Below, one piece after another: positions 1 to 58,663 of a stretch of 58,663 bases of DNA. Within the stretch, counting starts at the first letter, position 1. Each line of letters starts with the position of its first letter. The DNA comes from an uncultured Oscillospiraceae bacterium (lineage in GTDB: Bacteria; Bacillota; Clostridia; Oscillospirales; Oscillospiraceae): positions 1-58,663 of the forward strand of contig CANQSJ010000015.1 of assembly GCA_947626495.1 (NCBI GenBank). Direction: 5' to 3'. The notes beneath the pieces are model-generated. The model made no database searches. It worked only from the letters and a program-made list of their open reading frames with translations, and was not told the DNA's origin. The translations under genes were made by a program, and so were the position numbers.

Positions 1-755
1 ATGTCCACGTCGGACCACTTGGCCAGCTGGTGCTGCACCACGGTCTTGCCGCTGCCGAAGGGGCCGGGCACGGCGGCCGTGCCGCCCTTGGCGATGGGGA
101 ACAGGGTATCGATGACCCGCTGGCCGCTGTTCATGGGCCGGCTGGGCATGTATTTGTGCTTATAGGGCCGGGCCACACGCACGGGCCATTTCTGCACCAT
201 GGTCACGTCGTGGCCGACGCCCTTTTCATCCTTCACCACGGCCACGGCCTCATCCACGGTGTACTTGCCGCCGGAGATGGACTGGACCACGCCGGACAGC
301 CCGGGGGGCACCATGATCTTGTGGAGGATGGCGGTGGTCTCCTGGACCGTGCCCAGCACGTCGCCGGACTTCACCACGTCGCCCGCCTTGGCGACGGCGG
401 TGAACTCCCACTGCTTTTTCCGGCTCAGGCTGGGAACCTCCACGCCGCGGGCGATGGTGTCGCCCGTCAGATCCCGGATCTCGGTGAGAGGCCGCTGGAT
501 GCCGTCGTATATGCTGGTCAGAAGTCCCGGTCCCAGCTCCACGCTCAGAGGCGTGCCGGTGGTCTCCACGGCCGCGCCGGGGCCCAGACCGGAGGTCTCC
601 TCATAGACCTGGATGGAGGCGCTGTCGCCCTTCATCTGGAGGATCTCGCCGATGAGCCGCTGGCTGCCCACGCGCACCACGTCGGACACGTTGGCGTCCG
701 CCAGGCCGGTGGCCACCACCAGCGGGCCGGAAACTTTTGTGATCGTTCCGCTCAT
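1..755 (-). CDS. ntpA: V-type ATP synthase catalytic subunit A, 3' end cut by window
   Basis: Catalytic A subunit of the V1 head, which hydrolyses or makes ATP at the A/B interface. The N-terminal 251 residues are visible: the beta-barrel starting MSGTITKVSGPLVVATGL, the A-subunit-specific insert region, and the P-loop GPFGSGKT near the cut edge. The ATG at 755 is followed by a normal A-subunit N-terminus. It is the last visible gene of a minus-strand operon, 48 bases after subunit F, as in Enterococcus hirae ntp order. Subunits B and D would be expected just outside the window. The reading frame has no stop in the window, so it is truncated only by the edge. Confidence 0.95.
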   Translation of the reverse strand, partial: MSGTITKVSGPLVVATGLADANVSDVVRVGSQRLIGEILQMKGDSASIQVYEETSGLGPGAAVETTGTPLSVELGPGLLTSIYDGIQRPLTEIRDLTGDTIARGVEVPSLSRKKQWEFTAVAKAGDVVKSGDVLGTVQETTAILHKIMVPPGLSGVVQSISGGKYTVDEAVAVVKDEKGVGHDVTMVQKWPVRVARPYKHKYMPSRPMNSGQRVIDTLFPIAKGGTAAVPGPFGSGKTVVQHQLAKWSDVD

Positions 756-803
756 GCTTCAACCTTCTTTCGGTAAAGATAGCCCTTTTTCAAAGGGGAC
801 AGT

Positions 804-1124
804 TTACAGGATGTTGGCGCCCACGGCCCGCTCCACGGCGGCCTGGAGGGCCGACTGGCCCAGGCCCAGAGAGCCGTCCTTGCCGGGGATGAGGATGACC
901 GCCGGGCTGGGGCTGTCCTTGAAGCGGTCGATGTCCGCCTTCAAAGGCTCCGCCAGACGCTCCTCCAGATAGATGATGGCGTATTCGTCCGGCCGGTCGG
1001 GCTTCGTCAGCTCCCGGAAGAGCCTGTGGGCCTCCGACGCCTCCCAGACGGGGAAGGTGTCCAGCCCCAGGGCCTTGAAGCCGATGACCGTGTCCGGCCC
1101 GCCGATGACCGCGATCTTATACAT
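804..1124 (-). CDS. ntpG: V-type ATP synthase subunit F
   Basis: Small central-stalk subunit of the V1 part (NtpG in Enterococcus naming). The 106 residues begin MYKIAVIGGPDTVIGFKALG, the typical Rossmann-like start of F subunits, and contain EYAIIYLEE followed by a proline-rich turn and VILIPG, both family hallmarks. The start overlaps the end of subunit C by 8 bases, so translation is probably coupled; only a weak ribosome site is visible. It lies between C and A as in other bacterial V-ATPase operons. Confidence 0.93.
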   Translation of the reverse strand: MYKIAVIGGPDTVIGFKALGLDTFPVWEASEAHRLFRELTKPDRPDEYAIIYLEERLAEPLKADIDRFKDSPSPAVILIPGKDGSLGLGQSALQAAVERAVGANIL

Positions 1125-2109
1125 AGCTCACACGCAACCTTTCCCGCAGCGCCTCCGGGCCGAGGCCGCCGCGCTTGCCCAGCAGGACCATCCGCGCCGC
1201 GGTGATCTCCGCCTCCAGGGCCGCCACATAGGCCACCGCCACCTCCGGTCCGAAGGACACCTGCTTGGCGCCGGTGAGGTATTCCGTCAGGGCGTTGTCG
1301 CACTCCCGCTCGAAGGCGGCCAGGGGCGCGCCCTCCGCGGCCTTCTGTCCCAGCTCGGCGCATTTCGCCAGCGCCCGGTCCCGGAACACCTCCGTCACCG
1401 CCTCGCCGTACACCCGGCACACCCGCTCCGGCGACACGTTGCCGCCGGGGATGACCGCCGTACGCAGCAGCCCCTCGTCCATGTGCCCGCGCACGCAGCG
1501 CACGGCGCTGCGCAGATTGGCGATATCGATGGTCAGGCGGGCATATCCGCTGAGGAAATCCGTGGACAGGGTCCCCGCCACCGCCAGCAGCTCGTCAAAA
1601 TAGGCCTTGTCCAGGCCCATGTCCGCCAGCTGGGGGTTGGACGTACGGGCCAGGGTGGTCCGGGCCTCCCGGATGGCCGCCGCCAGCGTCGGGGGCACCT
1701 CCTGCCAGCTGTCCCCCGAGAAGGCCGCCGCCAGCGTCTGGGGCGGGACCCGCCCGCAGGCGGACAGCAGCCGGCCGCTGTCGTCGGGGCCGCTCTCGCC
1801 CTTGACCAGCACCTTGGCGTTGTGGTAATCGTATTTCAGCCGGAAGGCGGTGACGATCTGCTTTTCCGGGCAGAGCTTTTCCATCTCCCCCAGGAAATCC
1901 GCCCGGCGCTGGGAAAAGACCTCCTCCAGCCGGGCGTCGGAGGCCCCCGTCAGATCGGGGAACCCGCACTCGGTCAGCACCTTGACCGCCTCGTCAAAGT
2001 CCGCCGCCTCCACCATCTGCTCCAGCCGCCTGGTCCCCAGCAGGGCGTTCTCCCTGGCCCGGATGTAGGTGGACAGGAACAGATATTCTGTACTCTTCAC
2101 TGTTGACAA
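1117..2109 (-). CDS. ntpC: V-type ATP synthase subunit C
   Basis: Central-stalk adaptor (C/d subunit) that sits on the membrane rotor ring and links it to the V1 shaft. The 330-residue, almost all-helical protein starts MSTVKSTEYLFLSTYIRARENALL, the usual start with a helix carrying R-x-R-E-N. The start used is TTG at 2109, 9 bases after AGGAGG; an in-frame GTG lies 9 bases later and is less well spaced. Length fits the family (about 330-350). It sits between subunits E and F and overlaps F by 8 bases. Confidence 0.9.
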   Translation of the reverse strand: MSTVKSTEYLFLSTYIRARENALLGTRRLEQMVEAADFDEAVKVLTECGFPDLTGASDARLEEVFSQRRADFLGEMEKLCPEKQIVTAFRLKYDYHNAKVLVKGESGPDDSGRLLSACGRVPPQTLAAAFSGDSWQEVPPTLAAAIREARTTLARTSNPQLADMGLDKAYFDELLAVAGTLSTDFLSGYARLTIDIANLRSAVRCVRGHMDEGLLRTAVIPGGNVSPERVCRVYGEAVTEVFRDRALAKCAELGQKAAEGAPLAAFERECDNALTEYLTGAKQVSFGPEVAVAYVAALEAEITAARMVLLGKRGGLGPEALRERLRVSYV

Positions 2110-2193
2110 GTCAGCGTTCCTCCTTGTCTTGTTTGCCGCGCCCGCGGCTGCTTCTCTCCCCGCGCCCGTCTATAGGGGCGCAGGCGCCGCGCC

Positions 2194-2793
2194 TCAGCCG
2201 AACAGCGCCGCGGCCACGTCGGAGGCCATATCCTCCCGGGCCTGGTCCATCAGGGCCTCCACGGTGCAGTTGACGGACACGCTGCCCTGCCGGCAGACCA
2301 GTCCCTGGCCAAAGGCGCCCTCCGTATCGGAGAGGGCGAGCTTTCCGGTCCGGCCCGCCGCCCGCAGAGCGGCGTTGGCCCGGTCCACTACCTTCCGGCC
2401 GTATGTCTTCCGGTCGGCGGCGTTCAGGACGATCTCCTCCGTGCCGGTGACGGCGGCTCTCGCGGCCAGCGCGGCCAGGAAGGCGACATACTCCTCCCCC
2501 GTCAGGCCGTTCAGCTTCGCCTCCGCCCTGTCGAACGCCTCCGCCACGATGGACTGCTTGAAGCTGAGCACGCTCTTGCGGGCCTCCATATCGGCGGTCT
2601 TGGCCAGACGCTGGACCCGGTCCTCCGTCGCGGCCACGCCCTGGCGGAACCGCTCCCAATAGCTATCCTGGGCCTTTTTCTCGCCCTCGGCCTTGATGGT
2701 CTGGCAAGCGTCGTGGGTCTGCTGGGCGATGCGGGCGGCGTCCGCCACGGCGTCGTTCTCGATGCGCGCTGTGATCTTGTCGATGCCGTTCAT
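2194..2793 (-). CDS. ntpE: V-type ATP synthase subunit E
   Basis: Peripheral-stalk subunit E, which pairs with the G/H coiled coil to hold the V1 head still. The 199 residues show a long N-terminal helix (MNGIDKITARIENDAVADAA), rich in charged residues and alanine, and a globular C-terminal part, as in the family. ATG at 2793 follows GGAGAGGGA. The gap to the upstream K subunit is 19 bases; 84 bases separate it from subunit C downstream. Confidence 0.9.
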   Translation of the reverse strand: MNGIDKITARIENDAVADAARIAQQTHDACQTIKAEGEKKAQDSYWERFRQGVAATEDRVQRLAKTADMEARKSVLSFKQSIVAEAFDRAEAKLNGLTGEEYVAFLAALAARAAVTGTEEIVLNAADRKTYGRKVVDRANAALRAAGRTGKLALSDTEGAFGQGLVCRQGSVSVNCTVEALMDQAREDMASDVAAALFG

Positions 2794-2812
2794 GTTCGCT
2801 CCCTCTCCGGCG

Positions 2813-5242
<2,430 letters not shown>

Positions 5243-5243
<1 letters not shown>

Positions 5244-5557
5244 CAGCCGTTCACGATCCTTTCCACGATCTTGTCCACGACCTCGTCCATCTTCCGGTCG
5301 GCACGGGCCTTCATGGCCGCCTGCCGGTTGCGGGTGTTGGACGCGAGCACGCCGGCGTCCTCCTTGGCCTTCTCATCGGCCTTGCGGATCAGGTCCTTGA
5401 TCTCCGCCTCCGCCTTGCTCACCGCGGCCTCCGCCGCGGCCTGGGCGGCCTGCTCCGCCTCCTCGACGGCCTTCTTCGCCTCCGTCTGGGCGGCGGCGCG
5501 GATCTGCCGGGCCTTCTCCTCCGCCAGGGCGATGGTATCCAGCGCCTCCAATGACAT
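5243..5557 (-). CDS. ntpF: V-type ATPase subunit G/H-like peripheral stalk protein
   Basis: First gene of the V-ATPase operon. The 104-residue protein starting MSLEALDTIALAEEKARQIR is one long charged, Ala-rich helix with no membrane segment, as expected for the coiled-coil partner of subunit E in the peripheral stalk. The ATG at 5557 is chosen because GGAGGTGTTCGAT precedes it; an upstream in-frame start 18 codons earlier has no such site. Its sequence is low-complexity, so the identification rests on position and shape as much as on similarity. Confidence 0.8.
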
Positions 5558-5641
5558 ATCGAACACCTCCAAACCTCTTTGGCTCACAAACGGGTAATCA
5601 AAACAAAACACAAATACAAGATATAGTGTTCACATTTTATT

Positions 5642-5670
5642 ATAATACACTGTTTTCCGCCCGGGCGCAA
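5642..5670 (-). promoter_or_regulatory. Candidate promoter of the V-ATPase operon
   Basis: Read on the minus strand: TTGCGC (5670-5665), 17 bases, TATTAT (5647-5642), with an overlapping TATAAT three bases further on. It lies in the AT-rich 160-base gap upstream of the ntpF-like gene, about 85 bases before its start. The -35 box is only a partial match. Confidence 0.45.
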
Positions 5671-5717
5671 TAGGCATTTCCATATTTTTAACCAAGCCGC
5701 CCGGCCGGGTCAGGGGC

Positions 5718-6827
5718 TCACACCCCCTGGAGCTTCTCCGCGGCCTCCTCCTTCACCTCCCGGGCGGCGCTCTTTGCCAGCAGCTTCAGCGTCTCCAGGG
5801 CGGCGGTGCGGGTGCTGTCCTCCATGCCCGCCACGGTGTGCACGAAGCTCACCGCCGTGTCGAACCAATTCTCCTTCATCTCGTGCACGGTGGCCATCTG
5901 GGTGCCGGTCATGAAGCGGTAGACCGTGTCGGTGAACTGCTCGAACTGCTCCGGAGTGGTGCCGGCGATCCAGTCCTTGATGGCGCTGTCCACGAACCGG
6001 CTGCCGCCGGTGACGGTCTCCAGACTGTCGAACCGGGGCCCCACCATCTGCCAGGAGTACAGGTCATGCTGGCTCAGGCCTTTTTCCGTGCTGTGGACCA
6101 CGGTGTGTCCCTCCGGGTGGTTGAGAAGCATGCCCACCACCGAGGACTGGGGCACGAAGGTGGCGATGCGGGCGGCGATCCGCCGGTACTCCTCCCGCTC
6201 CAGGATCTCGTCGAAAAATCCCGGGCCGTCGAAGTTGTAGACGGTGTCGATCCGCTCCTGGACCGCCGGCGCGCAGAAGGCCCCGGCGTACATGGCCAGG
6301 TTCCCGCCCTTGGAGTGGCCCCCCAGCAGCAGCCGGCCGCCGAAGCATGCCCCGGCCTCGTCGGCATACTCCGCCGCCATCTCCTGGCCGGGGATGGGGC
6401 ACAGGTAGGACATGTTCAGATCCTCCTTCCAGCCCACCACCGTGTTGTCCGTGCCCCGGTAGGCCAGGAAGGCCCGGCCGTCGCCCAGCAGCACGGTCAC
6501 GGCGGAGAACTGGGTCTGGACCCGCTCGTCCAGACGGCTGACATGCCGGCACACCTGCATGTCCCCGAACCGGGCGGAGGCCGCCATCTTTTCCAGCAGC
6601 TCCCGGTCCCGCAGCTTCCAGCGCTCCCCCTCCTCCAGGGCCCCGTCGTCCAGCGCGGACCGGGCGATGTCCCGGACGGACACCGGCTGCCCGGGCAGAG
6701 TCTGGGAGAAATACTCAAAGGGTATGTAGGCGAAGCGGGACAGGATCATCCCGTCCAGCTCGCTGAAGGGGCTCGCCGCCAGCGTCAGATCCCCCCGCCA
6801 AAGCAAATAATCGAAAATGTCCGCCAT
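5718..6827 (-). CDS. DUF2974 (Mbeg1-like) lipase-fold protein
   Basis: Alpha/beta-hydrolase-fold protein of the DUF2974/Mbeg1-like group, 369 residues, function unknown. The start MADIFDYLLWRGDLTL followed by FSELDGMILSRFAYIPFE is typical of the family. A lipase nucleophile elbow GGHSKGGNLAMY and a preceding FLAYRGTDNTVVGWKEDLNM (as in class 3 lipases) are visible, so a serine hydrolase acting on a lipid or ester is plausible. No signal peptide. It follows the DUF1643 gene by 33 bases with its own GGAGAG site, so the two are probably co-transcribed. Confidence 0.82.
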   Translation of the reverse strand: MADIFDYLLWRGDLTLAASPFSELDGMILSRFAYIPFEYFSQTLPGQPVSVRDIARSALDDGALEEGERWKLRDRELLEKMAASARFGDMQVCRHVSRLDERVQTQFSAVTVLLGDGRAFLAYRGTDNTVVGWKEDLNMSYLCPIPGQEMAAEYADEAGACFGGRLLLGGHSKGGNLAMYAGAFCAPAVQERIDTVYNFDGPGFFDEILEREEYRRIAARIATFVPQSSVVGMLLNHPEGHTVVHSTEKGLSQHDLYSWQMVGPRFDSLETVTGGSRFVDSAIKDWIAGTTPEQFEQFTDTVYRFMTGTQMATVHEMKENWFDTAVSFVHTVAGMEDSTRTAALETLKLLAKSAAREVKEEAAEKLQGV

Positions 6828-6860
6828 GATGGTTCTCTCCTTTCCTTTCCGGCCGTCGTC

Positions 6861-7475
6861 TCAAAGACATTCCGCACAGTACGCCGCCGCGTCGAACCGG
6901 TCCAGCGCGCTGTCCTTTTTCAGATACAGGGGATGGTGGGGGTGGCCCCGCTTCGACCGGGCCCCGGCGGTATACCACACCGCGCCGTATTGCTGCCCGA
7001 TGCCGATCATGTCCGCGAGACAGGTCTTCAGATAGGCCCGGCTCTCGATGATGTTCCCCCAGGCGGCCCACACCGCCGGCCGCTCGCCCCCGTGGGCCAG
7101 CACCCAGTCGAAGGCCGCCATGTTCTCCCGGTGCAGGGCCGGGTTCAGCTCCCGCTCCATGTCCGCTGGCCGGGTAGCCCGCTGGGCGTAGACGTTGAAC
7201 ATGATGAAGCTGTCGAACCCGTTGGCCAGGGCGATGCGCTCCACGCTCTTGAGGGTGGGGTCCAGATTCCCCGGCTCCGCCGTGGAGGGATTGATGCCGA
7301 TGCAGACCAGGGGCCTGTCCCCCCGGGTGCCCAGTATGTAACGGTAATCAGTATAGAAATCCGGCACGTACAGCCACCTGGACCGATCGTATCCGCCGCC
7401 GCGGCCGGACAGCGCCAGCGCCTCGTCAAAGCCCAGCACCTCCAGCTCCCGCGTGGGCGCGGACGGGATATGCAC
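6861..7475 (-). CDS. DUF1643 domain protein
   Basis: Belongs to the DUF1643 family of unknown function. The diagnostic stretches CIGINPSTAEPGNLDPTLKSV and FIMFNVYAQRATRP are present. I choose GTG at 7475 because GGAGGTGATCGCC precedes it; an earlier GTG at 7484 would overlap that site. About 204 residues, no membrane segment. The U32 peptidase gene is divergent 93 bases away, and TATAAT on the minus strand at 7504-7499 could serve as its -10, though I see no good -35. Confidence 0.8.
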   Translation of the reverse strand: MHIPSAPTRELEVLGFDEALALSGRGGGYDRSRWLYVPDFYTDYRYILGTRGDRPLVCIGINPSTAEPGNLDPTLKSVERIALANGFDSFIMFNVYAQRATRPADMERELNPALHRENMAAFDWVLAHGGERPAVWAAWGNIIESRAYLKTCLADMIGIGQQYGAVWYTAGARSKRGHPHHPLYLKKDSALDRFDAAAYCAECL

Positions 7476-7505
7476 GGCGATCACCTCCTCCAGGGGCCAT
7501 TATAA

Positions 7506-7534
7506 TTGACACCGGCCGAAAATGGAAGTAAAAT
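7506..7534 (+). promoter_or_regulatory. Sigma-70-type promoter of the U32 peptidase gene
   Basis: TTGACA (7506-7511), 17 bases, TAAAAT (7529-7534). The ATG at 7569 follows about 27 bases after the predicted transcript start, with AAGGAGG between. The -35 box partly overlaps the possible minus-strand -10 box of the divergent DUF1643 gene. Confidence 0.8.
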
Positions 7535-7568
7535 CATCAAAACAATGCCGATGAAGGAGGCGTCCTCC

Positions 7569-9599
7569 ATGCCGATACCCGAGATTCTGGCGCCCGCCGG
7601 CGGCGCGGAGCAGCTGCTGGCCGCGGTCCGCTGCGGCGCGGACGCCGTCTATCTGGGCGCCACCGGCTTCAACGCCCGGCAGGGCGCCGCCAACTTCGGC
7701 CCGGAGGCCCTCGCCGGGGCCGTCCGCTACTGCCGCACCCACGGGGTGAAGGTCTATGTGACTGTGAACACCCTGGTGACGGAGGAGGAGCTCCCCGCCC
7801 TGGAGGAGATGGCGGACCAGATCGCCGCCGCCGGGGCCGACGCCGTCATATTGCAGGACATGGCCGCCCTGCGGCTGTTCGCGGCAAAATACCCCTCCCT
7901 GCACCGGGTGGCCTCCACCCAGACCGCCGTCCACAACGCCGACGGCGCCCGGTTTTTGCAGGACGCGGGCTTCGACAGCTTCGTGCTGGCCCGGGAACTG
8001 ACCCTCCGGGAGATGGAGACGATATGCGCCGCCGTGTCCATCCCGGCGGAGGCCTTCGTCCACGGGGCCCACTGCATGAGCCTTTCCGGGGCCTGCACCC
8101 TCTCCGCCATGCTGGGCGGCCGCAGCGGCAACCGGGGCCTGTGCGCCCAGCCCTGCCGGCTGGACTGGCGCTGCGGCGGCGCGGACCACGCGCTGAGCCT
8201 GAAGGACATGAGCCTCATCGGCCACATCCGCGCTCTGGCCGGCGCGGGTGTGACCATGCTGAAGATCGAGGGCCGGATGAAGCGGCCGGAGTACGTGGCC
8301 GCGGCGGTGACCGCCTGCCGGAATGCCCGGGAGGGCAAGCCCTACGACCGGGCCACCCTGGCCGCCGCCTTCTCCCGCAGCGGCTTCACCGACGGCTATC
8401 TCACGGGCAGGCGGGACAAGTCCATGTTCGGCTATCGCACCAAAGAGGACGTGACCGCCGCGGCGGACGCCCTGCCGGGGCTGGCCCGGCTTTATGGGAA
8501 GGAGACGCCCCTGATCCCCGTGGACATGGCCTTTTCCATGGACGCGGACGGCGCCCGCCTCACCGTCTCCGACGGCAGGAACACCGTCACGGCGGAGGGC
8601 CCCGTGCCGGAACCGGCCGTCAACCGGCCCCTGGGGCCGGACCGGGCCCGGGAAAACCTGTCCAAGACCGGCGGGACGCAGTATTATGTTAACTCTTTTC
8701 AGGCCGATATCGCCCCCGGCCTCACCCTCCCCGCCGCGGCCCTGAACGGCATGCGCCGCACGGCGCTGGCGGAGCTGGAGGCCATCCGGGGCGCCGCCCC
8801 GGAGATGGACCCCAGGCCTTATGCCCCGCTGAGCCCCCGGCGGCACTCCCACCCGTCCCCCTCCCCCCTGTGGGCCCGGTTTTATACGCCGGAGCAGATC
8901 GTCCGGCCCGAGGCGCTGGACCGGATCATCCTGCCCATAGAACAGGTGACGCCCGCCCTCATCGACCGGTATGGGGACAAGCTCACGGCGGAGCTGCCGG
9001 CGGCGTGCTTTCCGGAGGCCGCGCCGGCCCTGGAGGCCCGGCTGGAGGCGCTCACCGCCGCCGGCCTGGGGGAGATATGGACGGACAACATCTACGGCAT
9101 CGCCCTGGGCAAGCGGCACGGCCTCACGGTCCGGGGCGGCTTCGGCCTGAATGTCACCAACGCCCAGAGCATAGATTTTTATGTCAACCAAGGACTGGCC
9201 AGTCTGACCCTCTCCTTCGAGCTGCCCATGGCGGCCATCCGGGCCCTGGACGGGCCGGTATCCTGGGGAATAGCGGCCTACGGGCATCTGCCGTTGATGC
9301 GGCTGCGCAACTGCCCGGTCCGGGCCCATCTGGGCTGCGACAAATGCGGCGGGCAGGGCGCGCTCACCGACCGGAAGGGCATCTCCTTCCCGGTGGAGTG
9401 CGGCGAAAAGCGGTATGCCAGCCTTCTCAACAGCGTGCCGCTGCACATCGCGGACCGGGACGACCCCGGTGACTGGCGGCTTTTGTGGTTCACCCGGGAG
9501 AGCCGGGGGCAGTGCGGCGCGGTCGTCGAGGATTTCCGGCTGGGCCGGCCGGCGGACGGCCCCCGCACCGGCGGGCTGTACTATCGTAAACTTTTATGA
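7569..9599 (+). CDS. U32 family peptidase (RlhA/YhbU-like, with C-terminal DUF3656)
   Basis: 676-residue U32 family protein. The N-terminal barrel starts PEILAPAGGAEQLLAAVRCGADAVYLG and carries the U32 signature region around residues 163-200: EAFVHGAHCMSLSGAC and GRSGNRGLCAQPCR. The C-terminal half contains a further Cys pair, LGCDKCGGQG (about 588-597), as in the two-part U32 proteins with DUF3656. Members of this group act in tRNA/rRNA hydroxylation (RlhA, TrhP) or are called collagenases; RNA modification is more likely than proteolysis (inference). ATG at 7569 is selected by AAGGAGG. Two copies of the AT-rich GTTNACATAA motif lie inside the gene (8681-8693 and 9176-9188). Confidence 0.85.
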   Translation: MPIPEILAPAGGAEQLLAAVRCGADAVYLGATGFNARQGAANFGPEALAGAVRYCRTHGVKVYVTVNTLVTEEELPALEEMADQIAAAGADAVILQDMAALRLFAAKYPSLHRVASTQTAVHNADGARFLQDAGFDSFVLARELTLREMETICAAVSIPAEAFVHGAHCMSLSGACTLSAMLGGRSGNRGLCAQPCRLDWRCGGADHALSLKDMSLIGHIRALAGAGVTMLKIEGRMKRPEYVAAAVTACRNAREGKPYDRATLAAAFSRSGFTDGYLTGRRDKSMFGYRTKEDVTAAADALPGLARLYGKETPLIPVDMAFSMDADGARLTVSDGRNTVTAEGPVPEPAVNRPLGPDRARENLSKTGGTQYYVNSFQADIAPGLTLPAAALNGMRRTALAELEAIRGAAPEMDPRPYAPLSPRRHSHPSPSPLWARFYTPEQIVRPEALDRIILPIEQVTPALIDRYGDKLTAELPAACFPEAAPALEARLEALTAAGLGEIWTDNIYGIALGKRHGLTVRGGFGLNVTNAQSIDFYVNQGLASLTLSFELPMAAIRALDGPVSWGIAAYGHLPLMRLRNCPVRAHLGCDKCGGQGALTDRKGISFPVECGEKRYASLLNSVPLHIADRDDPGDWRLLWFTRESRGQCGAVVEDFRLGRPADGPRTGGLYYRKLL

Positions 9600-9603
9600 C
9601 GCC

Positions 9604-9628
9604 GGTACTTTTGCTGCGCAAAAGTACC
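9604..9628. repeat. REP-like perfect hairpin after U32 gene
   Basis: An 11-base stem, GGTACTTTTGC and its complement, around a 3-base loop, followed to about 9700 by a GC-rich stretch with more short inverted repeats (CGCGC..GCGCG). It has no T-run, so it is a poor terminator. The form suggests an intergenic palindromic repeat; the 160-base gap before mntP otherwise holds nothing I recognise. Confidence 0.5.
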
Positions 9629-9760
9629 CGCGCTGCTCGCCGCGCTTCGCGCGGGGCGTCCGATCCCATTCGAGGCGGGGCTCCCGCCCCCCTCAAGCTC
9701 CCCCTTGCATAACGGGCAAGTGCGGGCTTATATATTTTACCGTGCAAAGGAGGTGTGTCC

Positions 9761-10321
9761 GTGAGTCTTTGGGAGCTGTTCATCCTGGCGCTGGGCCTCT
9801 CCATGGACGCCTTCGCGGTGAGCATCTGCAAGGGCCTGGGTCTGGGAAAGATCCGGCCGAAGCACATGGCCCTGGCCGGGGCGTGGTTTGGCGGGTTCCA
9901 GGCGCTGATGCCCCTCATCGGCTATTTCCTGGGGCGGTTTTTCGCGGAGATGATCACCGCCTACGACCACTGGATCGCCTTCGGACTGCTGGCCTTCATC
10001 GGCGGAAAAATGGTCTGGGAGGCGCTGGACCCCAAGGAGGAGAGCGTGGACGGGGCCATGGACGGAAAGACCATGTTCCTTCTGGCGGTGGCCACCAGCA
10101 TCGACGCGCTGGCGGTGGGGGTCACCTTCGCGTTTTTGGAGGTGAACATCCTGCCGGCGGTGCTGTTCATCGGCGCCACCACCTTCCTCTGCTCGGCGGC
10201 GGGGGTGAAGATCGGCAGCGTGTTCGGCGAGCGGTATAAGCAAAAGGCGGAGATCTGCGGCGGGATCGTACTGGTGCTGATCGGTCTAAAAATCCTGCTG
10301 GAGGGCCTGGGCATTTTGTGA
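9761..10321 (+). CDS. mntP: Manganese efflux pump MntP
   Basis: Six-helix membrane exporter of Mn2+ (MntP, formerly DUF204). Two internally similar halves are visible, each with an intramembrane Asp motif: LSMDAFAVSI near residue 16 and TSIDALAVGV near residue 114. Length is 186 residues, normal for the family. The GTG at 9761 is chosen over the GTG at 9755 since AAAGGAGGT ends at 9754. I looked for a yybP-ykoY manganese riboswitch upstream and did not find one. Confidence 0.93.
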   Translation: MSLWELFILALGLSMDAFAVSICKGLGLGKIRPKHMALAGAWFGGFQALMPLIGYFLGRFFAEMITAYDHWIAFGLLAFIGGKMVWEALDPKEESVDGAMDGKTMFLLAVATSIDALAVGVTFAFLEVNILPAVLFIGATTFLCSAAGVKIGSVFGERYKQKAEICGGIVLVLIGLKILLEGLGIL

Positions 10322-10342
10322 GGTTTGCCGGACAGCCGCCCG

Positions 10343-10371
10343 TTGTAAAAAACCGCGAAAATGTGTATAAT
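10343..10371 (+). promoter_or_regulatory. Promoter of glnS
   Basis: TTGTAA (10343-10348), 17 bases, TATAAT (10366-10371), with a TGTG just before the -10 box. It sits in the 85-base gap between mntP and glnS. Confidence 0.75.
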
Positions 10372-10406
10372 CATCCTATATTTTACCAAGGAAGCGAGGC
10401 GTGACC

Positions 10407-12068
10407 ATGGACGAGAACGCGAAAAACTTTATTCTTGACTTCGTGACAGAGGACATCGGCCCGGGAGGGCGTTTCGAGGGCCAGCAGGTGCACACCCGTT
10501 TCCCGCCGGAGCCCAACGGCTACCTGCACATCGGCCACTGCAAGGCCCTGTGCATCGACTTCGGCACGGCGGAGCGCTTCGGCGGCATCACCAACCTGCG
10601 CATGGACGACACCAACCCCGCCAAGGAGGACACCGAGTACGTGGACGCCATCCAGGAGGACATCCACTGGCTGGGGTTCGACTGGGGCGACCGGTTCTTC
10701 TACGGCAGCGACTACTTTGAAAAGACCTACGAGCTGGCGGAGGGCCTGATAAAGAAGGGCCTGGCCTACGTGTGCGAGCTGACCCCGGAGCAGTTCCGGG
10801 AGTATCGCGGCGACGTGGGCACCCCCGCCCGCAGCCCCTGGCGGGACCGGCCCATCGAGGAGAGCCTGGACCTGTTCCACCGGATGCGGGACGGGGAGTT
10901 TCCCGAGGGCAAGTACACCCTGCGGGCCAAGATCGACCTGGCCTCCGGCAACTTCAACATGCGCGACCCGGTGCTCTACCGCATCCGGTACATCGAGCAC
11001 CACCGCCAGGGCACAAAGTGGTGCGTATTCCCCATGTACGACTTTGCCCATCCCATCCAGGACGCCCTGGAGGGCATCACCCACAGCCTGTGCTCCCTGG
11101 AGTATGAGGACCACCGGCCGCTGTACGACTGGGTCATCAACAACGTGGACGTGCCCAGCAAGCCCCGGCAGATCGAGTTTTCCCGTCTGGGCATCAACTA
11201 CACCGTCATGAGCAAGCGCAAGCTCAGAAAGCTGGTGGAGGAGCACTACGTCTCCGGCTGGGACGACCCCCGCATGCCCACCCTGTGCGGCCTGCGCCGG
11301 CGGGGCTACACCCCCACCTCCATCCGTACCTTCATCAGCCGCATCGGCGTGAGCAAGGTCACCAGCACGGTGGAGTACTCCTTCCTGGAGCACTGCCTGC
11401 GGGAGGAGCTGAACCAGTCCGCCCCCCGGCGGATGGCGGTGCTGCGGCCCGTGAAGCTCATCATCACCAACTACCCCGAGGGCCAGACCGAGACCTTCCA
11501 GATCGAGAACAACAACCTGAACGAGTCCGCCGGCACCCGGCCGGTGAGCTTTTCCCGGGAGCTGTGGATCGAATCCGAGGACTTTCTGCCTGCGCCGGTG
11601 CCCAAGTATAAGCGGCTGTACCCCGACGGGCCGGAGTGCCGGCTCAAGGGCGCGTACCTCATCAAATGCACCGGCTACGAGACCGACGCGGACGGCAACG
11701 TCACCGTCTTTGCCGAATATGACCCGGATTCCCGGGGCGGCGACCCCGCCGACGGCCGGAAGGTCAAGGGCGGCACCATCCACTGGGTGAACGCCGCCGA
11801 CTCGGTGGACGCGGAGGTGCGGCTGTACGACAACCTCTTCGCCGACCCGGAGCCGGACGCGGCGGAGAACTTCCTGGACTGCCTGTCCGACCACTCCCTG
11901 GAGGTGCTCACCGGCTGCAAGGCGGAGCGGGCGCTGGAGGATGCCAAAGCCCCCGAGACCTTCCAGTTTTTGCGCACCGGCTACTTTGCCGTGGACAACA
12001 AGGACTCCGCCCCCGGCCATCTGGTGTTCAACCGCTCCGTGGCCCTGAAGGACAGCTTCAAGCCCTGA
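10407..12068 (+). CDS. glnS: Glutamine--tRNA ligase
   Basis: Charges tRNA-Gln with glutamine. Class I synthetase, 553 residues, the usual length. The HIGH box is in PNGYLHIGHCKALC (about 42-45) and the KMSKS-type loop is VMSKRKLRKL (about 268). FPPEPNGYLHIG, DDTNPAKED and a C-terminal anticodon-binding beta-barrel region are all present. GTG at 10401 is an alternative start; ATG at 10407 has GAGG at the better distance. Many Bacillota lack GlnRS and use Glu-tRNA amidation, so this gene marks a lineage that acquired direct charging. Confidence 0.96.
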   Translation: MDENAKNFILDFVTEDIGPGGRFEGQQVHTRFPPEPNGYLHIGHCKALCIDFGTAERFGGITNLRMDDTNPAKEDTEYVDAIQEDIHWLGFDWGDRFFYGSDYFEKTYELAEGLIKKGLAYVCELTPEQFREYRGDVGTPARSPWRDRPIEESLDLFHRMRDGEFPEGKYTLRAKIDLASGNFNMRDPVLYRIRYIEHHRQGTKWCVFPMYDFAHPIQDALEGITHSLCSLEYEDHRPLYDWVINNVDVPSKPRQIEFSRLGINYTVMSKRKLRKLVEEHYVSGWDDPRMPTLCGLRRRGYTPTSIRTFISRIGVSKVTSTVEYSFLEHCLREELNQSAPRRMAVLRPVKLIITNYPEGQTETFQIENNNLNESAGTRPVSFSRELWIESEDFLPAPVPKYKRLYPDGPECRLKGAYLIKCTGYETDADGNVTVFAEYDPDSRGGDPADGRKVKGGTIHWVNAADSVDAEVRLYDNLFADPEPDAAENFLDCLSDHSLEVLTGCKAERALEDAKAPETFQFLRTGYFAVDNKDSAPGHLVFNRSVALKDSFKP

Positions 12069-12112
12069 GAAACCGTCTGCCCGCGCCGTTTTGGCGGCGG
12101 GAAACCGGATAC

Positions 12113-12151
12113 AATCGCTCTGTTGAAACCCCGTCAGCAGAGCGATTTTTA
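12113..12151 (+). terminator. Intrinsic terminator after glnS
   Basis: Ten-base stem AATCGCTCTG / CAGAGCGATT with a 15-base loop, followed by TTTT. Confidence 0.75.
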
Positions 12152-12176
12152 ATTCCACGGGAAAGGAGACGGAAAA

Positions 12177-12959
12177 ATGACGGCATTTGAAACCACCTTT
12201 GACAGCGCCGCTTTGGATTACGACAAAAGCCGTCCCGCATACCCGGCAGATATCTACGAGGATATACGGCGCTATAAACCGATCCCCCCCGGCAGCAGCG
12301 TGCTGGAGATCGGAGTGGGGACGGGAAAGGCATCCCGGCCCATCTTGGATACCCGCTGCCATTGGACCGGGCTCGAGCCGGGAGAGCGGCTGGCGGCGCT
12401 GGCGCGATGTCGGTATCAGGCTTATGAAAGCTTCTCCTTGCTGAACCGGACCTTCCAGGATTTCCACGGCGACGACGGATCGTTTGACCTCATTTACGCG
12501 GCAACGGCCTTTCACTGGATCCCGGAGGATTACGGGTACCGGCGGGTCTTTGACCTGCTGAAACCCGGCGGCGCGTTCGCCCGCTTTGCCTACCATGCCG
12601 GCCCTGATCGGGGACGCGGGGCATTGGAGGCGGAAATACGGGCGCTCTACCGCAAATATATGGGCACGGAGAGCCCTCCCGCCGCCTTTGGCGAGGAGGA
12701 CGCGCGCAAGTTGGCCGAAAAAGCGCTGGCATACGGTTTTGTCGACATCCGGCATTCGCTCTATCACCGGACAAAAGATTTTACGGCGGATGCATATATG
12801 GCGCTGCTGCGGACATACCCCGACCATAGAAAAATGGAGCCGTCGGACAGAAGAGCGCTCTTTGACGGCATCCACTGTGCGATACGCCGTCACGGCGGGA
12901 TCATGACCGTGTACTATACAATGGATCTGGAGCTGGCGCGAAAGCCGTCTGTCGGTTGA
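12177..12959 (+). CDS. Class I SAM-dependent methyltransferase
   Basis: Predicted 260-residue cytosolic methyltransferase; the substrate is unknown. The SAM-binding motif I is VLEIGVGTGKASRPI (about residues 41-55), the acidic motif II is WTGLEPGERL, and a later LIYAATAFHWIPED matches the small-molecule type (Methyltransf_11/25). ATG at 12177 follows AAAGGAGACGG. Codon choice is slightly less GC-biased than in its neighbours and it lies alone between two terminators, so recent transfer is possible. Confidence 0.88.
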   Translation: MTAFETTFDSAALDYDKSRPAYPADIYEDIRRYKPIPPGSSVLEIGVGTGKASRPILDTRCHWTGLEPGERLAALARCRYQAYESFSLLNRTFQDFHGDDGSFDLIYAATAFHWIPEDYGYRRVFDLLKPGGAFARFAYHAGPDRGRGALEAEIRALYRKYMGTESPPAAFGEEDARKLAEKALAYGFVDIRHSLYHRTKDFTADAYMALLRTYPDHRKMEPSDRRALFDGIHCAIRRHGGIMTVYYTMDLELARKPSVG

Positions 12960-13020
12960 CAGAGAGAAGATCCGTCGCCTTTCTCCATGGCCTCCTTATC
13001 CCCCCGGCGAAAGCGCAGGC

Positions 13021-13052
13021 GGCGCAGCCAAAAGGCTGCGCCGCCGTTTTCT
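13021..13052 (+). terminator. Intrinsic terminator after methyltransferase
   Basis: GGCGCAGCC, AAAA loop, GGCTGCGCC, then GCCGTTTTCTTTT. It lies between two convergent genes; the T-rich tail is on the plus-strand side only. Confidence 0.7.
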
Positions 13053-13062
13053 TTTGTCCGCC

Positions 13063-13668
13063 TCAGGCGCCAAATATGGCCCCCACGGCCGCCGTCAGGC
13101 CCCGGACCATGTCCGCCAGGGGCATGCTGGGCTGCCCCGGCTTGTCCCCGGTCTGCTCCGGGACGAAGGGCACATGCATAAAGCCGGCCCACACGCCGGG
13201 ATACCGCTCCGCCAGCAGGTGCAGCACGGCATACATCAAGTGGTTGCACACGAAGGTGCCCGCGGTGTTGGACACCTCCGCCGCCACGCCGGCTGCGCGG
13301 ATGGCCTCCGCCATGGCCTTCACCGGCAGCGTGGCGAAATAGGCCGCCGGCCCTCCGGGGACCGCGGGCCGGTCCACGGGCTGCTCCCCGGCATTGTCCG
13401 GTATGCGGGCGTCATCCACGTTGACGGCCACCCGCTCCGGGGTGATCGCCGCCCGGCCGCCCGCCTGGCCCAGACACAGCACCGCGTCCGGCGCCTCCCG
13501 CTCAATGGCCTCCGCCACCGGAGCCAGACACCCGGCGAAGGTCACCGGCACCGCCAGCTTCACGATCTCAACGTCCCCCACCCGGTCCGGCATCCGGCCC
13601 ATGGCCTCCTCAGCCGGGTTCACAGCCTCGCCCCCGAAGGGCTCAAAGGCCGTCAGCAGCAGCTTCAT
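13063..13668 (-). CDS. pcp: Pyroglutamyl-peptidase I
   Basis: Removes N-terminal pyroglutamate from peptides in the cytosol (peptidase family C15). The start MKLLLTAFEPFGGEAVNPAE is the family signature, and the catalytic set is visible: Glu in ITPERVAVNVDDARIPDN, Cys in SNTAGTFVCNHLMY (about 141) and His in GFMHVPFVPEQ. 201 residues, normal length. ATG at 13668 is preceded by GGAGGCGGCGGG, which decides against the longer frame starting at 13722. Confidence 0.95.
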   Translation of the reverse strand: MKLLLTAFEPFGGEAVNPAEEAMGRMPDRVGDVEIVKLAVPVTFAGCLAPVAEAIEREAPDAVLCLGQAGGRAAITPERVAVNVDDARIPDNAGEQPVDRPAVPGGPAAYFATLPVKAMAEAIRAAGVAAEVSNTAGTFVCNHLMYAVLHLLAERYPGVWAGFMHVPFVPEQTGDKPGQPSMPLADMVRGLTAAVGAIFGA

Positions 13669-13715
13669 CCCGCCGCCTCCTCTCTCGCCGGACAGTATAT
13701 CACGCCGCCCGGCAG

Positions 13716-13744
13716 TTGACAAGCGCCGCCGGGACGGGTAATAT
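13716..13744 (+). promoter_or_regulatory. Promoter of HAD phosphatase gene (leaderless)
   Basis: TTGACA (13716-13721), 17 bases, TAATAT (13739-13744). The ATG of the gene begins at 13751, just where transcription should start, so the mRNA is predicted to have no 5' leader. Confidence 0.8.
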
Positions 13745-13750
13745 GGCGGT

Positions 13751-14296
13751 ATGAACGTCTACGATTTTGACAAGACCATCTACCCCGTGGACAGCACCGC
13801 CCAGTTCTATCTCTGGTGCCTGGGCCGCTATCCCGGGACCTGGCTCACCCTGCCCTGCACGGCGTGGGCCTTTTTCTGCCTGGGGCTGAAACTTAAGCCC
13901 AAGACCGCCTGCAAGCAGATCTTTTACCGCTTTCTGCGCCATGTGCCGGCGGATGCGCCGGAGAGGTTCTGGCAGACCCACATCGGGGCCGTCCGCCCCT
14001 GGTATCTGGCCCAGAAGCGGCCGGACGATCTGGTCATCTCCGCGTCGCCGGAATTTCTGCTGGCCCCCGTAGCCCGCTCCCTGGGCTTTGCGCTGATGGC
14101 CTCCCCCGTGGATCAGGCCACCGGCCGCTACCGCGGAGAGAATTGCCACGGCGCGGAAAAGGTCCGCCGCTTCCGGGAGAAGTACCCCGACGGGGCGGTG
14201 GAGGGCTTCTGGTCCGACTCCCGCTCCGACGCACCCATGGCCGCCCTGGCGGAGCATTCCTGGCTGGTCACAAGGGATGGTATCCTCCCCTGGTGA
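13751..14296 (+). CDS. HAD-IB family phosphatase
   Basis: 181-residue HAD-superfamily hydrolase of the subfamily IB (phosphoserine-phosphatase-like) type. Motif I is YDFDKT at residues 4-9 with the nucleophile Asp5, motif II is the Ser of VISASPEF (about 98), and motif III/IV is the WSDSRSDAPM acidic pair. An aromatic, helical cap (residues 15-60) could touch the membrane. Substrate unknown. Motif I is so close to the N-terminus that the ATG at 13751 must be the start; no ribosome site precedes it. Confidence 0.85.
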   Translation: MNVYDFDKTIYPVDSTAQFYLWCLGRYPGTWLTLPCTAWAFFCLGLKLKPKTACKQIFYRFLRHVPADAPERFWQTHIGAVRPWYLAQKRPDDLVISASPEFLLAPVARSLGFALMASPVDQATGRYRGENCHGAEKVRRFREKYPDGAVEGFWSDSRSDAPMAALAEHSWLVTRDGILPW

Positions 14297-14403
14297 CGGC
14301 CCGTTTCCCAATTCCAGATGTTGGGATTTACATAACGCTTTTCCCTTGTGGAAGTTGGTCAAAATAACTGTAAAAACCGGAGAAACATGTAAGAATATGA
14401 CAA

Positions 14404-14433
14404 TTGAAAACCGCCTGGAAAACGTAGTAGAAT
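14404..14433 (+). promoter_or_regulatory. Promoter of the xpt/nucleoside transporter unit
   Basis: TTGAAA (14404-14409), 18 bases, TAGAAT (14428-14433). A small hairpin GGGGA/TTCCC follows in the leader and GGAGG precedes the ATG. I searched the 180-base gap for a purine riboswitch core and saw none. Confidence 0.7.
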
Positions 14434-14478
14434 GAGTTATCAAGGGGAGCGTTCCCCAAGCTTCGGAGGTTCATTGCC

Positions 14479-15063
14479 ATGAGACTGTTGGAGCAGCGCA
14501 TCCTGCGTGACGGGAAGGTCCGCGAGGGCGGCGTTCTGAAGGTCGACGGGTTCCTGAACCACCAGATGGACGTGGAGCTTTTCTCCCTGCTGGCCAAGCA
14601 GTGGCACGAGGCGTTCAAAAACGACAACGTAAACAAAATCCTTACCATCGAGGCATCCGGCATTGGGCTGGCGTGTATCGCCGCCCAGGAGTTCGGGTGC
14701 CCTGTTTTATTCGCTAAAAAGACAAAGACAAAGAACATCGACGGCTCGGTCTATACCACACGGGTGGAGAGCTTCACCCACGGCAACATCTACGATGTGA
14801 TCGTGGCGAAGGAGTATCTGCTCCCCACGGACCGGGTCCTTCTTATCGACGATTTTCTGGCCAACGGCGCCGCCCTGGAGGGGCTGTGCGATCTGGTGCG
14901 CCAGGCCGGCGCCACCCTGGTGGGCGCGGGCATCGCCGTGGAGAAGTGCTTCCAGCCCGGCGGAGCGCGGCTGCGGGCCGAGGGCCTGCGGATCGAATCC
15001 CTGGCGCGGATCCAGTCCATGTCCGACGACGGCTTGGTCTTCGTGCCCGGGGACGAGCCCTGA
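14479..15063 (+). CDS. xpt: Xanthine phosphoribosyltransferase
   Basis: Converts xanthine plus PRPP to XMP for purine salvage. 194 residues; MRLLEQRILRDGKVREGGVL and DGFLNHQMD are classical Xpt sequence. The PRPP loop is VLLIDDFLANGAAL (about residues 120-133), and SGIGLACIAA and FAKKTKTKN complete the family pattern. It is followed after 62 bases, without a terminator, by the BMP lipoprotein and ABC genes, which suggests the transporter brings in purine nucleosides or bases. Confidence 0.96.
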   Translation: MRLLEQRILRDGKVREGGVLKVDGFLNHQMDVELFSLLAKQWHEAFKNDNVNKILTIEASGIGLACIAAQEFGCPVLFAKKTKTKNIDGSVYTTRVESFTHGNIYDVIVAKEYLLPTDRVLLIDDFLANGAALEGLCDLVRQAGATLVGAGIAVEKCFQPGGARLRAEGLRIESLARIQSMSDDGLVFVPGDEP

Positions 15064-15125
15064 TCCGGCGCATTCCATTTGATTGACCATAGAAAAACAA
15101 GAAAAAACAATTTAGGAGGATGACA

Positions 15126-16427
15126 ATGAAAAAGCTTCTCGCTCTGCTCCTGGCCCTTGTGATGGTCCTGGCACTGGCCGCCTGCGGCGGCTCCGGCTCT
15201 GAGCCCGCCGGTGACGCGGACCAGACCGTGATGGAAATGCCCTCCACCCCCGAGCCCCGTGATCTGGAGCCCATCGCCCCCGCGGATCTGAAGATCGGCA
15301 TGGTCTGCATCGGCGACGACAACTCCGGCTACGATGTGGCCCACCTGACCGGCCTGCGCAGCGCCTGCGAGACTCTGGGCGTGCCCGCCGAGAACATCAT
15401 CTATAAGTACAACACCCCCGAGACCGAGATGGCCTACGACGCCTGCGTGGACTGCGCCGAGCAGGGCTGCCAGGTGATCTTCACTGACTCCTACGGCCAC
15501 CAGGAGCACACCCTCCGGGCCGCCCAGGAGTACCCCGACGTGACCTTCTTCGCCATGACCGGCGACCAGGGTCTGCTGGAGGGTCTGCCCAATCTGAAGA
15601 ACGCCTTCAACCACACCTTTGAGTCCCGCTACGTCTCCGGCGTGGTGGCCGGCATGAAGCTGGCGGAGATGATCGCCAACGGCGAGCTCACCGACGCCAA
15701 CTACGACGAGGACGGCAACGCCAAGATCGGCTACGTGGGCGCTTACCCCTACGCCGAGGTGGTCTCCGGCTACACCGCCTTCTATCTGGGCGTCCGCTCC
15801 ATCGTGGAGAACGTGGTCATGGACGTGCAGTACACCAACTCCTGGTTCGACCAGACCGGCGAGGGCAGCGCCGCCGACGCGCTGATGAGCCGGGGCTGCT
15901 GCATCATCAGCCAGCACGCCGACTCCACCGGCGCCCCCTCCGCCGTCCAGGCGGCCCATGAGGCCGGCTCCAACGTCTACTGCGTGGGCTACAACATCGA
16001 CATGCGCTCCGTGGCTCCCGACGCCGCCCTGACCTCCGCCGCCAACGACTGGAGCGTGTATTACACCTTCGCCCTTCAGTCCCTCATCAACGGCGAGGAT
16101 GTGAACGTGGACTGGTCCGCCGGCTATGCCGAGGGCGCCAACAAGATCTTCCCCCTGAACGAGGACATCGTGGCCGAGGGCACCGCTGAGAAGGTGGCCG
16201 AGGTGGAGGCCGCCATCGCCGACGGCTCCCTGCAGGTGTTCGACTGCTCCACCTTCACCGTGGGCGGCGAGCATCCCACCTCCTTCCTGGCCATCGACCT
16301 GGACGGCGACTTCAACGGCGACGTGGGCGAGGCCATCGTGGACGGCGTGTTCCAGGAGTCCACGCTGCGCTCCGCGCCTTACTTCTCCCTGCGCATCGAC
16401 GGCATCACCGAGCTGAACGCCGGCTGA
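15126..16427 (+). CDS. BMP-family nucleoside-binding lipoprotein
   Basis: Lipid-anchored substrate-binding protein of the BMP/PnrA family, which binds purine nucleosides. The signal peptide MKKLLALLLALVMVLALAAC places the lipobox Cys at residue 20. ADLKIGMVCIGDDNSGYD starts the first Rossmann lobe; NHTFESRYVSGVVAGMKL, IGYVGAYPYAEVVSGYTAF and DWSVYYTFALQSLINGE are family landmarks. 433 residues, somewhat longer than usual. ATG at 15126 lies 6 bases after AGGAGG; an ATG at 15120 overlaps the end of that site. Confidence 0.92.
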   Translation: MKKLLALLLALVMVLALAACGGSGSEPAGDADQTVMEMPSTPEPRDLEPIAPADLKIGMVCIGDDNSGYDVAHLTGLRSACETLGVPAENIIYKYNTPETEMAYDACVDCAEQGCQVIFTDSYGHQEHTLRAAQEYPDVTFFAMTGDQGLLEGLPNLKNAFNHTFESRYVSGVVAGMKLAEMIANGELTDANYDEDGNAKIGYVGAYPYAEVVSGYTAFYLGVRSIVENVVMDVQYTNSWFDQTGEGSAADALMSRGCCIISQHADSTGAPSAVQAAHEAGSNVYCVGYNIDMRSVAPDAALTSAANDWSVYYTFALQSLINGEDVNVDWSAGYAEGANKIFPLNEDIVAEGTAEKVAEVEAAIADGSLQVFDCSTFTVGGEHPTSFLAIDLDGDFNGDVGEAIVDGVFQESTLRSAPYFSLRIDGITELNAG

Positions 16428-16440
16428 TAAGCATCGCGGC

Positions 16441-16474
16441 AAGGCGCTGTCCCAAGGACGGCGCCTTGTTTTTA
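16441..16474 (+). terminator. Intercistronic terminator/attenuator after the BMP lipoprotein
   Basis: Hairpin AAGGCGC ... GCGCCTT with an inner GTCC/GGAC pairing, followed by GTTTTTAGTTTT. It lies inside the transporter operon, so it probably lets only part of the transcripts through and makes the binding protein more abundant than the ATPase and permeases. Confidence 0.7.
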
Positions 16475-16518
16475 GTTTTGCCAATCCCCCACTCCCATTC
16501 CCACGAAAGGAGGCCCCC

Positions 16519-18072
16519 ATGGCAGAAGAATTTGCCGTCCGCATGGTGGACGTCACCAAGTCCTTCGGACACGTTCTCGCCAACAACAAGGTCTATCTGG
16601 AGCTGAAAAAGGGCGAGATCCTGTCCCTGCTGGGCGAGAACGGCAGCGGCAAGACCACCCTGATGAACATGCTAGCCGGGATCTACTTCCCCGACGCGGG
16701 CCAGATCTACATCAACGGCCGGGAGGTGACCATCTCCTCCCCCCACGACGCCTATAAGCTGGGCATCGGCATGGTGCACCAGCACTTCAAGCTGGTGGAC
16801 GTGCTCACCGCGGCGGAGAACATCGCCCTGGGCCTGCCCGGGGGCGTGCTGGTGGACCGGAAGGCCATCGCCAAAAGGATCCGGGAGATCTGCGACCGGT
16901 ACGGCTTCGCCGTGGACCCGGACAAGAAGGTCTACGACATGTCCGTGTCGGAAAAGCAGACCCTGGAGATCGTCAAGACCCTCTACCGGGGCGCGGAGAT
17001 CCTGATCCTGGACGAGCCCACCGCCGTGCTCACCCCCCAGGAGACGGAGAACCTCTTCGCCGTGATGCGCAACATGCGCGCCGACGGCAAGAGCATCATC
17101 ATCATCACCCACAAGCTGGCGGAGGTGCTGGCCATCTCCGACCGGGTGACGGTGCTGCGCAAGGGCGAGTACATCGGCGATATGGACACCGCCAAGGCCG
17201 ACGCCCGGGCCCTCACCGACATGATGGTGGGCCGGACCGTGACGCTGAACATCCAGCGGGACGAGCCGGAAAACGCCCAGCGGCGGCTGGAGATCCGGAA
17301 CCTGACCGTGAAGGACAAGGACGGCGTCACCCGGCTGGATGACATCAATCTGGACGTGTATGCCGGGGAGATTCTGGGCGTGGCCGGCATCTCCGGCTGC
17401 GGCCAGAAGGAGCTGCTGGAGACCATCGCCGGTCTGCAGCCGGCGGCCAGCGGCTCCAGCGTGAAATACCGCCCCACCGGGCCGGACGGCCCCGCCGAGG
17501 AGCTGCTGGGCCTGGGACCCCGGGCCGTCAGCGACAGGGGCATCCGCCTGGCCTTCGTGCCGGAGGACCGGCTGGGCATGGGCCTGGTGGGCAGCATGGA
17601 CCTGGCGGGCAACATGATGCTCAAGAGCTACCGCACACAGGGCAAGGGCTTTTTCACCGAGCGGCGCAAGCCCTATGAGCTGGCCAAAGAGGTGGTCCGG
17701 CAGCTGGAGGTGGTGACCCCCAGCATCGAGACGCCTGTGCGCAGACTCTCCGGCGGCAACGTGCAGAAGGTCCTGGTAGGCCGGGAGATCGCCATGCATC
17801 CCTCGGTGCTCATGAGCGCCTACGCGGTCCGGGGACTGGATATCAACACCTCCTACACGATTTACCGGCTCCTCAACGAGCAGAAAAAGGCGGGGGTAGC
17901 CGTGATCTACGTGGGCGAGGATCTGGACGTGCTGCTGCAGCTGTGCGACCGGATCGCGGTGCTGTGCGGCGGAAAGCTCAACGGCGTGCTGGACGGCCGC
18001 ACCGCCACCAAGGAAGAGGTCGGCTATCGGATGACGGCCATGGCCGGCGCCGGAAAGGAGGCGCGCGTATGA
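16519..18072 (+). CDS. Nucleoside-type ABC transporter ATPase (two NBDs)
   Basis: 517-residue tandem ATPase of the YufO/NupO sugar-nucleoside import type. The first domain is complete: Walker A GENGSGKT (39-46), Q-loop in GMVHQHFKL, Walker B ILILDEPTAVLTP (about 160-172) and an H-loop IITHKLAEV; its signature is the altered SVSEKQ. The second domain shows GISGCGQKEL and LSGGNVQKVL; where relatives read AAQPTRGLD it has SAYAVRGLD. Its stop overlaps the first permease's start (ATGA). Confidence 0.93.
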   Translation: MAEEFAVRMVDVTKSFGHVLANNKVYLELKKGEILSLLGENGSGKTTLMNMLAGIYFPDAGQIYINGREVTISSPHDAYKLGIGMVHQHFKLVDVLTAAENIALGLPGGVLVDRKAIAKRIREICDRYGFAVDPDKKVYDMSVSEKQTLEIVKTLYRGAEILILDEPTAVLTPQETENLFAVMRNMRADGKSIIIITHKLAEVLAISDRVTVLRKGEYIGDMDTAKADARALTDMMVGRTVTLNIQRDEPENAQRRLEIRNLTVKDKDGVTRLDDINLDVYAGEILGVAGISGCGQKELLETIAGLQPAASGSSVKYRPTGPDGPAEELLGLGPRAVSDRGIRLAFVPEDRLGMGLVGSMDLAGNMMLKSYRTQGKGFFTERRKPYELAKEVVRQLEVVTPSIETPVRRLSGGNVQKVLVGREIAMHPSVLMSAYAVRGLDINTSYTIYRLLNEQKKAGVAVIYVGEDLDVLLQLCDRIAVLCGGKLNGVLDGRTATKEEVGYRMTAMAGAGKEARV

Positions 18073-19169
18073 ATCACGAATCCCTGCTCCACATCTCCAA
18101 ACGGGAAGGGCTCGTCTGGTGGCAGGCCTGGCTGATACGGCTGGCCAGTCTGCTGCTGGGCATGGTGGTGAGCGCCGCGTTCATCTACACCATCACGAAG
18201 CTGAACCCGGTGCGGGTCTACGCGGCCATGTGGGACGGCGCCTTCGGCACCACCCGCCGGGCCTGGGTCACCACCCGGGACGCCATGATGCTGCTGTGCA
18301 TCGGCGTGGGGCTGGCCCCCGCGTTCATGATGCGCTTCTGGAACATCGGCGCCGAGGGCCAGATCCTCATGGGCGGCTGCGCCACGGCGGCGGTGCTCCT
18401 CTACGCGGGCAACGCCTTCCCCTCCTGGCTGCTGCTCCTGCTGGGGGCGCTGGTGAGCGTCCTGGCCGGGGCCCTCTGGGGTATCGTTCCGGCGTTTTTC
18501 AAGGCCCGCTGGAACACCAACGAGACGCTGTTCACCCTGATGATGAACTACATCGCCATCCAGATCACCTGTTTTCTCGTGGCCAAGTGGGAGAATCCCA
18601 AGGGCTCCAACTCCGTGGGCATCATCAACTCCCGCACCCAGGCGGGCTGGTTCCCCAGCCTGTTCGGCCAGCAGTACGTCATGAACGTGATCCTGGTGCT
18701 CGCCATCGCGGTGCTCATGTTCCTGTATCTGCGCTACACCAAGCAGGGCTATGAGATCTCCGTGGTGGGCGAGAGCGAGAACACCGCCCGCTACGCGGGC
18801 ATCTCCGTCCGGCGGGTGCTCATCCGCACCATGGCCATCTCCGGCGCCGTGTGCGGCTTCTCGGGCTTCATCGCCGTGTCCGGCTCCGGCCACACCATCT
18901 CCGTGGACACCGCCGGCGGCCGGGGCTTCACCGCCATCATCGTGGCCTGGATGGCCAAATTCAACACCTTCGTCATGATCCTGATCGCCCTGCTGCTGGT
19001 GTTCCTGGAAAAGGGCGCCATCCAGATCGCCTCCCAGTTCCAGCTGAACGACTATGCCTCCAACGTGGTGGAGGGCATCATCCTGTTCTTCCTGTTGGGC
19101 AGCGAGTTCTTCATCCAATACGATCTCCGGTTCCGCTCCCACAGCCACAAGAAGGAGGTGCAGGCATGA
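18069..19169 (+). CDS. Nucleoside-type ABC transporter permease 1
   Basis: Membrane permease of the BPD_transp_2 (YufP/NupP) family, 366 residues with about nine hydrophobic segments. Family landmarks include FWNIGAEGQILMGG, the EGQ motif in the coupling region, NETLFTLMMNYIAIQ and YAGISVRRVLIRTMAISGAVCGFSG. It begins inside the ATPase stop and ends overlapping the second permease's start (ATGA), which supports a fixed-ratio complex. Confidence 0.93.
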   Translation: MNHESLLHISKREGLVWWQAWLIRLASLLLGMVVSAAFIYTITKLNPVRVYAAMWDGAFGTTRRAWVTTRDAMMLLCIGVGLAPAFMMRFWNIGAEGQILMGGCATAAVLLYAGNAFPSWLLLLLGALVSVLAGALWGIVPAFFKARWNTNETLFTLMMNYIAIQITCFLVAKWENPKGSNSVGIINSRTQAGWFPSLFGQQYVMNVILVLAIAVLMFLYLRYTKQGYEISVVGESENTARYAGISVRRVLIRTMAISGAVCGFSGFIAVSGSGHTISVDTAGGRGFTAIIVAWMAKFNTFVMILIALLLVFLEKGAIQIASQFQLNDYASNVVEGIILFFLLGSEFFIQYDLRFRSHSHKKEVQA

Positions 19170-20149
19170 CACAGCTCATCTCCCTGCTCACCAGCGCCAT
19201 CGTGTTCGGCACGGTCATCCTCTACGGCGCCGTGGGCGAGATCCTCACGGAAAAATCCGGCAACCTGAACCTGGGCGTGCCCGGCATCATGTACCTGGGC
19301 GGCATCGCGGGCCTGGCGGCGGCGTTCCTCTATGAGACCCACGCGGCCGCGCCTGTGGGGGCCGTGGGCCTTGTCCTCAGCTTTCTCGCGGCCATCGTCG
19401 CCTCCGCCCTGGGCGGGCTCATTTACGCCTTCCTCACCATCACCCTCCGGGCCAATCAGAACGTCACCGGTCTGACCCTGACCATCTTCGGGGCGGGGCT
19501 GGCCAACCTGTTCGGCGGCAGTCTGAACGCCATGGCCGGCGGCGTGGGCCAGATCCACGTGGCCGTCACCAGCCAGGCCTACCGGGCCTATATCCCCGCT
19601 CTGGCGGGCCTGGGCCGGGTGGGACAGCTGCTGTTCTCCTTCGGCTTCATGGCCTATCTCGCCATCCTCGTCGCCCTGACGGCCAGCTGGTTTCTGAACC
19701 GCTCCCGGGTGGGCCTGAACCTGCGGGCCGTGGGCGAGGACCCGGCCACGGCGGACGCCGCCGGCATCAACGTGACCCGTTACAAGTACATGACCACCTG
19801 CGCGGGCGCGGCCATCTCCGGTCTGGGCGGGCTGTATTACGTCATGGACTACATCAAGGGCACCTGGACCACCGACAGCACCATCGAGGCGCTGGGCTGG
19901 CTGGCGGTGGCGCTGGTGATCTTCGCCACCTGGAAGCCCGCCAGGGCCATCTGGTCGGCGTACCTGTTCGGCGTGCTCTACTGGGCCTACAACTACATCG
20001 CGGGGCTGAGCCGGGCCAGCATCGAGCTGTTCAAGATGCTGCCCTATGTGGTCACCATCATCGTGCTGGTGGCGGTGAGTCTGCGCCGGTCCAAGGAGTC
20101 CCAGCCGCCCAAATCCCTGGGCCTGAGCTACTTCCGGGAGGAGCGGTAG
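19166..20149 (+). CDS. Nucleoside-type ABC transporter permease 2
   Basis: Second BPD_transp_2 permease (YufQ/NupQ type), 327 residues. TEKSGNLNLGVPGIMYLGG resembles the EK-x-G-x-x-N-x-G-x-E/P-G-x-M motif, and TLRANQNVTGLTLTIFGAGLANLFG and GLNLRAVGEDPATADAAGINVTRYKY are typical. GGAGGTG precedes the ATG at 19166. Its stop directly abuts the ATG of the next gene. Confidence 0.93.
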   Translation: MTQLISLLTSAIVFGTVILYGAVGEILTEKSGNLNLGVPGIMYLGGIAGLAAAFLYETHAAAPVGAVGLVLSFLAAIVASALGGLIYAFLTITLRANQNVTGLTLTIFGAGLANLFGGSLNAMAGGVGQIHVAVTSQAYRAYIPALAGLGRVGQLLFSFGFMAYLAILVALTASWFLNRSRVGLNLRAVGEDPATADAAGINVTRYKYMTTCAGAAISGLGGLYYVMDYIKGTWTTDSTIEALGWLAVALVIFATWKPARAIWSAYLFGVLYWAYNYIAGLSRASIELFKMLPYVVTIIVLVAVSLRRSKESQPPKSLGLSYFREER

Positions 20150-20797
20150 ATGCGTTTCGAGCACGTTTTCTTCGACCTGGACGGGACGCTGACGGACCCG
20201 GGGCCGGGCATCACCAACGCCATCATGTACGCCCGAAAAAAACGGGGACTTGACCCGGGGCGCCGGGAGGATTATTATAAGTTTATCGGCCCGCCCATGC
20301 CCCAGAGCTTCGTGGAATACTGGGGCGTGAGCATGGACGAGGCCAAGGCCATCCTGGCTGATTACCGGGAGTATTACACGCCGAAGGGCATCTTTGAAAA
20401 CAGCGTCTACCCCGGCATCCCCCAGGCGCTGGAGGCGCTGAAGGCGGCGGGCTGCAAGCTCTATGTGGCCACCTCCAAGCCCACCTTCATGTCCCAGCGG
20501 ATCGTGGAGCGGTTCGGTCTGGCCCCCTATTTTGAGATGGTCTCCGGCAGCGATCCGGACAGACCGGACAGCACCAAAGCGGACGTGATCCGCGCCGCCC
20601 GGGACGCCTTCGGCATCGACATGACCAGGGCCGTCATGGTGGGCGACCGCAGCTTCGACGCCCTGGGCGCGGCGGAGTGCGCCATCCCCTGCGTGGGGGT
20701 GTCCTTCGGCTACGGCACCCGGGAGGAGCTCATGCAGGCGGGCGCCGTGTATGTGGCAGACACGCCCGCCGATCTGGCAGCATATCTGCTGGGCTGA
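20150..20797 (+). CDS. HAD hydrolase, phosphoglycolate phosphatase/5'-nucleotidase type
   Basis: 215-residue soluble HAD phosphatase. Motif I is FFDLDGTLTDPGPGI (Asp10, Asp12), motif II the Thr of LYVATSKP, and motif IV MVGDRSFD. The cap and length fit the Gph/PpaX/YjjG-like group. The start touches the permease stop and so it is the last gene of the purine-uptake operon; a nucleotidase role in purine salvage is possible but only an inference from context. Confidence 0.9.
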   Translation: MRFEHVFFDLDGTLTDPGPGITNAIMYARKKRGLDPGRREDYYKFIGPPMPQSFVEYWGVSMDEAKAILADYREYYTPKGIFENSVYPGIPQALEALKAAGCKLYVATSKPTFMSQRIVERFGLAPYFEMVSGSDPDRPDSTKADVIRAARDAFGIDMTRAVMVGDRSFDALGAAECAIPCVGVSFGYGTREELMQAGAVYVADTPADLAAYLLG

Positions 20798-20977
20798 TAT
20801 TACAACGCCGCCTGACGCGGCATCGCGGAAACAGACCCGCTGAGAAAGGAGGCGAGATGATGGACGCTGGCGATAGTACCGGCACAAAACGAGGCCGAAC
20901 CCCGCGGGCGTTCGTCGCCCGCTGATCTTTCACGGCCTTTTTGTGCCTTCCCAATACCCTAAAAAGGAGGAAGGACG
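20798..20977 (+). promoter_or_regulatory. Structured leader of mgtE with terminator-like stem
   Basis: The gap before mgtE folds strongly. GGCACAAAA (20881-20889) pairs with TTTTGTGCC (20939-20947), AGGCCG (20892-20897) pairs with CGGCCT (20933-20938), and between them GCGGGCG pairs with CGCCCGC (20904-20922). The 3' side of the long stem is CGGCCTTTTT, so it can act as an intrinsic terminator. CGCC..CCT near 20806 can pair with AGG.GGCG at 20848 and cover the ribosome site of a short ORF. I do not see the M-box core or any other known riboswitch. Confidence 0.6.
20857..20925 (+). CDS. Candidate leader peptide ahead of mgtE
   Basis: A 22-codon ORF with AAAGGAGG 5 bases before its ATG. The peptide begins MMDAGDSTGT and ends KRGRTPRAFVAR: an acidic start, then an arginine-rich end. 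Its stop codon lies inside the 3' arm of the GCGGGCG/CGCCCGC hairpin, so a ribosome reaching the end would open the terminator-like stem described above. This geometry is that of translation-controlled attenuation. It is unproven; the strong ribosome site is the best evidence that it is translated. Confidence 0.5.
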   Translation: MMDAGDSTGTKRGRTPRAFVAR

Positions 20978-22357
20978 ATGGCTGAGCGCACCATATCCCT
21001 GGACCAGACCGTACTGGCCCTGGTCGAACAAAAAAAATATCCCGCTCTGCGGGACATCCTGGTGACCATGATTCCGGCGGACATCGCCGCCCTGTTCGAG
21101 GAGCTGGACGACGAGCGGTCACTGCCGCTGCTGTTCCGGCTGCTGCCCAAGGACATGGCGGCGGAGACCTTCGTGGAGATGGAGCCGGAGTTTCAGGAAC
21201 TTCTCATCCGCGGCTTCTCCGACAGCGAGCTGAAGGAGGTCGTGGACGAGCTTTACGTGGACGACGCGGTGGACCTGGTGGAGGAGATGCCCGCCAACGT
21301 GGTACGGCGCATCCTCAGGCAGGCGGACCCGGAGACGAGGAAGCTCATCAACAACATCCTCCAGTACCCGGACGACTGCGCCGGGTCGCTGATGACCACG
21401 GAGTTCGTGGACCTGCTGCCCACCATGACCGTGGCCGACGCCGTCAAGCGCATCAAGCGCACCGGCACCGACAAGGAGACCATCAACATCTGCTACGTCA
21501 TCGACGACGGCCGGCACCTGTTGGGCACGGTCTCCATCCGCACCCTCATCCTGTCCGACGACGAGGCGGACATCTCCGACATCATGGCGGAGAACGTGAT
21601 CAGCGTGGGCACCCTCACCGACCAGGAGGACGCCACGGCGCTGTTTTCCAAGTACGACCTGACGGTGCTGCCGGTGGTGGACAACGAAAACCGCCTGGTG
21701 GGCATCATCACCGTGGACGACGCCCTGGACGTGCTGGAGACGGAGACCACCGAGGACATCGAGATCATGGGCGGTATGACGCCCACCGATAAGCCCTATC
21801 TGAAGACCACCGTCTGGGAGACCTTCAAAGCCCGGTTCCCCTGGCTGCTGCTCTTAATGATCTCCGCCACCTTCACCGGCCAGATCATCGCCAGATTTGA
21901 AAACGCCCTGGCGGCCGCCACCGTGCTCACCGCCTACATCCCCATGCTCATGGACACCGGCGGCAACTCCGGCTCCCAGGCCAGCGTCACGGTCATCCGC
22001 AGCATCAGTCTGAACGACATCGAATTCTCCGACTTCTTCCGGGTGATCTGGAAGGAGATCCGGGTGGCGGTGATCTGCGGCGTGGCCCTGGCGGCAGCCA
22101 ATTTCGTCAAGCTGATGCTGGTGGACCGGATGCTCTTCCACAACCCGGAGGTGACCGTCACGGTAGCGGCGGTGATCTGTCTGACGCTGGTGTGCACGGT
22201 GCTGTGCGCCAAGGTGGTGGGCTGCACCCTGCCCATGCTGGCGGAAAAGCTGGGCTTCGACCCGGCGGTGATGAGCTCGCCGTTCATCACCACCATCGTG
22301 GACGCCCTGAGTCTGCTCATTTACTTCCGCTTTGCCGTGGGCGTGCTGAAGCTATAA
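20978..22357 (+). CDS. mgtE: Magnesium transporter MgtE
   Basis: Mg2+ channel of the MgtE family, 459 residues. Order: cytosolic N domain (about 1-130, DIAALFEELDDERSLPLLFRLLP), two CBS domains (about 135-260, including MTTEFVDLLPTMTVADAV and ITVDDALDVLE), a plug helix, and five membrane helices with the conserved pore stretch MLMDTGGNSGSQASVTVIRS (about 325-345). AAAAAGGAGG lies before the ATG at 20978. It is 180 bases after the purine operon and has its own structured leader, so it is probably separately controlled. Confidence 0.96.
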   Translation: MAERTISLDQTVLALVEQKKYPALRDILVTMIPADIAALFEELDDERSLPLLFRLLPKDMAAETFVEMEPEFQELLIRGFSDSELKEVVDELYVDDAVDLVEEMPANVVRRILRQADPETRKLINNILQYPDDCAGSLMTTEFVDLLPTMTVADAVKRIKRTGTDKETINICYVIDDGRHLLGTVSIRTLILSDDEADISDIMAENVISVGTLTDQEDATALFSKYDLTVLPVVDNENRLVGIITVDDALDVLETETTEDIEIMGGMTPTDKPYLKTTVWETFKARFPWLLLLMISATFTGQIIARFENALAAATVLTAYIPMLMDTGGNSGSQASVTVIRSISLNDIEFSDFFRVIWKEIRVAVICGVALAAANFVKLMLVDRMLFHNPEVTVTVAAVICLTLVCTVLCAKVVGCTLPMLAEKLGFDPAVMSSPFITTIVDALSLLIYFRFAVGVLKL

Positions 22358-22361
22358 CGGC

Positions 22362-22400
22362 AAAAAGAAGCGGGACCCGTTTTGGGTCCCGCTTCTTTTT
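22362..22400. terminator. Bidirectional terminator between mgtE and acyltransferase
   Basis: Seventeen-base perfect stem, AAAAAGAAGCGGGACCC and its complement, with a GTTTT loop and T-runs on both sides. It serves both convergent genes. Confidence 0.9.
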
Positions 22401-22407
22401 TTGTGTC

Positions 22408-23466
22408 TCACACGATGGACTTGAACACCGGCACCTTTTTCATGACCATGTCGGTGACGTAGGCCAGCGCGAAGGCGAAGGCCACCACCGCGACCAGCCC
22501 CGGAATGCCCCCCAGCCCCAGAGAGAAGGGGTCGAAGTGCAGGTATTTATACAGCAGCCGCACGTAGGCCATGTGGATGAGGTAGACCCCAAAGGAGTGG
22601 CTGTCGATGTTGGCCAGCACCCGCTTTACGCCGGCGCAGCCCTCCGGCTTCATCCGGAAGAACCACCCGGCCACGCCCGCCGCCTGGACGATCACCAGCG
22701 GCGAGGTGTAGGAAAAGAAGATGTCCAGGGCCCCGATGTTCCCCCGCATACGCCCGTAGGTCAGCGCGGCGATGGCGGCGGTGGCCGCGAGGGCCATGGC
22801 CCCGTAGGCCCGCCGGGACAGCTTTCCGCCCCAGTTGAAGAGATACCAGCCCAGAAACAGCCAGAAGGGATAGATGCTCCCCACGTGGATGTAGAACCCG
22901 CAGGGGATGTTCCAGATCCCCAGCAGGGGCAGCAGCGACTCAAACAGCCCGTACACAATGAGCAGATACCGGATGTCCCGCTCGTCGGATGCCGCCGCGA
23001 CCTTCCGGTAGGCCGGCATCAGCAGATAGAGCCCCGCCAGGCAGTACAGATACCACAAATGGGACCAGGAGTTGCCGGTGAACACCTCCGCCACGCCGCC
23101 CAGAAACACGCTCCAGGAGCGCATGGCGGGGTTGAAGATGGCCTCCAGCACCGCGAACAGCACCCCGAACACCACGATGGCCTTCACCACCCGGGCAATG
23201 TACTTGCCGAACAGCTTTTTGTAACCCAGCTCCCGCTCCGGCCGGAGCAGCAGCGCCCCCGTCACCATGATGAAGCAGGGCACCGCCCAATACTGGGCGT
23301 TGACCAGGATCTGAAAAATCGCCGTCTGACCGGCGGTCATGCCGGGGCCGTACATCAAAATGGTGGAATAGGCCGAGTGCATCAGGATGATGAACAGACA
23401 CGCCGTCGCCCGCAGGCAGTCAAAACCGGTGTCTCGCACTCTTGTCTCCATAGCCGCAGCGCTCAC
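22408..23466 (-). CDS. Membrane acyltransferase (Acyl_transf_3)
   Basis: 352-residue integral membrane O-acyltransferase with about ten hydrophobic helices. The first helix GFDCLRATACLFIILMHSAYS carries the R...H pattern typical of the family, in which the His is catalytic. Members acetylate or succinylate cell-envelope polysaccharides and peptidoglycan; the acceptor here is unknown. GTG at 23466 overlaps the stop of the upstream lipoprotein (GTGA) and suggests coupling; ATG at 23451 is the alternative. Neither has a clear ribosome site. Confidence 0.87.
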   Translation of the reverse strand: MSAAAMETRVRDTGFDCLRATACLFIILMHSAYSTILMYGPGMTAGQTAIFQILVNAQYWAVPCFIMVTGALLLRPERELGYKKLFGKYIARVVKAIVVFGVLFAVLEAIFNPAMRSWSVFLGGVAEVFTGNSWSHLWYLYCLAGLYLLMPAYRKVAAASDERDIRYLLIVYGLFESLLPLLGIWNIPCGFYIHVGSIYPFWLFLGWYLFNWGGKLSRRAYGAMALAATAAIAALTYGRMRGNIGALDIFFSYTSPLVIVQAAGVAGWFFRMKPEGCAGVKRVLANIDSHSFGVYLIHMAYVRLLYKYLHFDPFSLGLGGIPGLVAVVAFAFALAYVTDMVMKKVPVFKSIV

Positions 23467-24125
23467 CAGAACAGCCCGTCTGTGATGCAGCCCTCGTCCC
23501 CGCCGGAGCTGCTCTGCGCCGCGGCAGCGGCGGCGGCCTCCTCCGCGGCGATACGGGCCTGCTCCGCCTCATAGAAGTCGATCTCCGCCTCGCTGGTATC
23601 CACGCTCTGGCCCTGGGCGTCGGTGTAGACCAGATAGACCACGCCTTCCGCCTCCGTCAGGGCGATCTGGCCCTCGGTGAACGCTCCGGCGGGCACGCCG
23701 TGCATCGTCAGGCCCGAGCCGTCCGCCAGCGTCACCCAAACATCCACGGCGCCCTCCGCCGGGAAGAACATCTGCCGGCGCTCCTCCGCCAGGAACACGT
23801 TCCCCTCGCCCAGCAGCTCCTCGCTCCATTCCTCGCCCTCATACTGGGTATAGACCTCGGTGATATCCTGTCCGGTGAGGTTGACCAGCTCCGCCGAGCA
23901 GGCGGCGCCCTCCTCCGCGCCGATGACAGGCAGCGGCTCCGGCGTGGGCTCCGGGGTGGGTTCGGCGGTGGCCTCAGGTTCCTCCGCCGCCGGCTCCTCT
24001 GTGGGGGCAGGCTCCTCCGTAGGGGCCGGCTCCTCCGTAGGCGCGCTCTCCGCCGCCTGAGCGCCGCACCCTGCCAGCAGGCTGACCGTCAGCGCCAGCG
24101 CCAGGATCAGGGTCAGTTTTCTCAT
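23463..24125 (-). CDS. Lipoprotein with Thr-Glu-Pro linker, function unknown
   Basis: 220-residue predicted lipoprotein: signal peptide MRKLTLILALALTVSLLAGC with lipobox Cys at residue 20. Three APTEEP units and a TPEPTPEP stretch (residues 28-65) form a stalk. The domain that follows (about 75-180) starts CSAELVNLTGQDITEVY, a pattern seen in small surface lipoproteins of Clostridia, and the C-terminus is Ala/Glu-rich and ends CITDGLFW with a second Cys. I do not recognise a function. It is linked to the acyltransferase by an overlapping start. Confidence 0.75.
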   Translation of the reverse strand: MRKLTLILALALTVSLLAGCGAQAAESAPTEEPAPTEEPAPTEEPAAEEPEATAEPTPEPTPEPLPVIGAEEGAACSAELVNLTGQDITEVYTQYEGEEWSEELLGEGNVFLAEERRQMFFPAEGAVDVWVTLADGSGLTMHGVPAGAFTEGQIALTEAEGVVYLVYTDAQGQSVDTSEAEIDFYEAEQARIAAEEAAAAAAAQSSSGGDEGCITDGLFW

Positions 24126-24168
24126 TTTGCGTCCTCCTTCTCTCTGTCTGCCGCAGACCGGCAGTCTC

Positions 24169-25896
24169 TCACGCCGCCCGATTGTAGTACTGATACCGCC
24201 AGGTCATCCTCTGGCCGTAGCGGATCTTATAGCCGTTCAGACCGGTCTCATTGGTGAAGTTGGGGTCGAACACGTACACTTCCCCGTCCAGAACGATCTC
24301 GGTCCAGCCGTGGTCCGCGCCCAGTCTGGTCCGGCCATTGGCCACATGGCCCTCCACGAAATAGACCTCATAGCCCAGCAGCCGGGCCATCTGATAGAAG
24401 GTGCTGGCCATCACGTAGCAGTTGCCGGTCTTGTTGGTGAAGCCGTACTTGGCGTAAAAGTCCGAGTGGATGGACCCCTTGGTGGCCCGCAGATAGCGGT
24501 TGGAGTAGCGCAGACCCGCGGACCAGTTGAAGGCCGCCCGCAGGTTCCAGCCCACCTGATCCAGCACCTTGATGGCCAAGGCGCTGGTGGCGGTGAGGTA
24601 GCCCTCGATGACGCCGTTTTCATCGATGTGATAGGTCTTGCCCAGCAGCACCCGGTCCTCGTTGGTGACCAGAGAGCCGTCGCTGTCGAACAGGTACATA
24701 TCCCCGTCCAGATACACGGGGCCGGTGGCCATGGCGCCGCTGGACCGGAAATACCGCTCGTTGCCGTCCACGGTCTGCCAGCCGGTGGCCATGACGCCGC
24801 CGTTGTCCGGATCCAGATAATACCATTCGCCCTTTATGTGCTGCAGGCCTGTGGTCAGCCTGCCCTCGTAATCCATGTAATACCACTGGCCGTTCATCTT
24901 CAGCCAGCCAATGGTCAGCGCGCCGTAGGTGCCGTCGTGGACCTCGTTGAAGTGATAGGTCTCGCCGTCCATCTCCTGCAGACCCGACAGCATCCGGCCG
25001 TCCCCGTCCAGGTAATAGGTGTTCTTCCCGTCGTGGTACCAGCCGGTGATCATGTTACCGCTGCTGCCGAAGAAGTACCAGGTCCCGTCCTCGTTCAGCC
25101 AGCCGGTGTGCATGGCGCCGGAGTCCTCCAGATAGTACCGTGCGCCGCCCTCGTCCAGCCAGCCGGTGACCATGGCGCCCTCCGCCGCCGGATCCAGGTA
25201 ATACCACTTGCCGGCGACCCACTGCCAGTCGGTGGTCATGGCGCCGTTGGCGGCGAAGTAATACCAGGTTCCCTCCAGCTTCTGCCAGCCGGTGGCCATG
25301 GCGCCGGAGCCGTTCAGATAGTACCGGGCGCCGCCCTCGTCCAGCCAGCCGGTAACCATGGCGCCTTCCGCCGCCGGGTCCAGGTAGTACCACTTGCCGG
25401 CGATCCGCTGCCAGCCGGTGCGCATGGCGCCGTTGGCGGCGAAGTAATACCAGGTGCCCTCCACCTTCTGCCAGCCGGTGACCATGACGCCGGAGCCGTT
25501 CAGATAGTACCGGGCGCCGCCCTCATCCAGCCAGCCGGTGAGACGGCCGCCCTGGCCGTCCGTATAATACCAGTGCCCTTTTTCCTTGTGCCAGCTCCCG
25601 CCGGCGTCCGCCGGTGGGTCGGTCTCGGTCTCCCCGGACGCGCCGGGTTGTTCCGGCTCCGCGCCGGTCTCGCCGTCCTCGGGCACTCCGGCGTCCTCGC
25701 CGTCACCGGGCACGTCCCCGGGCTCCTCGCTGTCCTCCGGGGCCGCGGCCTCTCCGGCGTCCTCGCCGTCGGAGACATCGACGGCGGGCTCCTCGGTGGG
25801 AAGCTGCTCCTCCGTCTCCGGCGCGCCATAGGCGGGCATCAACAGCCCCGCCGTCATCAGCAGCGCCAGCAGGAGGCTCAACATCCGTTTCATCAT
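24169..25896 (-). CDS. Surface protein: cell-wall-binding repeats plus transglutaminase-like domain
   Basis: Secreted 575-residue protein. Signal peptide about 1-25 (MMKRMLSLLLALLMTAGLLMP), acidic Glu/Asp/Pro linker to about 115, then about a dozen GW-type repeats of the choline-binding/CW_binding_1 kind (for example TGWLDEGGARYYLNGSG and GKWYYLDPAAEGAMV), then a transglutaminase-like C-terminal domain. The predicted triad is Cys of NCYVMA (about 493), His of DHGWTEI (about 528) and Asp of VFDPNF (about 544). ATG at 25896 follows GAAGGA. A crosslinking or peptidase role on the wall is an inference. Confidence 0.88.
   Translation of the reverse strand: MMKRMLSLLLALLMTAGLLMPAYGAPETEEQLPTEEPAVDVSDGEDAGEAAAPEDSEEPGDVPGDGEDAGVPEDGETGAEPEQPGASGETETDPPADAGGSWHKEKGHWYYTDGQGGRLTGWLDEGGARYYLNGSGVMVTGWQKVEGTWYYFAANGAMRTGWQRIAGKWYYLDPAAEGAMVTGWLDEGGARYYLNGSGAMATGWQKLEGTWYYFAANGAMTTDWQWVAGKWYYLDPAAEGAMVTGWLDEGGARYYLEDSGAMHTGWLNEDGTWYFFGSSGNMITGWYHDGKNTYYLDGDGRMLSGLQEMDGETYHFNEVHDGTYGALTIGWLKMNGQWYYMDYEGRLTTGLQHIKGEWYYLDPDNGGVMATGWQTVDGNERYFRSSGAMATGPVYLDGDMYLFDSDGSLVTNEDRVLLGKTYHIDENGVIEGYLTATSALAIKVLDQVGWNLRAAFNWSAGLRYSNRYLRATKGSIHSDFYAKYGFTNKTGNCYVMASTFYQMARLLGYEVYFVEGHVANGRTRLGADHGWTEIVLDGEVYVFDPNFTNETGLNGYKIRYGQRMTWRYQYYNRAA
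25168..25539 (-). repeat. Two tandem 186-bp units within the cell-wall-binding repeats
   Basis: The block encoding TGWLDEGGARYYL...AAEGAMV (62 residues) occurs twice in tandem with exactly 186-base spacing (equivalent sites at 25539, 25353 and 25167), and a third partial copy follows. The two copies differ at only a few residues, so they arose by recent duplication of a three-repeat module. Confidence 0.85.
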
Positions 25897-26005
25897 TTTT
25901 CGTTTCCTTCTTCCTCTTTTGACCGCAAAATGGCCGGAAAAAAATGGCCGCATCTGTGGCCCGGATATCATATAGGATCATGCGTTGTATCAAATCCAGT
26001 AGAAT

Positions 26006-26033
26006 ATAATACCCCCCCCGGGTATGTTGTCAA
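26006..26033 (-). promoter_or_regulatory. Promoter of the surface transglutaminase gene, with G8 tract in its spacer
   Basis: On the minus strand TTGACA (26033-26028), 16 bases, TATTAT (26011-26006). The spacer contains eight consecutive G (C on the plus strand at 26012-26019). One base gained would give the optimal 17-base spacing. Confidence 0.7.
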
Positions 26034-26099
26034 GTTATCGGACAAAAACGTAATTAAAACGTAATTAAATGTAATCCGTTCCGCCCGCCGGCGGCCCGA

Positions 26100-26128
26100 T
26101 TGACAATCCCGGCGGGGTGTGGTATCAT
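26100..26128 (+). promoter_or_regulatory. Promoter of the 67-residue protein gene
   Basis: TTGACA (26100-26105), 17 bases, TATCAT (26123-26128), then GGGAGGTGG and ATG at 26154. Confidence 0.8.
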
Positions 26129-26153
26129 GGCTTCGCCCCGGGAGGTGGACGCC

Positions 26154-26357
26154 ATGGCCTCATACAAAACCCAGCAGCGCATCCTGCAGGACGCGCGGAA
26201 GATCGTCCGCGGCGAGAAAGTGGCGGACTTTCTCAACGACCCGAAGCAGTTTTTTCACCGCCTGCGGGTGGGCTATTACAGCGACCGGCTGGCCTACGCC
26301 GCCCGCTGGCTCATCAACGACGAACAGCAGCAGATCGACGAGTATTACGGCCGCTGA
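26154..26357 (+). CDS. Small conserved-looking cytosolic protein, function unknown
   Basis: 67 residues starting MASYKTQQRILQDARKIV, charged, helical, with no signal or membrane segment; basic and aromatic residues are frequent (FFHRLRVGYYSDRLAYAARW). I do not recognise the family. It is a real gene by its near-consensus promoter, GGGAGGTGG ribosome site and its own terminator. It forms a single-gene transcription unit ahead of two flavoproteins. Confidence 0.75.
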   Translation: MASYKTQQRILQDARKIVRGEKVADFLNDPKQFFHRLRVGYYSDRLAYAARWLINDEQQQIDEYYGR

Positions 26358-26370
26358 CCGGCCGATCCCA

Positions 26371-26400
26371 ACGGACGAAAGGACCCTTTCGTCCGTTTTT
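26371..26400 (+). terminator. Intrinsic terminator after the 67-residue protein
   Basis: ACGGACGAAAGG, 3-base loop, CTTTCGTCCGT, followed by TTTT. Confidence 0.85.
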
Positions 26401-26429
26401 CATACCGCGGACACCAAAGGAGAACATAT

Positions 26430-27662
26430 ATGGACATCGCCATCATCGGCGGCGGCGCGTCCGGCCTGGCGGCGGCTCTGGCCGCCCGGGAGAGCCTGGC
26501 AAACGCCGTCACCGTCTATGAGCGCCAGAACCGGGTGGGACGAAAGCTCCTGGCCACGGGAAACGGCCGCTGCAACCTGACCAACCGGGGCGCGTCGCCG
26601 GAGAATTACCACGGCCAGGACCCGGCCTTCGCCGGGCCGGCGCTGTACCGCTTCGGGCCGGAAAAGACGCTGGAGTGGTTCCGGAGCCTGGGTCTGGTCA
26701 CGCGCACGGAGCCCTCCGGCCGGGTCTATCCCCTGTCGGACACCGCGGGGAGTGTGGTGGATGTGCTGCGCCTGGCCCTGGAGGCCCGGGGCGGATCCAT
26801 CCAGTGCGGCGCGCCCATCGCCCGGGCGGAAAAGCGGGGGGACGCCTTTCTCCTCACCGGGCCGCTGGGCGAGCAGTTCACCTGCGAGCGGCTCATCGTG
26901 GCCTGCGGCGGGGCCGCCGGGGCCCGGGTGGGCGGCGTCCGCTCCGGCTATGACATCCTCCGCTCCTTCGGCCACGGTTGCACGCAGCTGCGGCCGTCCC
27001 TGGTGCAGCTGAAGACGGACAACACCTGGACCCGGGCCATGAAGGGCGTGCGCACCCAGGCGGCCGTCGTCCTGGAGCGCGGCGGCCAGACCCTGGCCAG
27101 CGCCTCCGGCGAGGTCCAGTTCACCGACTACGGCCTCACCGGCCCGGCCGTCTATGACATCTCCCGCGCCGCCTCCCTCCAACAGGAGGGGGCCACGGTG
27201 TGCCTGCGGCTGCTGCCGGAGCTGGAGAAAGTTGACATAATTCAATACATGGAAAACAAAAGAAACAGTTTTCCCGATCATAAAGCGGAAAATCTGTTGA
27301 GCGGCGTTTTACATAATTCTATCGCCCGCACGGTGCTCCGCCGGACCCAGATCCCCCTGGAGGCACGGCTGTGGGCGCTGTCCGACGCAGCGCTGGACCA
27401 GATCGCGGACACCCTGGAGCGGTTCGAGTTCCCCCTCATGGGCACCCTGGGCTTTGAGGACGCCCAGGTCACCTCCGGCGGCACGGACACCGCCGGCTTC
27501 GATCCGGAGACGCTGGAAAGCCGGCTGGTGCCGGGGCTTTACGCCTGCGGCGAGGTGCTGGACGTGGACGGGGACTGCGGCGGCTACAACCTGCAGTGGG
27601 CTTGGTCCAGCGGGCGTCTGGCGGGCCTGGCCGCCGGCGGACTGCTGGAGGAGCTGGCATGA
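26430..27662 (+). CDS. BaiN/RdsA-family flavoprotein
   Basis: 410-residue NAD(P)/FAD-dependent oxidoreductase of the HI0933-like family (BaiN/RdsA). FAD-binding GGGASGLAAALAA (7-19), VGRKLLATGNGRCNLTN, and near the end GEVLDVDGDCGGYNLQWAWSSG, which closes the FAD site. BaiN acts in bile-acid 7-dehydroxylation in some gut Clostridia, but most members have unknown substrates, so no pathway can be assigned. An AT-rich island at about 27225-27320, with two copies of the GTTNACATAAT motif, interrupts otherwise GC-rich coding sequence. Stop overlaps the next gene (ATGA). Confidence 0.88.
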   Translation: MDIAIIGGGASGLAAALAARESLANAVTVYERQNRVGRKLLATGNGRCNLTNRGASPENYHGQDPAFAGPALYRFGPEKTLEWFRSLGLVTRTEPSGRVYPLSDTAGSVVDVLRLALEARGGSIQCGAPIARAEKRGDAFLLTGPLGEQFTCERLIVACGGAAGARVGGVRSGYDILRSFGHGCTQLRPSLVQLKTDNTWTRAMKGVRTQAAVVLERGGQTLASASGEVQFTDYGLTGPAVYDISRAASLQQEGATVCLRLLPELEKVDIIQYMENKRNSFPDHKAENLLSGVLHNSIARTVLRRTQIPLEARLWALSDAALDQIADTLERFEFPLMGTLGFEDAQVTSGGTDTAGFDPETLESRLVPGLYACGEVLDVDGDCGGYNLQWAWSSGRLAGLAAGGLLEELA

Positions 27663-29224
27663 TCCGGCTCCGGAACGTGGCCCTGGGATTGGACGAGAGC
27701 GAGCAGCTGCTGGCCGCCCGGGCGGAGGAAAAGCTGAAAGCGCCGGTGTCCGCCGTGACCGTCGCCCGCAGGGCCGTGGACGCCCGGCGCAAGTCGGACG
27801 TGCACTTTATCTACACCCTGGACGTATCCCTCCGGGACGAGGCCTCCGCCCTGGCCCGGTGCCGGGACGCCTCCCCCGCCCCGAAAAACGACTACGCCCC
27901 TCCCCTGCCCCCACAGCTGCCGGCGGAGCGGCCGGTGGTGGTGGGCTTCGGCCCGGCGGGCATGTTCGCGGCGCTGGCCCTGGCCATGGCGGGGCTGCGG
28001 CCCCTGGTGCTGGAGCGGGGCGAGGACGCCGCCGCCCGCACCGCCAAGGTGGAGCGGCTGCGCCGGGAGGGCGTTCTCGACCCGGAGAGCAACATCCAGT
28101 TCGGCGAGGGCGGCGCCGGAGCGTTTTCCGACGGCAAGCTGACCACCGGCGTGAAGGACCGGCGCATCCCCTGGGTTCTGGACCAGCTGGTCCGGGCAGG
28201 CGCGCCAGTTGACATAACTTTTGAAGCCAAGCCCCACATCGGCACCGACCTTCTCCCGGGCGTATGCGCGGGCATCCGCCGGCGCATCGAATCGCTGGGC
28301 GGCGAGGTGCGCTTCTCCACCCGCCTGGAGGCGCTGGAGACGTCGGGCGGAAGGCTGACCGCCGCCGTGACCGCCGCAGGCGAGCGGATCCCCTGTTCGG
28401 CCCTCATCCTGGCCTGCGGCCACAGCGCCCGGGACACGTTTGATATGTTATGTAAACTTATCCCCATGGCCCCCAAGCCCTTCGCCATGGGCGTGCGCAT
28501 CGAACATCTGCAGCGGGACACGGACAGGGCCCAGTACGGCCCCTTCGCCGGCCACCCTGCCCTCCCTCCCGCGGACTATGCCCTGGCGGCGGAGCTGCCC
28601 GGCGGCCGCCGGTGCTATACCTTCTGCATGTGCCCCGGGGGCGAGGTGGTCCCCGCCGCCAGCGAGCCTGGGATGGTCTGTACCAACGGCGCCAGCCCTT
28701 ATAGAAGAAATTATGTTAACTCCAACGCCGCCCTTCTGGCGGCCCTCGCCCCGGAGGATTTCCCCTATCCGGGCGTGCTGGGCGGGATGCGCTGGCAGCG
28801 GGAGCTGGAGCGGCGGGCCTTCGAGGCCGCCGGCGGCGGCTACCGGGCCCCGGCGCAGACCGTGGGCAGTTTTCTCCACGGCGGGCCCTCTGTCTTCGGG
28901 CGGGTGGTCCCCTCCTACGCGCCGGGCGTGGCGGCAGTTGATTTACATAATATTCTCCCCTCGGTTATCACGGGCACCGTCGCCGGGGCGCTGCCCCTTT
29001 TCGAACGGAAGCTGCGCGGCTTCGCAGACCCGGAGGCGGTGCTCACCGGTCCGGAGACCCGCTCCTCCTCCCCCGTACGGATGCTGCGCACGGACACCCT
29101 CCAATCCCCCGCCCTGGCGGGACTGTTCCCCTGCGGGGAAGGGGCCGGCTGGGCCGGCGGGATCATGTCCGCCGCCGTGGACGGTCTTCGCTGCGCCGAG
29201 GCGCTGATCGCCTCCCTGGGCTGA
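27659..29224 (+). CDS. FAD-dependent dehydrogenase, COG2509 type
   Basis: 521-residue flavoprotein. A small N-terminal domain (about 1-85) precedes the FAD Rossmann fold with GFGPAGMFAALALA (about 95-108); FGEGGAGAFSDGKLTT and PSVITGTVAGALP, and the C-terminal LFPCGEGAGWAGGIMSAAVDGLR are the family marks. Function unknown; it is often encoded near cofactor or tRNA-modification genes. The start at 27659 overlaps the upstream flavoprotein's stop. Four copies of the AT-rich GTTNACATAAT motif occur in this gene. Confidence 0.88.
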   Translation: MIRLRNVALGLDESEQLLAARAEEKLKAPVSAVTVARRAVDARRKSDVHFIYTLDVSLRDEASALARCRDASPAPKNDYAPPLPPQLPAERPVVVGFGPAGMFAALALAMAGLRPLVLERGEDAAARTAKVERLRREGVLDPESNIQFGEGGAGAFSDGKLTTGVKDRRIPWVLDQLVRAGAPVDITFEAKPHIGTDLLPGVCAGIRRRIESLGGEVRFSTRLEALETSGGRLTAAVTAAGERIPCSALILACGHSARDTFDMLCKLIPMAPKPFAMGVRIEHLQRDTDRAQYGPFAGHPALPPADYALAAELPGGRRCYTFCMCPGGEVVPAASEPGMVCTNGASPYRRNYVNSNAALLAALAPEDFPYPGVLGGMRWQRELERRAFEAAGGGYRAPAQTVGSFLHGGPSVFGRVVPSYAPGVAAVDLHNILPSVITGTVAGALPLFERKLRGFADPEAVLTGPETRSSSPVRMLRTDTLQSPALAGLFPCGEGAGWAGGIMSAAVDGLRCAEALIASLG

Positions 29225-29241
29225 ACGGTTTTCTGCGAAAA

Positions 29242-29275
29242 AAACGCGGTGCTTTCGCACCGCGTTTCGTTTTTT
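29242..29275. terminator. Terminator after the flavoprotein pair
   Basis: AAACGCGGTGC, TTTC loop, GCACCGCGTTT, then CGTTTTTT; an A-run precedes it, so it can also serve the convergent gene at 29282. Confidence 0.85.
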
Positions 29276-29281
29276 ATTCGC

Positions 29282-29596
29282 TCACTGTATGTCGTCTTTC
29301 AGCATTTTTCTGTACTTCACAGCGACGTAGGCACCGTAGGCAAGGCCGGGGACCAGCGACCCGATCAGGACGATCGTACGGACGTTCTGCCCCATGGCCA
29401 CAAAGCCGGTGATCAGCGTCCCGGCGATCCAAAATACGCCCAGGATCACCTCCGCGACGGACATGTCCCGGCCGTAAGCCGCCGTCCAGCTCCGTCCCTG
29501 GTACTTGATGGGGATCCGGACCTTCCCCATGAGACCGGCGATGCCGAATACCAGCTCCAGCACGCCCAGCGCCAAAAGGCCAATATCCAAGCCCAT
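29282..29596 (-). CDS. Small membrane protein, function unknown
   Basis: 104 residues with three hydrophobic segments (about 3-22, 47-68 and 74-92) and a basic C-terminus (KYRKMLKDD). The start MGLDIGLLALGVLELVFGIAG follows GTAAGGAGG, a strong site. It lies 10 bases downstream of pnp and is probably on the same transcript. No family recognised. Confidence 0.7.
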   Translation of the reverse strand: MGLDIGLLALGVLELVFGIAGLMGKVRIPIKYQGRSWTAAYGRDMSVAEVILGVFWIAGTLITGFVAMGQNVRTIVLIGSLVPGLAYGAYVAVKYRKMLKDDIQ

Positions 29597-29606
29597 GGCG
29601 CCCTCC

Positions 29607-31754
29607 TTACTCCGCGTCGGGCCGGTCGATGGGCAGTCCCGCCTGCTGGCGCTCCTTGATGGCGTCCTTGCGGCTGAGGTTGACCCGGCCCCGGTCGTCG
29701 ATCTCGCTGACCTTGACCCAGGTCCAGTCGCCCACGTCCAGCACGTCCTCCACCTTCTCGGTGCGCTTGAACTCCAGGTCCTTGATGTGGACCATGCCGT
29801 CCTTGCCAGGCACCAGCTCGATGAAGGCGCCGATGGGGATGATGCGCACGCACTTGCCGTAGTACAGCTGCCCCACCTCGGGCACGAACACGATGTTGTC
29901 GATGGTCTTCTTGGCGGCGCGGCAGGCGGCGATGTCCTCGGAGGCGATATAGATGGTTCCGTCGTCCTCGATGTCGATCTTGCAGCCGGTGTCGGCGGTG
30001 ATCTTCTGGATCACCTTGCCGCCGGAGCCGATGACCTCCCGGATCTTGTCCGGATCGATGGTCATCTTGATCATCTTGGGGGCGGTGGCGGCCAGCTCCT
30101 TGCGGGGCTCGCTGATCACGGGCAGCATGATCTCGTCCAGGATCTGGATGCGGGCCTCCCGGGTGATCTCCAGGGCGTTCTTCACGATCTCGTGCTTCAG
30201 GCCGTCGTTTTTCAGATCCATCTGGATGGCGGTGATGCCCTTCTTGGTGCCGGCCACCTTGAAGTCCATCTCGCCGTGGAAGTCCTCCACGCCCTGGATG
30301 TCGATGAAGGTGGTGAAGTCGTCGCCGTCCTGGATGAGGCCGCAGCTGATGCCGGCCACGGGGGCCTTGATGGGCACGCCGGCGGCCATCAGGCTCAGGG
30401 TGGTGCCGCAGATGGAGCCCTGGGAGGTGGAGCCGTTGGAGGAGAGCACCTCGCTGACCACGCGGATGGCGTAGGGGAACTCCTCTACCGGCGGGATGAC
30501 GGCCTCCAGGGCCTTCTCCACCAGGGCGCCGTGGCCATACTCACGGCGGGAGGTGGAGCGGCTGGCCCGGGCCTCGCCGGTGGAATAGCTGGGCATGTTG
30601 TAGTGGTGCATGAACCGCTTCTCCTCCTCTTCCCAGATGGTATCCAGCTTCTGGGCGGCGGAGAGGGTGTTCAGGGTGGTGATGGACAGCACCTGGGTCT
30701 GGCCGCGGGTGAACAGCGCGGAGCCGTGGACGTCGGGGATCACGTCCACCTGGCTGTCCAGAGGACGGATCTCATTCATGGCGCGGCCGTCCACACGCTT
30801 GCCGGCCAGCAGCCACTTTTTGACCACCTTTTTCTGCAGCTTATAGAGGATCTCGTCCATGTACTGCATCATGTCGGGATGCTCTTCGCCGTACTTTTCC
30901 TGCATGGCGGTGACCCACTCGTTGACACGGGCCTCCCGGACGTTCTTGTCGTCGGTGTCCATGCAGTACTCCATGCCCTCGAACTCGTTGGCGACCAGCT
31001 TTTCAAACAGCTCGTCGTCGAAGGCGGCGTGCTCGTACTCGAACTTGGGCTTGCCCACCTCGGCCACCATCTGGTCGATCAGGTCCAGCACGCTCTGCAG
31101 CTTCTCATGGGCCTGGACGATGCCCTCATACATCACGTCCTCGGGGATCTCCTTGGCCTCGGCCTCGATCATGACGATCTTCTTGTGGGTGGCGGCCACG
31201 GTGACGGTCATCTGGTTGACCGCCTTCTCGGCGTGGGTGGGGTTGAACAGGTACTTCTCCCCGTCCCAGCCCAGCACGATGCCGGCGATGGGGCCGTTGA
31301 AGGGGATGTCGGAGATGGACACGGCGGCGGCCGCGCCGATCATGGCGGTGATCTCGGGAGAGCAGTCCCTATCCACGTTCATGACCTCGCAGGCGATGAC
31401 CACGTCGTTTCTGAGGTCGGAGGGGAACAGGGGGCGCATGGGCCGGTCGATGAGCCGGCTGGCCAGCACCGCGGGCAGAGAGGGGCGGCCCTCACGGCGC
31501 AGGAAGGAGCCGGGGATGCGGCCCACGGCGTAGAGCTTCTCGTTGAAGTCCACGGCGAGAGGGAAATAGTCGATGCCGTCCTTGGGGCGGGCGGAGGCGG
31601 TGGCGGTGCACAGGACGGTGGTCTTGCCATACTGCACCAGCACGGCGGCGTTGCACAGCTCGGCCATCCGGCCCACCTCCATCTTCAGAGGCCGGCCGCA
31701 GAAGTCCATCTCCCAGCGGTGCAGATTGTCGAATTGTTTGTGTTTGATGATCAT
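29607..31754 (-). CDS. pnp: Polyribonucleotide nucleotidyltransferase
   Basis: 3'-to-5' phosphorolytic exoribonuclease. 715 residues, normal length. Two RNase PH cores are seen (LCTATASARPKDGIDYFPLAVDF in the first; YGHGALVEKALEAVIP and DFHGEMDFKVAGT, with the catalytic Asp, in the second), followed by a KH domain (IREVIGSGGKVIQKI) and an S1 domain (YYGKCVRIIPIGAFIELVPGKDG). It follows rpsO, the classical rpsO-pnp arrangement, but a MITE-like repeat separates them. Confidence 0.97.
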   Translation of the reverse strand: MIIKHKQFDNLHRWEMDFCGRPLKMEVGRMAELCNAAVLVQYGKTTVLCTATASARPKDGIDYFPLAVDFNEKLYAVGRIPGSFLRREGRPSLPAVLASRLIDRPMRPLFPSDLRNDVVIACEVMNVDRDCSPEITAMIGAAAAVSISDIPFNGPIAGIVLGWDGEKYLFNPTHAEKAVNQMTVTVAATHKKIVMIEAEAKEIPEDVMYEGIVQAHEKLQSVLDLIDQMVAEVGKPKFEYEHAAFDDELFEKLVANEFEGMEYCMDTDDKNVREARVNEWVTAMQEKYGEEHPDMMQYMDEILYKLQKKVVKKWLLAGKRVDGRAMNEIRPLDSQVDVIPDVHGSALFTRGQTQVLSITTLNTLSAAQKLDTIWEEEEKRFMHHYNMPSYSTGEARASRSTSRREYGHGALVEKALEAVIPPVEEFPYAIRVVSEVLSSNGSTSQGSICGTTLSLMAAGVPIKAPVAGISCGLIQDGDDFTTFIDIQGVEDFHGEMDFKVAGTKKGITAIQMDLKNDGLKHEIVKNALEITREARIQILDEIMLPVISEPRKELAATAPKMIKMTIDPDKIREVIGSGGKVIQKITADTGCKIDIEDDGTIYIASEDIAACRAAKKTIDNIVFVPEVGQLYYGKCVRIIPIGAFIELVPGKDGMVHIKDLEFKRTEKVEDVLDVGDWTWVKVSEIDDRGRVNLSRKDAIKERQQAGLPIDRPDAE

Positions 31755-31853
31755 TCGTATTTTTTCCTTTCCTTACGTCCAATTTCTATCCAGAAAACCC
31801 GTGGGAACGGGTAAACTTTCAGCAAACTATCGCCGTAGGCGATACATTATGGA

Positions 31854-31980
31854 AGGCCCCCTTGTGCAAAGGGGGCTGTCACGCGTCAGCGTGACTGGGG
31901 GATTGTTTCTCTGTCGCAGTGCGCAGTAACAACCCCTCTGGCCGCCTTTGGCGGCCACCTCCCCTTGCGCAGGGGAGGCG
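31854..31980. repeat. MITE-like multi-hairpin interspersed repeat
   Basis: Four hairpins in a row: CCCCCTTGTGCAAAGGGGG, GTCACGCgtcaGCGTGAC, GGCCGCCtttGGCGGCC and CTCCCCTTGCGCAGGGGAG. Between them GGGGGATTGTT and AACAACCCCTC can pair, giving a cloverleaf. The layout, near mirror symmetry and non-coding nature match the small non-autonomous repeats common between genes of Oscillospirales (recognition from memory). Confidence 0.7.
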
Positions 31981-31999
31981 TTCAAAGCGGTATAAAGAA

Positions 32000-32032
32000 T
32001 TGAGTGGGACAGTATGAACTTGTCCCACTCAA
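32000..32032 (-). terminator. Hairpin downstream of rpsO
   Basis: Perfect 12-base stem TTGAGTGGGACA / TGTCCCACTCAA with a 9-base loop. On the rpsO strand the tail is not T-rich, so it may be a processing site or weak terminator; on the other strand an A-run follows. Confidence 0.5.
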
Positions 32033-32066
32033 AAAACCTTCATACCCCTCAGTGTAAGTAAGAAAC

Positions 32067-32333
32067 TTACTTACGGATGCCCAGCTTGGCGATGATGGCG
32101 CGGTAGCGCTCGATGTCGTTCTTGGCCACGTAGTCCAGCAGACGGCGGCGCTTGCCGATCATCTTGAACAGGCCCATACGGCTGTGATTGTCCTTCTTGT
32201 GCACCTTCAGGTGCTCGGTGAGCTGGTTGATGCGCTCGGTGAGGATGGCGATCTGGACCTCCGGGGAGCCGGTGTCGCCCTCATGGGTCTTGTTGGCTTC
32301 GATGATTGCGGTCTTTTGATCCTTGGTGATCAT
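32067..32333 (-). CDS. rpsO: 30S ribosomal protein S15
   Basis: 88-residue S15 that binds 16S rRNA in the 30S platform. The full pattern is visible: [35 protein letters not shown], then [32 protein letters not shown]. It heads the rpsO-pnp unit, with a good promoter 90 to 120 bases upstream. A GGAAGGG ribosome site lies about 10 bases before ATG. Confidence 0.98.
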
Positions 32334-32424
32334 GGTATTTTGCCCTTCCTTTCGGTTTTTCTAATCCCTTCGTCTGAGTGAGGGGCTGCGCCCCGGACCA
32401 AGAGCGAGGGTTCCAAGCTCTGGT

Positions 32425-32453
32425 ACTATACCATACATTGCCCCGTTTGTCAA
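32425..32453 (-). promoter_or_regulatory. Promoter of rpsO (-pnp)
   Basis: On the minus strand TTGACA (32453-32448), 17 bases, TATAGT (32430-32425). It is back-to-back with the plus-strand promoter at 32482. Confidence 0.8.
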
Positions 32454-32481
32454 AAATTATTTTGCCGGCGCCCGACCGCCC

Positions 32482-32510
32482 TTGCAATCCGGGAGGAGTT
32501 GGATTATAAT
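32482..32510 (+). promoter_or_regulatory. Promoter of the small membrane protein gene
   Basis: TTGCAA (32482-32487), 17 bases, TATAAT (32505-32510), followed by a 50-base leader with AAGGAGGT before ATG 32563. Confidence 0.75.
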
Positions 32511-32562
32511 ATACCAAAATATATCGAAGTGATAAGCCTGCGTCTGGACAAGGAGGTGCCCT

Positions 32563-32781
32563 ATGAACTTCAAAGACTCATACTTCAAAAACTCACCGCT
32601 GCTCCATTTTATCACCGGGACCTTATGGTTTGTAGTAGCAGCCGTAATCGCATACAAAATGCGGTCATTTCCAGGCTTCGTTTTCCGGCTGCCTATCCTC
32701 ACCTGCATCGTAGGGATCGGCTATTACGCTCGGGGCATTTATTTGATAGCAAAAAACCGGCAGCGGAATGAAAGCCATTAA
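32563..32781 (+). CDS. Small AT-rich two-helix membrane protein, unknown
   Basis: 72 residues, MNFKDSYFKNSPLLHFITGTLW, with two hydrophobic segments (about 14-30 and 38-60) and a polar C-terminus. Base composition is clearly lower in GC than the flanking genes. It has its own promoter, a strong AAGGAGGTG site and a downstream hairpin, so it is likely expressed despite standing alone between rpsO and typA. Family not recognised; acquisition by transfer is plausible. Confidence 0.65.
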   Translation: MNFKDSYFKNSPLLHFITGTLWFVVAAVIAYKMRSFPGFVFRLPILTCIVGIGYYARGIYLIAKNRQRNESH

Positions 32782-32825
32782 ACGCGGCAGGCAAATCCCC
32801 GTTCACCGCGCTGAGAGCAAATGAT

Positions 32826-32854
32826 CCGCCTCCCCCGGAACCCGGGGGAGGCGG
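32826..32854. terminator. Terminator between small membrane protein and typA
   Basis: Thirteen-base GC-rich stem CCGCCTCCCCCGG and complement with a 3-base loop; the plus-strand tail TCTTGTCTTATTT is moderately T-rich, the minus side less so. Confidence 0.65.
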
Positions 32855-32861
32855 TCTTGTC

Positions 32862-34673
32862 TTATTTCCGGAACTGGTTCTTCATCCGCTTTTCGTGGTT
32901 GAGAATGGCCTTGCGCAGGCGCAGGTGCTCCGGCGTGACCTCCAGCAGCTCGTCGTCCGCCATGAACTCCAGGCACTGCTCCAGACTCATCTGCTTGGGC
33001 GGGATGAGCCGCAGCGCCTCGTCGGAGCCGGAGGCCCGGGTGTTGGTCAGGTGCTTGGAGCGGCACACGTTCACCACGATGTCCTCCTTCTTGGGGCTCT
33101 CCCCCACCACCATGCCGGCGTACACCATGGTGCCCGGCGTGATGAACAGCGCGCCCCGGTCCTGGGCGTTCCACAATCCGTATGCCACCGCCTCGCCGGT
33201 CTCGAAGGCGATGAGAGAGCCGGTGTTGCGCCGCTTCACCTCCCCCTTCACGGGGGCGTAGGAGTCGAATACCGAGGCCATAATGCCCTCGCCCCGGGTA
33301 TCGGTGAGAAACTCGCTGCGGTAGCCGAAAAGGCCACGGGTGGGCACCAGAAATTCCAGCTTCATCCGCTCGCCCACCGGCGTCATCTGGATGAACTCGC
33401 CCTTTCTCTGGCCCAGCTTCTCCATCACCGAGCCCATGCTCTCCGCCGGCACATCCAGCACCACCCGCTCCATGGGCTCGCACTGCTTGCCGTCGATCTC
33501 CCTATACAGCACCCGGGCCGGGGACACGGCGAACTCATACCCCTCCCGGCGCATGGTCTCGATGAGGATGGACAGGTGCATCTCCCCCCGGCCGGCCACG
33601 TTGAACGCGTCGGTGGTATCCGTCTCCGTCACCCGCAGGGACACGTCCTTCAATGTCTCCTGCTCCAGGCGCTGGCGGATGTTCCGGCTGGTGACGTACT
33701 TGCCCTCCCGGCCGGCGAAGGGGCTGTCGTTGACGGAGAAGGTCATCTCGATGGTGGGGGCGGAGATCTTCACGAAGGGCAGCGGCTCCGGCGCCTCGGG
33801 GGCGCAGATGGTGTCGCCGATGGTCACGTCGCCGATACCGCTCATAGCGATGATGTTGCCCGCCTCCGACGCCGTCACCGGCGCCCGGCCCAGGGGCTCG
33901 AACTCATACATGCTCACCGCCTTGGCGTGGCGCACCGGCCGCTCGTTGTGGTAATCGCACACCACGATCTCCTGGTTCTGGGTGACGCGGCCCCGCTCCA
34001 CCCGGCCGATGGCGATCCGGCCCACGTATTCGTTGTAATCCAGGGAGCTGACCAGCATCTGGAAGGGCTCGTCCAGCCGTCTGTCCGGGGCGGGAATATA
34101 GTCGACGATGGCCCGGAAGAGGGGCTCCAGGTCCGTGCCCGGGGTGTCCGGGCTGACGGAGCAGGTGCCCTGGCGGGCGGAGGCGAAAAGCATGGGGCTG
34201 TCCAGCTGCTCGTCGGTGCAGCCCAGGTCCATGAGCAGCTCCAGCACCTCGTCGATGACCTCATAGACCCGCTGGTCCGGCCGGTCCACCTTGTTGACCA
34301 CCACGATGACCTTGTGGCCCAGCTGCAGGGCGTGCTCCAGCACGAACCGGGTCTGGGGCATGGGCCCCTCGGCCGCGTCCACCAGCAGCAGCACGCCGTT
34401 GACCATCTTCAGGATCCGCTCCACCTCGCCGCCGAAGTCGGCGTGGCCCGGGGTGTCCACGATGTTGATCTTCACGTCCCCGTAGTGGATGGCGGTGTTC
34501 TTGGCCAGGATGGTGATGCCCCGCTCCCGCTCCAGGTCGCCGGAGTCCATGATCCGCTCCTGGACCTGCTGGTTCTGGCGGAAGGCGCCGGACTGGCGGA
34601 GCATGGCGTCCACCAGGGTGGTCTTGCCGTGGTCCACGTGGGCGATGATGGCGATGTTTCTAAGCTCTTGCAT
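32862..34673 (-). CDS. typA: Translational GTPase TypA/BipA
   Basis: Ribosome-associated GTPase needed under stress and for 50S assembly. 603 residues, usual length. G1 [16 protein letters not shown] (9-24), G2 in [10 protein letters not shown]3 [13 protein letters not shown]4 NKVDR, then domain II, EF-G-like domains III and V ([21 protein letters not shown]) and the TypA-specific C-terminal part ending VRSKHL-like [21 protein letters not shown]. Own promoter upstream. Confidence 0.97.
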
Positions 34674-34716
34674 GATCGTTGTTCACTCTTTTCCTTGGTA
34701 TGCACACAGTTTTGTT

Positions 34717-34745
34717 ATTTTATCACGCCCCGGGCCCGATTGCAA
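34717..34745 (-). promoter_or_regulatory. Promoter of typA
   Basis: On the minus strand TTGCAA (34745-34740), 17 bases, TAAAAT (34722-34717). Confidence 0.7.
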
Positions 34746-34795
34746 CCGCCTTGCGCCGAAAAAGATCGCCGCCCGGCGCTCTTCCCCCTGACAGC

Positions 34796-34837
34796 GGACC
34801 CAAAGGGGCCGCCCTGCAGGGCGGCCCCTTTGGGTCC
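34796..34837. repeat. 42-base perfect palindrome
   Basis: Perfectly self-complementary from GGACCCAAAGGGG to CCCCTTTGGGTCC, centred on CTGCAG. It sits just after the stop of the surface protein gene and upstream of the typA promoter. RNA from the surface protein gene would form a hairpin of about 19 base pairs, but no T-run follows on that strand. Confidence 0.8.
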
Positions 34838-34838
34838 G

Positions 34839-36914
34839 TCAGCCCACGCGATACCGCTTTCGCGTCAGCAGCCACAGCAGTCCCCCTCCGCTCGCCACGC
34901 CCAGCGACGCAGTCGCCAGATAGGCCCCCGCTCTCCCCTTCCGGGCCGGCGGGGCCGGCGTCTCATCCCCGGCGATCTCCGCCTCCTCCGGAGGCGGCGC
35001 GGCGGCAGGTTCCGGGCTGGGCGCGGCCGTCGGTTCGGCGGTGGGCGCGGCGGTGGGCTCCGGAGACGCCTCCGCCGCCGGCATCACAGGCAGCGCGGCA
35101 GCTCCTCCCGTCCCGGCAGAGGAGCCGGGTCCCGGCCCCCGATCGGGTGCGGGCGGCGGTGCGGCCGTGGGCGCGGGACTGGGCGCAGCGGTGGCCGCGG
35201 GCGTCGGCTCCGGGCTGGCCGTGGGCGTTGGCTCCGGCGTGGCTGTGGGTGTGGGCTCCGGTGTCGCGGTGGGCGTTGGCTCCGGCGTAGCCACCGGCTC
35301 GCACACCGTCGCCGCCTGGGCCGTCAGGCCCGAATAATCCCCGTACATCCCGCCGCCCCAGGGGAAGGAGCGCAGGATGGTCCACCGCTCCATCGCCCGG
35401 TCATATTTCAGCGAAAACTCCGCGGTAAGACTGCCCGCGGCGCTGTGGACCTGGCGGGTGGCATCGGTATAGGAGTCGATATAGGACGACAGCTCCACCG
35501 TGAGGCGGGTGTACCCGTCCCCGTTCTCATCCCCGCTCACCGGGCTGAAGCTATACGTCCCCTCCCGCAGGGGATAGATCCAGCTCTCATGGCCCGAGTC
35601 CCCGGTGGTGCAGCTCACCTGCACCCCCTGGATAAACCGCCGGAGCGTCTCCGGCCCGGGCAGTTCGATGACTTCCGGCGTGGGCTCTGGCGTCGCAGTC
35701 GGTGTGGGCTCCGGCGTCTCCGTGGGTGTCGGTTCCGGCGTCTCCGTGGGTGTCGGCTCCGGCGTCTCCGTGGGTGTCGGTTCCGGCGTCTCGGTGGGCG
35801 TCGGTTCCGGCGTCTCCGTGGGTGTCGGTTTCGGTGTCTCCGTGGGTGTCGGTTTCGGTGTCTCCGTGGGTGTCGGCTCCGGTGTCTCTGTGGGCACGGG
35901 TTCCGGCGTCTCCGTGGGCACAGGCTCCGGCGTCTCCGTGGGTGTCGGTTCCGGCGTCTCCGTGGGTGTCGGCTCCGGCGTCTCCGTGGGCGTCGGCTCT
36001 GGCGTCTCCGTGGGCACAGGCTCCGGCGTCGCGGTGGGTGTGGGTTTCGGCGTCTCCGTGGGTGTCGGTTCAGGCGTCTCGGTGGGCACAGGCTCCGGCG
36101 TCGCGGTGGGTGTCGGCTCCGGCGTCTCGGTCGGCGTAGGCTCTGGCGTCTCCGTGGGCGTAGGCTCTGGCGTCTCCGTGGGCACGGGCTCCGGGGTCTC
36201 CGCCGTCGGATCCACCGTCCAAAAGGCATACACCGTTATCGTCTGCCCGCGGGGGCAACTGGCGGTGATCACCTTGTACTCGATGAGCGGGAACGTGCTC
36301 CAGCACTTGAAGATATACCCCACCCGCTGGGGGATGTGCTCTTTATCCAGTATGAACGTATGAATCATCTCGGTCCCGCTGGCCACCACCGGGTTCGGCT
36401 CCGGCATCCCAGTCACCGCTTCGCCGTTGGCGTTGGCGTCATAGACCAGCGTGTAGTCGGCTCCCGACTCCTGCGCCGGGGTATAGACGACCGTCGTCCG
36501 GTATACGTTCCCCGCCTGGACGACCAGATAGCTGTCCTGCAGCTTTTCGGTATAGCCCTCTACCGTCGCGTCCAAAAGGCCAAGGCTCGCCTGGCAGACC
36601 TTTCCCAGAGGCACAGGGATGGTCCACCGAAAAACGGCCACGCTGTCCTGCTGCTGACAGACGGCATTGTACTTATAGAGGCTATGGCTGGCATAGCCGC
36701 CCTCATAAATGAGCGTGCAGGCCAGGGTCATCCAGGGCAGAAACGTCGGTTCGGAAATCGTGCCCGCCTCCAGACCCTCCACCGCCAGCTCCAGCGTCAC
36801 CTCTCCCATGTCCTCCGACGCCTGGGCGGTCCCCGCATCCCGCAGGCCGGCAGTCAGACCGTTCAGCGTTACCAGCAGCCCCAGCAGCACGGCAGCGACC
36901 CTTCTCGTGAGCAT
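34839..36914 (-). CDS. Surface protein with Pro-Glu-Thr repeats and C-terminal membrane anchor
   Basis: 691-residue secreted protein. Signal peptide MLTRRVAAVLLGLLVTLNGLTA; an N-terminal region ending in an InlB-B-like (Flg_new) repeat (YTLVYDANANGE ... YIFKCWST, about 155-235); about 22 TPEPTPTE units (about 238-415); a globular stretch (415-535); a second Pro-rich tract with four more units; and a C-terminal hydrophobic helix followed by RKRYRVG. There is no LPXTG motif, so it is anchored by the membrane helix. ATG at 36914 follows GGAGGGAAGGGTC. Confidence 0.85.
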   Translation of the reverse strand: MLTRRVAAVLLGLLVTLNGLTAGLRDAGTAQASEDMGEVTLELAVEGLEAGTISEPTFLPWMTLACTLIYEGGYASHSLYKYNAVCQQQDSVAVFRWTIPVPLGKVCQASLGLLDATVEGYTEKLQDSYLVVQAGNVYRTTVVYTPAQESGADYTLVYDANANGEAVTGMPEPNPVVASGTEMIHTFILDKEHIPQRVGYIFKCWSTFPLIEYKVITASCPRGQTITVYAFWTVDPTAETPEPVPTETPEPTPTETPEPTPTETPEPTPTATPEPVPTETPEPTPTETPKPTPTATPEPVPTETPEPTPTETPEPTPTETPEPTPTETPEPVPTETPEPVPTETPEPTPTETPKPTPTETPKPTPTETPEPTPTETPEPTPTETPEPTPTETPEPTPTETPEPTPTATPEPTPEVIELPGPETLRRFIQGVQVSCTTGDSGHESWIYPLREGTYSFSPVSGDENGDGYTRLTVELSSYIDSYTDATRQVHSAAGSLTAEFSLKYDRAMERWTILRSFPWGGGMYGDYSGLTAQAATVCEPVATPEPTPTATPEPTPTATPEPTPTASPEPTPAATAAPSPAPTAAPPPAPDRGPGPGSSAGTGGAAALPVMPAAEASPEPTAAPTAEPTAAPSPEPAAAPPPEEAEIAGDETPAPPARKGRAGAYLATASLGVASGGGLLWLLTRKRYRVG
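35670..36205 (-). repeat. 24-bp tandem repeats encoding TPEP(T/V)PTE
   Basis: About 22 imperfect 24-base units, each coding for eight residues, with Val/Thr and Glu/Lys/Ala variants. Another four units lie around 35190-35295. Such tracts often change copy number by slippage. Confidence 0.85.
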
Positions 36915-36974
36915 GACCCTTCCCTCCAAAATTATACCGCTCCATTTAATGCCCCGCCATTCTATAACGAAAAG

Positions 36975-37002
36975 TATATATCAAACATCATATAACTGTC
37001 AA
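36975..37002 (-). promoter_or_regulatory. Promoter of the Pro-Glu-Thr surface protein gene
   Basis: On the minus strand TTGACA (37002-36997), 16 bases, TATATA (36980-36975) in an AT-rich gap, about 60 bases before ATG. The rest of the 220-base gap to 37137 holds only this and the opposing promoter at 37091. Confidence 0.6.
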
Positions 37003-37090
37003 TATATTCCTGTAAATTTCCGGAAATTCTCTCCCCTCCAGTATGGGGAAAAACGCGGCCGCCCCGGGGCCCCGGAGCCGGCGGCGGCCT

Positions 37091-37120
37091 TTGTCACCCG
37101 CCGGTCCAGGCGCATACAAT
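37091..37120 (+). promoter_or_regulatory. Promoter of the ferritin-like gene
   Basis: TTGTCA (37091-37096), 18 bases, TACAAT (37115-37120), with GGGAGGGG before the ATG at 37138. Confidence 0.6.
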
Positions 37121-37137
37121 GCCTGGGAGGGGATCGC

Positions 37138-37638
37138 ATGGACGAGAGCATCCGCGAGAGTCTGGCGGGATTCGACGCCGTGTGGCAGCGGGTCGCCGGG
37201 CTGGACAGCACACCGGAGAGGACGCCGGACCGGCAGCGCGCCGATCCGCTGGAGGACCATCTCGCGCACTTCATACACGAGGAGACCTGCGCCGCGGTCT
37301 GGGCCGCCGCCCTGGCGCAGCTGTTCGGCGGGGAGGCCCGGACCGTGCTGCTGCGCCAGGCCGCCGACGCCCGGCGGCATCTGAAGCGGCTGCGGGCGGA
37401 GTATTTCATCGCGGCCGGCGTGCCGGCGGGCGGCAACCAGGACTGTCGGGACATATCCGGAAAGCTGGCCAGTCTGCGGACGGTGTATCTGCAGGCCCGG
37501 GACCGTGCCGCGGATTATGAGGAGCAGGCGGAGCGGGCTCCCTCGCCGGAGCTGCGGGAGATGTTCGCCGCCTTTGCCGGGGACGAGGCGCGCCACGCCC
37601 GGGAGGCCCGCCGGCTCATCCTCGCCAGCTTCCAATAG
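37138..37638 (+). CDS. Ferritin-like/rubrerythrin-like helical protein
   Basis: 166 residues, almost all helix. HFIHEETCAAVWAAALAQLF, ADARRHLKRLRAEYF and FAGDEARHAREARRLI look like three of the four helices of a ferritin-like bundle; DEARHA is the usual ExxH helix, whereas the second helix reads DARRH rather than EExxH, so one iron ligand may be changed. No rubredoxin domain. A role in iron or peroxide handling is a reasonable but weak inference. ATG at 37138 is set by GGGAGGGG. Confidence 0.65.
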   Translation: MDESIRESLAGFDAVWQRVAGLDSTPERTPDRQRADPLEDHLAHFIHEETCAAVWAAALAQLFGGEARTVLLRQAADARRHLKRLRAEYFIAAGVPAGGNQDCRDISGKLASLRTVYLQARDRAADYEEQAERAPSPELREMFAAFAGDEARHAREARRLILASFQ

Positions 37639-37662
37639 CCGGCGGCAGCGGCCCTCCGGCAG

Positions 37663-37691
37663 TTGACACCCACCGCCGGAGGGCCTATACT
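37663..37691 (+). promoter_or_regulatory. Promoter of the alpha/beta hydrolase gene
   Basis: TTGACA (37663-37668), 17 bases, TATACT (37686-37691); leader of about 15 bases with GGGAGGTG before ATG. Confidence 0.8.
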
Positions 37692-37712
37692 GTGGGGCGG
37701 GAGGTGACGGCC

Positions 37713-38642
37713 ATGGCATGGATCCTGGCGCTGGCCGGCGCGGCGGCGCTGGCACTGGCGCTGACATATATCGCCTACCGGGTGCCCTTTTATAACCCCC
37801 TGCCCCACCGGGAGGATATCTTCGACATCCCCGCCGGAGACCAGTATCAGACCCGGCGGGAGGAGATGGGCGCCCTCATTCGGGAGATGGACGCCATCCC
37901 CTGCGATGAAGTTAACATAATTTCTTACGACGGGACACCCCTCGCCGCCCGCTACTACCACGTGGCCGACGGCGCTCCCCTGCAGATCGAGTTCCACGGC
38001 TGGCACGGCAGCGCCATACGGGACTTCTGCGGCGGCAACAAGCTGGCCCGCCAGATGGGCATGAACACCCTGGTGGTGGACCAGCGCGCCCACGGAAAGA
38101 GCGGCGGCACCACCATCACCTTCGGCCTGCGGGAGCGGTATGACTGCCTGGCCTGGTGTCGGTACGCCGTGGAGCGCTTTCCCGGCGCGACCATCACCCT
38201 GGCAGGGGTGTCCATGGGCGCGTCCACGGTGCTCATGGCGGCGGGGCTGGATCTGCCGGAGGAGGTGACAGGGATCATCGCCGATTCGCCCTACTCCTCA
38301 CCGGTTGACATAATTTCAAAAGTCTGCCGGGATGTGCACCTGCCCCCGGGGCTGATGCTCCCCTTTATCAAGCTGGGAGCGCGGCTGTTCGGCCGGTTCG
38401 ATCTGGCCGAGACCACCGCCGCCCGGGAAGTCGCAAAGGCGAAGGTGCCCATCCTCATCCTCCACGGGGAGGACGACCGGTTCGTCCCCTGCGACATGAG
38501 CCGGGAGATCTACGACGCCTGCCCGGGACCGAGGATGCGCGTCACCTTCCCCGGCGCGGGCCACGGCATCAGCTATGTCATCGACCCGGAGGGCTACCGC
38601 CGGGCGGTGGTCCGGTTCTGGGAGCAGTCGGTCCGGCACTGA
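37713..38642 (+). CDS. Membrane-anchored alpha/beta hydrolase
   Basis: 309-residue serine hydrolase. One N-terminal hydrophobic helix (MAWILALAGAAALALALTYIAY) tethers it, then an alpha/beta-hydrolase fold with nucleophile GVSMGAS (Ser about 167), Asp in LHGEDDRFVP and His in GAGHGISY (about 283). It resembles the YqkD-type hydrolases; substrate unknown. Two AT-rich GTTNACATAATTT motifs are embedded at VNIIS (37911) and VDIIS (38304), using rare ATA/ATT codons. Confidence 0.87.
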   Translation: MAWILALAGAAALALALTYIAYRVPFYNPLPHREDIFDIPAGDQYQTRREEMGALIREMDAIPCDEVNIISYDGTPLAARYYHVADGAPLQIEFHGWHGSAIRDFCGGNKLARQMGMNTLVVDQRAHGKSGGTTITFGLRERYDCLAWCRYAVERFPGATITLAGVSMGASTVLMAAGLDLPEEVTGIIADSPYSSPVDIISKVCRDVHLPPGLMLPFIKLGARLFGRFDLAETTAAREVAKAKVPILILHGEDDRFVPCDMSREIYDACPGPRMRVTFPGAGHGISYVIDPEGYRRAVVRFWEQSVRH

Positions 38643-38653
38643 GAACAGAAAAA

Positions 38654-38682
38654 CCTCTCCGGCGCATCCGGAGAGGCTTTTT
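38654..38682 (+). terminator. Terminator after the alpha/beta hydrolase
   Basis: CCTCTCCGG, CGCAT loop, CCGGAGAGG, then CTTTTT. Confidence 0.85.
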
Positions 38683-38690
38683 GCCGCAAA

Positions 38691-38726
38691 AAAAGGATGA
38701 TATGGCGCTTGTCATATCATCCTTTT
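38691..38726 (-). terminator. Terminator after uxaC
   Basis: Fourteen-base stem AAAAGGATGATATG / CATATCATCCTTTT with an 8-base loop; on the minus strand it runs on into TTTT, ending the hexuronate operon. Confidence 0.85.
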
Positions 38727-38770
38727 CTGTCAGTATGCCTCGTTTTCAGCGCTCTTTGCCCGCGCCTCGC

Positions 38771-40204
38771 TCAGAGATCAAAATACCGGGCGGCGTTGGC
38801 GTAGCAGATGCCCTCCACGATCTTTTTCAGGGCCCCCTCGTCGTTGGGATACTCGCCGTTTTCCACCCAGCCGCCGATGAGGTTGCACATGATCCGGCGG
38901 AAGTAGTCGTGGCGGGCGTAGCTGAGGAAGGAGCGGGAGTCGGTGAGCATGCCCACGAAGTTGCCCAGCAGGCCCAGGTTTGCCAGGGACTTCATCTGCG
39001 CCTCCATGCCGCTCTTGGTGTCGTTGAACCACCAGGCGGAGCCGTGCTGGATCTTTCCGGGCAGCTCGTCGGACTGGAAGCAGGCCAGCATCGTATCCAG
39101 CTGCTCATTGTCCGCGGGGTTCAGAGAGTACAGGATGGTCTTGGGGCACTCGCCGCTCATGTCCAGCGCGGACAGCAGCCGGGCCACATTGCCGCCGCAG
39201 GTGTTCTGGGCGATCATGTCATAGCCGGTGTCCGGGCCCATCTTGGCGTACCGGCGCTCGTTCATGTTCCGCAGGCAGGAGTAGTGCAGCTGCATGGCGA
39301 TGTTCAGCCGGTGATATTCCCGGCCCAGATGCAGCAGGATGTAGGTCTGGTAGCCCTCGGCCTGCTCCACGGTGACCTCGCCGCCGTCCATGACCTTCCG
39401 GAAGGCCATATCCGCCGCCGTGGTGCTCACGGGCCGGAAGGGGACGTAGTCCAGGCCGTGGTCGCTGGCCCGGCAGCCCATCTTCTGGAAGAACTCCAGC
39501 CGCTCCGTCAGCGCCGCGCACACGTCGTCCACGGTGTCCAGGGAGCTCTTGCCCACGCTGGCGGCCAGCTTGCCGATGTACTCGGCGAAGCCGGGCTTGT
39601 TGATGTTGATGGCCTTGTCCGGCCGGAAGGAGGGGCAGACCTTGAACCGGATGGCGGGGTCCGCGGCGATCTTCCCGTGCCACTCCAGCGTGTCGATGGG
39701 GTCGTCGGTGGTGCCGATGAAGGCCACGTTGGCCTTTTCGATCAGGCCGCGGACGGACATGCCCGGATCGTTGCGCAGCTTGTCCCGGGTCAGGTCCCAC
39801 ACCTCGTCCACGGTCTCCGGGCAGAGGTAGCCCTCATACCCGAAAAACTTCCGCAGCTCCAGGTTGCACCAGTGGTACATGGGGTTGCCGACGGCCATCA
39901 CCAAGGTCTCGGCGAACTTCTCCAGCCGCTCCTTGCCGGGCTTATGGCCGGTGACATACTCCTCGCTGACGCCGTTGGAGCGCATCAGGCGCCACTTGTA
40001 GTGGTCGCCGAAATAGGTGCCGTCCGGGTTCTCGCCCCCCAGCCAGACCTGGGTCAGGTCCTCGAACCGCCTGTCCTCATAGATCTCCTGGGGCGGGATG
40101 TGGCAGTGGTAGTCCACCAGGGGCAGCGGCTCGGCATAGTCGTGGAACAGGTGCCTGGCCGTCTCCGTCTCCAGGAGAAAATCCTTGTCCATAAAGGGCT
40201 TCAT
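38771..40204 (-). CDS. uxaC: Glucuronate isomerase
   Basis: Isomerises D-glucuronate to D-fructuronate (and D-galacturonate to tagaturonate). 477 residues. MKPFMDKDFLLETETARHLFHDYAEPLPLVDYHCHIPPQEIYEDRRFEDL carries the metal-site HCHI and is diagnostic; SFLSYARHDYFRR near the end is also family-typical. Last gene of an eda-kdgK-uxaC unit. The steps between fructuronate and KDG (uxuB, uxuA) are not in this window. Confidence 0.96.
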   Translation of the reverse strand: MKPFMDKDFLLETETARHLFHDYAEPLPLVDYHCHIPPQEIYEDRRFEDLTQVWLGGENPDGTYFGDHYKWRLMRSNGVSEEYVTGHKPGKERLEKFAETLVMAVGNPMYHWCNLELRKFFGYEGYLCPETVDEVWDLTRDKLRNDPGMSVRGLIEKANVAFIGTTDDPIDTLEWHGKIAADPAIRFKVCPSFRPDKAININKPGFAEYIGKLAASVGKSSLDTVDDVCAALTERLEFFQKMGCRASDHGLDYVPFRPVSTTAADMAFRKVMDGGEVTVEQAEGYQTYILLHLGREYHRLNIAMQLHYSCLRNMNERRYAKMGPDTGYDMIAQNTCGGNVARLLSALDMSGECPKTILYSLNPADNEQLDTMLACFQSDELPGKIQHGSAWWFNDTKSGMEAQMKSLANLGLLGNFVGMLTDSRSFLSYARHDYFRRIMCNLIGGWVENGEYPNDEGALKKIVEGICYANAARYFDL

Positions 40205-40215
40205 CTCATACCTCC

Positions 40216-41244
40216 TTATCTCTGCACGCGGCCGGAGCCGTCGCCGCCGGCCAGCTTCTCCACCTCCGCGACGGTGGCGAAGTTATAGTCGCCCTCGATG
40301 GAGTGCTTCAGGGCCGAGGCCGCCACGGCGAATTCCACCGCGCCCTGGGTGTCGTAGCCGTTGAGCAGGGCGTAAATGAGCCCGCCGCCGAAGCTGTCAC
40401 CGCCGCCGATGCGGTCGATGATGTGCAGATGGTACAGCTTGGAGAAGCAGTATTCGTCGCTGGCCACGTCATAGAGCATGGCGCTCCAGTCGTTGTCGAA
40501 GGCGCTCTTGCTCTCCCGCAGGGTGATGGCCACCTTCTCAAAGCCGAACTTGTCGGCCAGCTGCTTGGCCACGGACTTGTAGCCGGCCTTGTTCAGCTCG
40601 CCGGCGGTGATGTCGGTGGCCTCCGCCTCGATGCCGAACACATCCTTGGCGTCCTCCTCGTTGGAGATGCACACGTCCACATACTGGCACAGGTCGGTCA
40701 TGGCCGCCCGGGCCTGCTCCCGGGTCCACAGCTTGCCCCGGTAGTTGAGGTCGCAGGAGATCTTGATCCCCCTGGCCTTGGCCGCCTTGCAGGCCCTGCG
40801 GCAGATCTCCACCAGGTTGGGCCCCAGCGCCGGCGTGATGCCGGTGAAGTGGAACCAGTCCGCGCCCTCAAAGATGGCGTCCCAGTCGAAATCGTCCACG
40901 CCCGCCTCCTGGATGGCGGAGTGGGCCCGGTCATAGATGCACACGCTGGGCCGCTGGGAGGCGCCCTTCTCGTTGAAGTAGATGCCCACCCGGTCGCCGC
41001 CGCGGACGATCTGCGTGGTGTCCACGCCGTACCGGCGCAGGCTGTTCACCGCCGCCTGGCCGATGGCGTGGGCAGGCAGCTTGGTCACATACACCGCGTG
41101 CTGGCCGTAGTTGGCCAGGGAGACGGCCACGTTGGCCTCCCCGCCGCCGAAGGTGAATTCCAGGTGATCGGCCTGGACAAAACGCTCGTAGTTGTAGGGC
41201 TGCAGCCGGATCATCAGCTCGCCGAAGGTTACAATCTTAGCCAT
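40216..41244 (-). CDS. kdgK: 2-dehydro-3-deoxygluconokinase (PfkB sugar kinase)
   Basis: Phosphorylates KDG to KDPG. 342-residue PfkB-type kinase with substrate-side GGGEANVAVSLANYGQ (about 33-48) and the C-terminal ATP/anion-hole signature DRIGGGDSFGGGL (about 277-289), Asp of GGGDS being the base. FHFTGITPALG is typical for KDG kinases. The start overlaps the end of eda by 8 bases. Confidence 0.93.
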   Translation of the reverse strand: MAKIVTFGELMIRLQPYNYERFVQADHLEFTFGGGEANVAVSLANYGQHAVYVTKLPAHAIGQAAVNSLRRYGVDTTQIVRGGDRVGIYFNEKGASQRPSVCIYDRAHSAIQEAGVDDFDWDAIFEGADWFHFTGITPALGPNLVEICRRACKAAKARGIKISCDLNYRGKLWTREQARAAMTDLCQYVDVCISNEEDAKDVFGIEAEATDITAGELNKAGYKSVAKQLADKFGFEKVAITLRESKSAFDNDWSAMLYDVASDEYCFSKLYHLHIIDRIGGGDSFGGGLIYALLNGYDTQGAVEFAVAASALKHSIEGDYNFATVAEVEKLAGGDGSGRVQR

Positions 41245-41884
41245 TGCCCCGGGCCTCCTTCACGATCTGGACGGACTGTTTGCAAAGGTCGGTAATCTCG
41301 TCCCACTTGTTGTTGTCGATGAGATCCGCCGTGACCATATAGGAACCGCCGCAGGCCGCGATCAGCGGCGAGGACAGGTAGTCCCGCAGATTCTTCAGAT
41401 TCACCCCGCCGGTGGGCATGATCTTAAACATGGGGAAGGGCGCGCTCATGGCCTTGATCTTGGCCAGGCCGCCGGACTGCTCCGCCGGGAAGAACTTCAG
41501 CACCTCCAGTCCCAGCTTGAAGGCAGCGTGGTAATCGCTGGGGGTGGTGCAGCCGGGGAAGACGGGCACGTCCTTGATCTGGCAGTACCGGACCAGCTCC
41601 GGGTCCATGCCGGGGGTGACGATGAACTGCGCGCCCGCCGCCAGCGCCTCGTCCACCTGCTCCGGCGTCAGCACGGTGCCCGCGCCCACGATCATATCCG
41701 GGCACTCCGCCCTCATAATGGCGATGGCCTTGGCCGCGCCCGCCGCGCGGAAGGTGACCTCCGCCACCGGCACGCCGCCGGCACACAGGGCACGGGCCAG
41801 AGGGGCCGCATCCCGCTCCGGATGATTCAGCTTGATGACCGGCACCACGCCGATCTTGGAAATGGCCTCGCTCAATGCATTCAT
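41237..41884 (-). CDS. eda: KDPG/KHG aldolase
   Basis: Splits KDPG into pyruvate and glyceraldehyde-3-phosphate. 215 residues; GVVPVIKLNHPERDAAPLARALCAGGVPVAEVTFRA, GAGTVLTPEQVDEAL and FPGCTTPSDYHAAFKLGLEVLKFFPAE match, with the Schiff-base Lys at about 130 in LKFFPAE. First gene of the hexuronate operon; AAGGAGGAAC lies before ATG. Confidence 0.95.
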   Translation of the reverse strand: MNALSEAISKIGVVPVIKLNHPERDAAPLARALCAGGVPVAEVTFRAAGAAKAIAIMRAECPDMIVGAGTVLTPEQVDEALAAGAQFIVTPGMDPELVRYCQIKDVPVFPGCTTPSDYHAAFKLGLEVLKFFPAEQSGGLAKIKAMSAPFPMFKIMPTGGVNLKNLRDYLSSPLIAACGGSYMVTADLIDNNKWDEITDLCKQSVQIVKEARGNG

Positions 41885-41993
41885 GCTATGTTCCTCCTTA
41901 CAGTATTTTCATCCTCCCGTCTCCCGGCGGAAGTGCGTTTACCGACCGTCGTGCCGCGCCGGCACATCTGTCGCGCTTCATTGATTTATATAT

Positions 41994-42022
41994 ATTTTAT
42001 CACACCAAACGTTTCCATGCAA
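41994..42022 (-). promoter_or_regulatory. Promoter of eda-kdgK-uxaC
   Basis: On the minus strand TTGCAT (42022-42017), 17 bases, TAAAAT (41999-41994). Transcription would start about 100 bases before eda. Confidence 0.75.
42005..42016. promoter_or_regulatory. LacI-family-type operator in the eda promoter spacer
   Basis: CCAAACGTTTCC, with the perfect palindrome AAACGTTT centred on CG, the usual core of LacI/CcpA-type operators. It fills the -35/-10 spacer, so a bound repressor would block polymerase. A KdgR-like LacI regulator is the obvious candidate but is not encoded here. Confidence 0.6.
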
Positions 42023-42274
42023 GATGCCGACGTATCATCCTGTCTCACAGGCGGCACAGACAGATGTCGCTCGGTTCATTCATTAATTTTCATTTATATT
42101 CATAAAATATACATGCAAATATTTACTCGAATATTCATCCATAATTATTGATTTTTCTGTGAATATATGCCAAAATCTATGAAAATATCGTGAATTTCAA
42201 CTTCCCGCTTTATTCCTTTAATTCCTTCGCAATATAAAGGAAATATACAATGCTTTTCCCGTTCTCCGGACGGC

Positions 42275-42313
42275 AAAAAGCACGCGCCGGGCTGACCGGC
42301 GCGTGCTTTTTTT
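42275..42313. terminator. Bidirectional terminator after the anti-sigma gene
   Basis: Sixteen-base stem AAAAAGCACGCGCCGG and complement, GCTGA loop, T-runs on both strands. Confidence 0.9.
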
Positions 42314-42326
42314 GATTTTTTGCGTC

Positions 42327-43187
42327 CTACCCGATGAGGGCCAGCAGCTCCGACAGCGGCGCCGGGGACAGGGTGACGGCGTCGTCCCCCTCGATCCACC
42401 AGACCAGGCCGCCGTCGCCGTCATCGGCCAGGACATACGCCGTGCCGTCCAGGATCAGGGTGTACAGCGGCGCGTAATCCGCCGGCGTACCGGCCGCGGC
42501 CGTTCCCCCCTCCAGCAGGGCGGCGAGGCGCTCCCGGTCGGTCACCGCGCCCACGGCCTGGCCATCGGCGTCATAGACCGGATAGCCCAACGCCGTGGCG
42601 GCAGACTCCATGGGCGCTTCACCGCCGGCGTCCGCGCAGTCGGAAAGAGCCCCGTCCTCGTCGGACGCGAAGTCCTCCTTCGCCTCCGCCGACTCCTCGG
42701 CCACGGCGTCCATGGCCTCGGTGAGGCTGACCGTCTCAGGGGTGTCCGCCGACCGGGCGTTCTCGCTGCCTTCCGCATCCATGACATAAGACGCCGCCTG
42801 GGGCGCGGCCGTGTCCGCCGACGCGCCGGAGCCGGCGGACCCCATCTTCAGCCGGGGCAGCGCCACCCCCGCGATCACCACCGCCAGACACGCGGCGGCC
42901 GCCACCGGCAGCCACCGGCGCAGCCTCTTCACCGGCTGGACGGGCCGGGGCTCACCCCGCTCCGCCTCATAGGCCGCCACCCGGGCCATCACGCCCTCCG
43001 CCAGGGCGGCGGGGGGCTCCGCCAGATCCTCCCGGAGGACCTGAGCCGCGGCGGCCGCCGCCTCATACAGGCCCCGGCAGTCCGGGCACTGCTCCAGGTG
43101 CGCCCGCAGCTCCGCCTCCCGCTCCGGGGCGAGGTCCCCGTCCAGAAGGGCCCAGATCATCTGCTCGTAACGCTCACATCCGGCCAC
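42327..43187 (-). CDS. Anti-sigma factor with zinc-finger (ZAS) domain
   Basis: 286-residue membrane anti-sigma factor. The N-terminus has a C-x-H-x3-C-x2-C zinc motif (Cys4 ... HLEQCPDC, about 33-40) of the zf-HC2/ZAS type; one membrane helix follows at about 97-116 (WLPVAAAACLAVVIAGVALP); the outside part (about 120-286) is Ala/Glu-rich with a small domain ending SPAPLSELLALIG. GTG at 43187 is chosen since AAAGGAGGCGGGGACC precedes it. It overlaps the sigma gene by 14 bases, so both are made together. Confidence 0.85.
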   Translation of the reverse strand: MAGCERYEQMIWALLDGDLAPEREAELRAHLEQCPDCRGLYEAAAAAAQVLREDLAEPPAALAEGVMARVAAYEAERGEPRPVQPVKRLRRWLPVAAAACLAVVIAGVALPRLKMGSAGSGASADTAAPQAASYVMDAEGSENARSADTPETVSLTEAMDAVAEESAEAKEDFASDEDGALSDCADAGGEAPMESAATALGYPVYDADGQAVGAVTDRERLAALLEGGTAAAGTPADYAPLYTLILDGTAYVLADDGDGGLVWWIEGDDAVTLSPAPLSELLALIG

Positions 43188-43803
43188 GGTCCCCGCCTCC
43201 TTTCTCCTTCGTCCGGTCATTTGACGGCCCGGCGTCGAAAAAGTTCCCGCCGGACTGCAGATAAGCCGCCAGCTTTCGCCGGGCCCGGAAGATGCGGCTT
43301 TTCACGGTGCCGCTCTCCAGCCCGGTGATTTGGGCGATCTCGTCGTATGTAAGGCCGTTCAGATCCCGCAGCACCAGCGCCTGGCGGAAGGCAGGCTCCA
43401 GCGTCATCAGCCCCCGCCGCACCGCGGCGCGCAGCTCCGACCGTTCCAGGGCCTTCTGGGGGTCGCCGCTCTCGTCGGGCAGGGCCATCTCCCCGCCCTC
43501 GTCGTCCACGGTCAGGGACGACTCCGGCCGGCGTCCCGCCCGGCGGAGCATGTCCAGACACACGTTCCCGGTGACCCGGTACAGCCACACGGAGAACCGG
43601 CTGTCCCCCCGGAAGGCGTCCAGGGACCGGTACGCCCGGAAAAATGCCTCCTGGGAGGCGTCCAGGGCGTCCTGTTCGTTGCCCAGCATCCGCAGCGCCA
43701 GGTTGTAGACGCCCTTTTCATGGGCCTTCACCAGCGCCTCAAAGGCGTTGGCGTCCCCGGAGAGCACCCGCCCGATGGCGGCGGTCTCCTCCTCTCTCGT
43801 CAT
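43174..43803 (-). CDS. ECF-type RNA polymerase sigma factor
   Basis: 209-residue group 4 sigma factor. Region 2 (GDANAFEALVKAHEKGVYNLALRML ... DASQEAFFRAYRSL) and region 4 (LEPAFRQALVLRDLNGLTYDEIAQITGLESGTVKSRIFRARRKL) are both complete; the loop between is acidic. It resembles the SigW/RpoE type envelope-stress sigma factors. Co-encoded anti-sigma factor follows. Its start is 7 bases after the dus stop. Confidence 0.94.
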   Translation of the reverse strand: MTREEETAAIGRVLSGDANAFEALVKAHEKGVYNLALRMLGNEQDALDASQEAFFRAYRSLDAFRGDSRFSVWLYRVTGNVCLDMLRRAGRRPESSLTVDDEGGEMALPDESGDPQKALERSELRAAVRRGLMTLEPAFRQALVLRDLNGLTYDEIAQITGLESGTVKSRIFRARRKLAAYLQSGGNFFDAGPSNDRTKEKGGGDRGRM

Positions 43804-43810
43804 GCGGCCA

Positions 43811-44779
43811 TCACCTCAGCTCTCTCTTGGCCCGGGCGACCACCGCCCGGATGTCCTCTATATCCGACACCTTTACCATCTCCCGCTTGATGGGCCCCGA
43901 CCAGGGCACCCCCCGCAGATACCAGCACAGCTGCCGCCGGGCCTCCAGGGAGGCGATGTGGGGGTCCTTCCAGCGGCAGGCCAGCTCCATCTGCTCCAGC
44001 GCCGTATCCAGCCGCTCCGCCAGAGGCGGGTCCTCCGGCTCCGGCTGTCCCGCCAGGGCGGCGGCGATCCGCCGGAAGATCCAGGGGTCCCCGAAGGAGC
44101 CCCGGCCCACCATGCACAGATCCGCCCCGGTGCGCCGGAGGATGCGGACCGCGTCGTCGCCGGAGAACACGTCCCCGTTGGCGATCACCGGGATGGTCAC
44201 CGCCGCCTTCACGTCCCGGATGATGTCCCAGTCCGCCACGCCGGCGTACATCTGCACCCTCGTCCGGCCGTGGACGGCCACGGCGGCGGCCCCGGCCTGC
44301 TCACAGACCCGGGCAAACTCCACCGCGTTCACATTCCCGCCGTCCCAGCCCTTGCGGAACTTCACCGTGACGGGCCTGTCCACCGCGGCCACGCACGCCT
44401 CGATGATGCGTCCGGCCTTCTCCGGGTCCCGCATGAGGGCCGAGCCGTCCCCGCTCTTCACGATCTTGCCCACGGGACAGCCCATGTTGATGTCCAGAAT
44501 GTCCGCCCCGGAGATCTCCAGAGCCATAACCGCCGCCTCGGCCATCACGGAGGGATCCGAGCCGAAGATCTGGGCCGCCATGGGTCCGGCCCCCGGCGGG
44601 CAGAGCAGCAGTTCCTTCGTCTTGGGGTCGTTGTACACCAGGCCCCGGCTGGAGACCATCTCCGTACAGGTCAGCGCCGCGCCCAGCCGGCGGCAGATAT
44701 GCCGGAAGGCGGCGTCCGTCACCCCCGCCATGGGGGCCAGCGCCGCGCCGGCCGGTATGTCCACCTGTCCGATCCGCAT
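43811..44779 (-). CDS. dusB: tRNA-dihydrouridine synthase (DusB-like)
   Basis: FMN enzyme reducing uridine to dihydrouridine in tRNA. 322 residues; LAPMAGVTDAAFRHICRRLGA start, catalytic Cys in ILDINMGCPVGKIVKSGDGSAL, and GRTRVQMYAGVADWDII with VIANGDVFSGDDA, then MVGRGSFGDPWIF. ATG at 44779 follows GGGAGGG. It leads a dus-sigma-anti-sigma unit, with its promoter divergent from the B12 operon. Confidence 0.93.
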   Translation of the reverse strand: MRIGQVDIPAGAALAPMAGVTDAAFRHICRRLGAALTCTEMVSSRGLVYNDPKTKELLLCPPGAGPMAAQIFGSDPSVMAEAAVMALEISGADILDINMGCPVGKIVKSGDGSALMRDPEKAGRIIEACVAAVDRPVTVKFRKGWDGGNVNAVEFARVCEQAGAAAVAVHGRTRVQMYAGVADWDIIRDVKAAVTIPVIANGDVFSGDDAVRILRRTGADLCMVGRGSFGDPWIFRRIAAALAGQPEPEDPPLAERLDTALEQMELACRWKDPHIASLEARRQLCWYLRGVPWSGPIKREMVKVSDIEDIRAVVARAKRELR

Positions 44780-44819
44780 AGGTCCCTCCCTGTCCGGCAC
44801 TGCGCCGGACCCAGCCAAC

Positions 44820-44848
44820 AGTATAACCGCAAAAAGCCCGTTTGGCAA
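44820..44848 (-). promoter_or_regulatory. Promoter of dusB-sigma unit
   Basis: On the minus strand TTGCCA (44848-44843), 17 bases, TATACT (44825-44820). It is a housekeeping-type promoter; no ECF-like sequence was recognised. Confidence 0.65.
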
Positions 44849-44855
44849 CGGCCTC

Positions 44856-44885
44856 TTGACAAGCGGGGCCCGCTCCCATTAGAAT
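44856..44885 (+). promoter_or_regulatory. Promoter of the cobalamin operon
   Basis: TTGACA (44856-44861), 18 bases, TAGAAT (44880-44885), directly before the riboswitch. Confidence 0.65.
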
Positions 44886-44899
44886 AATACTGCCGCTCC

Positions 44900-45118
44900 C
44901 GGCAGACGCGGGCGCGGCTGAGAAATCTCCGGGAAAACAGAACCTTCTACGGGCAGCCGTCTGTCAGGAAATGGAGGTGCGAGTCCTCCGCGGTCCCGCC
45001 GCCGTGATGGGCCTTCGGGTCCTAAGTCGGAATGCTGAGCTGTCCTGCGCAGATTCACGATGAATGGATTTGCGCATGCGCGCCTCGACGGGCAGGACAA
45101 GCAGTGCGCCCGCCGAAG
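44900..45118 (+). ncRNA. Cobalamin riboswitch (AdoCbl class)
   Basis: The core matches the cobalamin riboswitch: a GGAAA..GGAGGTGCGAGTCCTCC hairpin, then GCGGTCCCGCCGCCGTGA (the B12-box region near 44990-45007), TCCTAAGTCGGAATGC, and a closing stem of CGGGCGC (about 44909) with GCGCCCG (about 45108). A terminator follows and the next four genes import and adenosylate B12, which confirms the ligand. Confidence 0.9.
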
Positions 45119-45134
45119 GTCGGGTTATGCGTAA

Positions 45135-45168
45135 AACACCCTTTCATCGAAAGGGTGTTCTGTTTTTC
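45135..45168 (+). terminator. Terminator of the riboswitch expression platform
   Basis: AACACCCTTTC, ATC loop, GAAAGGGTGTT, then CTGTTTTT. Placed 20 bases after the aptamer and 27 before the first gene, so B12 binding most likely ends transcription here. Confidence 0.85.
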
Positions 45169-45194
45169 CCCGGCATTTTATGGAGGAATATAGT

Positions 45195-46199
45195 ATGAGC
45201 AAGAAACTGATGACTCTGCTGCTGGCGCTGGCCATGCTTCTGTCGCTGGCCGCCTGCGGCGGGCAGCAGGCGGCCGCCCCCGAGGCGACGGAGGCCCCGG
45301 CCGCCGCGGAGGAGCCGGCGGCGGCAGATACCCCTGCCCCGGAGCCGGAGGAAGCCGTGCCGGCGACGATCACCGACCCCAGCGGGGCGGAGATCACTGT
45401 GCCGGAGGACATAAGCTCCATCGTGACGCTGGCCCCCTCCCTCACGGAGATGGTGGTGGCCCTGGGCTGCGGGGACGCCATCGCCGCATGCGACACCCAG
45501 AGCGCGGGACTGGACGGTCTGAACCCGGATGTGCCGGTGTTCGACATGGTGAACCCGGACATGGAGAGCCTGGCGGCCCTGAAGCCGGATCTGCTGCTGG
45601 TGTCCAATATGTCCCTCTACGACCAGCAGGACCCCTATCAGCCCCTGATCGACATGGGCGTGTGCGTGGCCTGCGTCCCCAACGCGGAGAGCATCCAGGG
45701 CATCTACGACGACATCGCCTTCCTGGGGCAGCTGCTGGGCCGGACCGAAGAGGCGGACGGCCTGGCGGCGGACATGAGGGCCTCCATCGACGCCATTGCC
45801 GCCGTGGGCAGCGCCATCCCGGAGGAGGAGCGAAAGAGCGTCTATTTTGAGATCTCCGCCGCGCCCTATATGTACAGCTTCGGCAGCGGGGTCTATCTGG
45901 ACGAGATGATCTCCCTCATCGGCGCGGAGAACATCCTGGCGGACCAGACCGGGTGGCTGAGCGTGGAGGGAGAGACCGTGGTGGCCGCGGCCCCGGACGT
46001 GATCCTCACCAACGTCAACTACATCGACGATCCCGTGGGAGAGATCCTGGGCCGGGACGGCTGGGCCGGCGTGCCCGCTGTGGCGGACGGAGCGGTGTAT
46101 TACATCGACAACATGGCCTCCTCCCTGCCCAACCACAACATCGTCACCGCCCTGGAGCAGATGGCCCAGGCGGTGTACCCGACCTATTTCGCCCGGTGA
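45195..46199 (+). CDS. btuF: Cobalamin ABC transporter substrate-binding lipoprotein
   Basis: 334-residue lipoprotein of the BtuF/helical-backbone (Peripla_BP_2) family. Lipobox Cys at 21 in MSKKLMTLLLALAMLLSLAAC, then a Glu/Ala linker (27-55), then ATITDPSGAEITVPEDISSIVTLAPSLTEMVVALG, which opens the vitamin B12-type fold, and AAAPDVILTNVNY in the second lobe. ATG at 45195 is set by GGAGG. The riboswitch upstream identifies the substrate as a corrinoid; similarity alone would also allow iron-siderophore. Confidence 0.9.
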   Translation: MSKKLMTLLLALAMLLSLAACGGQQAAAPEATEAPAAAEEPAAADTPAPEPEEAVPATITDPSGAEITVPEDISSIVTLAPSLTEMVVALGCGDAIAACDTQSAGLDGLNPDVPVFDMVNPDMESLAALKPDLLLVSNMSLYDQQDPYQPLIDMGVCVACVPNAESIQGIYDDIAFLGQLLGRTEEADGLAADMRASIDAIAAVGSAIPEEERKSVYFEISAAPYMYSFGSGVYLDEMISLIGAENILADQTGWLSVEGETVVAAAPDVILTNVNYIDDPVGEILGRDGWAGVPAVADGAVYYIDNMASSLPNHNIVTALEQMAQAVYPTYFAR

Positions 46200-47224
46200 A
46201 GACCGGCACAAAAATGACGCTGCTGGCCCTGGCCGCCCTGTTGGCGCTTCTGGCGGGGACGGCCCTGGGCAGCGTGTCCATCCCCCCCGGGGACATTCTG
46301 GCCATCCTGTGTGCCCGGCTGTTTGGCGCCCCCCTGCCCCCGGACATCGGCCCCGGCTACCCGGCCATGGTCCTGGACATGCGTCTGCCCCGGGTGGCGC
46401 TGGCCTTTCTCACCGGGGCGGCCCTGGCCGCCTCGGGCACGGTGATGCAGTCGGTGCTGCAAAATCCCCTGGCCTCTCCCTTTGGGCTGGGGGTATCCGC
46501 CGGAGCGGGCCTGGGCGCGGCCATCGTGATCGTCACGGGCCTGGCCGCCGGAGCCATGGGAAACGTGATCCTGCCCGCCGTGAGTCTTGTCTTCGGACTG
46601 GGGACCACGGCGCTGGTGCTGTGGATCTCCGGGCGCATCGGCCGCGGAAACGGCGGGGTGACCATCGTGCTCATCGGCATGGTGGCGAGCCTGTTCTTCA
46701 ACGCGGTGATGGATCTGCTGGCCACCCTGTCCCCCTCTTACGCCCAGCGGATCAACCTCTGGCAGCTGGGCAGCTTCTCCATGCGGGAGTGGAGCGCGGT
46801 ATGGGTGCTGCTGCCGGTGACGGCGGCGGGGCTGATCTTCTTCTGCTGCCAGGCCCGGGCGCTGGACGTGATGACCTTCGGCCAGGAGCAGGCGCTGGCC
46901 ATGGGCGTGGACCTGCCCCGGGTCCGGGCCTGGCTCATCGGGGCCGTGGCGCTGCTGACGGGCACGTCGGTGGCCTTTGTGGGCATCATCGGGTTCATCG
47001 ACCTGATCGCCCCCCACGTGGCCCGGCGGTTCTTCGGCGCCGCCCACCGGCGGGTTCTGCCCGCCAGCGCTCTCATCGGCGGCACGTTCATGGTGCTGTG
47101 CGACCTGGCGGCCCGGACGCTGACCCCGCCCCGGGAGATCCCCATCGGCTCCATCACCGCGCTGCTGGGCGCGCCCTTTTTCCTGTATGTCTACTTCGCC
47201 GGACGGAGGAGGGAGCGGCTGTGA
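46196..47224 (+). CDS. btuC: Cobalamin ABC transporter permease (FecCD family)
   Basis: 342-residue permease with about ten helices. LRLPRVALAFLTGAALAASGTVMQSVLQNPLASPFGLGVSAGAGLGAA is the FecCD signature, and the coupling region GFIDLIAPHVARRFFGAAHRRVLPASAL binds the ATPase. GTG at 46196 overlaps the btuF stop; ATG at 46214 is possible. Ends overlapping btuD. Confidence 0.93.
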   Translation: MKTGTKMTLLALAALLALLAGTALGSVSIPPGDILAILCARLFGAPLPPDIGPGYPAMVLDMRLPRVALAFLTGAALAASGTVMQSVLQNPLASPFGLGVSAGAGLGAAIVIVTGLAAGAMGNVILPAVSLVFGLGTTALVLWISGRIGRGNGGVTIVLIGMVASLFFNAVMDLLATLSPSYAQRINLWQLGSFSMREWSAVWVLLPVTAAGLIFFCCQARALDVMTFGQEQALAMGVDLPRVRAWLIGAVALLTGTSVAFVGIIGFIDLIAPHVARRFFGAAHRRVLPASALIGGTFMVLCDLAARTLTPPREIPIGSITALLGAPFFLYVYFAGRRRERL

Positions 47225-47979
47225 TGCTCGAAGTCAAAGACCTGTGCTGCGGCTACGGCGGGCGCGACGTGGTGCGCGGCGTCTCCTTCGGACTGGCCCA
47301 GGGAGAAAAGCTGTGCGTCCTCGGCCCCAACGGCAGCGGCAAGACCACGCTGCTGCGGGCCGTGGCGGGACTGCTGCCCCGGCGGGGGCAGGTGCTGCTG
47401 GACGGGACGGACGCCGCCGCCCTGCCCCGGCGGGAGCTGGCCCGGCGGGTGGCACTGATGAGCCAGCTGTCGCCGGTGTACTTCTCCTACACCGTCTATG
47501 AGACGGTGATGCTGGGCCGGTATCCCCACCGGAAGGGCGGGCTGCTGGACCGGGACAGCGAGGCGGACCGGGCCGCCGTACGGGAGAGTCTGGAGCGGGT
47601 GGGCCTGTGGGCGCACCGGGACCGGCCGGTGACGGAGCTGTCCGGCGGACAGCTCCAGCGGGTGTTCCTGGCCCGGGCCTTCGCCCAGGACCCGGCGGTG
47701 ATATTGCTGGACGAGCCCACCAACCATCTGGACCTGAAATACCAGCTGGAGCTGACGGAGAGCCTGCGCGCCTGGACGGCCCGGCCCGGCCGCTGCGCCG
47801 TGGGGGTGTTTCACGACATCTCCCTGGCCCTGGCCTTCGCCGACCGCGTGCTGCTGCTGCAGGACGGCCTGGTCCGGTATCTGGGCCCGGCGGACGCCCT
47901 GGACCGGCAGACGCTGACCCAGGTTTACGACGTGGACGTGGCCGGATATATGCGGGCCACCTTAAAACGATGGGAGTGA
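47224..47979 (+). CDS. btuD: Cobalamin ABC transporter ATPase
   Basis: 251-residue ATPase of the FepC/BtuD type: Walker A GPNGSGKT (34-41), Q-loop in VALMSQLSP, signature LSGGQLQR, Walker B VILLDEPTNHLD, and H-loop GVFHDISLA. ATG at 47224 overlaps the permease stop (TGATG). Confidence 0.94.
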   Translation: MLEVKDLCCGYGGRDVVRGVSFGLAQGEKLCVLGPNGSGKTTLLRAVAGLLPRRGQVLLDGTDAAALPRRELARRVALMSQLSPVYFSYTVYETVMLGRYPHRKGGLLDRDSEADRAAVRESLERVGLWAHRDRPVTELSGGQLQRVFLARAFAQDPAVILLDEPTNHLDLKYQLELTESLRAWTARPGRCAVGVFHDISLALAFADRVLLLQDGLVRYLGPADALDRQTLTQVYDVDVAGYMRATLKRWE

Positions 47980-47984
47980 CAGAC

Positions 47985-48506
47985 ATGGAACTTTACCGGA
48001 GCCCCTATGAGGCATACCCCTTTTTGTGCGACGCGAGCGACGATCTGCGGTGCGATTTTGAACTTCTCACCGACGATATGGCCAGCCTCACCGGGCTGCT
48101 GCGCGCCCAGGTGACGGACCGTGCCCTAGGGGAGGAGCTGCTGTGGATCTGCGAGCTCATCTATCACATCAACCCCACCCTGCGCACCTTCTTCTCCGTG
48201 ACGGACGCCGAACTTGCCCGGCTGCGGGAGGCGGTGGAGCGGCTGACGGCGGAGTGCGCCGGCCGGTGCGCCCTGTTTGTTCTCACCCAGGGCTGCCCCG
48301 CGGCCTGCACCGCCCATGTCCTCCGGGTCCGGGCCAAGGAGCTGGTGCGGCTCATCTACCGCCACGTCCGCCAGGGCCACGAGGTACCGCCCGGTCTCAT
48401 CGACGGGGCCAATCTGCTCAGCGGATACTTCTTCCAGCTGGCGCTAAAGCTGAACATGCTGGCCGGGGTGGACGAGATCCCCTACCAAAGCCGCAACTAC
48501 CGCTGA
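47985..48506 (+). CDS. ATP:cob(I)alamin adenosyltransferase-like protein
   Basis: 173-residue helical protein matching the cobalamin adenosyltransferase fold (PduO/EutT-like). FELLTDDMASLTGLLRAQV opens; FVLTQGCPAACTAHVLRVRAKELVRLIYRH aligns with the PduO stretch around FxLPGG...H.AR...R, and ANLLSGYFFQLALKLNMLAGVDEIPY with its LNxLSDxLFxxAR end. It would turn imported corrinoid into adenosylcobalamin. It starts 5 bases after btuD, under the same riboswitch, which supports the call. Confidence 0.75.
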   Translation: MELYRSPYEAYPFLCDASDDLRCDFELLTDDMASLTGLLRAQVTDRALGEELLWICELIYHINPTLRTFFSVTDAELARLREAVERLTAECAGRCALFVLTQGCPAACTAHVLRVRAKELVRLIYRHVRQGHEVPPGLIDGANLLSGYFFQLALKLNMLAGVDEIPYQSRNYR

Positions 48507-48519
48507 ACGGAAAACTACG

Positions 48520-48550
48520 GGACCGCCGCGCTGCGCCAGCGCGGCGGTCC
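48520..48550 (+). terminator. Hairpin ending the cobalamin operon
   Basis: Fourteen-base stem GGACCGCCGCGCTG and complement with a 3-base loop; the tail TGCCTTGTCC is only partly T-rich. Confidence 0.6.
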
Positions 48551-48594
48551 TGCCTTGTCCTGGAAAAGATTTCGCCCGGGCCGGAAGCGGGCCC

Positions 48595-48623
48595 TTGCTT
48601 TTTCTCCCCGGGCAGGGTATGAT
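48595..48623 (+). promoter_or_regulatory. Promoter of the fba-pfp-tpi operon
   Basis: TTGCTT (48595-48600), 17 bases, TATGAT (48618-48623), with AAAAAGGAGG before the fba ATG. Confidence 0.6.
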
Positions 48624-48685
48624 AGGTTTGTGAAAAATGGACAATGCGCCAACGGCGCGACAGGATAAAAAAGGAGGATATCACC

Positions 48686-49843
48686 ATGCCCCTCGTACCC
48701 ATGAAAGCCATATTGGACGCCACAGAGAAGTACAACTACGCCCAGGGCGCGTTCAACGTCAATGCCGTCTGCCAGTCCAAGGCGGTGATCGAGGTCCACG
48801 AGATGTTCCGCTCCGCCGCCATATTGCAGGGGGCGGACCTGGCCAACGCCTTCATGGGCGGCCGGACGGATTTCGCCAACGGCACCCTGGAGGACAAGAA
48901 AAAGGGCGCGGTGAACATCGCCAACGCCGTGAAAAAATACGCCGTGGACAGCCCCATCCCCGTGGCCCTGCACCTGGACCACGGCAAGAGCTTCGAGGCC
49001 TGCGAGGCGGCCATCGCCGGGGGCTACACCTCCGTGATGATCGACGGCTCGGCCCTGCCCTTCGACGAGAACGTGGAGCTGACCCGGGAGGTGGTGAAGT
49101 ACGCCCATGAGCGGGGCGTCACCGTGGAGGGCGAGCTGGGGGTCCTGGCGGGCGTGGAGGACCACGTGTTCGCCGCCACCAGCACCTACACCAACCCCCT
49201 GGACGCGGTGGAGTTCTTCCGCAAGACCGGGGTGGACGCCCTGGCCATCAGCTACGGCACCAAGCACGGCGCCAACAAGGGCAAGGACACGGTCATCCGC
49301 AAGGAGATCGCCATCGCCACCAAGGAGTGCATGATGCACGCCGGCATCGAGGGCACCCTGGTCAGCCACGGCTCCTCCACCGTGCCCCAGTACATCGTCG
49401 CGGAGATCAACGCCCTGGGAGGCGACATCCATGACGCCTACGGCATCAAAAAGGAGCAGCTGAAGGAGGTCTCCAAGCTGGGCATCCGCAAGATCAACGT
49501 GGACACGGACATCCGCCTGGCGGTGACGCGGAATCTCCGGGAGCTGTTCCGGGACGAGCCCAAGCTGCGCCAGAGCGCCTCCATCGGCCCCATCTGGGAG
49601 CTGCTGCAGGCCAATCCCGCCGCCTTCGATCCCCGGGTGTTCTTCCCGCCCATCATGGACACGGTGATGTACGGCGTCGTCCCCGACGAGGACGTGGGGC
49701 GCATCGTGGACTGCATCGAGCGGGGCGTGAAGGAAGTGGTGGGCACCCTCATCGTGGAGTTCGACTCCGTGGGCAAGGCCCCGCTGATAGCGCCCGTCAG
49801 TCTGGACGAGATGGCGGAATACTACCGCCAGAAGGGGATCTGA
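48686..49843 (+). CDS. fba: Class II fructose-bisphosphate aldolase
   Basis: Zn-dependent aldolase of glycolysis, 385 residues. YNYAQGAFNVNAVCQSKAVIE opens the barrel; ALHLDHGKSFEACEAAI holds the catalytic Asp and a Zn His; SVMIDGSALPFDENVELT, GVDALAISYGTKHGANKG and LVSHGSSTVP bind Zn and phosphate. It is longer than the common 285-310-residue form, with a family insert and C-terminal extension. ATG at 48686 is set by AAAAAGGAGGATATCACC. Confidence 0.93.
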   Translation: MPLVPMKAILDATEKYNYAQGAFNVNAVCQSKAVIEVHEMFRSAAILQGADLANAFMGGRTDFANGTLEDKKKGAVNIANAVKKYAVDSPIPVALHLDHGKSFEACEAAIAGGYTSVMIDGSALPFDENVELTREVVKYAHERGVTVEGELGVLAGVEDHVFAATSTYTNPLDAVEFFRKTGVDALAISYGTKHGANKGKDTVIRKEIAIATKECMMHAGIEGTLVSHGSSTVPQYIVAEINALGGDIHDAYGIKKEQLKEVSKLGIRKINVDTDIRLAVTRNLRELFRDEPKLRQSASIGPIWELLQANPAAFDPRVFFPPIMDTVMYGVVPDEDVGRIVDCIERGVKEVVGTLIVEFDSVGKAPLIAPVSLDEMAEYYRQKGI

Positions 49844-49844
49844 T

Positions 49845-51005
49845 ATGGCCATGAACATCCTGGTGGCCCACGGGGGCGGCCCCACCGCCGTCATCAACTG
49901 CTCCCTGCAGGGGGTGGTGGAGGCGGCCCGGTCCAGCGGCAAGGTGGGCCGGATCTACGCCGCCCGGTTCGGGGCGGAGGGCATTCTGGCGGGGGATCTC
50001 ATCGACCTGACGGACGTGCCGGCGGAGACCATCTCCCGGCTGGGGCGCACCCCCGCCTCCGCCATCGGCTCCTGCCGGCGCAAGCTCACCGACGCCGATT
50101 ACCCCACCGTGCTGGAGACTCTGAAGAAATTTGACATCGGCGCGTTTTTCTACAACGGCGGCAATGACTCCATGGACACCTGCCACAAGGTCAATGAGCT
50201 GGCCAAGCGGGAGGGACTGGACCTGCGGGTCATGGGCATCCCCAAGACCATGGACAACGACCTGGTGCTGACGGACCACTGCCCCGGCTTCTGCTCCGCC
50301 GCCCGGTACGCGGCCCTCAGCGCCGCGGAGCTGGCCCTGGACGCCTCCGCTCTGCCCATCCACGTGGTGGTGCTGGAGCTCATGGGCCGGGACGCCGGCT
50401 GGGTCACGGCGGCCAGCTACATGGCGGCCCGGCTGACGCGATGCCAGGTGCTCACCTATCTGCCCGAGGTCCCGGTGGACGAGGACCGGATGATGGCGGA
50501 CATCGAATCCGCCTGGGCCAAGGGTCAGGGCCTGCTGGTGACGGTGAGCGAGGGCATCCGGGACCTGGACGGCCGGCCCCTGGCGGACACGGGCATCGTG
50601 GACGGCTTCGGCCACACCATCCCCGGCGGCACCGCCCAGCACGTGTCCGATCTCATCATGCAAAAACTTGGCGTCAAGTCCCGGGCGGAGAAGCCGGGTC
50701 TGCTGGGCCGGACGGCCATCCCTTACGTGTCGCCGGTGGACCGGCAGGAGGCCTACGCCGCCGGGCGGTACGCGGTGAACGCGGCATTGCGGGGGGAGAG
50801 CGGATACATGGTGTCCATCCAGGCCCGGCGGGAGCCGGATTATCAGAGCTCCATGGAGCTGGTCCCCCTGGCGGAGGTGGCCAACGCGGTGAAGACGTTC
50901 CCCCCGGCGTGGATCGACGGCGGGAACCGGATCGGAGAGGGCTTTTTCGGCTACGCCCTGCCCCTCATGGGGGGCGACTGGCCGGAATACGCGTTTTTGA
51001 GGTGA
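49845..51005 (+). CDS. pfp: Phosphofructokinase, PPi-dependent type
   Basis: Phosphorylates fructose-6-phosphate. 386 residues. GGNDSMDT (105-112) and PKTMDND (133-139) are the diagnostic sites: the Asp in the first and the Lys in PKT are those of the pyrophosphate-using enzymes, where ATP-PFK has GGDGS and PGT. MGRDAGWVTAAS also fits. I infer PPi as donor. It starts right after fba, with an AAGGGG site. Confidence 0.88.
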   Translation: MAMNILVAHGGGPTAVINCSLQGVVEAARSSGKVGRIYAARFGAEGILAGDLIDLTDVPAETISRLGRTPASAIGSCRRKLTDADYPTVLETLKKFDIGAFFYNGGNDSMDTCHKVNELAKREGLDLRVMGIPKTMDNDLVLTDHCPGFCSAARYAALSAAELALDASALPIHVVVLELMGRDAGWVTAASYMAARLTRCQVLTYLPEVPVDEDRMMADIESAWAKGQGLLVTVSEGIRDLDGRPLADTGIVDGFGHTIPGGTAQHVSDLIMQKLGVKSRAEKPGLLGRTAIPYVSPVDRQEAYAAGRYAVNAALRGESGYMVSIQARREPDYQSSMELVPLAEVANAVKTFPPAWIDGGNRIGEGFFGYALPLMGGDWPEYAFLR

Positions 51006-51009
51006 GAAA

Positions 51010-51855
51010 ATGAAACATATCTATTTGAATTTGAAGCGATTTGATGTCCCCCCCGAGTACGGCGGCGTGAACCGCCTGGCCCCGGTGCAGAGTTGGGGCG
51101 CGGCCGTGGTGAGCGCCACGCAGGAGGAACTGAAAAAATACGACCCGGCCGAGGTGGAGTTCGTGCAGTACTTGCCGGAGGCCCATCTTCTTGCCGCCGC
51201 GGCGGCCCGGTGCCCGGGCAGCCCGGTGAAGCTGGGCAGCCAGGGGGTCTACCGGATGAACACCGCCCCCGGCGGCAACTTCGGCGCTTTCACCACCAAC
51301 CGCCCCGCCTCCATCGTGAAGGCCATGGGCTGCGAGAGCACCCTCATCGGCCACTGCGAGGAGCGCAACGACAAAAAAGGCGTGCTGGCCGAGGGAGGCT
51401 GCGCGGATATGGCCGCGGTGGACCGGCTGCTCAACCAGGAGATCCAATGCGCCCTGGATCAGGGGCTCTCCGTGCTCTACTGCATCGGGGAGACCAGCGA
51501 GGAGCAGGCGGACTGGGAGAACGTCCTGGGCCGGCAGCTGGACGTGGGTCTGGCCGGCGTGGACAAGAGCCGGGTGGTCATCGGCTACGAGCCGGTGTGG
51601 TCCATCGGCCCGGGCAAGACCCCGGCGGATAAGCCCTACATCCAGAAGATCGCCCGGTTTGTGAAGGAGCGCACCGGGGGCATGGACGTGGTCTACGGCG
51701 GCGGCCTGAAGGCGGACAACGCCGCCATGCTGGCCTCCATCGGTGAGATCGACGGCGGGCTCATCGCCCTGACCCGCTTCACCGGCCAGATCGGCTTTTA
51801 CCCGGAGGAGTATCTGGAGATCATCCGTCTGTATCTGGGGGCTCCGGCCACATGA
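51010..51855 (+). CDS. tpiA: Triosephosphate isomerase-like protein
   Basis: 281-residue TIM homologue, diverged from the standard enzyme but with the catalytic residues in place: Lys9 (LNLKRF), His115 (IGHCEERND, usually IGHSERR) and Glu194 (GYEPVWSIGPGKTP), with YGGGLKAD near the end. It may be the housekeeping enzyme or a paralogue for another triose. Between pfp and the exporter in a glycolytic operon; ATG only 4 bases after pfp. Confidence 0.85.
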   Translation: MKHIYLNLKRFDVPPEYGGVNRLAPVQSWGAAVVSATQEELKKYDPAEVEFVQYLPEAHLLAAAAARCPGSPVKLGSQGVYRMNTAPGGNFGAFTTNRPASIVKAMGCESTLIGHCEERNDKKGVLAEGGCADMAAVDRLLNQEIQCALDQGLSVLYCIGETSEEQADWENVLGRQLDVGLAGVDKSRVVIGYEPVWSIGPGKTPADKPYIQKIARFVKERTGGMDVVYGGGLKADNAAMLASIGEIDGGLIALTRFTGQIGFYPEEYLEIIRLYLGAPAT

Positions 51856-52634
51856 TCCTGTTTTTCCTGGTGGCCTTTCTGGCCAGCGTGGTGGGGGCGA
51901 TCTGCGGCATCGGCGGCGGCGTGATCATTAAGCCGGTGCTGGACAGCCTGCATTTGGAGTCCGCCGCGGCGGTGAACTTCCTGTCCGGGTGTACGGTGCT
52001 CTCCATGAGCCTGTACTCCGTGGCGCGCAACACCGTCACCAAGGCCCAGAAGGTGGAGGCGCGCACCGGCGTGCCCCTGGCCGCGGGGGCGGCCCTGGGC
52101 GGGCTGCTGGGAAGGAGCCTGTTCGACCTTCTGCGGAGCCTGTTTGTCAACCAGGAGCGGGTCAGCGCCGTGCAGGCAGTGTGTCTGGCCCTGGTGACGC
52201 TGGGCACGCTGCTGTATGAGCTGAACCGGTCCCGCATCACCACCCGGGAGACGAAGAGCGTGCCGCTGTGCGCCCTCATCGGTCTGGCCCTGGGGCTCAT
52301 GAGCAGCTTTCTGGGCATCGGCGGCGGGCCCATCAACCTGGTGGTGCTGTTCTACTTTTTCAGCATGGACACCAAATCCGCCGCCACCAACAGCCTTTAC
52401 ATCATTCTGTGCAGCCAGGCGGTGAGCCTGCTGTCCAGCGTCCTGGCCGGGACGGTGCCCGATTTCCGGTGGCCCTACCTGGCGGTGATGGTGGCCGGCG
52501 GCATCGGCGGCGGCGTGCTGGGCCGGGGCCTCAACAAGCACCTGGAGACCCGGACCGTGGACCGGCTCTTCACCGGTCTCATGGCCGTCATCATCCTCAT
52601 CAGCGTCTATAACATCTGGCAGTACGCATCTTGA
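51852..52634 (+). CDS. TSUP (TauE/SafE) family transporter
   Basis: 260-residue membrane protein with about eight helices. Each half has the family glycine motif: GAICGIGGGVIIKPVLD and SSFLGIGGGPINLVVL. Members move sulfite, sulfoacetate or organic anions outward. The ATG overlaps the tpi stop (ATGA), an unusual partner for glycolytic genes; the substrate is unknown. Confidence 0.88.
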   Translation: MILFFLVAFLASVVGAICGIGGGVIIKPVLDSLHLESAAAVNFLSGCTVLSMSLYSVARNTVTKAQKVEARTGVPLAAGAALGGLLGRSLFDLLRSLFVNQERVSAVQAVCLALVTLGTLLYELNRSRITTRETKSVPLCALIGLALGLMSSFLGIGGGPINLVVLFYFFSMDTKSAATNSLYIILCSQAVSLLSSVLAGTVPDFRWPYLAVMVAGGIGGGVLGRGLNKHLETRTVDRLFTGLMAVIILISVYNIWQYAS

Positions 52635-52721
52635 TCGGCGCAATCAGAACAAACCGCCGTTGTACCCTCCGGTCAAAAATAAAACAGCCCTTCAGATTTC
52701 CTGTACGGCGCGATGCAAAAC

Positions 52722-52758
52722 AGCACAGAGAGCATCTCTGCTCTCTGTGCTTTCTTTT
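52722..52758 (+). terminator. Terminator after the TSUP gene
   Basis: AGCACAGAGAGC, ATCTCT loop, GCTCTCTGTGCT, then TTCTTTT. Confidence 0.85.
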
Positions 52759-52767
52759 GTATGAGGC

Positions 52768-54366
52768 CTATCCCGCCCGGCCCAGGTCCACCACCCCGTC
52801 GAAAGCGGCCACCCGCTCCGGGGTGAATTGGTGGGACACGACCAGCAGCAGCTTCCCGTCGATGGCAAGCAGCAGCTGCTCGATCCTTCCCGCGGTGTCC
52901 TCGTCCAGATTGGCCAGCGGCTCGTCCAGGATCAGCACGTCCGTGTCCCGCAGCAGCGCCCGGGCCAGACAGATCCGCTTTTTCTCCCCGCCGGAGAGAT
53001 TGGCGCCGTTTTCCGTGATGATCCCGTCCAGGGCCCGCCGGTGGGCGAACCGCTCCAGGCCCACCTTTTTCAGCACCTCGATGAGTCTTTCATCATCCAC
53101 GTCCCGGTACATGGTCAGGTTGCTGCGCAGCGTGTCCCGGAACAGAACCGCCTCCTGGCGCACCACAGTGACGGCCCCGTAGGTGGTGTCATACTCCTCC
53201 AGGGGCACACCGTCCACCGTGATCCGGCCGGCCGTCACGTCGTAATAGCGCAGGAGCAGATCGACGGCGGTGGTCTTCCCGCAGCCGCTGGGTCCCTTGA
53301 TGAGATACTTTTTGCCCATCTCCGCCGTGAAGTTGAATCCCCGCAGGATCGGCCGGTCGGCGGTATAGCCGAAGGTGACATGTTCATAGCGGATGGCCTT
53401 CTCCACCCGGAGAAGGGGCTTTTCCGCCCCGCCATCGGCCCCTTGGCCGATGAACCGCTCCATCTCCGCGCAGGTCGGCCGGATGGCGATGAGCTGGCGG
53501 ATGATATCCGCCAGGGAGATGAGGGGATAGGACAGCTGGTCGATCATGCCGATGGCGACGAAAAAATCCCCCGCCGAGAACTCCCCCGCCAGCACCAGCC
53601 CCGCGGCCGCGGCCAGCACCACGAAATAGGACAGGTAGGAGATCAGCGTGGTGATCAGCTGGGACGCCGCCCCCAGGGCCGTATCCCGCAGGAGTCTGTC
53701 CATGACCTGGCCGTTGGAGCTGTCGAACCGGGCGAGGATCTGCCTCTCGACGGAGAAGTTCTTGATGATCTCAAAGCCCCGCAGCCAGTCGTTCACCCGG
53801 GCCAGATCGTCCTCCACCGCCTTGAAATACGCCGCCTGCGCCCGCTGCAGGCGTTTTTCAATGAGCTTGGGGACATACAGCGGCGTGGTCAAAAGCAGGA
53901 TGGTGACGAGGGCGATCCGCCAGTCCAGGGCGAACAGGGCGGCGCTGACAAAAACGATCTTCAGCACGATCTCCCAAAACAGGGGCAGCATCTGAAACCA
54001 GCGGGCGCGGATCGTGTCGGCCTCGCTGGTATATTTCGCCACCAGCGCCCCCTGCCGCTGCGTCTGATAGGCGGCCCAGTCCAGCCGGAGGATGCCCGCG
54101 AAGATATCCCGCTTGAGCATCTTCAGGCACCCCACGGCGAACCGGTCGCTCATGCGCCGGTAGCCGTAATAAAACAGCACCTCGCCCAGGATGAAGCCGA
54201 CCAAAAGCGCCGCGTACCGGACCGCCGCGGCCGCGTCCCCGGCGATGGCGCAGTCCAGCACATCGCCCTTGAAAAACTGCAGCACCACCGCGAAGGCCGT
54301 GCTGATGAGTATAAAGACCAGGGCCCCCGCGTAACGGGCGCCGTTGGCTCGCAGATATTTTTTCAT
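52768..54366 (-). CDS. ABC exporter (fused membrane and ATPase domains)
   Basis: 532-residue half-transporter: an ABC-type six-helix membrane domain (about 1-300) and an ATPase domain (about 330-532) with Walker A GPSGCGKTT, signature LSGGEKKR, Walker B VLILDEPLANLDED and a His in VVSHQFTPE. It probably works as a homodimer since no partner is next to it. Substrate unknown; the group includes peptide and drug exporters. AAGGATATCACC precedes ATG. Confidence 0.9.
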   Translation of the reverse strand: MKKYLRANGARYAGALVFILISTAFAVVLQFFKGDVLDCAIAGDAAAAVRYAALLVGFILGEVLFYYGYRRMSDRFAVGCLKMLKRDIFAGILRLDWAAYQTQRQGALVAKYTSEADTIRARWFQMLPLFWEIVLKIVFVSAALFALDWRIALVTILLLTTPLYVPKLIEKRLQRAQAAYFKAVEDDLARVNDWLRGFEIIKNFSVERQILARFDSSNGQVMDRLLRDTALGAASQLITTLISYLSYFVVLAAAAGLVLAGEFSAGDFFVAIGMIDQLSYPLISLADIIRQLIAIRPTCAEMERFIGQGADGGAEKPLLRVEKAIRYEHVTFGYTADRPILRGFNFTAEMGKKYLIKGPSGCGKTTAVDLLLRYYDVTAGRITVDGVPLEEYDTTYGAVTVVRQEAVLFRDTLRSNLTMYRDVDDERLIEVLKKVGLERFAHRRALDGIITENGANLSGGEKKRICLARALLRDTDVLILDEPLANLDEDTAGRIEQLLLAIDGKLLLVVSHQFTPERVAAFDGVVDLGRAG

Positions 54367-54400
54367 GGTGATATCCTTTCTATTGTTTCCCGTCCGAAAA

Positions 54401-54440
54401 CGATAGAAGGATCGATTCAGTTTTTTATTTCCTTCTATCG
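54401..54440. terminator. Inverted repeat between nagA and the ABC exporter
   Basis: CGATAGAAGGA and TCCTTCTATCG, perfect 11-base arms 18 bases apart. On the minus strand a TTTT follows, so it could end the nag transcript, or it could be an operator for the exporter whose start is 35 bases away. Confidence 0.5.
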
Positions 54441-54517
54441 TCTCAGAAGGAAATCCGGCGTTTCACCATGGCGGCATACCTCCCGTCCGCGTATTTTTTC
54501 CCGTCTTAAGGACCCGT

Positions 54518-55660
54518 TTACCGGGCGTATACCTGCCGGCCCGCCACGTAGGTGGCCGCCACGGCGAGATCGCCGTCCAGCACCGCCAGATCCGCGTCCA
54601 TGCCGGGGGCGATACGGCCTTTTTTTGCCAGCCCAATGAGCTGGGCAGGATTCTCCGTCAGCAGGGGCAGCACGTCCTCCACGCTCCGGCCGGTGAACGC
54701 CACCAGATTTTTCAGCGCCTGGCCGGTGGTGAGGGTGGAGCCGGCCCGCACGCCGGTATCCGCCAGCACCGCGTCCCCGTCCCGGACCACCACGTCGTTG
54801 ATCCCCAGCTTATAGCGGCCGTCGGGCAGGCCGGCGGCCTGGATGGAGTCGGTGACGGCGGCCACCTTGTCCCAGCCCTTGCAGGATAAGAGCATCCGCA
54901 CCGTGCCGGGGTGCAGGTGCCGGCCGTCGCAGATGGCCTCGCACACCACGTCCCGCTCCAGCACCGCCCCCATGATGGCCGGCCGGTGCTGATGGAAAAG
55001 GCCCATGGCGTTGAAGGTGTGGGTGGCGGCCTTGGCCCCGGCGTCGATGGCGGCGATGGCCGTCTCGTAGTCCGCGCCGGAGTGGCCGATGGCCACGGTC
55101 ACGTCCCCGGATATGGCCCGGATCATGTCCACCGCGCCGGGCACCTCCGGGGCCACGGTGATGTACTTCACCGCCCCCTCCGCCGCGCTCTGGTATTTGT
55201 AAAAGAGGTCCGCGTCCCCCTGCCGCAGCAGGTGCTCCGGCATGGCGCCCTTGTAGGCCGGGGCCAGGAAGGGCCCCTCCAGGTGGATGCCCAGCAGCCG
55301 GGCGCCCGTTATGGGTCCGGCCATGGCGGCCTTCGCCTGCCCGATGGCGCGCAGCGTGGCCTCCTCCGTGTCCGTGAGGATGCTGCTGAGCCACCCGGTG
55401 GTGCCCTGGGCGGCAAAGAACCGGGAGATCCGGGCGAAGCCCTCCCCGTCGGCGGCGTTCACGTCCACGCCGCCGCCCCCGTGGGTGTGGATGTCCACAA
55501 AGCCGGGGACCAGCATTTTCCCCGCCAGATCCACCCGCCGGCAGTCCGGCGGCACCGGCGCGTCCGCCGGGGCGATCCGCCCGTCCAGGACCAGCAGATC
55601 CCGCTCTGCGAACCGGCCGCGCTCATAGACCCGGCCGTTTTGGAAAAGTACCGCGTCCAT
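54518..55660 (-). CDS. nagA: N-acetylglucosamine-6-phosphate deacetylase
   Basis: Removes acetate from GlcNAc-6-P. 380 residues; amidohydrolase fold with metal motif GFVDIHTHGGGGVDVN (about 54-69), LEGPFLAPAYKGAMPEHLL, IGHSGADYETAIAAIDAGAKAATHTFNAM and the catalytic Asp in AAVTDSIQAAGLPDG. The first copy-defining start is ATG at 55660, directly after nagB. Confidence 0.95.
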   Translation of the reverse strand: MDAVLFQNGRVYERGRFAERDLLVLDGRIAPADAPVPPDCRRVDLAGKMLVPGFVDIHTHGGGGVDVNAADGEGFARISRFFAAQGTTGWLSSILTDTEEATLRAIGQAKAAMAGPITGARLLGIHLEGPFLAPAYKGAMPEHLLRQGDADLFYKYQSAAEGAVKYITVAPEVPGAVDMIRAISGDVTVAIGHSGADYETAIAAIDAGAKAATHTFNAMGLFHQHRPAIMGAVLERDVVCEAICDGRHLHPGTVRMLLSCKGWDKVAAVTDSIQAAGLPDGRYKLGINDVVVRDGDAVLADTGVRAGSTLTTGQALKNLVAFTGRSVEDVLPLLTENPAQLIGLAKKGRIAPGMDADLAVLDGDLAVAATYVAGRQVYAR

Positions 55661-55661
55661 A

Positions 55662-56477
55662 TCAGAAGGGCCGGGCCGACGCCGTGGCGTTGGCGTAGAT
55701 GACGGCGTCCGGGTGGTTCTGCAGAAGGCTGGCCGGGAAGTGGGCGGTCACAGGGCCGTAGGCCGCCTGGCGCACCACCGCCCGGTGCCAGTCCCGGAAC
55801 ACCCCCAGCCGCACCTTTTTGGCGGAGAGGATCTGCGCTATGCCGATGGTGACGGCCAGTTTGGGCATGGCGTCGATGGCCCCGCCCCGGTCGCCGATGG
55901 CGTTGGCGGTACGGGTCTCCGCCGTCAGCTCCACCACCCGGGTGCCCAGCCTGGCAAAATCCGCCGCCGTCATATCCTCCCGGGCCTCGTTGAAGGCCAG
56001 GTGGCCGTTGATGCCGATGCCGCCGAAGCAGATGTCCGGCCCGCCCAGCTCCGCCAGCAGCCGGTCCCCCTTTTCCGGGTCCGCCGGGTCGGGAAACACC
56101 CGCTGGCTCTCGGGCATGAGCAGATCTGCGTCGATCTTCCCATACACGTTCCGGGCCATGAAGCCCCGGAAGGACAGGGGGCTCTGCTCGTCGATGTAGG
56201 TGCCGTCGTCGTTCAGATACTCATCCATGTTGAAAAACCAGCAGTTTTTCAGGCTGAGCCGCTGCTGATTGACCAGCCGCACGAAGATGGGGTACTGCCC
56301 CACCGGCCCCACCGGGCAGATGAACACGGTCCGCCGCCCGGCGGCATTGTTGGTCCGGATGGCGTCCGTCATCTGCAGGGCCAGTTCATAAAACACCTCG
56401 CCGGAGTCGCCCAGCACCTGGACGGGGATCTTCGCGTCCCGTCCCAATTCGCCGGCGGATATGCCGAAATAGTCCAT
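55662..56477 (-). CDS. nagB: Glucosamine-6-phosphate deaminase
   Basis: Converts GlcN-6-P to fructose-6-P and ammonia. 271 residues; the family residues are visible in FFNMDEYL (Asp) and GGIGINGHLAFNEA (His and Glu). The N-terminus is longer and the sequence more distant than the E. coli enzyme, but its position directly before nagA supports the role. AAAAAGGAGCG precedes the ATG. Confidence 0.9.
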   Translation of the reverse strand: MDYFGISAGELGRDAKIPVQVLGDSGEVFYELALQMTDAIRTNNAAGRRTVFICPVGPVGQYPIFVRLVNQQRLSLKNCWFFNMDEYLNDDGTYIDEQSPLSFRGFMARNVYGKIDADLLMPESQRVFPDPADPEKGDRLLAELGGPDICFGGIGINGHLAFNEAREDMTAADFARLGTRVVELTAETRTANAIGDRGGAIDAMPKLAVTIGIAQILSAKKVRLGVFRDWHRAVVRQAAYGPVTAHFPASLLQNHPDAVIYANATASARPF

Positions 56478-56510
56478 AGCTGCGCTCCTTTTTGTTGTGA
56501 TCTTGTCTCA

Positions 56511-56539
56511 ATTCTAGCAAGCGCCATCCGGCTTGTCAA
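56511..56539 (-). promoter_or_regulatory. Promoter of nagB-nagA
   Basis: On the minus strand TTGACA (56539-56534), 17 bases, TAGAAT (56516-56511). No clear operator is seen. Confidence 0.8.
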
Positions 56540-56606
56540 GGCCGCGTCAGACGGAGCAAGATTTTGGCAATTCTAACATTTTGAACAAATCCGGCTGGAA
56601 AAGTTC

Positions 56607-56635
56607 TTGCCTATTCGTTATTATTGTGCTACTAT
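56607..56635 (+). promoter_or_regulatory. Promoter of the SsuABC-like operon
   Basis: TTGCCT (56607-56612), 17 bases, TACTAT (56630-56635). Confidence 0.6.
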
Positions 56636-56714
56636 GATAGCAGTTTCTAACGTTTCCCCCGGGTGGCGGCCCCGGGAGAACAGAAAAATCCAATTAGGAA
56701 GCGAGTGAGGAATC

Positions 56715-57515
56715 TTGAACGAAACAACCGAGAAAAAAGTCAAGAAAAAGATAGTGATCAGCAACAAGGTCTGGCTGCTGATCTCCCTTGTGGCCGCTCT
56801 GATCGTCTGGTATCTGCTCAGTCTGGGCAAGGCCACCGGCCGCAGCTTCCCCTTCATCGGTAAGACCTTCATTGAGTCCTTCCCCCTGATGGCCACGGAG
56901 CGCAACGTGCTGTGGGGAGACCTTGCCAGCAGTATGGTCTGCGTGGCCGCCGGCTTCGGTCTGGGCTTCATCACCGCCGTCCCCGTGGCGTTTCTGATGG
57001 CCTGGTACACCCCGGTGCAGAAGATCATCATGCCCTGGATCAACTTCATCCGGAACATCCCCGCCCTGGCTTACGCGCCCCTGATCGTCATCATGGTGGG
57101 CGTGGGCAAGACCCCCGCCATCATCCTGATCTGGATCTGCACCTTCATGACCATGTGCGTCACCATTTACGGCGGCATCGCCAACATCGACACCACCCTG
57201 GTCAAGGCCGCCCGGGTCCTGGGCGCCAACAACATGGACATCTTCTTCCGCATCACCCTTCCCGCCACGGTGCCCTTCATCATCACCGCCGTGCGCCTGG
57301 GTCTCGGCGCCGGTCTGACCACCCTGCTGGCCGCCGAATCCACCGGCGCCCAGGCCGGCCTCGGCATGCGTATCCGGGCCCTGTCCGGTACCTTCGAGTC
57401 GGCGCCCATGCTGATGTATATCATCATCATCGGCATCATCGGCATGCTGCTGAACATGCTTGTAAACTTTATTGAAAGGAAGCTGACGTCATGGCAGGAG
57501 AAGATAGAGCAGTAA
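56715..57515 (+). CDS. ABC transporter permease, SsuC/TauC type
   Basis: 266-residue permease with about six helices. PWINFIRNIPALAYAPLIVIMVGVGKTPAI contains the usual coupling region, and AARVLGANNMDIFFRITLPATVPFIITAVRLGLGAGLTTLLAAE is the EAA-loop segment of the nitrate/sulfonate/taurine family. The start is TTG at 56715 after GTGAGGAATC. It overlaps the ATPase gene by 25 bases. Confidence 0.9.
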   Translation: MNETTEKKVKKKIVISNKVWLLISLVAALIVWYLLSLGKATGRSFPFIGKTFIESFPLMATERNVLWGDLASSMVCVAAGFGLGFITAVPVAFLMAWYTPVQKIIMPWINFIRNIPALAYAPLIVIMVGVGKTPAIILIWICTFMTMCVTIYGGIANIDTTLVKAARVLGANNMDIFFRITLPATVPFIITAVRLGLGAGLTTLLAAESTGAQAGLGMRIRALSGTFESAPMLMYIIIIGIIGMLLNMLVNFIERKLTSWQEKIEQ

Positions 57516-58282
57516 AACTCCACATCGAAAACGTATACAAAGAATACAAAGGCGAGCACGGCAACACCGTGGCCCTCAACGGCGTGAACCTGGACATCAT
57601 GGAAAACGAGTTCGTGTGCGTGGTGGGTCCCTCCGGCTGCGGCAAGAGCACCCTTTTGAACATCATCGCCGGACTCCATGAGGCCACCAGCGGCACCTGC
57701 TATCTGGACGGCAAGCCCATTACGGACGTGGGCGTGGAGCGGGGCGTGGTGTTCCAGCAGTACGCCCTGTTTCCCTGGCAGACGGTGCTGAAAAACGTCA
57801 TGTTCGGCCCCCAGATGAAGCGTCTGCCCAAGGCCGAGTGCGAGGACATCGCCCGCAAGTACATCAAGCTCGTCGGCCTGGAGGGCTTTGAAAACGCCTA
57901 CCCCAAGGAGCTGTCCGGCGGCATGAAGCAGCGCGTGGCCATCGCCCGCGCCTACGCCAACAACCCCGAGGTGCTACTGATGGACGAGCCCTTCGGCGCC
58001 CTGGACGCCCAGACCCGCGCCCAGCTGCAGACGGAGCTTCTCAAGACCTGGGAGGAGGAGCAGAAGACCTGCTTCTTCATCACCCACGACGTGGACGAGG
58101 CCATCCTTCTGGCCCAGCGGGTGGTCATCATGTCCGCCCGTCCCGGCCGCATCAAGCGCATCGTGGACATCGACATCCCCTATCCCCGGGATCAGGCCAC
58201 CAAGAACGACCCCCGCTTCCTGGAGCTGAAGACCCTCGTCTGGAACGAGGTCTATCAGGAATACCTGGAGGTGCGCAAGTAA
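57491..58282 (+). CDS. ABC transporter ATPase, SsuB/TauB type
   Basis: 263-residue ATPase: Walker A GPSGCGKS, Q-loop VFQQYALFPWQTVLKNV, signature LSGGMKQR, Walker B VLLMDEPFGALD, H-loop FITHDVDEAI. Partner of the permease upstream and the binding protein downstream. Typical substrates are sulfonates, nitrate, thiamine precursors or related anions; not resolved here. Confidence 0.93.
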   Translation: MAGEDRAVKLHIENVYKEYKGEHGNTVALNGVNLDIMENEFVCVVGPSGCGKSTLLNIIAGLHEATSGTCYLDGKPITDVGVERGVVFQQYALFPWQTVLKNVMFGPQMKRLPKAECEDIARKYIKLVGLEGFENAYPKELSGGMKQRVAIARAYANNPEVLLMDEPFGALDAQTRAQLQTELLKTWEEEQKTCFFITHDVDEAILLAQRVVIMSARPGRIKRIVDIDIPYPRDQATKNDPRFLELKTLVWNEVYQEYLEVRK

Positions 58283-58352
58283 TCCCCGTTACCCCGCCGG
58301 CAACGCCGGAAAACATAGAGGTAAACCTATTATTATTTTTAGGAGGAACAAC

Positions 58353-58663
58353 ATGAAGAAACTTCTTGCACTGCTCCTGGCCCTTGTGATGCTGTTGAGC
58401 CTGGCCGCCTGCGGCGGCGGTGGCTCCAAGGCCGATGACGGCAACATCACCCTGCGGGTGGGCTACATGGCCAACTACGCCTCCCTGTGGGCCGTCATGA
58501 CCGGCATCAAGGGCGGCTACTTCGAGGAAGAGGGCATCACCATCGAGCTGACCGAGTTCGGCGACGGCCCCTCTGAGATCGCCGCCATGGAGGGCGGCTC
58601 CATCGACCTGGCCTACATCGGCAAGGGCGCCCACCGGCTGTGCATCACCGGCAGCGCCATCAT
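58353..58663 (+). CDS. ABC substrate-binding lipoprotein (SsuA/NMT1-like), 3' end cut by window
   Basis: First 103 residues visible. Lipobox Cys at 20 in MKKLLALLLALVMLLSLAAC, then ITLRVGYMANYASLWAVMTGIKGGYFEEEGITIELTEFGDG, which is the opening lobe of the NMT1/SsuA family. AGGAGG lies 6 bases before ATG. The signal peptide is almost the same as that of the BMP lipoprotein at 15126, also at DNA level. Confidence 0.88.
   Translation, partial: MKKLLALLLALVMLLSLAACGGGGSKADDGNITLRVGYMANYASLWAVMTGIKGGYFEEEGITIELTEFGDGPSEIAAMEGGSIDLAYIGKGAHRLCITGSAI

Follow-up and report, generated by a model that had tools for sequence, protein, structure and literature searches.

The 58,663-nucleotide stretch of DNA analysed here (the window) contains eleven copies of a short motif that lies far above expectation, equals the XerD half of dif, and is kept across species in the two genes that were testable. 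On balance, this sequence evidence suggests that the motif probably represents isolated XerD-binding sites, most likely SMC-unloading sites such as those of Bacillus subtilis.

The word studied has ten letters, and its asymmetric consensus is GTTDACATAAT. The eleven XerD-arm-like sites were all found at the places and on the strands given in the preliminary description. Two of them, 8684..8692 (-, TTAACATAA) and 9179..9187 (-, TTGACATAA), lie in a peptidase U32 family gene with a DUF3656 match (7506..9599, +), both in frame YVN, and the site at 14327..14335 (+, TTTACATAA) is intergenic. The HI0933-like flavoprotein gene (aminoacetone oxidase family, TIGR00275; 26430..27662, +) carries sites at 27232..27240 (+, frame VDII) and 27308..27316 (+, frame LHN). 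Four sites occupy the gene of an FAD-dependent protein with a PF21688 C-terminal domain (27596..29224, +), namely 28209..28217 (+, frame VDI), 28448..28456 (-, frame LCK), 28711..28719 (-, frame YVN), and 28942..28950 (+, frame LHN). An alpha/beta hydrolase gene (37692..38642, +) contains the remaining two, 37912..37920 (+, frame VNII) and 38305..38313 (+, frame VDII). By our own ORF choice, ten sites therefore fall within four genes, as described previously.

TTNACATAA occurred 11 times in the window, compared with a mean of 0.10 in 100 dinucleotide shuffles (largest value, 2), in agreement with the earlier estimate of less than one expected site. The preliminary description had also named a genome-wide frequency equal to a codon-matched null as grounds for rejection; within the window, the motif exceeded such a null: the 10 intragenic copies compared with a mean of 0.77 (maximum 3) in 1000 within-gene synonymous-codon shuffles and with a mean of 0.36 (maximum 3) when synonymous codons were shuffled across genes, the gene set being our own ORF choice with a list edited by hand. 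Peptide or codon bias was thereby ruled out for the window. The window was also denser in the motif than the genome as a whole (11 copies vs 2.06 expected at the own-genome rate, Poisson P about 1e-5 before any correction for picking this one out of 62 contigs).

Among 27 aligned orthologue rows of the FAD gene, the motif was kept in 26 at site 28448, 24 at 28711, 16 at 28942, and 11 at 28209, while the flanks drifted. Of the gene's 1593 9-mers, the one at 28448 ranked within the top 0.1% for exact identity; site 28711 was kept with A, C, or T at the free position, and rows lacking the motif at 28942 mostly showed GC-rich codons there. In the 21 rows of the HI0933-like flavoprotein (G010 counted twice), sites 27232 and 27308 were both kept in 12, one was kept in 5 (in one case shifted in place), and none in 4. 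Frames LCK and LHN were thus kept in orthologues besides YVN and V-x-I. These results indicate that, in the two flavoprotein genes, the motif is held by selection on DNA; the earlier claim of selection on DNA rather than protein is borne out by the several frames, the two orientations, and the FAD-gene sites that outlast their flanks.

The same comparison bears on 6 of the 10 intragenic sites with respect to loss at orthologous positions, which the preliminary description had regarded as evidence against the motif: the sites were largely kept, but unevenly, 28209 being present in only 11 of the 27 rows. In genome G002, the two flavoprotein genes lacked all six sites (27232-28942). Relocation of the genes as the cause was unsupported, since gene order was kept over window positions 13.7-29.2 kb. 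A partial FAD-gene orthologue in G027 (L076), not counted among the 27 rows, had no site; a close orthologue was not obtained in five of the 35 genus genomes, and the hydrolase gene had no orthologue in the loci searched. For the intergenic site 14327, a copy was present at about the syntenic place in G002 (C1:156316, by arithmetic) and absent from that of G010.

The window's own genome (2.14 Mb) contained 75 copies vs 15 of the reversed control, and the motif exceeded this control in all 35 genomes of the genus, by 2.0- to 7.4-fold. Other genera of the family showed little or no excess (101 vs 95 in G035 and 185 vs 134 in G036), and a further one, G086, had 1 copy vs 8 for the control. To our knowledge, XerD is near-universal, so the small or absent excess in these genera counts against the XerD reading. 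In 73 of the 75 copies (those on contigs C40 and C59 were left out), the free position was T in 35, G in 25, A in 13, and never C; the preceding base was G in 50 and the following base was T in 41. A rough ORF call placed 36 of the 73 between genes and 37 within genes, 25 of the latter antisense. Frames YVN and V-x-I accounted for 30 of the 37 genic copies, a bias that stop-codon avoidance, which differs between frames, would explain.

The sites were spread over many contigs. Neighbouring pairs less than 500 bp apart numbered 19, 17, and 13 in three genomes, compared with 1.3-1.7 expected, and 43 of these 49 pairs had the same orientation. Dense local arrays were located in metH, in ispE, and upstream of xer genes, and related genomes contained same-orientation tandem arrays with sites 14 bp apart, a spacing that matches no Xer geometry known to us. 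With tandem arrays excluded, G002 and G010 had six identical neighbour-site spacings in common vs 0.15 expected. A spacing of 495 bp that recurs in the window and in G002/G010 was considered as a sign of orthology but, as no match to the U32 gene of the window was present in the G002 and G010 contigs, judged to be chance.

In reverse complement the motif reads TTATGT-H-AAC, which is the XerD half of dif, and its longer form ATTATGT-H-AAC(T) equals the arm. In B. subtilis, the XerD arm is TTATGTAAACT. The motif also matches the XerD arms TTATGTTAACC and TTATGTTAATC printed for two epsilon-proteobacteria (PMC2731167). According to that study, dif positions 23 and 24 are variable and A25 is highly conserved (PMC2731167); by our own numbering, the free letter of the motif is position 24. 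Position 23, although variable there, takes a single letter in the searched motif, which counts against the XerD reading. No conserved XerC half adjoined the four FAD-gene sites in the 27 rows, and intact dif sites were rejected, the best match among the best 25 rows being 20 of 28 letters (19 for a window site) against three dif sequences. A complete dif was not identified, so the arm comparison covered those of other bacteria; the retrieved portions of PMC3025954 and PMC5357621 print no Firmicutes dif. A candidate upstream of xerD (GTTACTTTTAA-N6-TTATGT), considered because it was recurrent, had an exact XerD-arm core in only 15 of 30 loci, with one more locus too short to tell and at least three unrecognisable.

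At a threshold of E 1e-80, xerD was detected in every genus genome except G005 and G016 (33 of 35), and 31 of these exceeded the family cut-off. Residues 9-281 of the G000 XerD query aligned with E. coli XerD (1a0p). In all 30 xerD loci returned, TTATGTNAA was located 54-62 bp upstream of the matched coding start, pointing away from xerD, and the upstream region held further conserved repeats. G301, which belongs to another genus of the family, had six copies upstream of radA and an XerC-like gene; another three, including a pair spaced by 14 bp, lay upstream of the gene that comes before xerD. A promoter -35 box (TTGACA) was rejected in view of the genic and antisense copies counted above and of the xerD-side copy, which reads away. 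Of the roles guessed at in the preliminary description, that of a segregation-protein site is the best fit, given the identity with the XerD arm of dif and the copies upstream of xer genes. An RNA pause signal is unlikely, since copies run both with and against the gene.

If the sites unload SMC, they should cluster at the terminus, but no such clustering was found in G120 or G141, and this is the main weakness of our reading. Only 2 of 29 GTTDACATAA sites in G120 lay in the 400 kb with the GC-skew switch vs 5.8 expected, and 12 of 54 sites in G141 lay in the 400 kb vs about 9 expected, an enrichment that is at most weak. The test is a weak one, because both genomes come from another family and part of their sites may be peptide-driven; in G141, 7 of the 12 copies were GTTGACATAA, a sequence that would encode V-D-I in one of its frames. 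GC-skew mapping of the terminus within the genus was abandoned because the skew was too weak and the contigs were too short, and a clear skew switch was absent from the site-rich contigs of G301. The short contigs carrying dnaA had one copy of the motif in G010 and none in G000 or G002, a result of little weight.

XerD-specific binding sites (XDS) of B. subtilis were reportedly described by Karaboja et al. in 2021; such sites are of the XerD-arm type and functional without an XerC partner. They are cited in passages of PMC10945525, PMC12322038, and PMC9733580, and the relevant passage of PMC10945525 states that XerD at its own binding site unloads SMC and that several sites are perhaps needed. 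The sites described here resemble XDS in the XerD-arm match, the lack of a conserved XerC arm at four sites, the presence of xerD, and the possibility that several act together. They differ in that many are intragenic and kept across species, in the 14-bp same-orientation tandems of relatives and the copies upstream of xer genes, and in being predicted from sequence rather than from ChIP-seq; the weak test in G120 and G141 gave no clear terminus location. Like dif, they have the XerD arm with the free letter on a variable position; dif, in contrast, is a 28 bp site (XerC arm, 6-bp centre, and XerD arm) present once per chromosome. Both parS and matS are palindromic, unlike the asymmetric motif. 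The proposed sites would be comparable to the matS/MatP system of E. coli, in which dispersed sites counter an SMC-type complex (PMC10945525, in the passage retrieved), but sequence and protein are unrelated.

From these comparisons, we infer a scheme with XerD as the binder, SMC unloading, and autoregulation. XerD would bind the predicted half-site alone, or on a same-orientation 14-bp tandem, without recombination, and selection would retain its sites even within genes. Bound XerD may then capture and unload SMC complexes travelling along the chromosome, and several nearby sites would raise the chance of capture. The copy just downstream of the putative xerD promoter could let XerD control its own synthesis.

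The sites may instead bind XerD, or XerC/XerD, not for SMC unloading at the terminus but for another use, such as dispersed anchoring, looping, or XerD titration along the whole chromosome. We consider this possible but clearly less probable: the lack of terminus enrichment in G120 and G141, the many contigs with sites, and the dense arrays in metH, in ispE, and upstream of xer genes agree with it, but the retrieved parts of the literature searched show no precedent and the chromosome map of the genus is too fragmentary for judging it. It is rather unlikely that the motif is recognised by a different DNA-binding protein, such as a regulator or a nucleoid protein, that also controls the xer genes. 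The 14-bp direct repeats do look like operator arrays, the rough ORF call places about half of the copies between genes, and further repeats are conserved upstream of xerD; however, the arm match down to the variable position and the nearness to both xer genes would then have to be chance, and intragenic operators in several frames are unusual.

An uptake sequence, a restriction or methylation target, or another genome-wide sequence label would account for intragenic copies in both orientations that are conserved between species in the tested genes. Uptake sequences, however, usually number hundreds to thousands of copies across a genome, and the low number here (75 in 2.14 Mb), together with the tight local clustering, mostly in one orientation, makes the uptake sequence suggested previously, and any such label, very improbable. 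Chance or codon and peptide bias is the least credible explanation: most genic copies do share frames YVN and V-x-I, but the null gave 0.77 against 10 in the window, the free letter varies at the kept site 28711, and the LCK and LHN frames are kept too.

If XerD does bind, sites for its second role would be readable from sequence and traceable through evolution, in bacteria for which we found no experiment, and whether XerD acts at the terminus only or over the whole chromosome would become testable. The fixed intragenic sites of this gut bacterium and its relatives suggest a hidden layer of chromosome-handling signals running through the protein code, which, if real, would be under selection strong enough to impose rare codons. 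More tentatively, a genus-wide network of half-sites in coding sequence may mean that XerD organises the chromosome beyond the terminus, binds 14-bp tandems, and controls its own genes. A second over-represented word in the window, CTGAAAAA, was set aside, its contexts being, by eye, ordinary Leu-Lys codons.

The 11 sites of the preliminary description, copies of a XerD-arm-like word of the GTTDACATAA type, were all present in the window, whereas dinucleotide shuffles gave an expectation of 0.10. Ten copies were genic, compared with a mean of 0.77 (maximum 3) in 1000 trials of within-gene synonymous-codon shuffling and 0.36 for across-gene shuffling, the codon-shuffle null using 49 hand-edited gene calls of the window. 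The preliminary observation was confirmed. The genome-wide count proposed at that time yielded 75 copies in the source genome (2.14 Mb, 62 contigs) versus 15 for a reversed control, in which the motif pattern is read backwards; the codon-shuffled null was confined to the window. At the genome rate, 2.06 copies were expected in the window and 11 were found (P ~1e-5, not corrected for window choice), indicating, together with the genome-wide excess, that the window is a local cluster as well as part of that excess. Another word, CTGAAAAA, was strongly over-represented in the window (13 versus 0.47, first-order model), and by eye its contexts looked like ordinary Leu-Lys codons.

Flanks and positions were counted for all copies but those on contigs C40 and C59, 73 of 75 in total. 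The variable base N was T in 35, G in 25, A in 13, and C in none, with G before the motif in 50 and T after it in 41; the motif is therefore GTTDACATAAT, or ATTATGTHAAC on the opposite strand. According to a rough ORF call, 36 of the 73 copies lay between genes; of the other 37, which were genic, 12 read in the sense and 25 in the antisense orientation. The Y-V-N or V-x-I frames, which cause the least stop-codon conflict, accounted for 30 of the 37 genic copies, and the remaining frames were also used. Neighbour pairs less than 500 bp apart numbered 19 in the source genome and 17 and 13 in G002 and G010, two genomes of the same genus, compared with 1.3, 1.7, and 1.6 under random placement (maxima 5, 7, and 7 in 2000 trials). 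The orientation was the same in 43 of these 49 pairs, although pairs that belong to a single array are not independent. A spacing of exactly 14 bp was seen in nine pairs, of which G002 had five and G010 four; the source genome had none. On reading the sequence, two places of G002 each had a 14-bp-period array flanked by hairpin-like sequences. Apparent CRISPR repeats and cas1 and cas2 (Pfam matches) lay near a 14-bp-period motif array of this genome (C2:5500-11000).

The preliminary description proposed selection on DNA or RNA, with retention of the motif at orthologous sites as a check. For six sites in two genes, this was borne out in part: sites 28448 and 28711 were mostly kept, whereas site 28209 was kept in a minority of rows and G002 had none of the six, yet retained the gene order of window 13.7-29.2 kb. 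The FAD-dependent protein gene (27596-29224) was recovered at 30 loci including the window, with no close orthologue obtained from 5 of the 35 genus genomes. Its alignment comprised 27 rows, in which protein identity to the window's copy was 72-86% and L068, L074, and L075 were incomplete; three short fragments stayed outside (L076, 2681 bases, no site; L077, one site; L078, two sites). Sites 28448, 28711, 28942, and 28209 were kept in 26, 24, 16, and 11 of the 27 rows, respectively, while the flanking sequence drifted. By exact identity, site 28448 was nearly invariant (top 0.1% of the gene's 9-mers) and the other three were unexceptional (ranks 0.18, 0.09, and 0.22), 28711 because N varies there (A, C, T). 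Rows without a site usually had several positions changed together, toward GC-rich codons. In the neighbouring HI0933-type flavoprotein gene (26430-27662; 21 rows, G010 twice), both sites were present in 12 rows, one in 5 (one shifted), and none in 4. Orthologues of the U32 gene (7506-9599) and the hydrolase gene (37692-38642) were absent from the loci searched, and the conservation counts refer to the FAD and flavoprotein sites. Among neighbouring-site pairs chosen by hand, G002 and G010 had six spacings in common (69, 164, 180, 284, 291, and 495) versus 0.15 expected; the source genome shared 291 and 387 with G002 and 231, 263, and 291 with G010. The occurrence of the 495 spacing in the source genome as well was taken as chance. 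The motif is a real DNA-level signal, kept where tested.

According to Carnoy and Roten (PMC2731167), dif of two epsilon-proteobacteria has the XerD half TTATGTTAACC or TTATGTTAATC; in Proteobacteria, the XerC half is less conserved than the XerD half, and A at position 25 is highly conserved, whereas positions 23 and 24 vary more. The motif matches the XerD arm of dif, the printed arms being epsilon-proteobacterial, as TTATGT-H-AAC, the free letter falling on position 24 by our numbering. Position 23, variable in Proteobacteria according to that paper, was in contrast fixed in the pattern as searched. No conserved XerC half was next to the four FAD-gene sites, and a search for the genus's own dif found none. 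Judging from the sequence, the motif copies are most likely XerD half-sites.

Copies were also detected near xer genes. At E 1e-80, 33 of the 35 genus genomes yielded xerD, 31 of them above the cut-off, and in 30/30 loci returned the matched coding start was preceded at 54-62 bp by TTATGTNAA. By reading of the alignment, this copy lies a short way downstream of a promoter-like pair of conserved TTGATTAC-type and TATA-type boxes. In 15 of the 30 loci, a second copy in the opposite orientation occurred near -150, one locus being too short to judge. Most of these loci had a conserved noncoding block 60-330 bp before the match, with repeated GTTAC/GTAAC elements that partly form inverted repeats. 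In G301, from another genus of the family, radA precedes a XerC-like gene scoring below both Xer model cut-offs. Six copies stood immediately upstream of radA, one further copy lay inside each of these two genes, and the gene preceding xerD had another three on its upstream side, two of them at a 14-bp distance. This genome also had four copies within ~120 bp in ispE and seven in metH, four of them in ~85 bp (4525-4607 of locus L280, on C8). The latter stretch falls between two matched domains, implying that the protein part there is spelled by the DNA motif. The source genome had thirteen XerD-family matches in 2.1 Mb (two possibly being parts of a single gene) on C2, C4, C5, C8, C13, C20, and C23, among them two groups of integrase-type genes whose scores were almost the same; some had the motif close by (C5:41007, C8:46498, C13:6044).

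In B. subtilis, SMC is reported to be unloaded by XerD at its binding site (PMC10945525; also PMC12322038 and PMC9733580), and the first of these remarks that several sites are perhaps needed if the loop-extruding complex takes large steps, which would suit local motif arrays. We infer from this that the motif copies may be XerD-binding sites of the same kind. What the data show is that they are in excess, are conserved in both genes that were tested, match the XerD arm, have no conserved XerC half at four sites, and lie at xer genes. XerD would then bind the motif copies, might regulate its own gene, and could unload SMC at these sites. In the open-licence literature searched, no listed title, abstract opening, or passage pointed to XerD sites within genes, to XerD arrays in tandem, or to this motif in Oscillospiraceae. 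In the genus, the terminus could not be placed, as GC skew was too weak and contigs too short. A 400-kb stretch was taken from each of two contigs with motif excess from another family, the skew switching near 240 kb in G120 and near 140 kb in G141. There was no clear enrichment in the stretch of either G120 (2 of 29 sites versus 5.8 expected) or G141 (12 of 54 versus about 9); 100-260 kb of G141 held 7 sites versus about 3.6 expected. Seven of the 12 G141 copies were GTTGACATAA and may be peptide-driven, so the test is weak.

All 35 genus genomes exceeded their own reversed controls, 2.0- to 7.4-fold; the named relatives are MAGs of uncultured Oscillospiraceae, many from Lapin or Red_deer bins. 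Among other genera of the family, little excess was detected in G035 (101 versus 95) and G036 (185 versus 134), none in G086 (1 versus 8), and G301 had 74 GTTDACATAA versus 2. An excess was present in only a minority of the 293 genomes sampled across the class, implying that use of such sites would be patchy if the XerD-site reading is right. GTTDACATAA was in strong excess in G043, from another family of the order (110 versus 8), and in G334, from elsewhere in the class (138 versus 16).
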